Below, one piece after another: positions 1 to 64,000 of a stretch of 64,000 nt of DNA. The stretch's first letter is position 1. Each line of letters starts with the position of its first letter. This stretch comes from Calocera cornea HHB12733. Its lineage: Eukaryota > Basidiomycota > Dacrymycetes > Dacrymycetales > Dacrymycetaceae. Made by a program: the position numbers and the translations under genes. Location of the stretch: NCBI GenBank assembly GCA_001632435.1, contig KV423940.1, forward strand, positions 39,598-103,597, in the 5' to 3' direction. Under the pieces are notes generated by a model. The model was not told where the DNA came from and ran no database searches. It saw nothing but the letters and a program-made list of their open reading frames with translations.

Positions 1-1638
1 CAGGAGAAGGAGCGCCGCGTGCAGGTCGAGCTGCTTCACCTGGTCTGCGGTGGCTGCAGGAGCCAGTGCCGTGTCAGTTTTGAATTGGACTTCCGCGCAA
101 AGGAAGGAGAGACGCGCGCACCCTCGTGCACACACCGGTTCGCCCCCTGCAGAAGGGCCGAGCGCCCCCCACCCCGCGGGACAAGGGCGAGTCCCCCCCG
201 GTCCCACCCCTCCCACAGCGCGAGCCGCACGTCCACCCCAGCCCCATCCTGTTCGTACGCCGGCCAGCCGGCGTCCAGGGACACCCAGACCTGGCGCCCC
301 GAGGCGTGGAAGTCGAGGATCGGTTTTCCTAGGTCTAGCGCTCTTGGCTGCGGCGGCTCTGTTTCCGGCGAGGGGAAGGGGAGGTAGAGCAGGGCCGAGC
401 AGCTGCTTCGTGTCAGCCGAAAACTGTCCAGGGAGGGAATGGGAGGAGGGCGTACCCAACGAGGGAGAAGAGGATGATGTGCTCGTCGCCTGCTGAGAGC
501 GCAGCCAGCTTCTGAACGACGAAGACGACGTCCTCCTCCGGGCTCGTCACTTCCACCAGCGTGCCTTTCTGGCCCCAGCTGTCCTCCCCCGCATCCTCCT
601 CCCCCTGCGCCTGCTCCACCACCGCCGCGGCCGCCTCTGCTACCGCATCCCCCTCCCCCTCCTTCCCCTCCTCGCCCGGGGCCACCGACCCGCCCCCACC
701 GCCCTTCCCCTGCTGCCCCTTCCCCTTCCTCGCCCTCCTCACAGGCTTCATGCGCACAAATGGGCGCGCAGCAGCTTCGTACGCCACTTTTTGGAGGAGC
801 TGCGCGGTGGGCCAGTCCCAGATGAAGAGGTGGGGCTCGCCCCCGCCTGAGAGGAGGGTGCGGGGGGAGAAGGGCGGGATGAGCAGGGCGGAGACGTATC
901 TGCCGTGCCGTACCACCACATATCAGCTTGCGTTCCCCAGGAGAGGGAGGAGGAGGAAGGAGCGCGCACCTCCGGTGTCCGAACAGGAACTGCTCAATGA
1001 CGAAGCTCTGCGGGTACCGGCTCACGCGGATATGCTCGTCCCGGTCGCCGGTGATGATATGCCTCCCGTCTAGAGAAAGCTGGAGCGCGGTGATGATGCT
1101 CACGTGGCCTAGGAGGAGCTCGCCCCCCGACGGCTTGTCGGAGGTGCTGGGCTGGCGTTGGGGTGGCTCGGAGGTGCTGGGAAGGGCGGGAGCGGGGGGA
1201 GGGTGCAGCGGGTAGCGGAATACATCGCCGAATTTGTCGGCGACGACGAGCGTGGACGGGTTCGCGAATGTGATTGATGTTGCGCGTTTCGGGAGCTCTC
1301 TGTGTCTCATGAGCAAAGTCCTTGGATGGGAGGAGGGGGAGGATGAGCGCACCGGGTGCTGAGTACTTTGAGCCCCTCCCGCTGCCGGACCACCAGCTTC
1401 TTGTTGTCCGCTGTGGTCACGATATGCTCGAAGGATTCGTCCACCGCCAGCACCCGGATGGGCAGGGTCGTGTCCTCTTCCGCGAGGAGCTCGCCCGACC
1501 TGGTCAGACGTCAGCATTTCCCCGCCGACGCGGTGCAATGGAGACGTACGAAGCGTGCAGCAGCTGCAGCCACGGTCCTGCGGCGAGGACCGCATACGGG
1601 TCGCCGACGACGAGGTTTGTTACAGGATAGGGCGGCAT
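1..1638 (-). CDS. TRM82: tRNA (guanine-N7)-methyltransferase non-catalytic subunit Trm82 (WDR4), partial
   Basis: This is the WD40-repeat partner of Trm8/METTL1, which makes m7G46 in tRNA. The start is ATG at 1638 (MPPYPVTNLVVGDPY). The second exon region reads ELPKRATSITFANPSTLVV and DKFGDVFRYPL, followed by GHVSIITALQLSLDGRHIIT and GDRDEHIRVSRYPQSF. These are the Trm82/WDR4 signature blades. An intron closes at about 1275 with the phase kept (...KVLSTR / ELPKR...). Farther on, a third blade (GGGEPHLFIWDWPTAQLL) leads into a long Lys/Gly/Glu-rich low-complexity insert at about 560-740, then GDEHIILFSL. The final part (QLDLHAALL) runs off the left edge, so the C-terminus is missing. The exact exon borders near 30-110 and 400-480 were not resolved. 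COQ6 lies divergently 189 bp from the start, so the two probably share a promoter. Confidence 0.88.
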
Positions 1639-1826
1639 CCCTGTGGGTGCTCTTTTGAAGTGTTGAGGAGGAGGAAGGGAGGGCCCCAAAGCGACGACGA
1701 GAATGACAAGCCACGTGATTTCCATAATTTTGGCTGTCAGGCGTCGCGATCGATCGGCCGGACGCGGGATGGGATGAGCGCCGCTGCTTCTGTCTGAGCG
1801 CATTCAGCACCTTCTCAAACGGCAGC

Positions 1827-3650
1827 ATGCGTCCTTCCATCGCCCGGCGCATACGGCCCCACACCGTCTCACAACGACGAACAAGATATATGCCCGTCGC
1901 CCTATGTCGCTCGCGAGGGTACGCGACCGAAGCCTCCACCGCAACAGCCCAAGACTACGACATCGTCATCGTCGGCGGTGGCCCGGCCGGGCTCGCCCTC
2001 GCCGGTGCGCTCGCCCACTCGCCCGCGATATACGAGACGGCGAAGATCGCGCTTGTCGAGGCGGGGAGTCTGGAGAAGACCAGGGCGTGGAGCATGGGCG
2101 AGGGGGAGTACAGCAACCGGGTCAGCTCGATCACCAATGTCTCCCGCCACTTCCTCCAAGGTGCGCCGTGTCTTCCTTCCTAGCTAGGCTTGGCCTGAAC
2201 AACGGTAGCGATCGGCGCATGGGACCACCTCGACACATCGCGCACCGCACCCGTGGAGGAGATCCAAGCGTGGGACGGCCTCTCCTCGGCCCGCATCACC
2301 TTCTCCACCACCGACATCCCCGCCTCCTCCCAGCACGCGCGCCCCCTCCAAATGGCCACAATGGTAGAGAACCTCAACCTGCAGCGCGCCCTCCTCCGCC
2401 TCCTCTCTACAAAGCCCGCCGTGCACCTGCTCGACAACGTCAAGGTGTCCTCCATCTCCCGTGCCTCCTCAGACGCAGACGCAGAGGCACAGGCACAGGC
2501 AGACGACTACCCGCGGATCACCCTCTCGGACGGCCGGGCCCTGTGCGCCCGCCTCCTAATCGGCGCAGACGGGCACTCCTCCCCCGTCCGCTCATACGCC
2601 CAGATCGCCTCCTACGGCTGGCAGTACCCCACGCACGCCGTGGTAGCCACCTTGGAGCACCGCGCGCACCCGCTGGGCCAGCCCAACACCGCCGCCTTCC
2701 AGCGCTTCCTCGCCACGGGGCCGATCGCCTTCCTCCCTCTCTCACCCACGGCGTCCTCCCTCGTGTGGAGCACCAAGCCGCAGTACGCCGCGGCCCTGCG
2801 CGCGCTCGACCCCGCCGCGCTCGGCACATACATCAACGCGGCCTTCCGCCTCCCGCCCGTGTCCCTCTCCTACCTCTACTCAGTCCTGCTCGAGGCGCAC
2901 GAGTCCGGCTCCCCGCTCACTCCCCAACAAGCAGCAGAAGAAGTCGCCTTCCGCGAGCGCTCCCACGGCATCTCCCCGCACACCGCCCAATCGAGCAGCA
3001 CCACAGCCGCAGTCGGCATCCCGGACTCGGACGCCGACTCCTTCCCCCCGCTCATCACGGGTATCCAGCAGGGCACCGTGGCGGGCTTCCCCCTCCGGCT
3101 CATGCACGCCGATGCGTACCTCGGCTCTTCTGCAGAGGGGAGGGGGCGGACAGTGCTCGTAGGCGATGCGGCGCACAACGTGCACCCGCTCGCGGGGCAG
3201 GGGCTCAACATGGGTCTGGCCGACGTGGCCGAGCTGGTTAGGTGCATAGAGGCGGGAGTGCTCACCGGCGCCGACATAGGGCAAGGGACAACCCTCCAAC
3301 CCTATGCGCGGAATCGCTACCTGGCGAACCACGCACTGCTGAGCGTCACAGACAAGCTGCACAAGCTGTACAGTGTCGAGAGTGGCCCCGTGGTATGGGC
3401 CAGAAGCGCGGGCCTGGAGATCATCAACGAGCTCTTTGCTGTCAAGGGCGCGATCATGGCTTCTGCGGGGGCGGCGCGGGAAGAGCCGGACGCCGGCAGG
3501 GCCGCGATGCGCTTTGCGGCCGATGCCGTGGAGGTGGGGGCGAGCACGCTGCATGGGGCTAGGGTGCTGCTCACGGGACTGGGCACGTTGGCCGGCACGG
3601 CCGCGGGGAGAGCAATAGGCAATCTGATTACGAGTGCTGGGAAGCGGTAG
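1827..3650 (+). CDS. COQ6: Ubiquinone biosynthesis monooxygenase COQ6
   Basis: This is an FAD-dependent hydroxylase of the mitochondrial coenzyme Q pathway (C5 ring hydroxylation). It has two exons, 1827-2160 and 2209-3650; the 48-nt intron keeps phase and the protein is 591 aa. The N-terminus (MRPSIARRIRPHTVSQRRTR) is basic and suits a mitochondrial presequence. The dinucleotide-binding motif DYDIVIVGGGPAGLALAGAL sits near residues 43-62. The hallmark FAD/ribityl-binding segment GDAAHNVHPLAGQGLNMGLA lies near residue 430, followed by the helical C-terminus. The protein is longer than yeast Coq6 (about 480 aa) because of Ala/Ser-rich inserts such as an acidic DADAEAQAQADD stretch. Related UbiH-type monooxygenases share the motifs, but the presequence and overall fit make COQ6 the best call. 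Confidence 0.92.
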
Positions 3651-3962
3651 CCTAATGTAATGTATGCCCATATTGGGCAAAGTATATATACGAAAGCGGA
3701 ATAAACAGTATCCTAGGGTAAAGGACAATGTACGATAAGGGGTAAGGACTCGGAACGAAACGGGAAGAATACACAGGGTATGATACAACACATGTACAGG
3801 GCATGTACAGAGAGCAGTCCGTGGTCACAGACCGGGGTAGGGTATAGTAGTGGTACACGAGCGCGCGGCGCTCACCCGACAGTACGAACCCGAAATAGGA
3901 ACAGAGAAGGAGGAAAGGCATCGCGGTCGTGACTGAGAACGAGGAGTATCTAGGCAGAGCGA
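3651..3962. other. Intergenic, convergent 3' ends
   Basis: This spacer lies between the COQ6 stop and the stop of the minus-strand membrane-protein gene. It is AT-richer than the genes and suits 3' UTRs. I see no coding signal or repeat in it. Confidence 0.6.
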
Positions 3963-5952
3963 TCAGGCCTTGGCAGTGGCCGTCGCGACGGAGACGAGCT
4001 GCGGCTGTGGCTGCGGCTGAGGTTTAGGCAGAACCGGCGCATCCTTGGTCGGCGCGAAGACGACCATCGGATCTTGCGCGGCGCCAAGCGTCGTGCCGAT
4101 GACGACGGACACCCAGCCCCAGGCGAGGGCAGTGAGCTGGATCCACACGAGGACGGTGATCAGGCCCCAGTCAGCAGGCTCGTCAAGGTAATGACCAAGC
4201 CACTGCGGCCGCTTCTCCATGGGGAGGGTCCAACACCGCACCTGGTGCGCGAGCGCCTCCTTCTCGGTTGGCCGATATGCCGCGTAGCTGGGGGCGAAGC
4301 AGGCGGTGAACATTGCCTTATCGGTCGCTTCGAACTCATGAGACTGCTCGGCGCCGAGGGCATAGGCTTGCTCAGAGTCGATGGTCGCGAGAAGGAGGGT
4401 GAAGAACTTGGATGATCGGTAATGCACCGTGAGAGTGCGGTGGGGAAGTGCCTTCGGATGGGCAACCTCGAAGATCGGCGACGGGCAGGTAGTTGAGGTG
4501 CAGATTAGCCGCACAGTCATCTCCTCCAGCTCGACGCGTTGTCGGAGAAATGCCTCGGTGCGCTGGCGGGCATATGTCTCTGCGGGAGATTCGAGCGCCC
4601 AGCCGAGGATGGGGCTACGGGTGGAGAACCACGAGTCCTCGTCGATCGACCGACCGGACGATGCCGGCGAGGCAGGGCAAGAGTCGGCGCAGGTGAGGAG
4701 TGGGCGGGAGGCGATGGTACTGTCCTGTTCCCAATATGATTGGACGGCGTGCGCTATTGTGCTAGGCATTTCGCATAAGAGCTCCAGTTGCAGCTTGACA
4801 AGAGAGTAGAGCAGGTTGGCGGTGGTCATTGGGAGGCAGGAGGTAGGCTCGAGTATGGTTGTATATCTTGAGGCCTTGGATCCGGGGAGAACGTAGGTGA
4901 TGCGCACTGCGGGGAGTGGGCGGGTTGAAGGGGAATCCAAGGGAGATGAAGGCGCTGGGGATGGGGCCTTGATAGCGACGATATAGGCGCCAGCGGGTTC
5001 GCGGGATGGCGAGGAGGCGGGGACGGACCACTGATGGTCATAGCTTTGTAGACAAACGGGATGTAAGTATGCGGTCCATCTGTGTCAACAACACGAGGCT
5101 GGAGGCAGCGCTCGACTCACCCGCTCGGGGCCGGATCATCACGCGCGCATCCGCGTACGTCTAGCGCATAGATATCACCGCTCTCTCCCCCACCGGCATT
5201 GAACGTGTTGTTGTGCACCTGAGAGAGGGTCCGGATGAGCATTTTCACGTTCCCCATCGGGTGTGCATAATGCACAGCAAAGCACTGACCTGCAATACGA
5301 TGGCCCACAAGGGACCCGCGTGGCCCCGCGCGGGCCCTAACCCCTGTCCATATGCCACCGATTCATAGCAATAGTACACTGCCGCGGACAGGGGTTCCGC
5401 TGTCGCCTCCGGGCTGGAGGCAAGATAGGATGGCGTGCATTGCACGTAGACCTCCCCCAGACGGTCCGGGGGCAGCCCCTGAGCAGCGAGGGCCGCAGCG
5501 ACCTTATCGCGGATCCGACCGGCCGCGTCATCGCCGCGAGGCAGGCCAGATAGGAGGTTGGAACGGCGGATGCCGGTGAGGGCCGCTCGGCGCTGATTGC
5601 TATATGCGAACAGACGTCCACCGAGCAGGTCGAGCGTGCCTTGTTCGAGTTGGGATAGGGGCAGGAGAAGGCTAAGCGTCGGATATGACGCGGGCGAACG
5701 TCGGGAAGCAGCCAGAGATGCGGTGGAGGAAGACGGCGCATGTGACACACGTCCGGGGAGAATGTATGCCATGCTGGACGCGTGTTTTGAACTGGACTGC
5801 GTGTCGGTGTTTGTGTGCGGTGGTTGTGCGGGTGTATGCACCTCTCTTGCTCTTCTTCGCCGCTGCCGGGAGAGGGCGAGCAGTGCTGATATGGAGAGTG
5901 CCGAGAGTGATAGGAGGCAGAGACAGGGGAGTGAGAAGAGCGCTGCGTCCAT
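3963..5952 (-). CDS. Uncharacterised protein with N- and C-terminal membrane segments
   Basis: I do not recognise this family. Three exons (5952-5290, 5218-5121, 5043-3963) keep phase and give about 613 aa. For exon 3 an acceptor at about 5080 would also stay in frame. The N-terminus has a hydrophobic anchor (LPCLCLLSLSALSISALLAL) followed by RQRRRR. The C-terminus has a second one (WGLITVLVWIQLTALAWGW) and a Pro/Gln-rich tail. The 500-odd residues between them carry several cysteines (TCADSCP, ICTSTTCPSP) and an NNT glycosylation site at the exon 1-2 junction. This suggests a large lumenal or extracellular domain held at both ends. No catalytic motif is evident. Confidence 0.6.
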
Positions 5953-6827
5953 CGAGAAGCAGGTGCTGTCGACGAGGGGGTGTATGCAGGTCTGTGGTGG
6001 TGGGCAAGAAGTGAGCATCCGGCGATGCGGGGACGGGAGGTGGAAGCTTGGGGTGGTATTAGAGGGCCGGCCGGGGGTGGGGGGACGAGCGCTGTGGACG
6101 AATGAGAAGTGGGCGGGAACAGTTGCCGATTTGACGCGATCCAGGCCCCGCAGGGTTGGGCGGCTTCCAAAGGCGGCGAATCCGGCCAAAGCCTCTTCTC
6201 ACTCAGGGTTCCCAGAGGGGGCTGACCACCGCCGCTTTTTCACTCGCCCACAAGCTTTCGCTTCTCCCCACCGTGCCGTCATATATCGGGGCGCTGCCCA
6301 CTCCCAAACCTTCACAAAATATACGGCACCGCTTCTCACCTCACACCAGGTCCACAACCTTATCGGCTTCGTAATTGGACCACAAACCTCTATTCTCGCG
6401 TGTTCTTTACGGCACCGTGGGCTATCCGGCGCAACTGCCGCGCTGATAATCACCATGATTCTGCGCCGCCCCGGCCCTGCATTTCAAACCAGCTTCGGTG
6501 CGCGCGCCGGGTCCCGAGAGGCACATGGCCCACGGCCGATAATCAAAAGCACAGCATCCCCCCTTGTCAGGTCAAAGAGGGCCCTATCTTTGTATCGGGC
6601 CTGTGTGCCGCCGCGTGCTGCCGGTCAAACGTGTGAACAATGACGCTATCACCACACTGCGACAGTTCTCTTCCCCGATCTTGAGGATACACAACACGAT
6701 TGGCATAAGAACATTGGGGGATGTTCCAACACGCTGAAACGCGCGCGAAGCACAGAGTATTCTCGACTTTCTGCAATTTCCAGACTTTTTGCGCCCCAGT
6801 GCTCCCCCGTGCGACCCTATTTGGTCG
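5953..6827. other. Intergenic region
   Basis: This is about 875 bp upstream of the membrane-protein gene and downstream of the secreted-protein gene. Only short, overlapping, unspliced frames of arginine/proline-rich composition occur. I see no gene or repeat here. Confidence 0.5.
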
Positions 6828-7718
6828 CTATGCAACCGAGCTATTGAACGCGCTCAGCCAGGCATTGAACCGCGCCGCGTGCTTGTTGAAGGAAAATGCC
6901 TCTGCGGAGCTGGAGTCATTCGAGCAGCCCGCCGTGACCCATGTGAGCACAGAGCCGGGCATCCCCTCCGTCGCGTTGGTCGCCGCGAGCCTGGCGGGGG
7001 AGCGTGTGCATCAGCAAACCACGTTTGCGCTGGACCCTGCTCGGGAATGCAAAGGACAGAAATGAACGTACAGTCCCAGCACGTCGGAGAACTCGATCCC
7101 GACCCCGTTCGCCTGACCCACTGCGTCGGAGTTGCTGAACACCTGCAGGAACGTGGCATGTGCGCTGTCTTCCTTGCTGATCACGAGCTAGAACGTACAA
7201 GCTCAGGCTCAGGAATGTGCCCATGCGAGTGAGGTCATGCGCCCACCTCTTGGTACTCTTCCTGCCCACTCGAGCCAATGTAGTACCGCCTCGATCCGGG
7301 CGCGTTATCGCCTCCTGTTACACGCTGCATCAATGTCAGACGATGCCTCCTATCACCACAGAAACATAGAAACGTCGACATACAGTCCAGTTAGCTGTCA
7401 GACACCAACAAGCATCATCAGCATTGCATCGATACAGTATGGCACAGGCTCACTCCACGTAGGCGCCGTGAAGTTCCCGATCTGGCCCCACACGGCCGCA
7501 GGCGCTATCTTCGGCGCGAACGCGCTGTTGATCGAGTACCAACGGGAATGGGTGTCCTGCCCGGTGCGCTGTCAGCACTGCGGTGCTTATCGGTCAGATG
7601 CTCGGCGCACCTCTGTGCAAGTCACGAAGTTGAGCACGAGCGCCATGGGGTCGTCCCGGATGGACAGGGCGACGATAAGGGTGGGCAGGGAGAGAAGCAG
7701 AGCGGATATGAGGCGCAT
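6828..7718 (-). CDS. Small secreted protein, family not recognised
   Basis: The start ATG at 7718 opens a clear signal peptide (MRLISALLLSLPTLIVALS). Reading through short introns with phase kept gives an ordered series: NFVTCTE, then RTGQDTHSRWYSINSAF with NFTAPTW, then RRYYIGSSGQEEYQE, then LVISKEDSAHATFLQ running on to GIEFSDVLG, then LAATNATEGMPGSVLTW. It ends with FNAWLSAFNSSVA and a stop at 6828. The protein is about 210 aa with several N-x-T/S sites and few cysteines. It is a secreted protein of unknown role. It is divergent from RAD9, with about 650 bp between the two starts. Splice sites near 7430-7330 are less certain than the rest. Confidence 0.6.
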
Positions 7719-8368
7719 CGTAGACGCTCGGATTTGCTCGTTTGGGATGCGGCCATGGACCTGGCATTGCGGGGAATTATAAACCAGGAGGGTGGCAGGC
7801 AGGGGTAGTGGGGCAGGAAAGCTGTCTTAGACGTTTCTGCGAGCGGCTGGCTGCCGCCCATGCAGGCGCTCACGGCAAACGTGCATCCCAGACTGCAGAC
7901 AAGAATAGTACGTGTCTGAGCACAGGTGAAGTGAGGGAAATGAGAGACAGTACTTACGGGAATCAGCTGACCTCCGGGTCAGACGTCGGGAAGCAGGAGA
8001 TGGCACGCAGGCCCGGCCGCTTCGTCCGAGAACCAGGCATCCCTAATTCATATCACCCAGAAGCCCGAAAGCACAGCTCCTCGGGGAAAAAAGCGGGATC
8101 CAAGCTTGTTATCGTGCATCTGAGTTACAGAGATCATTATCGACCGGGAAGCCAGCAAAGGCGGTGTGCATTGACTTCGCAGGAAAGCAAAGGCACGGGA
8201 CTCCGAACGAAATCCTGGCGCACGCGCTGGAATGGGACGCGTCTTTCTTTCGACGTCCTCTCGACACAACGCATACATCGTATTTCTGTACTCTACCACA
8301 TAAGCAACTTATCAACTCACTTATACCTCGATACGCAAGATAAACGACTACTCTTATATTCTACTATT
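7719..8368. other. Divergent promoter region
   Basis: This is about 650 bp between the starts of the secreted-protein gene and RAD9. I see no coding exon that joins either gene. An AT-rich stretch occurs at about 8300-8368, just before the RAD9 start. Confidence 0.4.
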
Positions 8369-10494
8369 ATGGAGGCGCAGCTGACGATGGCGTCTGTGAA
8401 GAGTGCGTACACCGTTTGCACTCCGCTGACCCACCGCTGACTTGCATCACAGCGCTGACGAAAACCCTCATGTGCCTGTCCCGGTACAGCGACGATATGG
8501 ACATCCTAGCCCTTCCCAACTCAGTGCGCTCCACCGCCCGCACCTGCCTACCCAGGACGTCTGACGCGAGCCTCAGTAGCTGACTCTCTCCGCAACGAAC
8601 TCATCCAAGTCCGCCTACTGCCGGCTCCTCCTGCAGCCGTCCTTCTTCTCCTCCTACTCTGTCCGCACACCGGGGTCGTCATTTCGATCTGCAAATACAC
8701 AAGTGGAGGAGGGACGCAGTGTCAAGGCGCGGCTCAAGACGAAGCTGCTGCTGTCGTACCTCAGGCATCGGAACCACGAGAAGGGCGTGAGGAGCGTGAA
8801 GCTGATCATTCGGGAACCGCCGCAGCCGGGGTCATCGTGGGCGCCTGGGACAGATGAGGATTCCGATGACGAGGAAGGGAGTGCGGAGAGCATAATGCTG
8901 ATAAAATTCTTCTGTGATCATGGTACGCATTCTCTCATCAGTGCCTCTGCGAGCCAGACTGACGCATATATGCACATATCTCAGGCGTTGTGAAGCAACA
9001 TCGACTAAAACTGGAGTACCCTGATGAGCTGCTCGCTCCCGCTCTTGAGGAGAATCCGCACGAGAAGGTTGTTGTTGCCAGTCGGCCGGCGCTGCGGAGT
9101 CTGCTGGAACGTATGCGAGTGGCCATGCCTAAGGCGGATGGACAGATCTCGATGGAGTTCAATCCTGCCGATATGGTTGTGCGAACTATCGCAGGTAAGA
9201 CTTCTGGTAAGATTCGGCCTGAGTTCCCACCTGATTGTGTTTTGCAGATAAAGGCGACATAAACACGGAGGTGAAGATGATTGGGACGGACCTAATACGA
9301 TATGACACTGGGGATACGACGGTCTCGCTCTCCTTCCACATACGAGAATTTGCTGTGAGCATACCCCTATAGCTTGCCACTGCCCACCACTGATGCTCTA
9401 CAGGCAACCCTAACATTGGCGGAGACGCTAGAGAAATATCTAACGCTCACATTTACCGAGGCTCCGGCCCCTCTAGTCCTCGCCATTTTGCCTACGCTTC
9501 CCGACGAGAAAGAAGGCGATGACTGGGACTTCCAAGCGTTTATCGCTACAAGTGGTGCTGCAGACGTCGTGCGGGGTAATGGAGCGAAGCGTACTAGAGG
9601 CAATACTGACGGCCCTCGACCGAAGGCAGCAAGAGTGGCACACGAGGACTCACCAGATAGGCAAGGCTCTGTGCATGGACCTCCGGTAGCTGAAGGTCAA
9701 TGGGACGAGAACCTGGAAGAACAACCGATGGGATTTGATGAAGATCCAAATTACGGCGCTGCTGCTGCTGTCCAGTCTCCGCCTCCTCGTCAGATGACTG
9801 GCGCGTCTCAGCGCCCGCAATTTCAGCTACCACGACCGAGCCAAGCAGGACCTTCGGGAACATATCAAGCGACTAATCGAGCGTCGACCTTTCGTGTACC
9901 TTCTCAGCATCCTTCTGCATCCATGGTGTCCCGACAAGATGCGTCTGTGGCTCAGCAGTATGCGTCTCCAAACAGAGTACGGAACGGAGAACCGCTGTTC
10001 CTGCCAGCCTCGCAACTCTCACCAGACGCGCGTCGCGAGATCCTCGAAGAAACTGGAATGGACTTGCAGAATGATGATCTGAATGCTTTCTTCGATGCGC
10101 AGGATGATGATGGTGATGGTGACGAAGGCGGGAACCCACTGCAGATGATGGCAGAGGAGAGCAGGTCTAGATTGGCGAAAGTCTCTATTGCGGCTCAGTC
10201 TATTGCATTTGGGCCGACACAGCCAGTCAACTCGTCAAAGGTACGCGATTGACAGAAACACTGTGAAAGACGACACTGATATGTCATCAGCCGTTTGCAC
10301 CTCTATTCCAGAATAGCATGCTCGATGCCGATGAGCCAGACATTAGGGAAAACCAGGAGGACACCAGTACAGACGGGCGTCAGTTCGGTGCTACACAACC
10401 TTCTGGAAACCAGAAGAAGTTGAGCCCCTCGCGGTATTCGATGTCAAACTCTGATCGATTGCTCTTGCAGTTCACCCCATTATTTAAGGACTAA
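8369..10494 (+). CDS. RAD9: DNA damage checkpoint clamp subunit Rad9 (9-1-1 complex)
   Basis: Rad9 is the 9-1-1 clamp subunit loaded at damaged DNA to activate the ATR/Rad3 checkpoint. Seven exons close in phase: 8369-8402, 8453-8523, 8580-8922, 8985-9194, 9248-9354, 9404-10240 and 10291-10494, giving 601 aa. The N-terminal PCNA-like fold begins with LTKTLMCLSRYSDDMDILAL and LTLSATNSSKSAYCRLLL, matching the Rad9 pattern of a ring strand, then SRI/SRY, then an NSS+SAY block. The second half of the clamp is seen as EFNPADMVVRTIADKGDI, SFHIREF and LTLAETLEKYLTLTFTEAP. The C-terminal 250 residues are disordered and Ser/Gln-rich with an acidic stretch (DAQDDDGDGDEGG), as expected for the phosphorylated Rad9 tail. 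The acceptor of intron 2 must be CAGTAG at 8579, because CAG at 8576 would create an immediate stop. Confidence 0.85.
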
Positions 10495-11186
10495 CTAGAG
10501 AGTTAGTGGGATGCTATGTATAATGTCCGTACGCTACTTTGGAGGTGTATGTGTAGCTGATTATCCACGGTGGCGTTGTCAATCGGAATGAGGGATTGCC
10601 GGTGCGGTTGAACGGCATTTGACACTGTCAGACTTGCATGCGAAGTCGTGTAAATCCGAGTGTGTCAGTCTCAGGGGGTCTGATGCCCAGTCGAAAAGCG
10701 GCACAAAGGAGCTTCTCGTGCTGATGGAGGCCGACGGAAGCAATCAGCTTTTCGGTGACTCCTCTGCGCATTAACCATCAACTCTCCTTGTTCGCAAATG
10801 TATATTCTGCTGATCCACATGGCCTTTTGCACCACACCGACCAAGGGGCTGAGCTCCTTTTATTGATCAGGCAAGCTTAATTTTACAGGAACTTGGCAGT
10901 CAGCGCTCCGTATTGGGGAGCATCGCCTTGACATGAATTGGCCATTGGCCTTACGGTATGGCCTTTTGTTCTGGCCTACTGTTGCCTTCCCTTCAATCCA
11001 TGTTTTGGAAGGCATCAGTTGGTTTAGCGACTCCGTCGACGCCGCTTCTGTTGTTTAGATGACCATCTTGTCAGATCGGGATAAAGAGGGACTTATCTTG
11101 CGATGATACCTACCGCGTAGTCCTCTGAAGCGCGCTTTATCCTCTCCGCCTCCTTCCCACCACTTCCAACGTGTCACTCAGTCTCA
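10495..11186. other. Intergenic region
   Basis: This is about 690 bp between RAD9 and the membrane-protein array. No frame with coding character and no repeat was seen. Pyrimidine-rich sequence lies just upstream of 11187. Confidence 0.4.
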
Positions 11187-13458
11187 ATGACTATCAAGCT
11201 GGCGCGCCTCCTTCTACCTGGCGCTTCAATCCTGCTTCATATTGGCCCCGTCCTTCTGCATATTGGCCTTCTGATTGTCGGGATTTACCACTTTGAACAC
11301 AATGTCTCAATGAACTTGGGCACCGCGTCGGAGGCCATGGGTGTTGTCATCGTCGTGCTTTCCCAGACACTAGTAACAGTAAGCTGCTCAGTGTCTTCCC
11401 TTTCATGAGGCTGACCGGCTCCATCAGCTCTATACAGCTATCATGCTCAGTGCCATGCAGCAGTTGGCGTCGCAGCGAGACTTCGGCTCTGCCAAAAGTA
11501 TCACAGCATTCCATGATCAATGTGCTGCCTGGTCCGGAATAGGAGGTGCTTTAATAGCTCTATATCGGCAAATGCAAGTTCCCACTGCTACATTGAACAT
11601 CTTGCTCGTCCTTCTTTACTTGGGAGGTCTCTCTGCGTTACACGTCACGACACCGGCTCTGTTCAGCGTGCAACCTTATAACCAAACATCCACGATCGTT
11701 TTAAATGCAACATCCAGCATCCCATTTGTCCGCAGGGCTGTGGATTTCAAGTGTGTCGAATTTTCCTATATGACGTGCTTGATCTAACTCGCTTTTCAGC
11801 TCACAAACCATGAATGAAGTCGCCACGTTCTTGCCCGGTTTCGCCTACGATAACCTCACCACCAGCAGGATTGGCGTACAAGGCAACACCCTGTATGATG
11901 TGATTTCCGACAATGATGGCACAGGCTATGCCAGCGTCTCAGCTGCTACGCTAACTATCGATTGCTCTCCCTTCCCTCTGGCCACTCCCGTTCCAGTGTA
12001 CTCTGATTTACCTCAATACTATCCCTGGCAAGGAGTCTGGAGCGTTAACGGCACACAAGGACAACAGGTGTTCTTTAATCCCACAGGTGCGCAACCGATC
12101 ACTTTCGGGACCTGAATGCTGAGTACAAACAGATATGGGTCTTGTCCGCATTCCCACAGTGCGTCTACCCAGTCATTCATCAGCATGTGCTTATCTCCCC
12201 TAGATGGATTGGGAGGGGGTAGAACAGTCCGACTCTGGACCCGTCATGCCTATTCTCTTCGGGGCAAGCCTGAGAGACTCTAATGGAGCCACGATCGACG
12301 ATTACTTTCCAATGTATTACCCAACTGGTCAGTTTCAGCCATTAATCTACGCTTGCACTGGAAATGCTAATAGCTAATCAGGTATGGTCACCAATGCGGG
12401 AAACGGGACACTCGAGGCCCAAATTTGCAGCTGTAACCTGGCAGTAACCCGTAGCACCGTGGATGTAGATTTGCAGTCAAAGCTTGTTGTCAGCCCTGTG
12501 GCACGGCGCAACAGTTCTATATGGGTCTACACTCAAGAGCCCATAGCTGACGACCCCATTCGCGATTGGGTGATTACATAAAGCTCATGACTTGCGGACA
12601 ACTGACATAGACGGTGAACAGTTTTATAGTCTATGGTCATTTGGCGGACCGGGAAACTCCTTGGCCTCTGTATCTTGCTTCGAGAGCGCCAACTGCACCT
12701 ATCTGAGCGAAGTAGAACAGTACGTTCTGATCTGTCTCAATGACTTTCTGAGCTAGGACTCATTGTAGCTCAGATACTTGGCACAGGTCCTCGGGCTTCA
12801 CAGCGGACTACAATACCCAAATTCGACCCAAGATGTCAGCCTCATTAGCTTGGAACAAGCTATGGAGGACGCCCTCAGCCTACTGATCTGGTCGGGTGAG
12901 CCTTGGAAAGTCGGCTTTGTGAGAGCAATCATTTAACCTCTCCCCATTTTCGCAGTGTCAATGCTGTCTAGCGAGTTCAAAGGGAACACCACCGAGACAG
13001 TCGGTCACGTCCAAGTGCTTCAAGCGCGATTGAATGTGGGTATCTTGCCGGTCATGTACCAGGCATCGGTTCACTTATCCTTTTCTTCACTTTCCAGCTC
13101 AATATGATCTCGGTGAGGTATACCAACAATGAACACCGAACCCATGCTTATATTCTTTCAGGCAATCGCGGGCACTGCCGTCTCAGTGGTACTGCTCTGT
13201 CTTAGCATGGCACTGACTTGGAAGACGGCTGGACAGAGGGATAGACCCCAGCACATGTTTGACAGCATCGGCGTCCTGCAAATCACGTGGTTATCTGGAC
13301 AATTCCCCACCACACCGGATCGTCTTGCAGACGAGGTGGAGCGACCGTCAACAACAGATCTTCGGCGCGCTGGCGCGTTACTTCCGCTATTACCGTCGGA
13401 TGTCGAATTGGAGAAGGTCGACCTCGGAACCGACAGTGGTCACGTGTGGAACGCCTAA
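11187..13458 (+). CDS. Array copy 1: membrane protein with large extracellular domain (unknown family, intact)
   Basis: Eleven exons close in phase: 11187-11378, 11428-11750, 11800-12086, 12133-12158, 12204-12327, 12382-12569, 12622-12719, 12774-12895, 12956-13035, 13098-13112 and 13162-13458. The product is 583 aa. The N-terminal hydrophobic helices (LLHIGPVLLHIGLLIVGIYH, LNILLVLLYLGGLSALHV) are followed by a 300-residue domain rich in N-x-S/T sites (NLTTSR, NATSS, NGTQG, NGTLE) and containing CSCNLAV and SCFESANCTY, so it is probably extracellular and disulphide-bonded. A last membrane helix (GTAVSVVLLCLSMALTW) precedes a short cytosolic tail with HMFDSIGVLQITWLSGQFP. I know of no function for this family. 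It begins a tandem array with the genes at 14239 and about 18230. Confidence 0.75.
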
Positions 13459-14238
13459 GCCAACGACGTATGCTGCACCTTAGGCCAATGAACTAACTTG
13501 AACCCGGAGACGCAAGACATTGACGGCTAGAGTATCGCTCGGGGTTCAAAGACAAGGAAGCTTTCGCCTAAGGTTGTTGATTAACCCTCGCTTTGTTAAG
13601 CATTCTCTCTGGTTTGGGGTTAGCTATACACTCCTCTCTTCCGCTGTACAATTTAGACGTATCACATAATCCCATTCATGACACAGCGCATTTCTCGGAA
13701 GTATCCACAGCCATATCGGGTAGCAATGTATTGTACCAATGGATCGATCCAAGGGCCCGACAAGCGGCTGAAAGAAATCGTTCTCCTTGACGGAAGTCAC
13801 GGAAGCAAACAGGTTTGATGGTTCCAGGTTGACTACTACCGCAACCCTCGTTTCGAACTCTTGGGAGTCACTCTTGCTTTCATCCCAAATCTCAGCGCGA
13901 GTATCGCCGTAACGTGGGTATCTATATGGCGGTCAACCGCTCCCCGCTCCAAACGAAGCCTGTTCATGGTACCGCGCTGGAAGGAATTTCTGTCGACCAT
14001 CCCTGAGCGATCATCATCGTCTCGAAGCACGTTACAAGGGAACCCTTTTGTTGTAAGCCCCTCCACCTCAGATCATTGCCACACTGACCGCTCCAGACTA
14101 TGATAAGAACCGGCTTCCTGTTCGCAGTAGCGCATGGGGCTTATCCCCGCGCTGTTTCCATCCAACCGATAGTAGTCTGGTCGAACTCCTCTTCCTGTTT
14201 ACGAGATCTTAACAGCCATACTCAATCTTGAAGACTCG
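13459..14238. other. Intergenic region between array copies 1 and 2
   Basis: A plus-strand open stretch at about 13850-14100 (LLGVTLAFIPNLSASIAVTW followed by a basic Ser-rich tail) looks faintly like a membrane helix plus tail. It cannot be aligned confidently to the neighbouring copies. Nothing else was recognised. Confidence 0.3.
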
Positions 14239-16539
14239 ATGTGTCTCAAGCTGTCACCCTTCCTTTTGGCGAGCGCTTCAAATATCCTGCACAATGGACC
14301 TGTTTTGCTTCATATTGGCCTTCTTGTTGTTGGGACGTATCATTTTGAACACCATGTTTCGATGAGTTTGGGCAGTGCCTCGGAGGCTGTCGGTGTCTTT
14401 GTTGTTGTGCCTTCTCAGATAGTTGTCACGGCAAGTGGGCAGCTTACAATTCCATCGTTAGACTCTGACTTTTTCCATTAGCTTTACACTGCCGTTATGC
14501 TCAGCGTCATGCAACAGTTGGCGCTGAAGCGGGATTTCGGCAAGTTCCGACTTCCACCTGGAATCTGGTCCTCGTCCTGATCTACATGGTCGGTTTGGCC
14601 GGTTTGCATGTAACGACACCCGCTCCCTTCAGTGTCACCATAAATTCGACGTCTACTATTCCACTCGTCCGCCATGCGTCAGATTACAAGTAGGTCCAGT
14701 CTTGCTTACAGAGTTGTTTGAACTGATCCACTCCTCTCAGCTCTGAAGTCACCTCCGAAATTTCAACCTTTCTCCCTGGGTTCGCGTACGATAACCTCAC
14801 CACTAGCAGAATTGGGGTGCTCGGCAATACACTGTATGATATAATCTCCGACAATAATGGAACAGGATTCGCCAGTGTCTCGGCCGCTACCCTTACCATC
14901 GATTGTTCTCCTTTCATTCTCGCTTTCCGCACCCCAGTGTCTGCTGACTCGCCTGAATATTACCCCTGGGGCGGACTTTGGAGCCTCAACGGCACGGACG
15001 GCTCTCAGCTGTTGTTCTATCCCACAGGTTGGTGACTATACCCATTACCGCGCTTGCTGATGACATCCTTCATAGATATGGGCTTGATTCGTCTTGCTTC
15101 AGTGCGTCTATCGCTGTGTCTGTGAATATGTGCTCAGCTCCGCTAGCTGAACTGGGTCGGTGTCGAAAATTATGACTCTGGACCTGTTTTCCCTATTCTC
15201 TTTGGGGCCAGTCTCGGAGATTCGAATGGGGATACAATTGAAGACTATTTCCCCATGCTGTATCCCTCCAGTGAGTCTCTGCTCCTGGTCAAGGTTGGAG
15301 CGCACACAGACGGCTTCGTTGCAGCTACAGGCACAGATTCCGATGGCAACGCGTCGCTTACGGCCCAGGTTTGCCGTTGTAGTCTGGCAGTGGCCCATCG
15401 TGCTGTGGATGTAGACTTACAGTCGAAACTCGTCATCAGCCCTTTGGACCGAAGTACGACGTCGGTTTGGGTTTACGATGAAGGACCCATTGAGGATGAT
15501 CCAGTTCGAGATTGGGTGAGCGTGCTCAGCTATTCGGATGAAAATATAACCTAAAAAGATGCGTAGTTCTATGGCCTATGGGCATTCCCAGCTTCGGGAA
15601 CGTCGTTGGCATCATTGTCCTGCTTCGAAAGCCTAGATTGCCCACCCTTGAGCCTCGTAAAGCAGTACGTCACGTGGGCTCGTTGACCATCGGGGCACGT
15701 GCTCATCATTTTTCAGATACTTGGCACAGGTCCTTGGACTTCACAGTGGTTTGCAGTACGAAAATTCGACGCGCGTTGTTAGCCTCATCGGTCTGGAACA
15801 TGCCATGGAAGACGCTCTCAGTCTACTGATCTGGTCGCGTAAGCCTTGAGCTCTTACATGTACCAGAGCTCTCTAAGTCCCGCTTGTATTTATAGTCACG
15901 ATGGTGTCCAGCGATTTCCGACAATCTCCGACGGAGACGGCCGGCTATGCTCAAACCCCAAACCCTTCAAGGCCGATTGAATGTACGTAGCACGTCGTTG
16001 CTTAAATTATACGGGACTATTAGTTGACGCTGGCGTCGCGTGATCTATTAGCTGAACATGATCGCGGTGAGATGGCTCATACGTGTATGAGAACTTTGCT
16101 CACATGTCACTAGACCGTTGCCGGAAGCATGATCTCAGTCATCCTACTCTGTCTCGGCTGGGCACTGGTTTGGAAACCCTCGGAGCAAGCCAATGTACCC
16201 GAGCACATGTTTGACAGCGTGGGAATCTTGCAACTTTTGGGGCTCTCTGGACAATTCCCGGCGACGCCCGAGCGCCTTGCAGCTGAGGTGCAGCGCCCGT
16301 CGACAACAAGCCTTCGACGTGCCGGTACATCCTTATCATTATCACCGCCCGAAGTCCAGCAGGGAACGTCTAGCCTTGGATTCGGAAGCGTCATGTTCGA
16401 GGTTCAGGCCCAATTTATTTTCTCCCAGAGTTCGAGTTGCTCTCGATTGCCCACGACCAACAGCCCGAAATGCCAGCCGAGGACGAGCCGCATACTCCCG
16501 GGTTCAAAGAAGAAGATACGCTACTTCAACAATAACTGA
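14239..16539 (+). pseudogene. Array copy 2: frameshifted paralogue of the 11187 gene
   Basis: Exon by exon this follows copy 1: SNILHNGPVLLHIGLLVVGT, LYTAVMLSVMQQLALKRDFG, FLPGFAYDNLTTSRIGVLGN, TIDCSPF, VDVDLQSKLVISPL, LEHAMEDALSLLIWS and MFDSVGILQLLGLSGQFP. At 14540/14541 about 88 nt present in copy 1 (11488-11575) are missing. This shifts the frame and gives an early stop at 14577-14579 (TGA). A second disturbance, 7 extra nt relative to copy 1, lies near 15945-15985, just before the second-last exons. The first intron has a GC donor (GCAAGT at about 14431) where copy 1 has GT. The remaining splice sites are conserved, so the decay is recent. A full-length product is unlikely, but a shorter transcript cannot be excluded. 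Confidence 0.7.
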
Positions 16540-16777
16540 TCACCCTTGTTAAACCCGTCTAGATCCTCAGCATCCTTTCGAAGACGGTTTGCTCTTCTCT
16601 TCGGACATTTTGGTGGACTTCTTGCCCCTGTGTTGGACCGTGCATAGTCTGCTCCACAATAGGTTTCACATGCACTCAACGTGCCTGTGGTACAATTTGT
16701 CTACGAACCTGTTGTAAACTTCAATGGCGTAACTAACAAGTGGTGCCGTTCTATAATCTGGGGTAATAGCTCTCACG
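16540..16777. other. 3' spacer between array copy 2 and the aldolase gene
   Basis: This is a convergent spacer of about 240 bp. Nothing was recognised in it. Confidence 0.4.
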
Positions 16778-17941
16778 TTAGTTCTTGAAATCCCCGCCAC
16801 TCTCCCACTCCTCTCGCTCGTAGTATCCTGCAAATCCCAGCCAACCCATCTCTGGATTTCCGGTCTCCTTCGAAGTAAATTTCCTTGCCTCATCGTTTAC
16901 CAGAATTGGCCTTTCACCCTTCTCCAAAGCGGACATGACGAGGAGCTGTGCACGGCAGACCTTCTCGAAGGAAAGGAACTAGAGAATCACCATCAGACAC
17001 GGATTTTCCGTATGAGGTAATTTACATACCCACCAAGCCGCCTCGTCAGGGCTCGTCTGTCCAAGTGCCAAGGAGCCATGGTTCTGCAGGAGTGCGATCT
17101 TCGTATTAGGCGTCATCTTTGCAACGATCTGTGCGCCCTCCGACTCGTCCACAACGAGACCCTCGAATCCAACGTCGATGATTGAGCCATCAAATGCGCA
17201 TGCGTCCTAGAGCCCTCTTCAGCTGTGGTCTCGGATGCTGGCATTGACGATTCCAACCTGATTGATCATCTCTATGGGCTTGCCAAGCGCAGAGAACGCT
17301 GTCAGGAAAGGATCTCAGCACACATCGTCAGTGGTTGAAACTTCCATACCTTTCGAATATGGTCCATGAACATGGACAATAGACTGCACATCCTTAGCCA
17401 TCCTATAAATCGGCGCGTGCAGTCCGGTCGCGCTCGCGTCGACACTCCGGTTCTGAGTTTCACTGCCGTCGTGCACAACGGTCCCATCGCCATTCACCAA
17501 TACGAGGTCCGATGCTTTCATTCTAAAGAAGGACTTGGTCCACGGATTGATGTAAAATTTATCGGGGTGGACGACGGAGCGAACGGAGCAATGCCCTGAG
17601 ATACGGTCAGGCTACAAGGCCAAAGAGCGCGGGAGGACAGGCATACCAGCGATACCCTCTGCATGTCCCTCTCTGGCCAACACCCTAAACACAGCTGCCA
17701 GGTGCTCCTTTCTATACACCTCCTCCTCATGTTTCGAGCTAAATGTCGGCATAGTGATGCGCGAATGCCCAACCGAGATATCCTTGAAAGGTGACTTGTC
17801 GAAGTGCGTCGTGCGGGGGAATGCATAGCCGGACGGGGATGGCGGAGAGGCGAAGACCGGACGAGATGTATGGATACTTCGGAAGAGTTGTACGGGGTAA
17901 CTTGGGCGCCAGCGCCGGCTGAGAAGGTGATAAAACGGCAT
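16778..17941 (-). CDS. Class II aldolase/adducin family protein
   Basis: Five exons close in phase (17941-17647, 17595-17350, 17298-17258, 17206-17030, 16978-16778) and give 319 aa. Family signatures are in order: EGIAGHCSVRSVVHPDKFYI (the G-H-x-S-x-R motif), MKASDLVLVNGDGTVV, APIYRMAKDVQSIVHVHGPY with its metal-site histidines, FSALGKPIEMINQDACAFDG, ALLQNHGSLALGQTSPDEAA (third metal-site His) and the C-terminal tail GFAGYYEREEWESGGDF. The first 40 residues (FYHLLSRRWRP followed by RSIHTSRPVF) look like a mitochondrial presequence; MPTFSSKHEEEVYRKEH would be the alternative cytosolic start. The substrate is unknown. Fungal members include L-fuculose-phosphate-aldolase-like and adducin-head-like proteins. 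The gene lies on the opposite strand inside the membrane-protein array. Confidence 0.88.
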
Positions 17942-18229
17942 AGCGATCGGTGAAGATGCCTAGCTGGGGAGAACCTGCACCTTCTACGGACACCAAACAG
18001 CGAGTGGAAGGTCGCAGGGTCCAAAACAACACCCCGGAGCCCGGGGTCGGAGTCGTCAGTGATCGTACGAAAAGCCGCCTCGAGTCAAACGGCTCCCCCA
18101 ATGTCTGACGGTACCCATGGCCCTATACTTCCCTCTTGGCACCGACTCCGGGCCAGCTTAAGCGAGTCGAAAGAATGGCTGTCGCGTTATCGTAGTCTTT
18201 GTACCCCGCCCACATAGCTGAAGCAGGAA

Positions 18230-19052
18230 CTCCGAACAATCCCCGGGCCGTTGGCCCTCCCATCAATCCCACGCAATATCAGCCACAGTATATTGATCTC
18301 CTCAGTCTAGAGCAGGCCATGGAAAAGTTGCTAGCCCTCGTGATCTGGTCCGGTTAGTAAGATTTCAGCCGGAATCGACAACAACTTCTGACATCATTTA
18401 GTAACAAATACCGGAAGCCTGTACAAATAAAATACCACGGAGGCGACAGGGCATGCTGTAGTGCTTCGGGCTCGACTTAATGTGAGCAATTACGCTTTGA
18501 TTCAAGCGCATCACTGACATGAGAACCGGATGTCTTTTAAGTTGAACGATGTACCGGTACGACCGTACAATTCATGACCACGCGACAATCACTAGTAGTC
18601 CTGAAGTTGTTGGTAGGAAGTGGCCTGACGGCTCTTCTTCTGGTTCTCAGCTGCGTTGTGACATGGAAGCGTCGGGAGCGAGCCATTCCGCTCAGACACA
18701 AGTTCGACAGCTTGGGTCTCCTACAAATACTATGGATCTCTGGGCGGTTTCCCTCAGCTTCCCAGCGGATTGCAGCCGATGTGCAACAACCTTCTACCAA
18801 AAGCCTACGGCGCACAGGAGCTTCATTATCTATTTGGCCTGATACTGCACTCGATCTGGAATGCGGGACAGCATTTGAGCAAAGAACAGCGCACGGTAGG
18901 GGAGTCGGACAACTCCCCGTCCAGTGGTCGAGGTTCGAGACTGTCCAGGAAGATAGCGATACCAAGTCGGAAATCGGCACCAATGATTTCTGGGATGAGA
19001 AAGAGAAACATTCGTCGTCACCGCCGCAGAGTCTGCTGCCTGTTCTGGACTA
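18230..19052 (+). pseudogene. Array copy 3: 3' remnant of the membrane-protein family
   Basis: Only the last third of the family is present. It starts with sequence equivalent to exon 8 (LLSLEQAMEKLLALVIWS at about 18298-18352), then the exon 9 equivalent NTTEATGHAVVLRARLN, then the terminal helix and tail (TALLLVLSCVVTWKRRER, HKFDSLGLLQILWISGRFP, DVQQPSTKSLRRTGASLS). An in-frame TAA at 18428-18430 replaces the GGG codon of copy 1, and no 5' exons are found upstream, where the aldolase gene lies. The tail frame itself stays open to 19052, longer than in copy 1. It is most likely a truncated relic. Confidence 0.65.
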
Positions 19053-19381
19053 GTGTCGATTGACTTGATATGTGTATCGCCTTTCTGCCAGGGTGGTAAG
19101 TATTATACTATTGAAATGTTGCGCTACGAATGAAATCTGTACACAGGAGTCATATATGGAGTAGAGAGTATAAAGCAGAGAGTTCTACTAAATATCATAA
19201 CTAGCTGGATCATAAGGAAGTGGACTTGACGGCGGGAGGAACCTTGCCACCGGAGAGAAGGTGGTCGAACGGCCGAGAATCCGCAGCTTACTAAGCCAAA
19301 ACACAGCCACTCTACGTGCAGGGGACGTCTCGCGAGAGTCGTCGCCAGACAACTTCCTCCCACTTCGTTCCAACGGTCACC

Positions 19382-19976
19382 ATGTCGAAGCATCATCCCG
19401 GTACGTACTCCGTTGTAGCACATCGTGCTCTTGAACTGATTCTGTTGCAGATCTGATTATGTGCCGGCGTCAGACTGGTATTGGTACGTCCTCTCGTCTC
19501 GGGTCCGTGTGCTTAGCACTGATCGTGCCCTAACAGCCATCGGCCGTCTCTGCGAGAAGTGTGATGGGAAATGGTGAGCTCAACTCTATGAATGTTCTAC
19601 ACTGATGCTGAACTCCGTACTAAGCCCTGTGTGTGACTCTTACGTGCGTCCCGAGACTCTTGTCCGCATTTGCGACGAATGCAACTTTGGCACATACGGC
19701 GGAAGGTGCATCATCTGTGGTTCTCCAGGTACATCCTACCTTTCCCGTCTTTGCGAGTTGACTCATATCCCGTGCTTCAGGTATATCTGATGCATACTAC
19801 TGCGCCGAGTGCACGCGGTTAGAGAAGGACAGGGATGGTTGCCCGAAGATCGTGAACCTGGGTGCTAGTAGAACGGATCTGTTCTATGAGAGGCGTCGTC
19901 TAGGTGAGTCACACTGTTTATCAACGCCGTTAAAGCATGTACTAACTGCAGTTTCGTAGGCTTCAAAAAGGGCTGA
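19382..19976 (+). CDS. RDS3: SF3b splicing factor subunit Rds3/PHF5A
   Basis: This is a component of the SF3b complex of U2 snRNP, which recognises the branch site. Six exons close in phase (19382-19400, 19451-19483, 19537-19573, 19625-19728, 19781-19903, 19960-19976) and give 110 aa, the same length as human PHF5A. The protein is almost invariant: [78 protein letters not shown] and [15 protein letters not shown]. All the CxxC zinc knuckles are present. The last intron carries a perfect TACTAAC branch site at about 19939, fitting for a gene whose product reads that signal. Confidence 0.96.
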
Positions 19977-20128
19977 TCTAGAACCCCCCCTGTATCATTC
20001 ACAATGTTGTACTTTTACACGTGATCCCGTCTATGAGATTAATGCACTTCCGTTGCCAATCTGTTCATACAGCACAACCCAATAGAAAGAGGAGAGAGAT
20101 GAATAAGGATGAGACGAGATAGATGCAA

Positions 20129-23100
20129 CTAAGGTCCGCTGCCGCCGCTACCATAAACCTGGAATGGCAGCAAAGGCCTGCTATTCCGAGGGTTGGCGAT
20201 GTCAGTTACGACCTTGAGAGCGTTCATGTCAACCTGACAATGCATTAGTCAGCAACCTTTCGATACTCGATCGGGGAGACGATGCGTACAGGAGCTTTGA
20301 ATACCACAAAAATGTGCGTAGGATCATGCACGTCGTTCTCCTCGCAGTCGGCGCACAGATCTTTTGAGCAGTAAACGCATCTGAACCATTCGCCACGAAT
20401 GGGTTCTACGCAGATGTCGCACAGCGTGTTGCCATGCACCAGATTGAGCAAGTAAGCTGGGAGATGGTTGTAAGCATCAATAGCTTCTGCAGCTTCCTAT
20501 GCTCTCTTACCTCTGGGATCTTGGTTCGATTCGAAGCCAGCAGCTACGGGGCTTCTATAGAGGAGTGGTAGGATCGGGAATGGCGAGTTGATGGCCCGAT
20601 CCAGTGGACGCGGAATCTTGAAGAACGCATGCATCGGGTCGTGCAGGTCGTACGATCGCGCCTCACACATAGAGCACTAGGTATGTTATGAGACAGACGC
20701 TAGAAAGCGGACAAAGGCCATGGCGTACCAAGCTGTATGACTCGGGCAGGGACGGGCAGTGGGCACATTGGTAGCGCACCCCTTCAATGAGCTGTGGAAC
20801 AATGAGACCGAGTCAACACACAATTTGGAGCTTTTACTCACCTCATCACATCCTTTACAGATGATGTGCTTGGACACCTCATCCGATCGGATAGCGCCAA
20901 TGACGGTGGGCAACGAGTCCGAGCTCGACGAATTTGACCTCTGTCTAGGGAAGGCGATTTCCATATTGATGCCGTCCCTCTGCGACCACAGGTTCCGCGC
21001 TCTCCGGCTTGCAGCCTCGACTTGCGCCGAGTCGAGCGGGTAGGGGATCTTGATCATGATGTGCGAGTCGTCGTGCCCCCCGTCTGGTGCTGTGAGGTTG
21101 CCAGGGAGGCCGGCGGCTTCGCAGTTGGCGCATATATCGACGTCCGTGCAGATGGCGCAGTGAAAGCGTGCTCCGACAATGTCTTGCAAGCAACTGTAGA
21201 ATGTCGTCAATGCAAGCTGGAGTGAGATAGTAGGAAGCAGCGCACTGTGTGCATTTCACACCCGGATGGTCCAGCGCTGCATCCTTGTTAGCCAATGCGG
21301 ACTGCATATAGGAACGCCACTCACTATCCGAATCCTGCCTATCCGCCAAGACAAGTGCATTGCTCAAGGATGGCGTCGCGGGCTCGCTCTTGGTCCCCTC
21401 CACAAAGAGGAACACATGCGCGGGGTGAATGTGGTGCACCTGGCTGTAGCACCCTCGGCACAGGCTGAAATTGTCGCACGATAGACACTTGTACCGGTCG
21501 CCCGGCAGCGGGTTCTTGCACGTAGCACACTCTACGTGCTCGTCGTACTCTGCGGAAGAGGTCAGCATGCGTGGGAATACAGGTGGCGGATGACGCACCG
21601 AGATCCTTCCAGCCCGTCGGGCCCCACATCTTCTCCCTGAACGCGTGGCGGAACGCGTGCTTCTTCCGCATCCTGGACGGCGACTGGCCCGCGAGCTGGA
21701 GGGACGACTGGGACGACTGGAAGTGTGCGGTGGGCGAGCCGTACAGCGGGCTAGGCCCGCTCGAGCTCGAGCTAGACGAGAGCGGGCTCGGCCCCTCCGC
21801 CTCGGCTGCGAGGGTAGCGTGGTTCAAGCCTGCGCTGTGCACGCATCCTGCGCAGAGCTCGTACCCCCTCTCGAGCGTGGGCATCTGCAGCCCGGGCCTC
21901 CCTATTCCCCGCCCGTTCCGGTACTCGAACGGGTAGCCGTTCTGCCGCCGCGGGGAGAAGTCCTGCAGCTGGATGCTGGAGCCCGAGTGCGACTGGTGCA
22001 CGGTCGCCTCCGAGTAGGCAGAGTACGCGTCGGTGATGTCGACCTGCCGGCCCGAGAGCGGGTGCCACGAGGGCGGCTCCTTGGCCTCCTTCTCCCCGCA
22101 CGTCGTGCACACGTAGCGGAAGTCCTCGAGCAGCACCCCGCAGGCCGAGCAGTCCGTGAGCAAACGCGGCGCTTCGGCAGGGAGGGACTCGACCTCCTCT
22201 TCCGGGACGAAGGCGAGCACTTCCGCGGGGATCCCGGGGTACCGGTTCTGCAGCATGGGGAGGGACGACGTGTGGTCCGCCACAAGAGGGAGGTGCTCCT
22301 CGAAGCCCGGTGAGCTGCGGAGCCGCGCGTGGCCCATGACGCCCAGCTGGTTATTCTGGTTCTCGATCCACGCGAGCCCGTGCGGGCTCGTCTGCTGGTT
22401 GTTGGAGATGTACAAGCTCTCGAGGTCCACGCTCCCGCTCTGGTCCATCCCGCTGTCGCGCACGCGGCGCTGGCTGGCCGCGCGCTCCCGCCCCGAGGAG
22501 CCGCCGCTCTGCGAGGCTGGGTACTCGTAGTAGTAGTGGTGCGTGCCGCGCTGCAGCTCGAGCTGGGCGTCGTCGAACGGGTCCTCGTCGTCCGCCCCGT
22601 CGTCGTCCGACCGCAACCGGGGATCCGAGCCGTTGGCCACCACGAGCCGGCGCAGGCGATCAGCAGCCATCGTCGTCTCGCTCGGCTCGTCAAACGGCCC
22701 ATTTTGCTGGAATCGGCGTGACCTAGGCGAGGCAGGCGGCGAAGGCGGGACGGTGGCCACAGTTGGCAGATTATAATTCGGCAAGCTGACCCCATTCACG
22801 CCGGCAGCCGCGGACGAGCCGGCGTACCCCTGTCGCGGCACATCGACAAAGCTGCTGCTCGCCTGGCTGCCATAGTTGTGCGAGCTGACGGTCATCACGT
22901 CGTCCTCGAGCTCGCCGCTCGCCCTGGGAATCTCCCGGCGCTGCTCGGCGCGCTCGACCTGGACGTACTCGTCCATGCTCGCGAGGCTCGCCGTGTCCGA
23001 CAGGCTCGGCCCGTCGTTCTCCATATTCACGCGCACGCGGAGGGTGACCTTCTTGCCCGAGGAGGAGCGGCCAGAGGCGGAGGAGGCGCCGGAGTAGGCG

Positions 23101-23449
23101 ACGCTCTCCGTGTCCCCGTCCGAGAAGTAGTTGATCGCCTCGGTCAGGTCGTGGTTCGACGAGATGTCCGTCACCTCGCCGTCGTCGTCCATGTACGTGA
23201 TGAGGAACTGGCAGCCGTACAGCGAGTAGCATTGTTCGACCTGCACCCACCCACCAGGGCGTTAGTCAGCCACAACGCCCTTATGATTTGAACGAGCCGG
23301 GACAGCACCTTTGCGCGGAGGACGTCGAACGAGCAGTCGACCGCACTTGCGAAAGTGACGCGGCGCATGGAGCGGTTGTAGGAGCATTTGACGACGAGCG
23401 GCCGGTCGGGGCGGTCCCACGCCGACGACTGGGACGACAACGCCGTCAT
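20129..23449 (-). CDS. PB1 and multi-ZZ zinc-finger protein, NBR1/p62-like autophagy receptor candidate
   Basis: Eight exons close in phase: 23449-23309, 23240-21599, 21549-21246, 21193-20842, 20791-20729, 20676-20511, 20456-20290 and 20233-20129, giving 979 aa. An N-terminal PB1 domain (PLVVKCSYNRSMRRVTFASA, then QFLITYMDDDGEVTDISSNH) is followed by a long Ser/Pro-rich linker. ZZ-type zinc fingers follow: TDCSACGVLLEDFRYVCTTC, ECATCKNPLPGDRYKCLSCD, ARFHCAICTDVDICANCE, CKGCDELIEGVRYQCAHC and LCDICVEPIRGEWFRCVYCS, each with nearby HDxxH-type residues such as HIHPAHVF and HDPTHIF. PB1 plus serial ZZ fingers is the layout of fungal NBR1 homologues, which deliver cargo for selective autophagy. 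I did not identify a FW domain or an Atg8-interacting motif with confidence. The start could also be at 23527, in a frame passing through a GGTCGT-type simple repeat. Confidence 0.78.
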
Positions 23450-23485
23450 GGTCGTGATCGTGGTCGTGGTCGTGGTCGTGGCTGT
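23444..23485. repeat. GGTCGT simple repeat at the start of the ZZ-protein gene
   Basis: Six-base units (GTGGTC/GTCGTG) run for about 40 bp. In the minus frame they would encode Thr/Ala repeats immediately before the chosen Met. Confidence 0.6.
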
Positions 23486-23743
23486 TGGTGGTGGGGGGTG
23501 ACTCGGGGTGGCCTGGTGCCAGCCCACTCTGCCCGCAGCAGTCGGTGTACAGTCCGGCGCTTCGGGGGCCGGGCTCGGGTGGGGAGGGCAAGTGATAGGA
23601 AGTAAGGAGTGCTAACAGACGGCGGCGGACTGCGCTCTGATCAGCGCTCTGTCCATCGGCGGTTCACAGACGACCGGCACGGCTGTTCGGCGAAGGGCGA
23701 GTGGGCCGGATGGGCGCGACTGCGACTGGTATCGCAGGCCTTT

Positions 23744-23756
23744 TCGGACAAAACCC
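23744..23756 (+). repeat. Left terminal inverted repeat
   Basis: TCGGACAAAACCC is identical to the reverse complement of 44565-44577. An inner matching block ACGGAGGC follows at 23773-23780. Confidence 0.65.
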
Positions 23757-23760
23757 CTGC

Positions 23761-24000
23761 TTCCGGTATTTGACGGAGGCATTCTGCTCCATACTGACGC
23801 AGACTGACCTGTACCGTCAGGTACTGTCAGTATGGCCCGGTACCCGTAGGGCACCTCCGGTATTGGCCGGTACCCGTCGGTATTGCTCCCGTACCTATCT
23901 GTACGGAACTATACTGCTGGGCTGCCTCCGGTACCGCTCCATACCCACCTGTACTGACAGGTACCGGCTCGTACCGTCCGTACGGACCCCGCAACATACC
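23761..24000. repeat. Left subterminal GTAC-rich repeats
   Basis: Many short copies of a degenerate motif around GTACCGTC / TACTGTCAGTA / GGTACCCGT occur in both orientations. The right end has the same composition at 44376-44550. This is typical of subterminal transposase-binding arrays. Confidence 0.55.
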
Positions 24001-24366
24001 CAAATCCCGTAATCCTCTCATCTCCACCGGCTCCCATCCCGCCTTACTTCCCTTGCCGTACGCTTCCCCATCCGCTCTCCCCTTCATTTTTTATTTTCAA
24101 ACACACTGCTTTGGGGGTCTTACCCATCTCGCAGCCGACACCGCACCTGTCACCTTGGTCCTTTTTATCGCTCTCCTCTCATTGGTCTGACCTTTCCCCA
24201 ACCTTTTCCATCCCACTGTTCCCGTTTCAAATTTTCTCTCCCCCCCACCCTCCGTCTCCTGCATCTCTTCCGTTCCCCCCATGCCCCGGACCATCCAACC
24301 TTCCCCTCCCGCCCCCGCCCCCGCCCTTCCTTCTCTCTTGGCCACATTCCACTTTCCATGTCTCAT

Positions 24367-25834
24367 ATGGCCCCTCGTTGTGGCCTCTGCAACTCCACAA
24401 CCAATCTCCGCCAATGTGCTCGCTGTCACTCCGCCTATTACTGCAACGTCCAGCACCAAAGCGCTGTTCGTTCTTTCCCCCCTCGGTAGCTTCTCATCTC
24501 ATAAGCCTGATGTAGATGTGGATCTTCCATCGACTTCACTGCACGCTCCCGATCCGTGTTGCCGCCAAGCCTACGTCCTTGTTCGTTACCTCCTCTCGCC
24601 GGATCCGTTCTCTGTCTAACATTCTAAACAGGTCGTCTGTGATGCTTGCCGGTGCTCTCTACACCCAATTTGGTTCACTTACCTTTCCTTTTCCTCCTCT
24701 TCTTCGCTTGGCCGCCATCCATGCTCAACTGGCTGCTAACATCATCACGCGTCAACGGCATGTACTTCCCCCTTACCCATACACTGCCGTCTGACATCGT
24801 ACCCAGGGCTACAGACCTTACCTCGGCAATCCGGCTCGAATTGGGAGAGTCTGCCCCTACTGGCCATTCCGAACTCACGTCCGTTCCGCTAACTTTCACC
24901 GCGTTTCCCGTCTTCTGAGCGTCCTTCAGGTTGTTGGCGGCTACGGCTGAACATTTTGCCCTCTTGCTCGAGATCGCACCCGCTCTTCGACAAGATCTTA
25001 TCCGGTACCAGTCCACGCTTCATCTTTCCCAAGAGGTCCGCCATTGCTCTATTTAACCTTCCTTCTTGGATACTCAACCTCTCCAGCTCGGTATCGGCCG
25101 TGCCTGGGTCCTCGATCGCGACGATACCCTCATTCGCCATTATTTACCAACCGTCATGGACCTTTACCAGATACCCTCCCTCCAGTACCGTCCACCCGTC
25201 CCAGTTTTGCTCTATGATGTCGATTTTCTGAGTCACTCGTCCTCTCCTTTCGGTCTGCCCGCCTTCTTATTTCCGGGTGCTAAGCGGTGTCCCTCCCTCC
25301 CTGCGGACGGTCGGTTCTGTGCACCGGCACTTCTTCATGTTAGTCATTTCCAACGCCCCACATATCCCCATTGGTACTTATATGATACTCTTCAGCTTTA
25401 CGTTCACATTTTCGGTGACAACCGCTTGCACCACTCCGCCTCTTCGCCCATCTTCTCCCGTCTTGCTACGCCTTCTTCGGAATATTTTGTTCCGTCGCTC
25501 TGTTACCTCGCTACAAGGGTCCGTACCGGTGCTTTGAGCAGGAGTACATACTTTTATTCACCGTTATCAGATCCGCTACGCTCTCGCCGAGGCGTCCGAT
25601 GTCGTCGATAATACCGTATCGACAAACCGCTCCTTTGCACCTGACACCCAACATGCGCCTTCCGTCACCCTTCCCGCTCCAAGTCATCCGCCCCCCTACC
25701 ATGGACCCATCCTCTTTTTTGACTATGAAGACTTCTACTATTCCCTTATCAGCTGGTTTCTGGACAACTGGAGCGATACGGCTGGTCAAGGTATCCAACA
25801 GTATTGGCACCAGAATATAGCCATGGGCCGCTAG
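24367..25834 (+). CDS. MYND-type zinc-finger protein of the mobile element
   Basis: Exon 1 (24367-24465) reads MAPRCGLCNSTTNLRQCARC then HSAYYCNVQHQSA. Removing a 50-nt intron (GTTCGT donor) and continuing at 24516 gives MWIFHRLHC. Together these make a MYND finger: CxxC, CxxC, YYC...HQ, then W-x2-H-x3-C, with His in place of one usual Cys. The middle exons are hard to fix; likely segments include VVCDACRCSLHPIW (about 24632) and LGIGRAWVLDRDDTLIRHYL (about 25082-25150). The last exon is clear in frame: YQIRYALAEASDVVD through DYEDFYYSLISWFLDNWSDT to the stop at 25834. MYND fingers mediate protein-protein contacts, often in chromatin factors. Its role in the element is unknown. Confidence 0.55.
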
Positions 25835-26346
25835 TTCCATACCGTGCTGTACCCTCCCGTCTCGTACTATTGCAGAGGCCCTCCGAAGCCAAAGCCCAAT
25901 GTTATTACCGCAATTACATGCCCTCGAACCGTATCTTAACCCTCTCACACCCACCCTCACATTCAGCACGCACACCCACTCTCTCTCCGCCGTGCCCATC
26001 CGTCACTTCGAGGACAGCGCCAATCCCTCCCGTCACAGTGTAGCTAACCCTTCGGCCATTGCCAGACAACACGACCCACCGTATTCATGTGCACGGTACC
26101 GTAAGGACGGTACCGTAAGGCAACCTTTCACCCCATACAATTTCACAGTACACTGCAGTACAGGTCAGTCTCACCCTGCTCTCCATCGCTTCCTCCCTTA
26201 TAATCGGCTAGGTACATGTAAACAAGCAAGATCATGTCACTGACTACCCTCCCGCGCAGTATCGGAGCCTCTCCCGTCCCAGTTCTGCCTCAAGCCGCGT
26301 GCAAAACTTCCCCTCGACCCTGTATCGTTCCGTCCCTCCGCCGTCC
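25835..26346. other. Convergent spacer with GTAC-type direct repeat
   Basis: This lies between the stops of the MYND gene and the 728-aa gene. ACGGTACCGTAAGG occurs twice in tandem at 26093-26106 and 26107-26120. No gene was recognised. Confidence 0.5.
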
Positions 26347-28663
26347 TCAAGGTCGACGGTTTCTGATGTTGCGCCCTCGACTGGACAGAAATGGGATGAC
26401 CTTCTTTGCGCGGGTGTGCAAGTCTTTCTCATTGATCGTCGCTGCCGTCCGCTCCCCCACGGTGGTCCCCGAGCCTTTGGGTAAAGGCCACGGACGCGTC
26501 GGATCCACGAAATACTTCAAGATTTCCGGCAAGTCTGGGTCACTCTCGCAACCGATGTCCTCGGTTTCCGTAACAATATCGTCAAACAGCTTCACCAGGG
26601 TTCGCTTGTTCTTGAACGTGTTGTAAGGATACCCCATCCAATCCAGTACTTGGTTCGCTATCACCGGTACGCCATTGATCGTGATGGTTCCATCTGCGTG
26701 GGCCGCATCGTCTATCACATGCAGGTGATGGAGCACGGCCTTCACCGCGTGCCAGCGGCGGAACTTGGCGATGGCCGGAGAGCGATCATGGGTGGGCCGT
26801 TGCGCCAGCGGTACCAGCTCACTGGACCCAGGCATGTCTCGAAGGCGGTCCAGCAAGAGGGCCTCTAAGGCAACGCTCATGTTCGGTCCCCCCAGCACTG
26901 GACTTGGAGTCGAATTACCCGCGGGTACTGTCCCTCCCGTACCTGTGTGTAACACCATCGCGGTCGTCGATCCACTGTCGTTTCGCCGCGGTGCCCCGAT
27001 GACGCGATAGTAACCTCCACCGTTGGCGTTCCCCCTTGCTACCTCGACCTCGGGGTTTCGAAACGCCCGTGTCTGTAAAGCTGCTGTGGGGCCTTCGGGC
27101 TCGGCAACCTCCCTTACTGCGAGTGCGCTCTCCATAGCTTCGTGCGTCGCCACCCTAATGCCATCTTCTCTCGGAGAATTTGCGAACAGTTGTAAGGGTC
27201 GATCCGGCGTACATAAGTCCACAGCTTCTTCGCCTGTTCCAGTAGACGACGATGACAAGAGCGGTGCATCATCGTCCAGCGAGACATATGCGCCGGGGCC
27301 TGTCTGGGGTATTGCCGCGAGCCCCGTCAATTCCTGTCCCACTGGCACTGGATCGCCACACGGTAATGGTGATTCCTATATTGCACACCGTGAGCAAATC
27401 CCTTCTAGGCTACACATACGGCCGGGCAGAGCTCCGGGCGCACTCGAAAACGCACCTTGAGGAGTTCAAAGCACAACACGAACAGGTACTCGTCCATACG
27501 CAGTAGGCGCAGGTTGTCCAGCACGAAACGACGGGTGATCGCCGATCCCACGAGCACGGAGCTGATACCCCTGGCCGTGACCAGCTCGCCATGGATCGCA
27601 TCGCGTGCGCTGGCCAACCACCATCCGCCATGCTCACGATTGTCTACCGCGTGGATGGCGGCGGGCACTCGGGAGAGCCAAAGTTCGTGACAAACTTCGT
27701 ACGTTGCCCAACCCCGCCGCGGCGTCACGTTGGCCCTCACGATGTCCATGATGACATCCACTCTGGTACGCATCACATCATCATCGATGCGATATACGGC
27801 TTCCTCCAGGCGGGCGTGGCGGATCAGGTATTTCTCCGGCGCCCCCCGCCCAAATCCTGTCATGAGCACAAGTATGCTACATCGCCCAGGATGATTGGCA
27901 GGAGCCGCGTCGAGAGCTTCCTGAATGACCAGTTCGGTAGGTCCAATCACTGAGGGGGCCGTACTGTGTTCCCCCACTTCGGACTGTGCCAGATCGTTTT
28001 CCCCCGTAAACCAAGGCTCGACCGAGGCGTCGCCGGCCCCCCATCCTCCATTCGCTACATCTTGTGCCCCCTCGTCCCGTGGAGAGCCCTGCAACGTCCA
28101 TTCTTCCCGTATCAAGTAGTCTGCCGCACGTTCCCTCGCCATGGATGACTCGTCGGCGCCGTCCTGTCCGTTACTCAGATCCCCTTCTTTGTGCGATCCG
28201 CGTATGCACTCACACGTTCCTGTGGATCGTCTTCCGTTGCCGCGGCCAATACGCCCGCTCCCTCCACCTCTGAGGTCATCTGATCGCTGGGTGGTTGGGT
28301 CGAACTTTGGGAAGCGAGGTCGGGGAAGCTTGATTGGGGGGGCGAGGTATGTTGAGTGGGGTCCGGGAGGCGTACGGACGTGGCTTCAACCATACTCTGG
28401 ATTTCAGCGCCCCCCCCTTCCTCCGACGCTCTGGTAAGTTCCACACTGGATGCCACGTTCCCCTCTGGATGAGGCTCGACTCGCGTGGATGCCTGATTGC
28501 ATGTTAGAGTCGTGCGTGGTACGCAAGGGGGGCGGGAGATGCGGCGGTGCCCACCATCGGCCCACCTCACCTGTTGTCCGGTCCTTGCCCGCTTTCTAGG
28601 CCTTCCACTGGATACAACACGTTGCGCTAGCGTACGGGGACGTAGGTCTCGCGACATCGCCAA
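26347..28663 (-). CDS. 728-aa protein of the mobile element, unknown function
   Basis: Three exons close in phase (28663-28214 with donor GTGAGT, 28163-27456, 27375-26347). The first 150 residues are basic then Ser/Pro-rich (RPRKRARTGQQVRW is a likely nuclear signal). A central ordered block contains RHARLEEAVYRIDDDVMRTR, WATYEVCHELWLSRVPAAIH, GGWWLASARDAIHGELV and ITRRFVLDNLRLLRMDEYLF. The last part has AKFRRWHAVKAVLHHLHVID, NQVLDWMGYPYNTFKNKRTL and KYFVDPTRPWPLPKG. I do not recognise the family. The gene is transcribed divergently from the integrase gene across a 213-bp spacer. That arrangement suggests co-regulation and a role in transposition. Confidence 0.65.
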
Positions 28664-28876
28664 GACAGAGATGCTAAACTTGTTGTGCTCGACCGGGGAA
28701 GTGTGGAAGCGAGCGATGCTGGCAGCCGGAGGAAGGTGACTGGGACGGTGGCGTATTGGTACGGGTCCCTTGGGTCTCTCCGCAGTACTGTCAGTACCCC
28801 TCCGTACCTGTCGGTACCGCGTCTCCGCTCCCCATGTTGGACGGCCATCTCTCTCACTCTCACTATATCACTATTT
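28664..28876. promoter_or_regulatory. Divergent promoter between the 728-aa gene and the integrase
   Basis: The 213-bp spacer contains clustered GTAC motifs (AGTACTGTCAGTACCCCTCC, then GTACCTGTCGGTACC at about 28781-28820) resembling the subterminal repeats. An AT-rich TATATCACTATTT lies just before the integrase start. Confidence 0.45.
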
Positions 28877-30674
28877 ATGTCGCTCCCCGAAGGCGTATCT
28901 CAGCAAACACTATTACAATGGCGCGCTGCTATAGTTCAAATCAGAGATCATTTCGATCGCGGGATGCGGGGACATCAAGGCGACTTGCCGTATTGGCGAC
29001 GAGTGCAAGCTGAAGGGGAGCGGTTGCTCGACAACCTTGGCGAAGTACGTTGTCCCTTGACTGTGAGCACTGTCGTCTTACATCTCACCAGATCTGGGAA
29101 TGGATTCCTGAGGAGGAAGGATACGCGGCCGAGAGTCTGCTCACAGCCATTCTGGAACATGCGGAGTCAGTACCGGACCAACCAGATCCCACCATTGGCG
29201 GAAGAGGTCAACCCATGGCCCGCACTTCTGAGGGTGCGGCCGGTGGGAGACCCAAATTCATCATCAGCAAAGATTTCTTGGTTATCGTACTGCAAATAGT
29301 CCCTCGCAAGACAGCCATTGCCCAATTCTTGGGCATATCTACACGAACTCTACAAAGGCGCATAGTCGAGTACGGGATACGGCCGGCGGGGCCTCCCGTT
29401 TACGTAGAAAGACGGAACGATCAGGGCGAAGTGGTGGTGGAGCACACTCCGAAACGGACGAGATGTACCTGGTCCGACGAACAATTAGATCTCGCGATCA
29501 AATGGGCTCTGGACCGCTTTCCTCGGTTGGGGCGCAACATGCTGCAAGGGTACTTCGAGGCGCAAGGCCTGTACGTCCCAGAGTGGAGGTTGGGTCTGGC
29601 CCTCCGCCGGATGGCCCCCCATCGCCAGTTTGGACAACGCATCCCTTTGGAGAGGCGGGTGTACCACGTCGCAGGTCCGAATGCCCTGTGGCATGTCGAT
29701 GCTCAGCTAGGTACGCACCTCGACCATTGCGTGAGTTTTGCATTGAAGGGTTGCCTCGCCCGGGGGTAGGCATCGTGCGTTATGGCCTTGTGTTCCATGG
29801 ATTGATAGATGGCGATTCGCGCTTATGTGTTGCACTGCAAGTCGCCACCAGTAACACCAAAGAAATGGCATTCCAAGCTTTCCGGGATGCCTGCCTGCGA
29901 TACGGGACACCTTCCCGTGTCCGGGGCGACCATGGATTAGAAAATCTGGACATCGCCACATGGATGAACTACAACAGAGGCGTCAATCGAGGCTCCTTTC
30001 TGTGGGGGCGGTCAGAATATCTCACTGTGTCATTTTTGTCTATCCGTACTGATTCTGCCTCGCCCAGATCGGTCCATAATGTTCGTATTGAGCGAATGTG
30101 GGTGGATGTGACGAAAGATTTCGGCGGCAAGTGGAAAAAGTTGTTTATTCATCTGGAGACTTGGTATGAGCTTGATATTCAGCTCAACGCACACATATGG
30201 CTCCTCCATCATCTGTTCTTGCAAGATCTCAGGGCCGACGCAGAGATGTGGCGTAGCACCTGGAATGCGCATCGCATGCGCACCCCAGACGGCCCGGTGC
30301 GGTCCCCAAATCAAATGTGGTATCTCGGCATGTTGATCCAGGGTTATCGAGGCATTCATGATGAGGGCTTGTGGAGGCAAGCTCCTCATGACGGCGGAGG
30401 TGATATGTACGGCGTCGACTGGCGCGCATTGCAGGACGATGCTCTCATGCAACACCATACTGGTACGCATCCGACCGGTTTCACCGAGTTCCGGGTCGAC
30501 CACCCCAGTTGCCCTCTGAGTCCCGAAGAGGTCGTGCAGCTGGACGCCGATGTGATGCCCTACATGCAGGGTGACAAGACGGTCATGGGTTATCATCGTC
30601 GGTGGGTCATGGGCTTGAGGGCCTTGCGGCGCGTCGAATACGCAAGAGTCGCGGGGGTGCAGACGGCGGTTTAG
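28877..30674 (+). CDS. DDE integrase-core (rve-type) transposase of the mobile element
   Basis: Four exons close in phase (28877-29044, 29092-29710, 29770-30010, 30068-30674) and give 544 aa. The N-terminal half has a helix-turn-helix-like segment (KTAIAQFLGISTRTLQRRIV) and a second helical block (WSDEQLDLAIKWALDRFPRL, then NMLQGYFEAQGLYVPEWRL). The catalytic core follows the retroviral-integrase fold: first Asp in LWHVDAQLGIVRYGLVFHGL, second Asp in RVRGDHGLENLDIATWM, and Glu in GRSVHNVRIERMWVDV. The C-terminal part (LLHHLFLQDLRADAEMWRST, WNAHRMRT, PNQMWYLG) matches the tail of the integrase-core proteins found in Agaricomycetes and animals. All three catalytic acids are present and no stop interrupts it, so it is probably active or recently active. 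Confidence 0.85.
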
Positions 30675-31440
30675 GCAGTGCGTGCAATGGCAGCACAGCG
30701 TACATTATCGTGATGGATATCTCGTGGAGATCGCTCTGCCTGTGCTGTGAGAGAGGAGCCCTCGCTCGTGCCGCTCCCTGAGGTCTTGCTCGCAGTCCCC
30801 TCGTCCAGAGTCGTCCAGAGGCGCACTGGACGACGATAGTTCAGTATCAATCCCACCCTGCGCAGTGTGAACCTCCATCGACGGTGACGGGCGCGTGGGC
30901 ACAGTGCGTGCGCGCGATGCCTGAGCTCGGCACGCAACAGGCGCGTGCCGCGCAATGGGTCACGAGTGTAACACGTATGATCGCCTGGGTGTCTCCCGTA
31001 CGACGATAGTCCGTGTTCGTAACGGTCGGTGGGTATGTGGTGGTCGTTCGAGCCGTCAGGGGTATTGGGGGTCTGCGTGCAAATGGACCAGACACCGTTT
31101 CGGCAAACCACTGGCCCGGACAGTGGCCGTCCGGCGAACACTTATCCATCCCACGGCCCCAATGTACTGACGGTGGTACAAGCATGTCGTATTGCTGAAT
31201 GTATGCTACCTAGAGTACAATGAAACCCGTATGCCTTGACAGTATGATTGCACTGTCCGAGCAATCAGCTAACTGTCCGGGACTGGCGTGAATTACAAGA
31301 CGCACCGAGCATAGTACCAGAATTGAATACGAGAGCTTTTACGAGCTACAGCCCAAATCGATTAGCCGCTGAGAACGCTTCGTGGTCGAAAGGGAACGCA
31401 CCAGTAAAACCCACAGCCAAACTCAGCTCTCTGCCCGTCC
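30675..31440. other. Spacer in the mobile element
   Basis: Weak minus-strand frames occur (for example 31185-30847 and 30902-30671), rich in Thr, Arg and Cys, but no splice-consistent gene could be built. GTACG motifs are present at about 30995-31025. Confidence 0.35.
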
Positions 31441-31749
31441 TCAACAACCTCCTCCGGCAACGAGCTGGACGATGGCCGTAACGCACTGGAAGAGTGCCGT
31501 GCAGCACGAGCACGATGCCCCGATCGTCTGGGGTATGCCGGCCGCGGGGGCGGCGCCGTTCCAGTTGGGAGGAGGGTAGGCCGGGGTGACAGACATGACG
31601 TTGGCCGGCGGGTACTGATACGGCATGAGTGGGCCGGTGGACAGAGCGGTCCACTGCCAGGCGGGGACCAGCGGCACGGTGGCGTAGGCGAGAGGTGGGG
31701 GATTGAGCTGGGGGTTGGGATAACCGACCGCAGGTCCGTAGTAGGCCAT
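31441..31749 (-). CDS. Short Pro/Tyr-rich protein with Cys-rich hydrophobic tail (CYSTM-like)
   Basis: This is a single exon of 102 aa. The N-terminal three quarters is Pro/Tyr/Asn-rich (MAYYGPAVGYPNPQLNPPPL, PYQYPPANVMSVTPAYPPP). The C-terminus has a cysteine cluster, SCSCCTALFQCVTAIVQLVA, followed by GGGC and a stop. A PYP-rich head plus a short Cys-rich hydrophobic tail recalls CYSTM tail-anchored, often palmitoylated proteins, but similarity by eye is only compositional. The clean start, stop and composition argue that it is real. Its place inside the element is unusual for a transposon. Confidence 0.5.
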   Translation of the reverse strand: MAYYGPAVGYPNPQLNPPPLAYATVPLVPAWQWTALSTGPLMPYQYPPANVMSVTPAYPPPNWNGAAPAAGIPQTIGASCSCCTALFQCVTAIVQLVAGGGC

Positions 31750-32873
31750 GTTGGGTATGGGTTAGACGATGGTTGATCGGAAGAGGCGTACGGTACGAGT
31801 TGAGACCGATGGGTGACGATGTCGAGGCAGGATCGATTGACGGTGTAATGTCCGAGCAGCCAGGGACGGCTATGGGCCGCGCGGAGTGGCGCTTGCAGGG
31901 GTCCCTACGCCGCGTCGACGCGAGTGGGCGTGACCATGTACTAGTGGCGTCCCGCGGCTCGACAGACTCATCCACACCGTGACAGCACCGTCCATTCGCC
32001 CTCCAGACGAGTACGGCAACGGCGGGAGCCATTGTAGGATGGTCTAGCGTGGCGAACCGTTGAGGGTGGGTGGGCCTAAATACTTCGGTGACGATCCGGA
32101 GAGGCGGATGGCTATGTCGTGAGGTTGGCACGAGAGGGCGTGGGCAGGAGGTTGGTCGGACGAGCGTCGAGGCGATGCGAAGGAGTGAGTGGTGTGCAAT
32201 CGTGGCTGGCGAGGGCTTCCTTAGAAGTGTAACGTCGAAACCTTGATGTCTTCAAAGATATAAGCGAATCGGAATATCTGAGTGAGGTTACAAAGAATGG
32301 TGAGGAGGGTCGAGAGCTCGGCCAGCGAGATGCAGGAAAACGAAAACGACGTGGGAGAGAGAGACAGAGGGGCGGGTGGGGCGCAGCGGCGTTTTATCAC
32401 CAGAGGGGCGGCACGTGGCAGAACGGAGGTTATTCGACTTGCCGCCGCGGCGGCAGTATTCTGATTGGTCCGGCTGTCAACACAGCCACGCCTGGCATAT
32501 GTAGGGTTAACTACTGTAGGCATGGGCAGGTCACCTTGCCTTGAGCAGCCTTGACGTGGTCTGGTCGTCGCAAAGTTCCACGCCCGCACGACGAGGTGAA
32601 AGGCCTGACCCAGAAGCCCGAGGGGGGTCGAGAGCGAGTACACGCGAGTACGGACCGGTACCAGCATCAATGGGTGCGCCGCCAGACCTTATCGTGTCCA
32701 GTGCGGTGCCGCGTCACTAAGGCCGGCGGGAATGCATCAGAAGCTGTGAGATTCATGGGTAGACCGCTGCCAGGCTTGCGCGTCCCCCGACGATGCGCGT
32801 CGGGGGACGCGGCTTGCTTCCTGTCCACCACCCACCCATCCGTGTTTATCTGCCAGGCGCTACACACCAACGT
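31750..32873. other. Spacer upstream of the first DUF6532-type gene
   Basis: No splice-consistent gene was seen. Minus-strand frames at 32670-32221 look incidental. It includes a long inverted repeat at 32779-32811. Confidence 0.35.
32779..32811. repeat. 14-bp-arm inverted repeat (stem-loop) upstream of the DUF6532-type gene
   Basis: The left arm CGCGTCCCCCGACG (32779-32792) and its exact reverse complement (32798-32811) are separated by 5 nt. It is very GC-rich and lies 63 bp before the start codon at 32874, where it may fold in the 5' leader or form a DNA cruciform. Confidence 0.8.
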
Positions 32874-34963
32874 ATGGCTGATCCCCTAGGTGACGAACTC
32901 GCATCAGCAGCCGCCGCAAGTGCGGTCAAGATCCCCCCTAAATCTACCGCCAGGGACGAGAGCAGCACGGCGACCGACGATCACACGGAGGACGACAACG
33001 CCACTGTCAAAACCGCAAGATCGAGTGGTAGGTCGGCTGAACATCTCGTGTGGATCTTGGCTGATGCTCCATCCAAGGATCCGTGGTTAAAGACCAACTG
33101 CGGATGGCAATGATGTTCTCCGCGTTCAAGCAGCCAGCCCCCGGACGACGGGGCGCCGGACGCGATGACACGTCGAAAACAGAGGTACTGGAGTCTAAGG
33201 CCCGCGTGGTATGCAGTCCCTACATGGCGGTACCGTTGGGATAGATCTCTAATGCCCTTCCATAGACGGCAAGCGACCATGAAGAGTCTGATAGGAATGA
33301 GAAGGCTGCGAAGGGCAAAGGACGCATGGTAAGTATATCCCCACGCATATATGCGTGGGGATATGACTCTAACGTATCCTCATAGATGTTTGAAGCGGTC
33401 AATGACTCCGATGACGCGGGGGCCACTATCATCAGAGACCAAACCGGCGCGGTACGTCGATGTATGCGTCTGTATCGATCTGTATCACTGTCTAATATGG
33501 CAGCTAGAAACGCCGTTTCCTTTCTGAATCTGACATGGAGGAGGATGGCCCGTCGAAAAGGAGGAAACCGGCGATCACAGTGCCCTTCGCTTCGGATGTA
33601 CATACGCTCTACGCTCAACATGACTCTAGATGGCTGACGGCCGTTGCTGTAGGTGCAAGGACTGAAACCTGCGGGAATGGCAATGCTTGACGATGGCTCC
33701 TTCGTCATGGTGTATGAGCGCTTTAACCCGGGCACGGTCGTGCCTGCGGCGGTCGTCAAGTCGGAGCCCCCCGAGATCCTCATTCTGTCGAGCGGGGACG
33801 AGGACGAGACGTCACCTCCGCGCAAGAAGGCTATTTCCAGCGCAGGCGCTGGAAATAGCTTGAAACAAACCCCTTCCATCACGGCTCGTAGCACCATCTT
33901 GCCGCGTTCCACGGTGTACCCTGGCAGTGCCAACACGGTTGGCAAGAGTGGTGTAGGATCCGCTTCCCTGTACGGACACGACATTGCCCACAAAGGCCGT
34001 GCACAGCATCAAGCGCCCAAGCTGGCCCAGGTCGAAAAAACGCTGCTCAGTTTGGCGATACCTCTGTGGAAAGTGCAGCAGGGTGGGCTTAATCTCTTCC
34101 CGACCAAAAAAGAGTCCCTGGAGTGGGCCGAGACTGCTCTCGAGGCGGCAGTGGCCGAGGTTGTTAAGAGGGGGGGTACAGACGCACAGAAGAGTGTTAA
34201 CGAGCTGAGGGAGAACCGAGAGCTCCACATCTTGAGAGAGGTATGCCCGAGTGCTCAGTCCGTACGCGTTCTTGTCTCACCCTTCCTTCTCAGATCAGTA
34301 AACATCCCTCGGCTCTTCTGGACTCAGTCATCGAGGCGGCCAGAGCGGAGATCCCTATCTATCTCCAAAACGTCTTCGAAGGCAAAGCTGAGACCGTGGC
34401 GTGGCGCGTCCGACGCATGCTGAGCAAGTTCAACTTCATCTACGATGGATACGATTGGGTTACGGACGAGAGAACCATACCAAGAGGCGCATTCCTGAGT
34501 CCCGTCATGGTTGCTGTGATGAGTGCGGTATGGAAAGAAGGGATGGAAGTGTGCGGCCCCCTTTTTCAGGACATGTTTGACAAGATGCCTCTGCGCATGA
34601 TCGCAGTATGTTCCTTGGGTGTAAGTGCGATCCATACTCCGAATGGCTTACGACACTAGCTGACACGGTTCTGTGTAGATCTGGATTTACCTGAAGAGCT
34701 GGTGGTCCGGGGTTGGGGTGCCCGTGGAAGACGTATTCAAGGAGATCGATGTCGAGAAAACGTATGAGGCTATCACCAACAATATCCTACAATTCGAAAA
34801 CGACAAGCCGGAACTGTGTGACGAGATGCAGCGTAACCTCACTGCGCGCGTCCGGTAAGAGTCCGGAGGATCTGATATCATGTAGTGCTCATATCTGTTT
34901 TGCAGGGCCCATGGGGTGGTGGGGGGCCCGACATCCGGAGCAAGCTTTATCGAACTGGACTGA
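32874..34963 (+). CDS. DUF6532-like protein 1 (in mobile element)
   Basis: Nine exons close in phase: 32874-33027, 33078-33184, 33266-33328, 33386-33451, 33508-33597, 33653-34240, 34294-34605, 34679-34854 and 34906-34963, giving 537 aa. The N-terminal half is charged and disordered (PPKSTARDESSTATDDHTED, then KRRFLSESDMEEDGPSKRRK). The ordered C-terminal half (LAQVEKTLLSLAIPLWKVQQ, ALLDSVIEAARAEIPIYLQN, AWRVRRMLSKFNFIYDGYDW, FLSPVMVAVMSAVWKEGMEV, IWIYLKSWWSG) follows the order of the fungal DUF6532 domain: helices, then a short F-x-Y element, then a block resembling its P-I-I...W segment. It diverges more than the copy at 35837. The function of DUF6532 is unknown. Intron 3 and exon 6 each contain a long palindrome. 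Confidence 0.65.
33335..33364. repeat. 30-bp perfect palindrome in an intron
   Basis: The centre is GCATATATGC and the outer half-site is ATATCCCCAC. The sequence equals its own reverse complement over 30 bp, with no spacer. It occupies half of the 57-nt intron 33329-33385. Confidence 0.9.
33830..33859. repeat. 14-bp-arm inverted repeat inside a coding exon
   Basis: The left arm GCTATTTCCAGCGC (33830-33843) and its exact complement (33846-33859) have a 2-nt centre. It encodes AISSAGAGNS within exon 6 of the DUF6532-like gene. Confidence 0.85.
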
Positions 34964-35836
34964 AGACGGCGCCTTTAGAAGCCAACAATATGTAGGGCCG
35001 GGATGGACCGAGGAGTATCAATGACAGAGGGGATCTAGCCAGGAATGGATGGTCTGGAAAGGGCAAGGAAAGGAGAGGATTACAACGGCGAAAGAGGCGC
35101 GGTGACCCGGACTGTTGTACGTATCGTGTACGAAGACAAGAGCACTGTCGCCATCGAGCATTATGGCCCTAATGACATTCAATTTGACGGCGCTCGCCAG
35201 CGGGGAACGGTACGAAGTGATGGAAGGCGAGCCACGCACTCGGCGGCACCGGTGGCGGGATGACCATATCACCGATGCATCCATACGGCCGTGTACTCAC
35301 ATGCGTGGCACACTCACACCCATACGGAAATGTGCGGTACTGCTCTGTACGGTACTGCTCTGTACGGTCATACGGCGTACACGCCGGGAGGTGGCACCAA
35401 TTCAGCGCTATGAAATGTTGGATTAGTGTCGATCTACATGGTAGTAACTAGACCGTGGGAAGCCGGGTGTGTGGGAATACAGCTGGAATCATGCGCTTGA
35501 GAAGTGAAGGAAAAGAGTGTTGGGCTCTAGGAGGCGATTGGGGCTGACCCCTGCCTCTCCGCAGTACATGGATGTTAAGATATACTGGGATGGACGTGGG
35601 ACGCGTGGGAGATCGTATGAACCATGTTGGACGGGATAAGACGGGGCGGAGTGGAGAAAGGTGAAGAATGAGCGAGGCGGTTATTCCGAGCGAAATGAAA
35701 GATGAATGAAGAGAATGTAACGGCTCTTCATGCTCGGATCCAGAGCTGGAGTGGATAGATGGTGCACACAATAAGATGACGCGCGGCGTCGATAGATCGT
35801 TGATTGTCGAAGCCTGGTCCAGGAGGAGCTTGTTGC
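34964..35836. other. Convergent spacer with GTAC repeats
   Basis: It holds GTACGG motifs at about 35280-35390, including a 15-bp tandem duplication ACTGCTCTGTACGGT at 35339-35353 and 35354-35368. No gene was recognised. Confidence 0.5.
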
Positions 35837-37761
35837 TCACTCTGAGTCGGTTTCCAGGAAGAGCCACTCCTCCTCAGCCTGCGCATCGTCCTCAGCATCC
35901 TTTTGGACCTCGATCACCTTCCTCGCAGTTTGTGCATCATGCACCTTACTAGTATATGCGTGTGGACCGTCAGCTGGCATATCATGAACAACGCGGGGAC
36001 ACGTACACGGCCACGGCCAGCAGATACGGCAGGATCTCGTCATATTTGGGACGACGTTTCCGCTTCAGCCAATCCAGGTTCCACCCCAAAGTCCGGTATG
36101 CGGGTTGGTAATCCGCCTGATTAAACTCGCTGGCTACGAACCGCCCGGTCTCATACTGTTTCAGTGCAAACAGCAGCTGTGAGAAGACGACCATTAGGCA
36201 TGTGCGGGGCATACATAGTATGTGGTACATACCGCTACGGCCGCGGCGGTGATGACGCCGTCAGGCTCCCGCTCGGGTAGAAAGAGTTCTGGGAAAACAT
36301 GGCCGTCACCCTCAACGCCGTTGCCGAACCACGCCTGCATGATCACAGCTCTGAGAGCGGGAGACTGGAACGGCTTGCTGCGAATCATCTCATTGGTATC
36401 TGGATCAAAGGAGATCTCCCCGTAAAGGTATGAGTTGGCGTCGAGGAGACGGGCGACCTCAGCGCGCCGGACTTGATCGGTGACATGTGAATCGAACAAC
36501 TCAGGAAAGCTCTGTTTCACCACCGTCTGAGCGACACTCTTGATTACAGTGCGAAACCAGGGTCCATAATGGGAGATCTATCACCGAGCCACAGAGTCAG
36601 GCCCGCAATCCAGGGGGGTACCGGGCGTTACCGGAACTTACGAGGGGTTTGGCCAAAGTCAAGTTGCGCCCTTGCAAGGTTCCGTGGATGGCGGCGGCGT
36701 CTCCTCCGGCGATTTGCTTCTCCCAGCGCGCGTGAGCTGATCGATTGGCAAGCAATATCGCCGTCGCCATGAATTCTTCTCTCTGGTTGTCTTCCGCGTA
36801 AAGATTGATGGTTGCAAACTGGAGGCGAAACAATATCTTCGCTTCCTGAATAGTCTCCTTGAGTTCGGGACAGAAACACTGGAGCTTGATACCACCCTTC
36901 TCGGGTGGGATGGCAGCGGGAGGGTCGTGGATTGAGGAGAGTGCAGTGGTGGTCGGTGCCTCGGGCGTGGCGTCATCGGATACCGTGGTCTTGGTTCGCC
37001 GGGGCTTCTTGCGCGCAGGCTATATGGCACGCAATGTGATGAGCGATGTGCGGCCATACGCCTGTCGGGACATTGCGTACCTCTCGTTTAATAGCGACCT
37101 CAGGTTCACGTGAGCGTTTGGCGTGGCGTGGCTTACGCTTGCGCGAGCGGGTACTGGATCCCTGCCATGGACGTGAGTGCATGCGCCTGGTCACCACGGC
37201 CAAGGCGGTCAGCGTACCTGGTAGCCTTCATCACTCAACTCTTCGACGTCCTCAGTCCCAGACTCGGGCAGATAGTCCTGGTTGCCATCCGATACACGCT
37301 TTTTGCCATCCGATACACGCGTTTTTGCGGTCTGTTTGACCTGGACCGCGGAGGACTTGGGCGGAGGGGGCGCCAACAAGGTCGAGACCGGCACGGCCGC
37401 TGCCTTTTGCCTTGCAAACCAGCCCCGAGCGCCGGACGAAGCTGCAGGGTATGTCAAATCTTGCGATTATACAAATCAATACGGAGTACGACATACTACG
37501 AGGTGGAGGCGTCGGTGCGCTGTCAGCCGTGCCCGTGGTGGTTTGGGCCGGGGCGACAGGTCCGGTTTGGGATTGAAGGACCGGTCCAGACCGCAGACCG
37601 CCGTCGGGGAAAGGTGCAGGCACAGGGCCAATAGATATGGAACTGGTGAAGAAAGTGACATGGTGCTGTGGTTCCCCGAAACGCAAGGCCCCGGTGGAGG
37701 AAGGCTGTACGGGACGCACAAAGTTAGCTGTGGACGCGTCTCGGATAGCTATGACGCGCAA
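35837..37761 (-). CDS. DUF6532 domain protein 2 (in mobile element)
   Basis: The minus-strand exons join as follows. A disordered Pro-rich start (the start codon, about 37761, is uncertain) leads to VQVKQTAKTRVSDGKKRVSD and ESGTEDVEELSDEGYQ. Next come SSTRSRKRKPRHAKRSREPE and PARKKPRRTKTTVSDDATPE (nuclear signals), then the DUF6532 core: ETIQEAKILFRLQFATINLY, FATINLYAEDNQREEFMATA, ILLANRSAHARWEKQIAGGD, KQSFPELFDSHVTDQVRRAE, ARLLDANSYLYGEISFDPDT and FQSPALRAVIMQAWFGNGVE, with VFPELF and ITAAAVAV and then LLFALKQYETGRF. It ends DDAQAEEEWLFLETDSE at 35837. The order F/Y-x-Y, ...SP.+R.VI...WF, +FPE.F, A..AV, ALxxYETG is the DUF6532 pattern. A 21-bp direct repeat at 37283-37320 encodes the doubled RVSDGK. 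Confidence 0.75.
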
Positions 37762-38660
37762 CTGACCTCCGACAGCAGGGGGTAGAAGGCCCGAAAGGTG
37801 GTCAGACCCGACATGGCGAGGTAGATTGAGGACCGAGGCGCCGGGGGAGGGCTGGAACGTTTGGCGCCGATGGGTATATGCACGGATATGTCGCGTCCGC
37901 GAGCACGCTAGGCGATGAGCTGTTCGGATGTGATGGCGACGACAGTCCAGTCAGTTAAGGTAAGCTGGGATGGAAGAGGTGCAATGATGTGCGGTTACAG
38001 GCGTGCGTATGTCGACGTGAGAACGCAGACAGTCGTTGGGCACGCTGTGTGCGCCGGGTGGGAGGAGGAGAGGATTGCAGGGTACTGACGCGTACTGCAG
38101 GTATCTGGGGGTATGACCCCGTACACAAGGCGTACGGACGCGGAAGCAGCTAGTCCGTGAGAGCGGAGGCAAACAGCCGAGTGTGGAATGGCGTCTCCGG
38201 GGTCCTGGTCACGTTACCCCCGGCAATTGATCACGGGATACGGCGACCGTGGCAAAGCCAAGCCTCCATGGTATTTTGGAGAACGGAGCAGAGGACCAGG
38301 GAGTGAATGAGAGGACACACCTGGGGAAATTACCAATGTAGAGCACGGAAGGGAAGCGGGCGATTCGGGGGAACACGTGTTGTGGGCGTTCTCGCGCTGC
38401 TCTTTCGTGATGCGAGCGCGGTATCGCCGCCGAAGGAGACGGCGAGTTCTTGCAAGTCCTGATTTCGGTTGCGAGGTTCGTTCAGGGGGGGGGAACGACC
38501 CCGGAACGGGACGACGCCATGAAAATTAGACGGCTCTCGGACAGCTACATAATCAGGCAGGAAAAGCGGGACACTGAATCGCGAGTTCGTCAGTTCCCAG
38601 GTCGACTACAGCAGGGCGCAGCACGCAACAAGCCTGTGACTCGACGTGATCGACTGGAGA
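37762..38660. other. Spacer between DUF6532 gene 2 and a plus-strand gene
   Basis: A GTAC-containing stretch lies at about 38080-38130. A plus-strand frame at 38450-38731 may include a 5' exon of the next gene, but I could not join it. Confidence 0.3.
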
Positions 38661-38689
38661 ATGCCAAAAGCCAAGGGTCATTGTGGGTC

Positions 38690-39590
38690 ATAGGTCCAGA
38701 CGCATCCGGGTGTACGGGTCGCTCACGGTGATACGGATATCAGTTTCACGGATGAGCACAGGGGGGAGAATTCCAAGACGTCACTCCGACAAGTCCTCAG
38801 CAGTGAAGGGGGTTGGAACAACCTCTGTAGGTACAGTCTGGGGGGGATGGCCCGTGTGTCATTGATACTAACGCTAGTGAAGGGGTTGGAAGGTGCGACT
38901 GGACATATGGACGACGTGGAATATGGGAGGGGGGATGAAGGAGTTCTACTTGCCGCGGCAGGGAGTGTCGGTGAGTAGGGCTGAGGTTGAATACGGAGTT
39001 CTGCATCTGGCTAACTCGCTGTTCTAGAGAGCATTCGGGAAGAATCGAGCGTGGACATGAGTGTGGAAGAGATGGCGCGCTCGGACGAGAGGGTGTCTGC
39101 GAGGGCGCTCTATGCGACGGGTCAGGACAGTATGACTCGCCGCGTCATAACGTTAACTAACGAGACGTAGACGGATATGCTCGGCTAGAAGACTCCGATG
39201 ATGGGTCCGGTACTGAACTGGAGAGGTGGTCGCGCTACAACGACCCTAACCACCCCCAGTACGGGGAGGAGACCTTCGGAGGAGGTGTCAACCCGGCAGA
39301 CCGAGATACGAGAGAGAGACAAATCGAGGCGATGGCGCTTTCCTTCAAGGTTAGCCCCCGGTTCTTGAAACGGAAGTGCCGCGGCCGCCGTAACGGTGAA
39401 ATCGTGAAAGAGCTCTGGGTCACCTTGTCGGCCAAGGTAATACGCCGCAGTGGAAGGTGATTGGCGGACTGGCTAACCAAGACTGGCAGTACTACCCGAA
39501 GAAAACAATCGAGGAGTGGAAAACGCTGTTCAAATGCAACAAAGGTTCAGTTCGCAGACGTGCCCAACAACTGGCGAAGAGGACCGAATG
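38690..39590 (+). CDS. Basic/acidic unknown protein of the mobile element
   Basis: The 3' exons are consistent: GDTDISFTDEHRGENSKTSL, then VKGLEGATGHMDDVEYGRGD, then (across the intron ending at about 39027) ESIREESSVDMSVEEMARSD, then NGYARLEDSDDGSGTELERW with DPNHPQYGEETFGGGVNPAD, IEAMALSFKVSPRFLKRKCR and GEIVKELWVTLSAK. It ends with YYPKKTIEEWKTLFKCNKGS and RRRAQQLAKRTE, then a stop at about 39590. The start is not resolved, so the left border is approximate. An acidic middle followed by a basic end suggests a nucleic-acid- or chromatin-binding protein. I do not recognise the family. Confidence 0.5.
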
Positions 39591-39993
39591 AGGGTGACCC
39601 AAACTGGAGGATATCGCAGCCTGGTCGGAGATTACCTTAAGAGGTCGTGCCGTACGCATGTGTATTGTACGGCATTCCATATACCACCTGTTTCCCATAC
39701 GGTCATCAGGTTGCGGTACGGACGATGTGTCACTGAACTAGGATGACGATCTCAGTGAATGGTATCAGCCAGCACCCCGGCGCCATGTATTGGGCATGTG
39801 TATTTGGGGATCGACGGATCACGGAGAACACCATATCCTGGCTGCGTTAACCTATGCCATGTTCGCACGACGTAGACGCGACGCAAGCAAGGCACCAGAA
39901 GGAACATCTCTTTAAGTAAGGGGATTTAAGAGCACATCACAGAATAAGGCGATGTAGGGCCATGAAGATAGATTCTAACACGTAGCTCCCGGC
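39591..39993. other. Convergent spacer in the mobile element
   Basis: GTACG/CATACGG motifs occur at about 39650-39722, again between convergent genes. No gene was seen. Confidence 0.45.
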
Positions 39994-42900
39994 TCATACC
40001 ATGTTCATTGAGAGAGTCTCACCTAGGCGACCATCGCCAATCATTTGAATGAAGAGCATGGCTTCAAAATCGTCGGTCCACCCGGGACTGTCTTGATGGT
40101 ACCATGGGGATGATCCATTTTCCAGTGGAATAAAAACTTGTTTGGTACATGCGTGGAACTTGCAGTGAGACAACGCCATGTCCAGTTGTAACTAGAAAAG
40201 AACGAATAAGATAATACCGAGACAGGTGAGGCAGAGATACGCGAGGAGATGAATCACGTACATAAAGATAGGGGGACTTTGGCAGAAGGTACGGTACGCC
40301 AGTAACGACACGATAAAAGGTTATAGCGCGGTACAGGAGATCCTGACAGGCGAGGTCGGAGAACGAAGGAGGGGGTACCCAATGTCCGGCCGTACGCAAA
40401 GCGCACGCATGCGGAGGGACACCGGTACCTCGGAGGAACTGGCGGCAAGCCTGATGGATGGCGAGCTGTTTGCTGATTGGCATGACGTCCGGGGGAAGGT
40501 CATGCCATTGCGTTTTGTTGATGACATCGTCCGGGATGCGAATGCGGAGATCGGGCCACATACAACGCACGAAGGCGAAAGGAGTCACCCCAGCCGGCAC
40601 TAAAAACTAAAGCAGATGTCAGGGTGACAATCCCGTTAGAGGGGGGCGTACGGACATGATCACGGAGGGTTCGAGGGGCAAATGGCGCATTAATACCCGC
40701 GGCGAAGGCTTCCAAGGCCTGCGTGTCGTTTCGGTCGGAGACAAAGAGAACCCGATGTAAGATGGAAGTGAGCCAGGCACGATGCAAAGCGGGAGTCCGC
40801 GGTTCCGAAAGATCTGAATCCTGGACAAGATAAGCGGATGGCGACATAAGAAGAGGAGCAGGAGGTGTGAAAGATCAGAGGGATGACTAACTTCAATGTT
40901 GCCAGCCCCATAGACGACGGAAGCCAAGAAATGCTCCGGATGCGAGGGATCCTGAGACACTGGGCCGTGAGTAAGCTGGTCTAGGAAGTATGGGTTGGCA
41001 GGGTATGTGCCATAACCCGCGGTAACGTACCATACTCTGAGACATAGGTTTGAGACGGCCTTTAGGACCCATGCGATGGAAGAGCTGGACAAATTTCTCA
41101 ATGTCAGGGGCGAAATATCGCAAGACACGAGGAGTAATGGTATCTTCTCCAGCGATAGCGACCAGAACAGTGAGCGGGGAAAAGGATGCGGGTCCAAAAT
41201 GGAATAACTTCAAAAAGACAATAAGGAGTAAGCCGAGAGCGGCCAGCTCGATCCTAGCGTCGTCGTTTAACGTACGAGCTTCGGGCGGGGCACTGGGGCC
41301 GAACAATTTGATCCGTAAGGTGCTGTATTCTCCGAAGGAGAGGGGGGTGAGGAGCGAGTGAAAGGTCTCGAAGGTGGCTTGACATATTTCGAGGACAGCT
41401 CCGGCGCCAATACCATGGCCTCTAGAAGATGCAGTGTCAATGATTGGACGGGCATAGAGACAAAAAGCTTGAAAGAGGAGACGTACGCCATGATAGGGAA
41501 GTGAAGCACGGACATGATAACGGGAATCGAGCGTGGAACGTCGGGAATTAGTCCAAGAGCCGGCTTGACAGCGTCAAGCAAGTAATCGCGAAAAGTTTGC
41601 GCTGCGTCCTGGAGGGTACGACAGGGTGGATAATAGTCCAGATCAACGGGGGGAGGTATGGGATTGAGGTTGGCGACACACGTCTTCCACCGGGACACAA
41701 TGTCGTCATCGGTCATAGGGGTAGTGTCCAGGGACAAGGGGAGGAGTGTGTCGGGAGGGGGGGGGACGGAAGCGGTATGAGAGGGTGACAGGGTATGAGG
41801 GTGCAAAAGAGGGGGAAGAGGCGCCGGCGGGCGGGGGGGGGGATAGGGAGGCGCCGGAATGGGCAGCGATGGAGTGGAAGAAGGTGAGAGTACCGGAGGA
41901 AGATTGGAGGATGTAGAAGGCACCGGGAGGGAGGCAGATGGTGGTCGATCATATGAAGCATGTCGGTATGCCGGCATTGCAGGATATTGAGAGAAGGGCT
42001 GGTCTGCATGGGGGGGGGGATCCAGTGACACGACCGAGGGGGGTGAGACGGCGTGGAGCGGATGGTCCATGCCGCCAACGATGGGTGACACTAACCGAAC
42101 GGGGTCCGCAAAGGGCGGTTGGGTGATAGGCGGGGGTGGAATGACGCGGTTACCGGGGGGAATAGATGGTCCAGGACCGGAAGGGTACGTGAAGCCGTTG
42201 GAATAGTGTACGTAGGGAACGTGAGGGTTGGGGGGAGCATACAGATACGTATGGTGAGGTATAGAGTGGCCGAGGGGAAGTGGTGGTGGCGGTAGGGAGG
42301 GGGCAACGCCAGCGGACGGAGTGTGGTGTTGTGGGTGGGAAGGGGGACGGGACGGGGGGGGAGGTAGATGGGGAGGGGCGCCATGAGAAGAAGGCCAGGT
42401 GCAGTATGGTTCGGGCAAGGGGGCCGTGGAGGGTGGAGCGGCGTTGCCATTGAGAAGACTGGGAGGGATCAATCTGGGAGAGGTGAGGCCTGGAGGAGAC
42501 CTGGAGCGGAGGGCCCGATCAGCAATGGCCCGAAGTTGAGGTAGATTAACGGGTTTCTGGATGGAATAGTCAGCGAAGTGAAAGGGGGGAGAGGGTAGCG
42601 TACTGTGGGGGCACCAGAACAGCATGGAAGGGTGTCGCTTTGGAAATACTGCATAAATGGCCAAACGGGAGCGTTGTCGGTGTGATGGTTGGGGGTCGAT
42701 ATAGGACCATAGGCAGGTGCTGCCATCAGAAGGAGGTGAGACAATTTTACCCTAAGTAGAAGAACGGAGGGCGAACCAAATTCCATGACCAATGGTAATC
42801 GATGCGCTTTGCGGCGGCCACGAACGTATTTAGAAAGAGATTTGATGAGGGAACCGACAGTGAGTCGGTCGAGCACAGTAGGTGGGACCATGCGGGTACG

Positions 42901-43953
42901 GTCTGGTAGGAGAGGCAGAAGGGGGACGAGAGGTAATGAAGAGGGTGGATTCTGAAATGCAGTAGGAGTATGAAGGGGGGCGGGTGGGATGGTGAGATGG
43001 GAAAAGATTCGAAGGAGGAGGGCGACCAGATCGGATAGGCTGGTATCGTCTGGTAACGTAAGGCAGGCTAGAAGGCCCTCAACATTGCTCCTGAATAAAG
43101 GTTAGGGGAAGAAAATACTGAGGGGTACGGGAAGGGACTGACGCCTCGAGAAAGGGAAGGAAAGCGGTGACGTAGCGCTTGTGGACCGCGGGCGGGTCCT
43201 GTATAAGGAATATTATGAGGAGAGAGGGACGAGGGGGAGGAAAAGAGCGAGTGGACGTACGGGGCTCGGTGAGGGGTAAGCAGGAAAGACCCGGAGTAGA
43301 ACGAGGAACTCGGAACAAGATGGTGAAATGTCTGGTATCATGCGTCGCGACCGGAGAGGGCGCTGTCGTAGATGACTCTCTTCGACGGTGGGTGCGGTAT
43401 GGCGTTGCATGCTGCGAGTACGGGAGGCAAGAGTGTACGTACGGGCTTGAGAGTCGGATGGGGCTGAGTCTGAGGCGGTATCAATGTGTGGAGCTTGATG
43501 GGGGACAGGGAGGGAAGTGGTTTCTGAGTGGGAGGCGATAATGCGTCGAACGGCGTCCTGCGCGGTATTACGACCGGGTCCAGTAGGGGCCATTATGCTG
43601 AGAAGATTATGAGCAAGTTGAGGATCATGCGGCGTGGCATGGGGTAAAAAGGGTTGAGAGGAAGATGTTGGAATTGAGAGGTGGCGTGTGTCGGCGCTGT
43701 TGAGATAGCTGGATATAGGAGGGGGAGGCAAATGATTTAGGAGGGGATGTGTGCAGGAATGGCATGGAAGAAGAAGGGTCGCCGAGTCCATGGGCGGGTA
43801 TACACCATTAGAGAGGATGAATCCGGAGTGGTCTTGGGGGAGAACGTAGCAAGAGCAGACGCAATGGGAGCTCGTAGGAGACGGGTGAGATAGAGGGGTA
43901 CAGCAGGCATGGACAAAGTGTCGCACGGTACTGATGGTCGGGGTGCTGGACAT
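39994..43953 (-). CDS. Large HECT-like protein of the mobile element (putative E3 ubiquitin ligase)
   Basis: This is a multi-exon minus-strand gene starting MSSTPTISTVRHFVHACCTP at 43953. Cys/His pairs near the start (HCVCSCYV, CHSCTHP) suggest a zinc-binding module. Next are KRYVTAFLPFLEASNVEGLL, a helical block (LIKSLSKYVRGRRKAHRLPL) and a 250-residue Pro-rich region (about 42480-41700). The C-terminal part resembles a HECT fold: IPVIMSVLHFPIMAGHGIGA with AVLEICQATFETF (across an in-phase intron), LRIKLFGPSA, then PFAFVRCMWPDLRIRIPDD and, close to the end, CKFHACTKQVFIPLENG with a Cys in the place of the HECT catalytic cysteine. It ends at 39994. Several middle introns were not fixed, so the exact length is unknown (probably more than 900 aa). 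The HECT assignment is from motif order only. Confidence 0.5.
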
Positions 43954-44375
43954 ACGGAGCAGTATGGGGTGGTGAAATCGCAGAGGCGGAGCGAGAAGGT
44001 AGCGGCTGGATACTAAAAAGGAGAGAATGGTGCGTTGGGCAAGGGAGGGGAAAGGGGAGAAAGTCAAGGGGAGATGGACGAAACAGAGGAGATCACAGAG
44101 GGGTAGGGTGTCCGTTGGGGATAGCAAAACAAGGAAGACATGTGACACCCAATAAATGGCTGAGAAATAATCAAGGGGGAGAAGGTAAATAGATCGATGA
44201 TAAAGGACTGGCAGACCCCAGAAAGAGTTAACGCGGGGCGGGACGGGGGTACGGAAAACACCAAAGGAGAAAAGGGCGGGAAAATAAAAACAGTGGATAC
44301 CGCGGGTATCAGACAGTACGGGGTCCGGCATGGCGCAATCTGTTGCCGGCGGGAACAATAGAAGGAATTTTGTCG

Positions 44376-44550
44376 GTATGAGTGGGTCCACGTCGGTACG
44401 GGGCAGTACCGGTGGGTACGGAGACGGGAGCTAAAGGATACGGAAGCGTCTGGACGGGCCAGGAGCGAGACTGCGAGTACGGGATGGATACCGCCGTGTA
44501 CCGTCAGTATGGGACGGTATGGGACGGTATAGGCGAGTACCCGACAGTAT
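44376..44550. repeat. Right subterminal GTAC-rich repeats
   Basis: Motifs such as GTCGGTACGGGGCAGTACC, GTACCGTCAGTATGGG and the 10-bp tandem GGGACGGTAT (44511-44530) mirror the left subterminal region in the opposite orientation. Confidence 0.55.
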
Positions 44551-44564
44551 AGCCTCCGTGGGTA

Positions 44565-44577
44565 GGGTTTTGTCCGA
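44565..44577 (-). repeat. Right terminal inverted repeat
   Basis: It reads GGGTTTTGTCCGA on the plus strand, the exact complement of 23744-23756. The inner block GCCTCCGT is at 44552-44559. Confidence 0.65.
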
Positions 44578-44864
44578 CATACGCTGCGTTAGACTGGGCT
44601 GCGCAGCCGAGACACCGCTTTCACACAGCGGGTCCATCGCCGCACGAGGGCCCATCTCGGAGCAGCGGAGAAACGGCATAGCCACTGAACGGTGGGGACA
44701 TGACTCCCTCTTCTCTCGGAATACGTTGCATACTACGTCTTCTAGCTAACCAGGGTTTACATACATACAGATACTGATGTTTGTTTGTTTTGTTGTGTCG
44801 TCTTGGAGGGATGAGCGGCGCTTGCACTTTTGCAGACATCTTCGGGTGCGGTTGGGCAGCGGGG

Positions 44865-46533
44865 TCACGCCTCCCTGGCCCACTTGACGAACCAGTCCTC
44901 CCACCGGTCCCACTCGCCCTCGCCCTCCTGCTCCTGCTCCCCCTTCCCCTCCTCGAGCCCATGCCCGCTCGTCCCATTCCTCCCCCCAAGCGGGTTAAGC
45001 ACCCACTCCACCACCTGCACCGCGCCGTTCCTCGCCGGCACGTCCAGCACGGCCACCGGCACGCCCTTGGCCCACATATGGTACGCGGCCACCTCCCTCT
45101 CCCCGCCCGGGGGCGGCAGGCGCAGGACGGGCCGCTTGTTCACGTGGATCGGCAGCGTGTGGTTCGCCCCCAGCAGCGTGGGAAGGAGCGCCGTGTAGTC
45201 GTATTTCGGCCAGAGCGCCTCCCCGCCCTCGCCCTCGCCCTCCTCGCCCTCCCGGGCACTGGGGGACACACCAGAAAGCTTCGGATGCACCCAATCGGCA
45301 AACAGCACCGTCCCGTTGACGATGTGGAACTTCAGCAGCTTCTCGAGCGCCCACTCGCCCCAGGGAGAGTGCAGCCACTGGCTGAGTCGCGGCGGGAGGC
45401 GCGACCACGCTTTGTTGGAGGGGGCGAAGATTGTCAGGGCGGGGCTGCCGGTCCACGAGAGGCCGGGCAGCGAGAGGTCCTCATCCTGAGTGAGGAAGGC
45501 AGCGGCGAGTGCAATGGACTGTTCTTCCTCCGTGGCAAAGTCGAAGGCTGAGGCCGACGGACGGTGGAACACCGGCTTGTGGCTGACGACCTTATCGAGC
45601 CCCGTACGCGCCAGTGCGCCCGCCGTGACCTCCAGGAACCACGGTGCCTCCGAGTGGGCGAAGGGGAAGAGCCACGGCACGCCGTACAGCTGCTCCATTG
45701 CGCTCAACCCGGGTTGGAGGGCCCGGTTCACCCCGTGTACGATGCCGTTGCTGGCCTTCTTGTCGGGGGCGACTATGTGCCCGGCGAAGTTGATCTGGAT
45801 GGTGGGGAAAGGCCGCAACCCGGGGGTGAGCTTGATCCTCTGAGCGGCGCCCAGGAGAGAGCCGGGAACGTGCAGCGCCGTGCCCGCTGTGCTGTTCTCG
45901 GCGAGCTGGGCAAGCGCGTACGCCTCGTGCGGGAGCACATGATACTGCACGAGCGCATGGACGATCTTCACAGCGGCCTTGTGTGCCCAGCCGCTCCCCT
46001 GCGGGTGCGCGGTGAAGTACCGGTGGAGCGTCTCGAGCGCGAGGGGGTTGCCGAACTCGAGCGGCAGCTGGTGCGGCGAAGGGGTGGGGAAAGCAGCGTT
46101 CGTGGGCGCGAAGAGCGTGAATGGGCCGGAGTAGGTCGACAGGTAGGTCACTGTGGATGGGTCTTGGGTGATGAGGAAGAAGAACTTGGAGAACCTGCGC
46201 GGAGGGGGTGGTCAGCCGGGCGGGTTAGGAAGGGAGGAGGGGAAGGGCGTACTGCTCGTCCTCGGCCAGGATCTGGTAGACTGTCTTCTCCTTGAACCCG
46301 CCGCCGTCCTGCACCTGAACCGCATCCTCATGTGTCGACCAGAGCTGCTCCACCTTCGCCCAACCTCCCTTCACGCCCTCCCAAAGCCTCTCGAACCCAC
46401 CCTCGACGACACTCTCAAACCCGTCCGCAGGGAGGATACTGAACACCGGCTCCCTTCGCTCGACGCCAGCGCCAGGAGCGGCCAGAGCAGTCGCAGAAGC
46501 GGCGAGTAGCGCGGCAGCGGTGAGGTACTTCAT
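44865..46533 (-). CDS. Secreted fasciclin (FAS1) domain protein
   Basis: Two exons (46533-46253, 46194-44865) join in phase. A signal peptide (MKYLTAAALLAASATALAAP) is followed by two FAS1 domains. The first has the H1-like segment YSGPFTLFAPTNAAFPTPSP, VQYHVLPHEAY and the H2-like end SNGIVHGVNRAL. The second has PALTIFAPSNKAWSRLPPRL, LKFHIVNGTVLFADW and VPARNGAVQVVEWVLNPLG. FAS1 proteins act in cell adhesion and cell-wall biology. There is no obvious C-terminal GPI-anchor helix; the protein ends in a Glu-rich tail (EQEQEGEGEWDRWEDWFVKW). It is the first host gene to the right of the mobile element. Confidence 0.88.
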
Positions 46534-47116
46534 GCTGTCCGACTGTTGTTGTTCCGAGTGTGAAGTTGGACGTCAGGAATGACAGTCGCAGTGCAGTCCG
46601 ATGCTCACGGCGCGCACTTATAGGTGCGCAGGGCGATCGCGATCGCGCAGCCCAGTGGCCCAAAGGAGGAGCGGCCTGGCCGGTAGCCGGGAGGCGTACG
46701 CCAGCCCAGCCGAGCGTGCTCCATTCGAGATCGCGATGAGGACACCACAGCCCGCACCCTTGTTTCCCCGCATATGACGACGCACCCGCACGTTCCATCG
46801 GTAAATCCCCTGGCCTACCAATAGCTCAGACCCTACCATAACGGTATGCAAGACCTTGGTGGCTATGCGGTGCTCTGAACCCGAGACCCGCTCTATATTG
46901 GGACGCCTGACGCTATGGGCGCTATGGGTGGAGGCGATGCGCCAGACCCATGAGGGTAGCACGGCCTCATGTACAAAGCTGCGCGCCACGTGCCAGGCCG
47001 GGGCCGCAGGCGCGAGATCCGTCCATCTCGATTCCACCGCGACTGCGTTCCCCTCCCCATTCGGCCAATTGTGGTCACTGTGAACCTGTTCTCCTTCTGC
47101 ACGTGGTTTGAGCTCA
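46534..47116. other. Divergent intergenic region
   Basis: This is about 580 bp between the fasciclin gene and the third DUF6532-type gene. No coding exon or repeat was seen. Confidence 0.4.
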
Positions 47117-49014
47117 ATGGAATGGGTTAGGCTTCAGGGAGTTGCCGCCGGTGTTTCAACTATGCTACACGAATTATCGACCAGCGGTCAACATCAGTCA
47201 AATGAACACTGTAACGGCGACGATTGCGATCTAACCGTGGTCTGCCAAGATGCAGAGCACCAGGAGCGAGAGATCTGGCCGTTGCGGGTTGGTGCGTGCA
47301 CCAGACTCTGAAACATCCACCACGCTAACCAGTTCACAGCGACTGCGAACGACCATGACAGCAATTCCAAAGAGCCCGCAGCATCATCGCCAACTACTAT
47401 CAACTTACACACTGCCGAGTCATCGCAGGACTCCTCCTCGACATACTCGGAACAAAGCTGTACATCCGAGATAACCAAGTCATCGGGGTCATCGCGATCA
47501 CTGTCTTTAGCAGCTTCACCGTCTCAGCGCGCAAAGGCCCATACTCTAGTGTCGGTCGCGACCAATCTATCCGCCTCTGAAGATGCAGGCATGCCAATGC
47601 GAAGGAAGAGATTCAGATCGCCAGCAGCGCACTCCGTATGGTTGAATTATGCTGCATTTCATAATTCTAAGCATTTATCAGGTCCCACAGGCAAGAGGCG
47701 AGGAAGGCGCTAATAACACTGGGCGATCGTTCAAGCGTCGACGGGTGGAGGTCATAACAGTACACAGCGAATCCGACTCAAGTGACGGTAAGAATCATGC
47801 AATCGCTTCAGACCTCCTGCTCACGATCTGAATAGAACTGGTATCCGATGTAGATGAGGAGTCTCAGTCCGACATCGATGACTCTACGTTGACGGCGATT
47901 ACATCGCACAATCCCAAAGCGCATAAATACTGGAGTGTCTGGCCCCCGCCTGCAACTGATCCGCAAGGCACTAATCTTTCTTCCTATACCCTCGAAATGC
48001 AGTGGACACTACAACGGGCGAAGACATGGTACAAAATGTGCCTGCTCCGGTGGAGAATGTATCCAACAAAGAAGCAAGAACAACGCTTTATCCGTTGGGC
48101 AATCAAGAAGGCCAATCAAGAAGCGGACTGTGCCAATCCTGCAAAACCACGAATCGAGTGCAAGTTCTACCCCGGACATCGTAACTTAGTACGAGCTACC
48201 TATTGTCACAAGCCCTCTCATGCTGACGATTCTTAAGATCCGGAATACAGCTTATTGGCTCCGAGGACGATTCAAGACTAAAGCCAAGAAAATCGTACAT
48301 GAATCGTATCCGGACTTATTCGACCTTTACGACAGAGCAGAAGACTTGGCCAGAGAAGCCGCCAAAGAGAACCGAAGAGGAAGCGAGGTTGGGCTCCTCC
48401 AAGAGGAATCGAGGTTACGCAATCAGTTTCGAAAGGGTGTGGCGCACCTCCGGAAGGACGCGCACTTTATCTATCGGGACTTCAACTGTCTAAGTGTATG
48501 TCTTTCACTGGTTCTACTTCAACGATCCCTATAATCCTATATGTAGGATAACTCCGCATGCTCAGGTCGCTATCTTCATGAAGCACATCTTAAGCTCATG
48601 CACAGCATGTGCTACAGCGCTTCCCCCGGTTGTGGCGAGGAGATGGAGTATCAAGACTTACTGGTCCCGCCACCGATATCCTTGGGCGCATTTGCGATGG
48701 CATCGGTTCGTGATATTCGAACGCACTAGTGTTGTATTCATGTATGTTTCCAGATTGATCATGCCCTTTCTTGCTACACCAGTGGTTCTTTCATCGAGAA
48801 GAGATCCAGCAACGAAGTGGAAGACACATATGCGGAGATGAGGCACTGGTTGAAAACGCTCAAGCACCAATCTCTCCATGCGTTCGACGGACTTAGGGCG
48901 GAGTGGACCAAGAGCTGCTGGTGGGTTCGCGTCTTGCTCTTTGTCCGAGGTTTATGTATTGAGGGTCTTCGCAGCCGGAAAGCGAAGGCGCTAAAGTTCA
49001 ACCTGTCTCCTTGA
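47117..49014 (+). CDS. DUF6532 domain protein 3
   Basis: The start is MEWVRLQGVAAGVSTML at 47117. Exons join in phase across 47292-47341 (donor GTGCGT), about 47637-47681, about 47788-47834, 48190-48237, about 48497-48546 and about 48710-48752. The N-terminal half is Ser/acidic and disordered with basic patches (RRKRFRSP, SFKRRRVEV). The core reads WTLQRAKTWYKMCLLRWRMY, NTAYWLRGRFKTKAKKIVHE, SYPDLFDLYDRAEDLAREAA, RLRNQFRKGVAHLRKDAHFI and DNSACSGRYLHEAHLKLMHS, then the DUF6532 signature block ISLGAFAMASIDHALSCYTS. It ends LRAEWTKSCWWVRVLLFVRG with a basic tail at 49014. No inactivating mutation was seen. It lies outside the inverted-repeat element. Confidence 0.7.
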
Positions 49015-49660
49015 TCAGTGGTAGCATTTGAATATGGCTATCAATAGGACTTGTCAATCGTCAAGATCCGCACGAGAGTCCATCTCCAGAGGTACAACAC
49101 TAGTATAGTGTCTTCCTTTCTATGCAGATGCGGTAATCAGTAGCGCTTGTTTGATCGCCAGCTCGGAGACCCTGATTGCCCTGGGAGTTTTAAATGTGGC
49201 ATCTGTGGTAGAGTCTCCCGTTCTAGTCCTTTTCTGCGCATCATCGGGCTCTTTCCTAGCAAGCAGAACTGCACGAGGTTACATTTGCGATCGTGGCACA
49301 CCGCAACTCTTTGACAGACGGCTTACAACTCCTCTTTCAATCGACAGCCGGTTGCGCTGAGTCACCCAGCTTCACGCATCAGCACTCACCCCCTCAACAT
49401 TTAACCAACAGCGCCTGAGGTACGAGCTGCCAGTGAGCAAGCACGTAGTGCGAAGTGGAGCGAAGACGGTAGTGCGCGATCAATTGAGACTACGGCAGGA
49501 CGAGGGAAATGTCTTTCTACAGTATGTAATGTGCCAGTGGAGCACAGGATCCGCCTCATTCGCAGCTGGTCCCAACTGCCGAATTCCCATGCACTTGGCA
49601 CCCTCAACGTGTGGACAGTGGGAAAGCGATGGGGACTATCAGTCGAGCAAATTCTGATCG
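49015..49660. other. Intergenic region left of the minisatellite
   Basis: Only short frames are present. The sequence at about 49440-49650 leads directly into the tandem repeat. No gene was recognised. Confidence 0.4.
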
Positions 49661-50720
49661 AAATTATTAGTCGAGCGACGCAGCTCGAAGCTGTCAGTCG
49701 AGGGAAGCTGATTACGGCTGTCAGTCAAGCATGGTCGAGGCAACAGTCGAACGATACACGAGCGACACAGCTGGAAGCTGTCAGTCGAGGGAGACTGATT
49801 ACAGCTGTCAGTCGAGCATGGTCGAGGTACCAGTCGAACGGCACACNNNNNNNNNNNNNNNNNNNNNNNNNNNNNNNNNNNNNNNNNNNNNNNNNNNNNN
49901 NNNNNNNNNNNNNNNNNNNNNNNNNNNNNNNNNNNNNNNNNNNNNNNNNNNNNNNNNNNNNNNNNNNNNNNNNNNNNNNNNNNNNNNNNNNNNNNNNNNN
50001 NNNNNNNNNNNNNNNNNNNNNNNNNNNNNNNNNNNNNNNNNNNNNNNNNNNNNNNNNNNNNNNNNNNNNNNNNNNNNNNNNNNNNNNNNNNNNNNNNNNN
50101 NNNNNNNNNNNNNNNNNNNNNNNNNNNNNNNNNNNNNNNNNNNNNNNNNNNNNNNNNNNNNNNNNNNNNNNNNNNNNNNNNNNNNNNNNNNNNNNNNNNN
50201 NNNNNNNNNNNNNNNNNNNNNNNNNNNNNNNNNNNNNNNNNNNNNNAGCGACGCAGCTCGAAGCTGTCAGTCGAGGGAGACTGATTACGGCTGTCAGTCG
50301 AGCATGGTCGAGGTACCAGTCGAACGGCACACGAGCGACGCCGCTCGAAGCTGTCAGTCGAGGCAGACTGGTTACGCCTGTCGGCCGAGCATGGCTGGTC
50401 GAGGTGGCTGGTCGAGGTGGCTGGTCGAGGTACCAATCGAACGATATATCTTGAAGTTGTCAGTCGATGCAGGCTGATCGAATCTTTCAGTAGGGCCAGG
50501 CTGATGACGGCTGTCAGTCAAGAAGCTTGCTGATCGAGATTATCAGTCGAGTGATGCAGCTCGAAGATTTCAGTTGAGGGAAGCTGAACATGGCTGTCAG
50601 TCGAGCATGGTCGAGGCACCAGTCGAACGATACACGAAGGACGCAGCTCAAAGCTGCTGTCAGTCGAGTGAGGTACCAGGTGAACGATACATCTTGAAAT
50701 TGTCAGTCGATGCAGACTGA
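49660..50720. repeat. Minisatellite with 87-bp unit, interrupted by an assembly gap
   Basis: Units start with GCGACRCAGCTCGAAGCTGT (49675, 49762, 50247, 50334) and are 87 bp apart. Each contains two AGCTGTCAGTCGAG-type sub-motifs and the block GGTCGAGGTACCAGTCGAAC. Right of 50380 the array degenerates into shorter, shuffled pieces, including a TGGTCGAGGTGGC triplication at about 50396-50430. Because 87 is a multiple of 3, the array is open in several frames on both strands; this is not evidence of coding. Confidence 0.9.
49847..50246. other. Run of 400 N (assembly gap)
   Basis: Exactly 400 undetermined bases fall inside the tandem array. The round length suggests an estimated or arbitrary gap size, so the true number of 87-bp units is unknown. 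Confidence 0.99.
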
Positions 50721-51695
50721 TCGAAGCTATCAGCGGAGCGAGGATCATCACACCTGTAGTCGCGTGAGGTGGATCGGAGCAATCAGACGAGCCGCCAAGC
50801 TGATCAAGGCATGGAATGAGAACCGGAGACAGTTGGGCTGGGAGAGCGAACGCGACCTGGCAGATGCAGGGGTCGATCAAGATTGCGAGATTACCGCAGG
50901 ATGAAGAATCTGATTTTTTTGAACCTTTTATGTATGGCCTTACATATATGGATGGAAATAGTGAAAGAGATGTCACTCATCAACCACACATACAGGTGCT
51001 CAGAAAGTGGCTTACCACGGTGCAGGGGTCTGGAGCGTATCACATGTACAACACGACTGGGAACGTCATCGCAATTATTGAAGAACATCTTCCCAGAATT
51101 ATCCATGAAGACTTTATGCCCAATGCAGTACACTATCAAACATGCTGACGACACCGGGGATGGAGGTCCCAGAACAATTTACGGGTGTAGACTGGTGTAG
51201 ATCCACAATACTTCCGGTAGAACGCTGTAGACCCCACTAGACCATCAAAGCGGAGACCCATGTAAGAATTTTCGTGTCCTCTACGCAACCTTTACCTCTG
51301 GCTCTCTGTCTTCCCACAAATTTCTCTTCTCTGGCCCTTGTGCATATCGAACGTCTGGTACACTCATTCTAAGCTTACACTCGCCCGTGGGCACCTTTCC
51401 GTTCAAAGTTTGTGCATTAATAGAAGGACGGAGCAGGGGCAGGAAGGTACAACGTGAGTGCGTACTATTCGTTTTCTCCAGAGACTTGAGACTTATCCTC
51501 GTGTCATATTGCGACAGCGACGTTTGTACACGGTGAAGGCTATCAGCCACTACATCCTACCTTCACGTCGTCGGCTGCGGCCTACTACACACATCATGGC
51601 TCGAATTGGGTTATCGTCCAAGATCCCAGGTCTGCAGCTCCTCAAACCAACTTACACTATGCCTCTCTACTGAATGCCACCTCTAGGCGTGTTGG
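50721..51695. other. Region right of the minisatellite, no clear gene
   Basis: A plus-strand frame at 50816-51148 (MQGSIKIARLPQDEESDFFE, VLRKWLTTVQGSGAYHMYNT, IAIIEEHLPRIIHEDFMP) has coding-like composition but no recognisable start, family or splice partners. It may be a gene fragment. The rest shows nothing. Confidence 0.3.
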
Positions 51696-53568
51696 ATGAT
51701 AGATCTATGGTTTCAGGGAGAAGTCGTTGGAACAGAGGTGCAGGTACTTCGAGGAAAAGGAAAGAGAGTGCAGAAAGCCTCGGTGCGCCAGCTACATGCG
51801 TGGCCTCTTCGCGGTGCTAATAAAATCGTAGATCTGTCTGATTTCGTTCAATCGGAACAAGACACAGAGTATGACGGGTTGGGACTGCCAAGTGAGGCGT
51901 CTGTTGCTCCTCGCTCGACTGGGGAAAACCATCGCGGAGAGCGCTACTCAGCTTCCACGGACACAGTCGGTCGAAGGGTCCACTTTGTTGGTGGAGCTGA
52001 TCGGGCGTATCCCTCACAGCATCGCAGAGCCCCGCCAGACCCTTCAATTGATCGGCAAGGCAACCGACGTACCCGCAAGCCTGCTGACAGACACCACTTG
52101 CGCCATATCAGCCCGGACGGATATCAAACTGAAATGTTGTCTGATCATTGGCAGAAAGAATCTTGTGTGTGGGAAGAAGAGTCTTCGGGGTCAGAAACAG
52201 AGTTTCCTCGTACGTGCCTGTCACAATATAGCAGAAATACCTGGTAACCAGTTCTGTTACGAAGGCGTTCGACAGACTAAAAACGCCGCCAAAGCTGTCA
52301 AGCGTCGTCCGGCTGTCAAGGACGGTATTTATGTGAGTTAATTGATCCTTTGGGAAGTCTCTGAACTGATCTGGCGTTGACAGTATCACGTTGTGTCTTC
52401 GTACTCAGTCTCTCCCTCCAAGGGAAGACGGGGGAAGCTTTCGCAAATACGCCCTCAACAGACGCGATCGAAACCTCGTTCATCGCGAACTGGCACCAGC
52501 GGTAACACCCGACGAGCCGGTCCTCGTGCCGCTGAAGGAAAACCCGACCCAGTCGATCATAGGAATTCGGACTCTGCATCCGATTCATTTCAGAGCGAGT
52601 CCGAATCAGAGCCTAGAGACCAGCGATCTCGCCGGAAAACCGGAAGCCATGCTCGGATGCGAGAGCTCTCCCCCTGTTCTCACAGCATCGTTAATCAGCT
52701 GAATCATCGTTATCGCGTGAAGCTTGCTTCGGAAAACGCCTTTCCGACCGCGGACAAAAGTCAAGAGTGGGTGGCGGGAGATTTCAAAGACGTTACGGAG
52801 GAGCTCGGGTTGTACCAAAGCCATTATGCGGGGCGCTACAAGAAGTCACGTGCTTACCGTGAAAATATCAAGGACATCGTAAGCTCCAGCTCTGAGCGCG
52901 TGACTTTGCTTATGGTGGCACAGGTATTACAGCGGCAATCACAACTTCGGGGGGAGATCAAGAGCATTGCAGATTCCGCTGTGAGGCATTATTTTATCGA
53001 ACCCGTTATTGGCGATCCGGATCGCGTCGCGGAGGAGGTTGCCTATCTAATGGAAGAGTATCGCTTTCTCTTCAAGGATTGCCATCTTAAGGACAGCAAC
53101 GGAAAGGTAACGTGGATCCGCTGGAGGAGATGTGTCATCGGCTCATCATGAGTTGTAGACGGAGAAGCCACGCCTGCTCTACGAGCATCCCATCATTGGT
53201 GAAGTATTCTGTCGAGGCTACTACAAGAACCAGAAGAGCGAAGGGGTCACGCACAGAGACACCTTTTCTGCTAAGAATCCTGCCCTGTTGGCGCTTCCCA
53301 TTACAGCTGTAAGGACTGATGACTAGTTCTCATGTCTGACCTTCATTCTTATGCCCGTATATGGTAGATCGAGGCGAGCCTCTCGCAATGGAGTACTGGC
53401 GTACACAAAGCCAGTGCATCGCATCAGTTCTCCGCCTCTCACTGGGTCATACCGTATCAGGAGCATTCCAGGAATGCTCAAAGGTTCTCCCGCAAGTGGC
53501 CCGACACTTACCATCACCTCATGGACGATCTTCTGCGAAAAGGACTGTACGTGCGCTTCCAGCTTTGA
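51696..53568 (+). CDS. DUF6532 domain protein 4
   Basis: The 5' part (51696-52330) is Ser/Arg-rich, and its start and one intron are uncertain. From 52382 the frame is clear: SSYSVSPSKGRRGKLSQIRP, HSIVNQLNHRYRVKLASENA, DFKDVTEELGLYQSHYAGRY, SERVTLLMVAQVLQRQSQLR, IADSAVRHYFIEPVIGDPDR and EEVAYLMEEYRFLFKDCHLK. The intron 53107-53157 leads into LLYEHPIIGEVFCRGYYKNQ, GVTHRDTFSAKNPALLALPI, then the intron 53308-53369 and IEASLSQWSTGVHKASAS. The stop is at 53566-53568. The series F.++..L....L.+HPII..+...+Y...+.G+, F....PALLALPITAIEA.L..WSTG is a strong DUF6532 match and the clearest of the four copies. Confidence 0.75.
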
Positions 53569-53659
53569 GATAGAATCATGGCTAATATGAAGTTCTAGGG
53601 CCCTCAGTGGGTTCAAAACACATGAAGAACGCTCGCCTATCGACTATATCACCCCACTG

Positions 53660-55059
53660 ATGGCACGACTGGATACAGCTACAGAAGCTGACCAAGCGCC
53701 TCCTCTTCCAAACTCGAACTCGCATTGGGGCAGCCAAAGCGTTCTTTGCTCTGATTCACCGACTACGGGGAACAGCCAAGATCTGAGTATGGATCTCAAT
53801 GCTGCTGTGGAAGCCGAGCTGGCTCATCAGGAATTCATGGGACACCTACCCTCCTGCGCACCAAGAGAGCCTCGATCTAGTATTGAGGATGGAATCCACG
53901 AGTCTTTCCTGTGGTCCGATTCGAGCAACATTCTGCCCGACCCTTGTGAGAAGCCGTCTACACCTAGTGTTCCAGTCGAGGATCCGTCGCTTGAAATCTT
54001 TCCATCACATCTCGATTCGCCAACAGCCCCACAAACGACGCACGCAGTACCACAGCTACCGGAATTGTTGTTTTCACAGACCGGAAGTGCATGGCGAGAG
54101 CTGTCCCAGATTCTTCCGAACTTGCGTAAGCAGCCGCACAGCACTATGCCACATCTATCCGCTGTTGTCTCCCCGGAATCGGAGCGGGCAGAGGGTGTCA
54201 CTACAGACGAATACTGCCATGGAGAGAGTCACGGTAGGCATTCTAGCCCTCTTATACCTAGTGCACTTTCTTATGGGCAACCTTAGTAGAGCTTCACCCA
54301 CAGAGCGTCAGCCTTGGTCTCAACTCCGAAGCGGATGCAGCGGCTACAACCCTCCACCTCCAGACTTGCCCGGTTTTGCCTTCGGGAGTATCATGCCTGT
54401 CTTCTGGGGTCTCGACCGAGGGACCCCCAGCTACTACGGAGAACGGAGAGAGGCCATCAACTGCCGCCAAGCGCAAGAAGCTCGCTTTCGGACAGAAGAC
54501 TACATCGGACGGACAGCTCTGCTTGTACCAAGAGGCCATGACACCGATGTCCTCGCCTGCGAAGCAACCGATGCCCTGTACTACCAGGCTCTCGCCACCC
54601 ATCATCGAGGGTTCCATTGTGAGGAGCGACGATGTGGTGGAGAAGCCGGGTGAAAGCGGCACTGGTGCAGTCGACGTGACGTCGTGCGTGGATCAAGGCT
54701 CGGAAGAGTCCCTTGCCCAAGTATTTCATGTGCTCCAGGCCGACAATAGCAGGACACTCTTCATGGAGATATCGAAGACTGCACATGATTCTTCTCCTTC
54801 TGTTTCTGAACGGGAACAAGCCGAACAAGGAGACCACAGTCTTTCCAGACTGCGTGTGGACGACGGGTCAGAAGAAGGTGTAATGCCAAATGTTCGACCG
54901 GCGCCAGCCACGCCCGGGTCGTCAGGCCCTCCGCCAAGCTCAGACGGAGATGTACTCCGCTCCACGGTGTCGAATCGCGTCATTCAAAGACCTCAAAGGT
55001 TCAACCAATCTCCGACCTTGGTACCGGCCAAGAGAGCAAGACCGCAGCGACGCAAGTAG
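53660..55059 (+). CDS. Serine-rich disordered protein, unknown
   Basis: Two exons (53660-54233, 54287-55059) close in phase and give 448 aa. Composition is Ser/Pro/Glu-rich throughout: SQSVLCSDSPTTGNSQDLSM, LDSPTAPQTTHAVPQLPELL, a Thr/Ser stretch, KRKKLAFGQKTTSDGQLCLY, CVDQGSEESLAQVFHVLQAD, ending VIQRPQRFNQSPTLVPAKRA and RPQRRK, a basic possible nuclear signal. No domain was recognised. It follows DUF6532 gene 4 in the same direction by 91 bp, so it could be a 3' continuation of that gene through an unseen splice. Confidence 0.5.
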
Positions 55060-55613
55060 AGTCTTTTCAACTTGGTTCTGTCCTGAGGTATTGTTCGTCT
55101 CCTCCGTAGACATCCCAGGAACACCTTCGTCGTACTAGATCCTTAAAGTATATTGTCCCCGAAGCCTCATGCCGACAGTTCTATACTACGAAATCCCATA
55201 TTACCGGAAAGTCGAAGGTCCCGATTTGCCCGCGATCGAGCCGAGGGGCTGGAACGGAGTGAGCGGAACACGACGTTCTTTACTTCCGACTTGATGGTTT
55301 GGAAAATTACGAGGCCCTCCTTCCTTTACCCATACCGGTCCTCTTCCTTCTAGTTGTTCCCTTGCTAGTTGTCCAAAGACTCAGTGGTCACACGTGTACG
55401 GATCAACCATCTACTTTAGGCATTCCGCTTTGCTCGACTCCAACGAGTAGTCTGCCGAGGCGCTCATCTTAAAGCAAGTTCGACTCGTCTACAGGGCGCC
55501 AGCATAGATAAGCCAAGTGTCAATCCTGGATACGATACGTCGTAACCTTCGGTACGCTCTGGTGAATCCTAGCGGAGAACCCTAGGAGTACAATTAAAGA
55601 AGTATGATGTCCG
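55060..55613. other. Intergenic region left of the Plavaka transposase
   Basis: The left end of the Plavaka element should lie here or a little further left. I could not match a terminal inverted repeat with the right side (59050-59200). Confidence 0.4.
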
Positions 55614-58600
55614 ATGGAGCGAGTCTGGCTGTTCCTAATGTGCCCTGCTGTAGATCCTATCACCGGCCTCATGCGCCTCTGCCCCGGCTGTGGCAAAGAC
55701 TTCCTGGATGCAGAAGGACTCCAGCGCCATGTCTCCCATCGAAAATTAACTGCGTGTCATGCAGCATCCAATTGTACCTTGCTATATACACCAATGAAGC
55801 GCGCGCAAGAGGAAGACTTCAGAACACCAAGTGCAACTTTCCCTCTTCCCGCTCTCGTCGATCCCCTCCGGCCAGATCGCGTTCCTTGCAGCAATGGAAG
55901 TCCGACAGTTTCCCTTAAGGGGTCTCAGGCATTGCCCATAGAGGAGGATGAAGATGTATTCTCTCCGTTGGGACGCAATGCACGCCAGATTGAGGAATTT
56001 CTTCCTCCCGCCGGGCGGCCCCTGCCGAGCTCTTCACCTCCAAGCAATCCTGGAAAGGGTGTACCCGGTAGTAACATCTACCAGCCCTTTCGCTCTCGTG
56101 TCGATTGGTGTGTGGGAAAGTGGCTTTTGGAGGAATGCCCCAGCCAGGCGGCGGCAAATCGTTTGCTGGATCCCGAGGTTCTTATAGTCTTTCTCCGAAG
56201 TGCACACAAGTTCACTAAAACGCTGTTAAAGCTAGTATCTCTCTTGGGTCTCTCCTTCAAGAATATTGGGGAGCTACACATGCTCATTGACTCTGCCCTG
56301 CCTGTTTCAAAGCTTCGATGGACTCGAACGGAATTCGGCCTGGCAGATACCGAAGACACCGCGGTGATGTGGCATAGAGATGTGATGGAAGTCGTGACGG
56401 CACTCGTCGGGGATCCAAGGTTCACTGCCCATCTGCGTTTTGCCCCGGAGCGCCATTATATCGATGACAAAAAGGAATATCGACTGCTCTCTGAGATGTG
56501 GACTGGTAACTGGTGGTGGCGCACCCAAGTAAGCATGTGCTCCAGATTCTTTGCATTGTTTCATTGCTGACACTTGGTCAATGACAGACACAGCTTCCTG
56601 CAGGAAGTGCAGTCATCCCCCTGATTATAGGAAGTGACAAGACTCTGCTTACTCAACACACTGGTGACCGGTACGGATATCCAGTCTATCTCACCATCGG
56701 AAATCTTCCAAAAGCTATACGAAGATGCCCTTCTCAGAAAGCCATCATTCCCATTGCGCTCTTGCCCACAAACAAGTTTGGTGGTCTTCGATGGAGTGAA
56801 GAGAAGTGCCGAATCGCGCGCCAACGTCTTTTTCACCAGTGCCTCACCCATCTCTTGGAACCAATCGTAGGACCTGGAACTACCGGAATCCATCTGAAAT
56901 CAGGGGACGGTGCTCTACGTCTCTGCTATCCTTTCTTGTCGGCGTACGTAGCCGATTACCCAGAGCAAGGTCAAGTCGCCTGCACTATGTCTCTGCGTTG
57001 TCCTCGTGGTAGCATCAATTACCGCCACGTCGGACTCGAGCTCACTGGGGAAGAAGATCTTTTCGATGATGAGCAATATGCCCATCCCTGTCATATTCGT
57101 GATCAGAAGGTGACCACTTGCTTACTTTCAAAGGTCCTGAAGGATGGAGAGATCCAGGAGCCAACTGCTACCCTGCATTCCTCCACAGGGCCCGAGCAAG
57201 CCGTTGACCGCGACACACACAACAACACCCAACACGCTCTCACTCAGCTGAAATACAATCCGTCGACGCATACCAAGAAGGGCAAGCTACGATCTGGCAT
57301 GACTGTCATCAAAGCGCTTTCTTTGACACCAGTGCCTGACCCATTCTTTGCCAAGCTTCCGCACTGCCAGATACATCTCGCCTTATTTCCCGACATTTTG
57401 CATCAGCTTCTGCAAGGGATGCTGAAGCATCTACTTGGATGGATTACCGACATAATGGGTACCAGGGCGCTCGACATGGGTTTCCAGTCTCTCCCACCCA
57501 CACACGGCGCGCGATTCTTCGAACATGGTATTACAACCCTGGCTCAAATGACAGGCGAAGAATATAAGGACATGGCACGGGTGCTCTTTGGATTGTTATG
57601 CGGATCGAGGGCCTTGAAAGAGGCCGGCGAATTGGGCACGTCGATGATGCGGGCTAGTGGGGCGCTCATGGACTTCTATTATTTAGCGTCACTAGGGTGT
57701 CACTCGGAACAGAGCGTCGTATTGCTACGCAAGGCATTGCTGACCTTTCACGCCAACAAGCACGCCTTCGTCAAGCTTGGGGCTAGGCGGAGGAAAGATG
57801 GAGATGAAGAGGTCGATGGTGAGTGTTTCCCTAGCGACAGCATGTGCACCCGACCACTAAACTCCTGTGTTCCTAGAGAACTTTTTCCGCATACCCAAGC
57901 TCCACTCACTTGTACATTACATGGAATCCATTCTTGAAGGGGGTGCACTGGATAACTTCAACACATCGACCATGGAGCAACTGCACGCGAATGTCAAGAG
58001 AGCCTTCCGTGAGAGTAGTGGGCGAGAAGACACTGCGTTTGAGGAGATGACCATCTGGTTATCGCGGGATGAGGCGGTGAGCGCGTTCGATGCGACAGTG
58101 GCTTGGAGGCGTCATGGTGCGTACTCGTCATTCAGTATAATTTGGCGATGTACGGCTCACAATCTGCAGAAAGTGAGGGTCGAGGAGCAGCACCCGAGAC
58201 ACACACAGAAGGCGGTGAGAAAGATACCAGGGAGAGCCATGAGCGCAGTAGCACTCTGACGTGCATATCGTTGACTTCAAAGCCGACATTTACGGCGCTA
58301 ACGCTGAGAGAACTCGTGGAAGAGTCCAGCTGGGGCTGTGTAGACATCATCCAAGCGCTTCGCCGCTTTGCCGAGAAGCGGGGGGCCCAAACCAGAAGTC
58401 ACAGACTGGAGAAGAATCCAACGGCCATGAGATTTGGTCATGTTATGGCATGGAGCAAATGCACTTTGGAGAATCCATCCCGAGTGAAGTCACCCGACGC
58501 AACAGGTCAGGAGTCGGTTCATGTCTCGGTGGTGCATGCTTGTCGGGCTCGATCAAAGGGAGAAAGACGACTACAGTCAGATCACCCGGCTCGCTTCGAC

Positions 58601-59046
58601 ACGGTACTGATATCGGACGACCGCATTAAGGGAAGCAAAATCTGGGGTGCGATACGATATCTCCATCCCGAGTACCAGAATGCTACTCATTTGTGACTGT
58701 AGATTTTCAAGTCGCGCGTGTCAGGCTAATGTTTCGAATGCCAGAGGGGGAGGGCAAATCATTATTTGGGGCTGACTTCTCGGAGCCTCTTGCCTACGTG
58801 GAATGGTTCACCAAACCGTCGCAAAACAGACGCGACGAGTCTGGCCTGTACCTGGTGCAAAAGCTGCGCGGAGCACATGGGCGTCCTGTGGCAAGTGTGG
58901 TGGAACTACGGAAATTCCGACGAGTATGCATGCTGCAACCAGCATTACAAAATACTGTGCCTTGGACATCAGCGAACGTTCTTGATACCTGCGAGACATT
59001 CTTCATCAACCCGCATTTGGACAGAGACATGTTCACTCTCTTCTAG
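55614..59046 (+). CDS. Plavaka-type (CACTA-like) DNA transposase
   Basis: Five exons close in phase (55614-56528, 56588-57818, 57877-58116, 58170-58646, 58703-59046) and give 1068 aa without a stop. A C2H2 finger (LCPGCGKDFLDAEGLQRHVS) is followed by the family signatures MWHRDVMEVVTALVGDPRFT, AHLRFAPERHYIDDKKEYRL, SEMWTGNWWWRTQTQLPAGS, VIPLIIGSDKTLLTQHTGDR, YPVYLTIGNLPKAIRRCPSQ, LALFPDILHQLLQGMLKHLL, NFNTSTMEQLHANVKRAF and the C-terminal DFQVARVRLMFRMPEGEGKS, LAYVEWFT and PWTSANVLDTCETFFINPHL. This layout is that of Plavaka elements, common in Agaricomycetes. Integrity suggests a recent insertion. A start a few codons later (LMRLCPGC) is also possible. Confidence 0.88.
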
Positions 59047-59348
59047 GGGCATACTACGTCGTGATAACCTCCGATGGACCGGAAAAGACTGCCCCCGGGC
59101 CATTGGGGCTTCTTTTTTGTTGCCGTCAGACGGTCGGAAGCAAATTTACCGGCAACCGTACATGATATAGTAAGCGCAGCGGCCCTTGGGTCTTTCAATT
59201 GAACGCTGGCCAGCTGACCTCGGCAGCAATTCAGAAACACCATCGACTTGGGACCAAGACCATCTTTGCATCCGATTCCCTGGGATTGAGCCCCCTTAAA
59301 CCCTCAACTGTCTTCCTTGCTGTCAGCGACCATATCACTTTCCCCTCG

Positions 59349-61586
59349 ATGTCTAGTTCAGGTGACGAAAGTATGGCATCTTGCCACGATGAGGGTTCTA
59401 TCACCATTGTGGCACATGAATCCGATGACTCCTTCGCTGGCGTATCAAAGCGGCCCAGGCAGGGTAGTTCAGGAGGCGATCCAGCTGAGGACGCACTTGA
59501 GGATCCTCGATTGACCAAGAAACCCTATGTATATGGCCTTCCGACACCGAAACACACATCACCTTCCACTAGCCAACCGCAAGAAGAACCGCCAGCACCG
59601 GTCAACGAGGATATTTACGATACCACCAGGAGGAGAGAGGAGTTCACTGCTGGGCTTCCGGAAGGTTCGACCATCGCTGAGCCTTCGACCACTGCGCCGA
59701 TCCGGCTACATCGCCTATGCAGTCCGCAAATAGGCCACACCGTTTGGCAGACGAACTACGGCAAATGGTGGATGCGAGGGACGTCGGATGGCACCCTTGG
59801 GGTCTTGGACACGGGCGCGTCCGTCGAGCCCGGCGATTTCGTCGAACGGAAGTTGGTTATAATGCCTTCGTCGCGACTCGCCGTGTGCTCGGGCGCGACC
59901 CATGGCACAGCTCTGCCTGATCTCTCGATGATCATCTCCTGTGAAGATATTTTTCAAGACCTCGATTATGATGGCGCAGCGGTAACCAGTCCGAGTACGA
60001 CTTACCATGTGAAAATGACGGATCATGGACTTGAAGTATTGAACTCACGCGACAAGGTCGCCGGCACGATTGCCTTCAACGGAAGGTATTCGGCTCATGG
60101 GCTCTACGATGGAGAAGTAGATTTATGCGTCTTCGATTGGAGCAAGCGAGAGCATTGCCGGCTGGACTTCGATTCTGAAGTGCGCTTCCTCAATCTCATC
60201 ACTCGTTTCCAATTCTAATGATATCAACAGGAGATCATAATGGCTGCAGAATACATCGAAGACGGCTTATGTGTCATCAGTACCGCCGCAATCTATATCT
60301 ACAAACAAACCGGAATCGAGCAGGCTTGCCTCACGCCTGACAAGGACGAGGTCCTTCCCCCAACGCAGCGCGTCACCGTTGAAGAACTCGGCATACATAA
60401 AGCTTGGTTCGCGGCTATCCGCCATACGAGCGCCGCCGACCAAGGAAGTGCCACCTTCGTACTTAAGGACGGGCATTGCATGAAAGCCTTTGTTCTCCAC
60501 CAGCGTCAAGGCGATGGACCGAGGTATTCTGTCGAGAACATATGGACTGTACCGCTCGAAAACGGTCTACAACTGCGCGCACTCAACATCGATGACGAGT
60601 GCAAACACGTCGTGTGGATGCAAGCTCAAGTCAGTGACAAAGATGGCACTTTGGTGGAGCTCTCCATCATGCGGAAACGGCTGGATGCCGCAGATAACGC
60701 ATCGATCGAGATGTATCGAAGCGGGACCGTAGGATCCCTGAAACACTGCGATCTTGTGCTCGCGCAAAACGCAGAGAAATCTGTCATCGTTTCACAGCGG
60801 TATTCGACTGTCGCCTTCCTGTTGCAAAATGGGGATCATGTTAGGCAGGGGGGTGATCGTGAAAGGGCATGGAAGAGTGATGTCGTCACTCCACAGGACG
60901 TAACCTTCACGCCGCAGGGCCAGCATGCCATCGTTGACCAAGGAGGGCGACCGTCCTGGGCAACGAAGAGTGCAGAAGCGTTGACGGAGCTTGAAGTGGA
61001 AGAAGTTTTGGTTCGTACATTCTCCTAGTTTTAGTCCGGCAAACTAAACATAACATGTGCACAGGCCTGGAGTATGCGTATGCGCTGCTGTCCGTCACCC
61101 TCTCTGACTCGAGGAAGAGGCACGCGTCCATCCTTGTCTCCGGGCGACATATCGATCTACAACGACGAGAACATCACCGGCACCATCCGCGGAGCCTATT
61201 TACAGCCTGGCCGCGGCGCCTTCGTCGCTCTCGTTCGTGGTTATGGAGTGCCAGGCATTCCGAGCCCGTTATCGTACAACCGATCGTCTCCCAGTCAGGA
61301 GATCACTGCTGGTATCAAGTTCGACGACTATTCACTGGTATATCGAATATCCCAAGGGGACGCATGCGGTCATTGGAGCTTAGATGTTTTCGTCAAAGTA
61401 GCTGGGCGTAAGTTGAACAGGTCGCTTGTGCGCTACAGGCCCTGCTGCCGGATAAACAGCGACATCGTCGATGCGGATCTGGCTCGCGCGATGGATTATG
61501 AAGAAGTTGTACACGGGTTGAAGCAATGCCGGGAGAAGGCACTCGAGCGGTTTGGGCTGTACCCATGGAGCTCTCAGTCTATCTGA
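59349..61586 (+). CDS. Uncharacterised 710-aa protein
   Basis: Three exons (59349-60179, 60231-61010, 61065-61586) close in phase. A disordered acidic head (MSSSGDESMASCHDEGSITI, SKRPRQGSSGGDPAEDALED) precedes a long ordered region of alternating hydrophobic strands: IGHTVWQTNYGKWWMRGTSD, SSRLAVCSGATHGTALPDLS, FNGRYSAHGLYDGEVDLCVF, DGLCVISTAAIYIYKQTGIE, CKHVVWMQAQVSDKDGTLVE and VIVSQRYSTVAFLLQNGDHV. This beta-rich periodicity could be a propeller-like fold. The C-terminus (AMDYEEVVHGLKQCREKALE, RFGLYPWSS) is helical. I do not recognise the family. It starts about 300 bp after the Plavaka transposase and may be host or element cargo. Confidence 0.6.
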
Positions 61587-61600
61587 TACATGATGGGGTT

Positions 61601-63460
61601 CTACGTTACAATCTTCTTTCGAAGACGCGACTGCTTCTTCAAAGCCTGTATCTCGACGTCACCCTCAACCTCTATAGGACCTTCCGCCCTTTCACCTCCC
61701 TCGATCCCCGGAGATGACATGACGACATCCGTGTCTGGCTCCCCAGCTGTCACCGCTCGCCCCTTTCCACGACTTCCCGAAGCCTTCCCCCCTCCCACTG
61801 TCTTCTTCCCCTTCCCGCCAGAAGCGGGTATGTTCTCCTCCGCCGTTCGTTTGTCATAGTCATTGCCGTTTATATCGATGTACTTCCTGATAGCTCGCTC
61901 ATTAAGAGGCTGTAATTTTCCATAACAACCACGTCTGAAGAAGTACTGGAAGACCTCCAGTTTGTTGAGCGCTGGGAGTCTCCATGTAAGCATCGACCAG
62001 ATGAGGTGGCAAAGCAGGCAAAGTTCTGCCGAGCATTCCTTCAAGGCCTTTGAAAGGAGCATCGTAGCCCGGCTAGCGTAGTCCATATTTGCCTTCTCCT
62101 GCTCCAGTGCGACGCTGACTAGGGCTGGGAGGTGAGCCGCGTTGAAGCAAATAAGCCATAACGCAGGTTTCCCCAGCGCGTCGGGAGATGTGCTGGAACG
62201 AGCGAAGCGACCGAGCCTGAGAGTCTTGTCAGAGGTGCCGTGAACGTAGCAGGTATTGGTACGTACGCAATGAAACTCTTGGCCTCAGCACAGTATGTCA
62301 ACTTATTCTTCGCACCTCCAGAGAGATTCTGCCCATCGAATGGGACGCGGTCCGTGTAGCCATGGAGAACCTCGTACGCCCGCTCAACGAAGCTCACGTC
62401 TTCTTCACCGAGGAGGTCAGTCAGCTGTCGTCGGTGGAGTCCAGCTATCGCATCCTTCCGGTTTTGATCCATCGCTCTCGATACTTTTCCTGGAGCGGCA
62501 GTTGTACCACACAGGACAAAGTAATCTTCGATTGACTTCTTCTCCTTGATTGACTGTTGGGAGCCAGGCAGATCCGCCCGCAAGTCGACAAGGCAATGTT
62601 GCTTGTTGGCAATTGCTCCCAAGAACCACATGCGTGGCTCCATGAGCTGATAATGCCCTGCGGAAGGCGACAACGCTTTCGAGTGGCAGTAGCACTCAAG
62701 AAGATCGAGGGTGCCTTGCAGCAGCGTCGCTGGTCGGGTACATTGAAAGAAAGACCACACTGAATCACTAATCAGAGCAGCCCAGAAAGACGAGGCTTCA
62801 GGCTCACAAAGTGCCTCGTAGGCGTGGTTTAGGTATTGGACATCCCCCAGAATATCCATTTGAAGGAAGCGATCCTTGTCCAATGGCGGTAGGCATGGAT
62901 GTTCATTCCCTTGCTTTGCCAAGGCTTTGCGTTCTTTCGCAGGAAGACCAACGTAAGGAAATGTAGATGATAGAATGCTCACGCCCGTCCCACACTGAAC
63001 GGTGAGGCTTGGATGCTCTTGAGGCGGCTCGCCTTCGACCTCGTTAATATGTCTGAAAGCCGTATCAGTGATAACGACCCACGCATACCGTTCGAAACGC
63101 ATACAGAGCCTCGAGTTGGTCCAACGCCTGAGACAGGAACACGTCCCAGGCGCCTTTGATGAAGGTGTTGTCCTGGTTTGCTTCATAGAGACTCCTGAGG
63201 CGAAGGAGGCGTTTCTGTATATCAATGGTATAAGCGTGAGAGGGGATCAGAAACGAACGTGGGGACTGACATCGTTTGTGGTTGCGATGTAGGCGTTGAT
63301 AAGATGCGACGCCGCCTCGGTCGTCACGTTCACAGCCCAATCCGGCAGCATCCTCAGGTGTTCCAGATTGAGGCAAGGGTCTTCGTTTTGGCGACTGCTA
63401 ATTGAAGACGTGGCGCAAGCTGTGGCGTGATGAGATGCCGACCGTCCAGGAAAGAATATG
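61601..63460 (-). CDS. Uncharacterised helical protein with basic C-terminal tail
   Basis: This is a minus-strand gene with a convergent stop 14 bp from the previous one. Exons joined in phase: CLNLEHLRMLPDWAVNVTTE with ASHLINAYIATTND, then KRLLRLRSLYEANQDNTFIK and AWDVFLSQALDQLEALYAFR, then HINEVEGEPPQEHPSLTVQC through YVGLPAKERKALAKQGNEHP, LQMDILGDVQYLNHAYEALC, SVWSFFQCTRPATLLQGTLD, LLECYCHSKALSPSAGHYQL and DLLGEEDVSFVERAYEVLHG. After the intron at about 62224-62271 come LWLICFNAAHLPALVSVALE and SRATMLLSKALKECSAELCL. It ends in a Gly/Lys-rich tail (GGKGKKTVGGGKASGSRGKG) and a stop at 61601. The 5' exon is not resolved. No family was recognised. Confidence 0.55.
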
Positions 63461-63864
63461 TGAGAGAAGGCTGAGTAGTCCGTCAGTACTGATCTTGAAC
63501 GGTGAGCTTTGAGCGAAAGTCGAGAAAAACATGTACTTGGACGGTCACCCGGATGATTGATGAGCTTGGGTCGAGGCACGTCGTGGTCCGGGTCGAGACA
63601 CCTCGTGTTTCGGTCGAGGCTGTGATTAGGGTCGAGCCTGAGGGTGATGACTAACTCCTCGCGCGGACCCCGCCCGCGTCCCCTCTGGGTACTGAGCACG
63701 TGCTATCGCATGGTCTGTCTCTGATCACTGCGCAACGACAGATGCAGCCAGATCATCTTCGTCCTCCTCAGTTTCCTCATCTCGGTCCTTTCACTGCAGC
63801 AGGTTTAAATACATTCACCACGTCCGACGCGTACATCTCAGGAGAAAAGGAGAATCCAGGTCGA
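63461..63864. other. Intergenic region near right edge
   Basis: It contains scattered GGGTCGAG / GGTCGAGGC words at about 63565-63635, reminiscent of the GGTCGAGG word in the minisatellite. No gene was recognised. Confidence 0.35.
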
Positions 63865-64000
63865 ATGTCTGAACGACGTGATCCACGGAGCAAGCGCGCC
63901 CGCCGACTGCGATGTGCAGAGGTCATGACGGACAAAGGAGCGAGGTCGTATATCGTATCCAAGGTGCGAGTCGATTGGGGTAACCTCCCCTGCTGCTCCA
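63865..64000 (+). CDS. Possible 5' end of a plus-strand gene (partial)
   Basis: ATG at 63865 opens MSERRDPRSKRARRLRCAEV and remains open to the window edge, with a basic N-terminus. There is too little sequence to identify it; it could be a chance frame. Confidence 0.25.
   Translation, partial: MSERRDPRSKRARRLRCAEVMTDKGARSYIVSKVRVDWGNLPCCS

What the first reader, a model, noticed from the sequence alone, without database searches (positions are those of the whole stretch)
23744..44577. 20.8-kb inverted-repeat-bounded element carrying an integrase and a multigene cargo
A perfect 13-bp inverted repeat (TCGGACAAAACCC) plus a second matched block (ACGGAGGC) and mirrored GTAC-rich subterminal zones enclose a compact set of at least eight genes: DDE integrase, MYND protein, HECT-like protein, two DUF6532-type proteins, a 728-aa unknown, a CYSTM-like peptide and a basic unknown. 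Host-type genes lie immediately outside both ends. Integrase-core proteins are known in Agaricomycetes, but I know of no described element with this cargo, so it could be a new type of large, gene-rich DNA transposon.
Basis: partly seen in the sequence, partly recalled or inferred. Interest (0 to 1): 0.88.

Follow-up and report, generated by a model that had tools for sequence, protein, structure and literature searches.

The report
Giant nine-gene cut-and-paste fungal transposon
In a jelly fungus, a jumping-DNA element about 21,000 letters long carries its own integrase-type enzyme and eight other conserved genes, and several sister copies and short hitchhiking derivatives lie elsewhere in the same genome, so this is a real, unusually large and gene-rich transposon rather than a chance pair of repeats.

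Summary
Confirmed, with corrected borders. The 13-bp repeat is the inner part of longer ends; the element spans 23730-44591 (20,862 bp), begins and ends TA..TA, and is flanked by a perfect 6-bp duplication, GACTGG. Of these, 24 form 12 pairs with identical 6-bp duplications: nine large copies (five on one contig, 20.9-23.8 kb; four split across contigs) and three 0.56-kb derivatives. Three large copies have near-identical ends at unrelated sites, so movement was recent. Nine genes recur in 4 of 4 fully read elements, in rearranged order, with a purifying-selection pattern. G2 and G9 were found only at elements; DUF6532 genes are common elsewhere too. The integrase is DD35E without an HHCC finger; termini, duplication and enzyme fit the published IS3EU superfamily, though no IS3EU sequence could be compared. 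It therefore looks like a giant, gene-rich variant of IS3EU, not a new transposition mechanism. 'HECT-like' is not supported. Accessory functions are unknown.

The parts
23730..44591 (.). whole element, 20,862 bp
   Evidence: termini defined by comparison with other copies and exact 6-bp duplication
23724..23729 (.). left target-site duplication GACTGG
44592..44597 (.). right target-site duplication GACTGG
23730..23756 (+). left terminal inverted repeat TATCGCAG-N6-TCGGACAAAACCC
44565..44591 (-). right terminal inverted repeat TAACGCAG-N6-TCGGACAAAACCC
23811..23984 (.). left subterminal cluster of GTAC-type repeats (13 motifs)
   Evidence: inferred transposase-binding zone
44242..44591 (.). 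right subterminal GTAC-rich zone (outer 350 bp)
   Evidence: 5.14 motifs per 100 bp against 0.61 in host DNA; the stricter cluster rule did not pick it
24358..25834 (+). MYND-finger gene, six-exon model, 402 aa
   Evidence: model; zf-MYND E 1.6e-4, just under cut-off; ten places in the genome, each with an element end or an integrase nearby
26347..28657 (-). G2, unknown protein, three-exon model, 738 aa (deposited model 600 aa)
   Evidence: nine matches in the genome, eight on copies with an identified end and one (C94) beside the other element genes; no convincing Pfam family or solved structure
28877..30674 (+). DD35E integrase-type transposase, three-exon model, plus a probable in-frame 54-nt intron
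   Evidence: rva_4 8e-59, rve 1.4e-5; D-D and D-E spacing 56 and 35
31441..31749 (-). small protein with Cys-rich hydrophobic tail (CYSTM-like by eye)
   Evidence: conserved in 4 of 4; no Pfam hit
33677..34858 (+). DUF6532 gene a
   Evidence: PF20149 5.4e-18; model
35982..37814 (-). DUF6532 gene b
   Evidence: PF20149 9.7e-31; model
39189..39591 (+). G7, small basic protein, start uncertain
   Evidence: conserved in 4 of 4
39994..41716 (-).
   Evidence: 64-73% identical in 4 of 4; no HECT or other credible Pfam hit
42469..44005 (-). G9, unknown, N-terminal exon uncertain
   Evidence: conserved in 4 of 4; 19 exon matches on ten copies; no Pfam hit

Best explanation
It is a giant, multigene DNA transposon of the IS3EU (IS3EU/GingerRoot) kind. 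Inferred mechanism: the DD35E integrase-like transposase binds the terminal inverted repeats and subterminal GTAC arrays, joins the TA..TA ends to target DNA and makes a 6-bp stagger that repair turns into the duplication; cut-and-paste is the expected mode for this enzyme class. Shown: exact ends, 6-bp duplications, several copies including near-identical recent ones, short derivatives with the same ends, and nine genes kept together in four elements. Inferred: that excision is cut-and-paste, that the GTAC arrays are transposase sites, and that the eight accessory proteins serve the element (regulation, escape from silencing or help in transposition) rather than the fungus.
For: Ends: 27 pattern matches against 0 control; 12 pairs with identical 6-bp duplications; for the nine large pairs, letter-shuffled 6-mers gave a mean of 0.19 pairs (maximum 3 in 20,000), 6-mers at -12 to -7 gave none, and no match extends to 7 bp. 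Right ends of three copies 99.7-99.9% identical over 0.6-1.5 kb with unrelated flanks. Co-linear copy C153 and rearranged C32 and C179 share all nine genes. In-frame pN/pS 0.17-0.66, against 0.82-3.08 out of frame with one exception. G2 and G9 found only at elements. Integrase core domain, DD35E, no HHCC finger by eye. Integrases of seven cargo-bearing elements form one clade, support 0.963. IS3EU features as published in PMC10045372 and PMC12730594.
Against: No empty site was found for the 3 insertions queried. No second strain or species could be compared. The window's own termini are TATCG and TAACG, not the TAYGG reported for rust IS3EU, although several sister left ends are TATGG. pN/pS segments were chosen by protein similarity, which biases them low, and one comparison (G2 with C32) shows no frame contrast (0.58 in frame, 0.55 in frame +1). 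Many DUF6532 genes lie on contigs with no element found. One carrier of the gene set, C94, has no end that I could find, and C104 only one.
Confidence: 0.88

Rival explanations
1. A Polinton/Maverick or other virus-like integrated element: integrase plus replication and capsid genes.
For: Similar size, integrase-type enzyme, 6-bp duplication (size and duplication of Polintons recalled).
Against: No polymerase B, capsid, ATPase or protease in Pfam scans of nine gene models and 20 open frames; ends start TA; the one exon used as query found no relative in viral contigs. G2, G8 and G9 have no known fold, so a hidden viral protein is not excluded.
Confidence: 0.04
2. A small integrase transposon that passively captured host genes; the cargo is incidental.
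For: DUF6532 genes are frequent away from elements; gene order differs between copies.
Against: The same nine genes in 4 of 4 elements with purifying pattern; G2 and G9 not found away from elements; distant G8 relatives sit beside distant integrases on C16, C292 and C28.
Confidence: 0.1
3. A new superfamily distinct from IS3EU that has converged on TA..TA ends and 6-bp duplications.
For: Size and gene set unlike any IS3EU element in the papers read; the closest of 97 public integrases listed is 44% identical over 54% of the query.
Against: The general IS3EU features that could be tested are met.
Confidence: 0.1
4. Chance inverted repeats around ordinary host genes.
For: The 13-mer alone is weak evidence genome-wide (8 matches, reversed control 5).
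Against: Twelve pairs with exact 6-bp duplications and multiple copies.
Confidence: 0.01

Closest known systems
IS3EU / GingerRoot superfamily (Repbase; PMC10045372, passages read)
   Same: TA..TA termini, 6-bp duplications, DDE enzyme without HHCC finger, first catalytic D 100-300 residues from the N-terminus
Styx of Zymoseptoria (PMC10853768, passages read)
   Same: integrase linked by its authors to IS3EU, 6-bp duplication, accessory genes, recent activity
   Different: 7.9 kb with four genes (transposase, GATA, CCHC, DUF3577); ascomycete
TET-carrying IS3EU of rust fungi (PMC12730594: abstract, passages, section 3.2 and first part of section 4 read)
   Same: 6-bp duplication, TIRs ending TAYGG..CCRTA, accessory genes
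   Different: accessory genes are TET/JBP and alpha-kinase; neither was detected here
Starship elements (recalled; named in PMC12210899 passages)
   Same: large fungal cargo carriers
   Different: Starships use a tyrosine recombinase (recalled); none detected here
Polinton/Maverick (PMC6431247 and PMC12210899 passages)
   Same: integrase, size
   Different: no polymerase B or capsid genes detected here

Membership tests
IS3EU/GingerRoot | TA..TA termini | tested here: met
   all 24 paired ends begin TA; the search pattern itself asked for TA, with up to 2-3 mismatches allowed
IS3EU/GingerRoot | 6-bp target-site duplication | tested here: met
   12 of 12 pairs; 3 of the 27 matched ends (C7, C104, duplicate C219) are unpaired
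IS3EU/GingerRoot | DDE integrase-like transposase without HHCC finger, first D at 100-300 residues | tested here: met
   rva_4/rve hits; first D at residue 259, D-E spacing 35; one Cys upstream of the core, by eye
IS3EU/GingerRoot | TAYGG terminal motif (reported for rust TET+ IS3EU) | tested here: inconclusive
   window ends are TATCG and TAACG; sister left ends C153, C26, C7, C104 and the short derivatives are TATGG
IS3EU/GingerRoot | clusters with IS3EU transposases in a tree | not testable with these tools
   Repbase sequences and supplements not available
Polinton/Maverick | polymerase B and capsid genes | tested here: not met
   no Pfam match in nine models and 20 frames
Starship | tyrosine recombinase gene (recalled) | tested here: not met
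   no such domain in the Pfam scans
KDZ / Plavaka | KDZ or Plavaka transposase; 7-8 or 2-3 bp duplications (PMC12730594 passages) | tested here: not met
   no such domain in the frames and models scanned inside the element; duplication is 6 bp

The most novel reading that the evidence does not exclude
A founding example of giant, autonomous, DDE-driven gene carriers in Basidiomycota, in which eight accessory genes form a co-adapted module, several of them families known only from these elements, that the transposon needs for its own life cycle, making it a DDE counterpart to the Starships of ascomycetes.
Probability: 0.3. Interest if true: 0.82.

Novelty: new variant of a known kind. Interest (0 to 1): 0.62.

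Why it matters
Most cut-and-paste transposons carry one or two genes. A 21-24 kb DDE element keeping nine genes together across diverged, reshuffled copies, with recent transposition, suggests that IS3EU-type elements can become large gene vehicles in Basidiomycota. It asks directly what unknown accessory proteins do for a transposon, and gives clean, testable ends and substrates.

Tried and rejected
Structure of G2 from three sequences gave mean pLDDT 32 and was not used. The integrase model (pLDDT 67) matched retroviral integrase cores only weakly, best E 0.12, so it agrees with the Pfam result but proves nothing more. The genome search for G8 was first run with the same early model and repeated with the corrected one, with the same places plus one at the start of C27. 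In the PDB profile search G8 hit a triple fusion of the pilin CfaB at E 2.4e-8; single CfaB chains score only about 0.1, and I judged it spurious. Other weak hits not used: DUF6698 with the MYND protein (E 0.016), RWP-RK with G7 (0.094), Rad26-like with one G2 (0.046). Inversion breakpoints carry no repeats above shuffles. The first end pattern had a spacing error and found nothing, corrected. An automatic terminus finder failed its own positive control and was dropped. Internal GTAC clusters vary (3, 2, 1 and 0 in the four elements; 1 in 41.8 kb of host) and are not claimed as a conserved feature. Integrase loci of a second family were only partly read. A scan of viral contigs with one integrase exon found no relative.

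Row handling: the duplicate C219 end was left out and C153:7022 added, giving 23 ends; one search lists 27, of which C7, C104 and the C219 duplicate are unpaired.
Full report
WHAT WAS CHECKED. Taken alone across the 32-Mb genome the 13-mer is weak evidence: 8 matches against 5 for the reversed control. Reading around those matches showed that seven of the eight share conserved sequence further out; two of the seven are a local duplication at the end of contig C219, and the eighth, on C7 near 319,307, is a chance match. Left ends there read TATCGCAG-N6-TCGGACAAAACCC and right ends TAACGCAG-N6-TCGGACAAAACCC. So the true termini lie 14 bp outside the reported ones, and the window element is 23730-44591, flanked by GACTGG on both sides.

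COPIES AND DUPLICATIONS. A search for the extended end gave 23 matches with 0 in the control, and a slightly wider pattern 27 with 0 in the control. I sorted 23 ends into 14 left-type and 9 right-type and compared the 6 bases outside each. Each of the 9 right ends matches exactly one left end. Five pairs lie on single contigs: C27 (the window, 20,862 bp), C153 (21,219), C32 (21,502), C92 (23,054) and C179 (23,784). Four pairs are split between contigs: C29-C278, C194-C239, C219-C27:2942 and C26-C196. Letter-shuffled 6-mers gave a mean of 0.19 pairs (maximum 3 in 20,000); 6-mers taken further out gave none; no match extends to 7 bp. Three further pairs are short: 568, 559 and 558 bp on C17, C19 and C29, with duplications GTGTTC, GAAGAC and CACTGG. 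These look like non-autonomous derivatives (MITEs) with the same ends. Unpaired are C7 (70-72% similar to the MITEs over about 525 bp, so probably a decayed one), C104, and the local duplicate of the C219 end.

RECENT MOVEMENT. The right ends at C27:2942, C239 and C278 are 99.7-99.9% identical over 0.6-1.5 kb while their outer flanks gave no match at E 1e-10, and each has its own duplication. Their matching left ends are identical over the 90-97 bp available. No empty site was found in the same assembly for the three insertions queried, window, C32 and C92.

GENE CONTENT. The four elements I could read in full (window, C153, C32, C179) share nine genes: MYND-finger gene, G2, integrase, a small Cys-rich protein, two DUF6532 genes, G7, G8 and G9. 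C92 was not read in full. Exon models came from a home-made splice finder with a conservation bonus; N-terminal exons of G7, G9 and some G2 and MYND models are uncertain. The deposited protein for G2 in the window is 600 aa (P0098); my model is 738 aa. Order differs: C153 is co-linear with the window; in C32 the block G2-integrase-small protein-DUF6532a is inverted; in C179 the small protein and DUF6532a also lie on the other side of DUF6532b. Order and strand of the search hits put C92, C104, C94 and C196 with the inverted type. Breakpoints carry no recognisable repeats.

SELECTION AND LINKAGE. In-frame pN/pS is 0.17-0.66 for the nine genes in three comparisons; shifted frames give 0.82-3.08, except G2 against C32, 0.58 in frame and 0.55 in frame +1. 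Because segments were picked by protein similarity, in-frame values are biased low. G2 has 9 matches in the genome: eight on copies with at least one identified end, and one on C94, which carries the integrase, G8, G9 and MYND genes too but has no end that the pattern found. G9 has 19 exon matches on ten copies, nine with an identified end plus C94. The MYND gene falls on ten places: eight copies with an identified end, C94, and C127 beside a more distant integrase. G8 falls on the same kind of copies (nine, and a tenth at the start of C27), and weakly on C16, C292 and C28 near distant integrases; two very weak places, C136 and C245, were not examined. DUF6532 is different: 88 exon matches, many on contigs where no element was found, so it is a widespread family that the element carries rather than owns. 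These searches score only the best candidates, so counts are lower bounds.

THE ENZYME. The integrase scores 8e-59 to Pfam rva_4 and 1.4e-5 to rve, the latter under its cut-off. Catalytic residues are spaced 56 and 35 apart, that is DD35E, with the first D at residue 259 and, by eye, no HHCC-type finger upstream. The seven integrases from cargo-bearing elements form one clade with support 0.963 in a midpoint-rooted tree of 106 core domains. Of 97 public relatives listed, those with an organism name are Agaricomycetes proteins (classification recalled) called hypothetical or integrase domain-containing. A model from 41 sequences matches retroviral integrase cores only weakly.

ENDS AS BINDING ZONES. 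The outer 350 bp of each end in all four elements read carry 4.6-7.7 GTAC-type motifs per 100 bp, against 0.6 in host DNA. By analogy with other DNA transposons these are probably transposase sites; this is inference.

HOST. Calocera belongs to the Dacrymycetes. No other species gave a G2 relative in that search, which scored only 7,996 candidates and has limited sensitivity.

COMPARISON WITH WHAT IS KNOWN. PMC10045372 (passages) states that complete IS3EU families always have TA..TA termini, usually 6-bp duplications, no HHCC motif, and the first D 100-300 residues in. All four are met here. PMC12730594 (abstract, passages, section 3.2, first part of section 4) describes IS3EU elements of rust fungi with 6-bp duplications, ends TAYGG..CCRTA and TET/JBP plus alpha-kinase genes. 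PMC10853768 (passages) describes Styx, 7.9 kb, four open frames, 6-bp duplications, a transposase its authors relate to IS3EU. PMC6431247 (passages) treats eukaryotic transposons over 20 kb as giant; the large DNA examples in the passages are Helitrons, Polintons and Teratorn. IS3EU is named in other mushroom genomes: a family MarorIS3EU-2 in Marasmius oreades (PMC9674265, passage) and IS3EU copies in Ganoderma (PMC8955403, passage). Searches on giant or cargo-bearing basidiomycete elements, on DUF6532 with transposons, and on every held paper naming IS3EU (35 titles, listing read) showed no description of this element in titles and abstract openings; the search with Calocera cornea listed 15 of 5,016 papers, none of which names the species. 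Only open-licence PubMed Central text was searched, and Repbase was not.

VERDICT. A real, recently active, giant multigene transposon, best filed as a new large variant of the IS3EU kind, pending a tree. The accessory module is the interesting part: at least G2 and G9 appear only in these elements in this genome, all nine genes are conserved, and nothing is known of what G2, G8 and G9 do.

Noticed in passing
window 56585-57937 (+): A Plavaka transposase (PF18759, 7.4e-64) lies in the same window outside the element.
   Followed up: no
window 48229-48858 and 52702-53314 (+): Two further DUF6532 loci lie outside the element, between it and the Plavaka transposase (converted coordinates).
   Followed up: no
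G000 C34:213790-217353 and C94:123145-126431: A second integrase family (46-50% identical core) has two copies 99.97% identical over 3,287 bp; C14 and C52 copies are co-linear at 66-77% identity over about 4.4 kb, so other multi-kb integrase elements probably exist.
   Followed up: partly
L039, C29:226972-227573: A 558-bp MITE and a giant copy of the same family sit only 18 bp apart, the gap including both duplications.
   Followed up: partly
window 33335-33364: A perfect palindrome inside the element, two 18-bp arms that overlap.
   Followed up: no
L069, C32 about 111,829-111,975 (positions 14429-14575 of the joined C32 stretch): A tandem-like GTAC motif array between the integrase and the small protein gene of the C32 element.
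   Followed up: no
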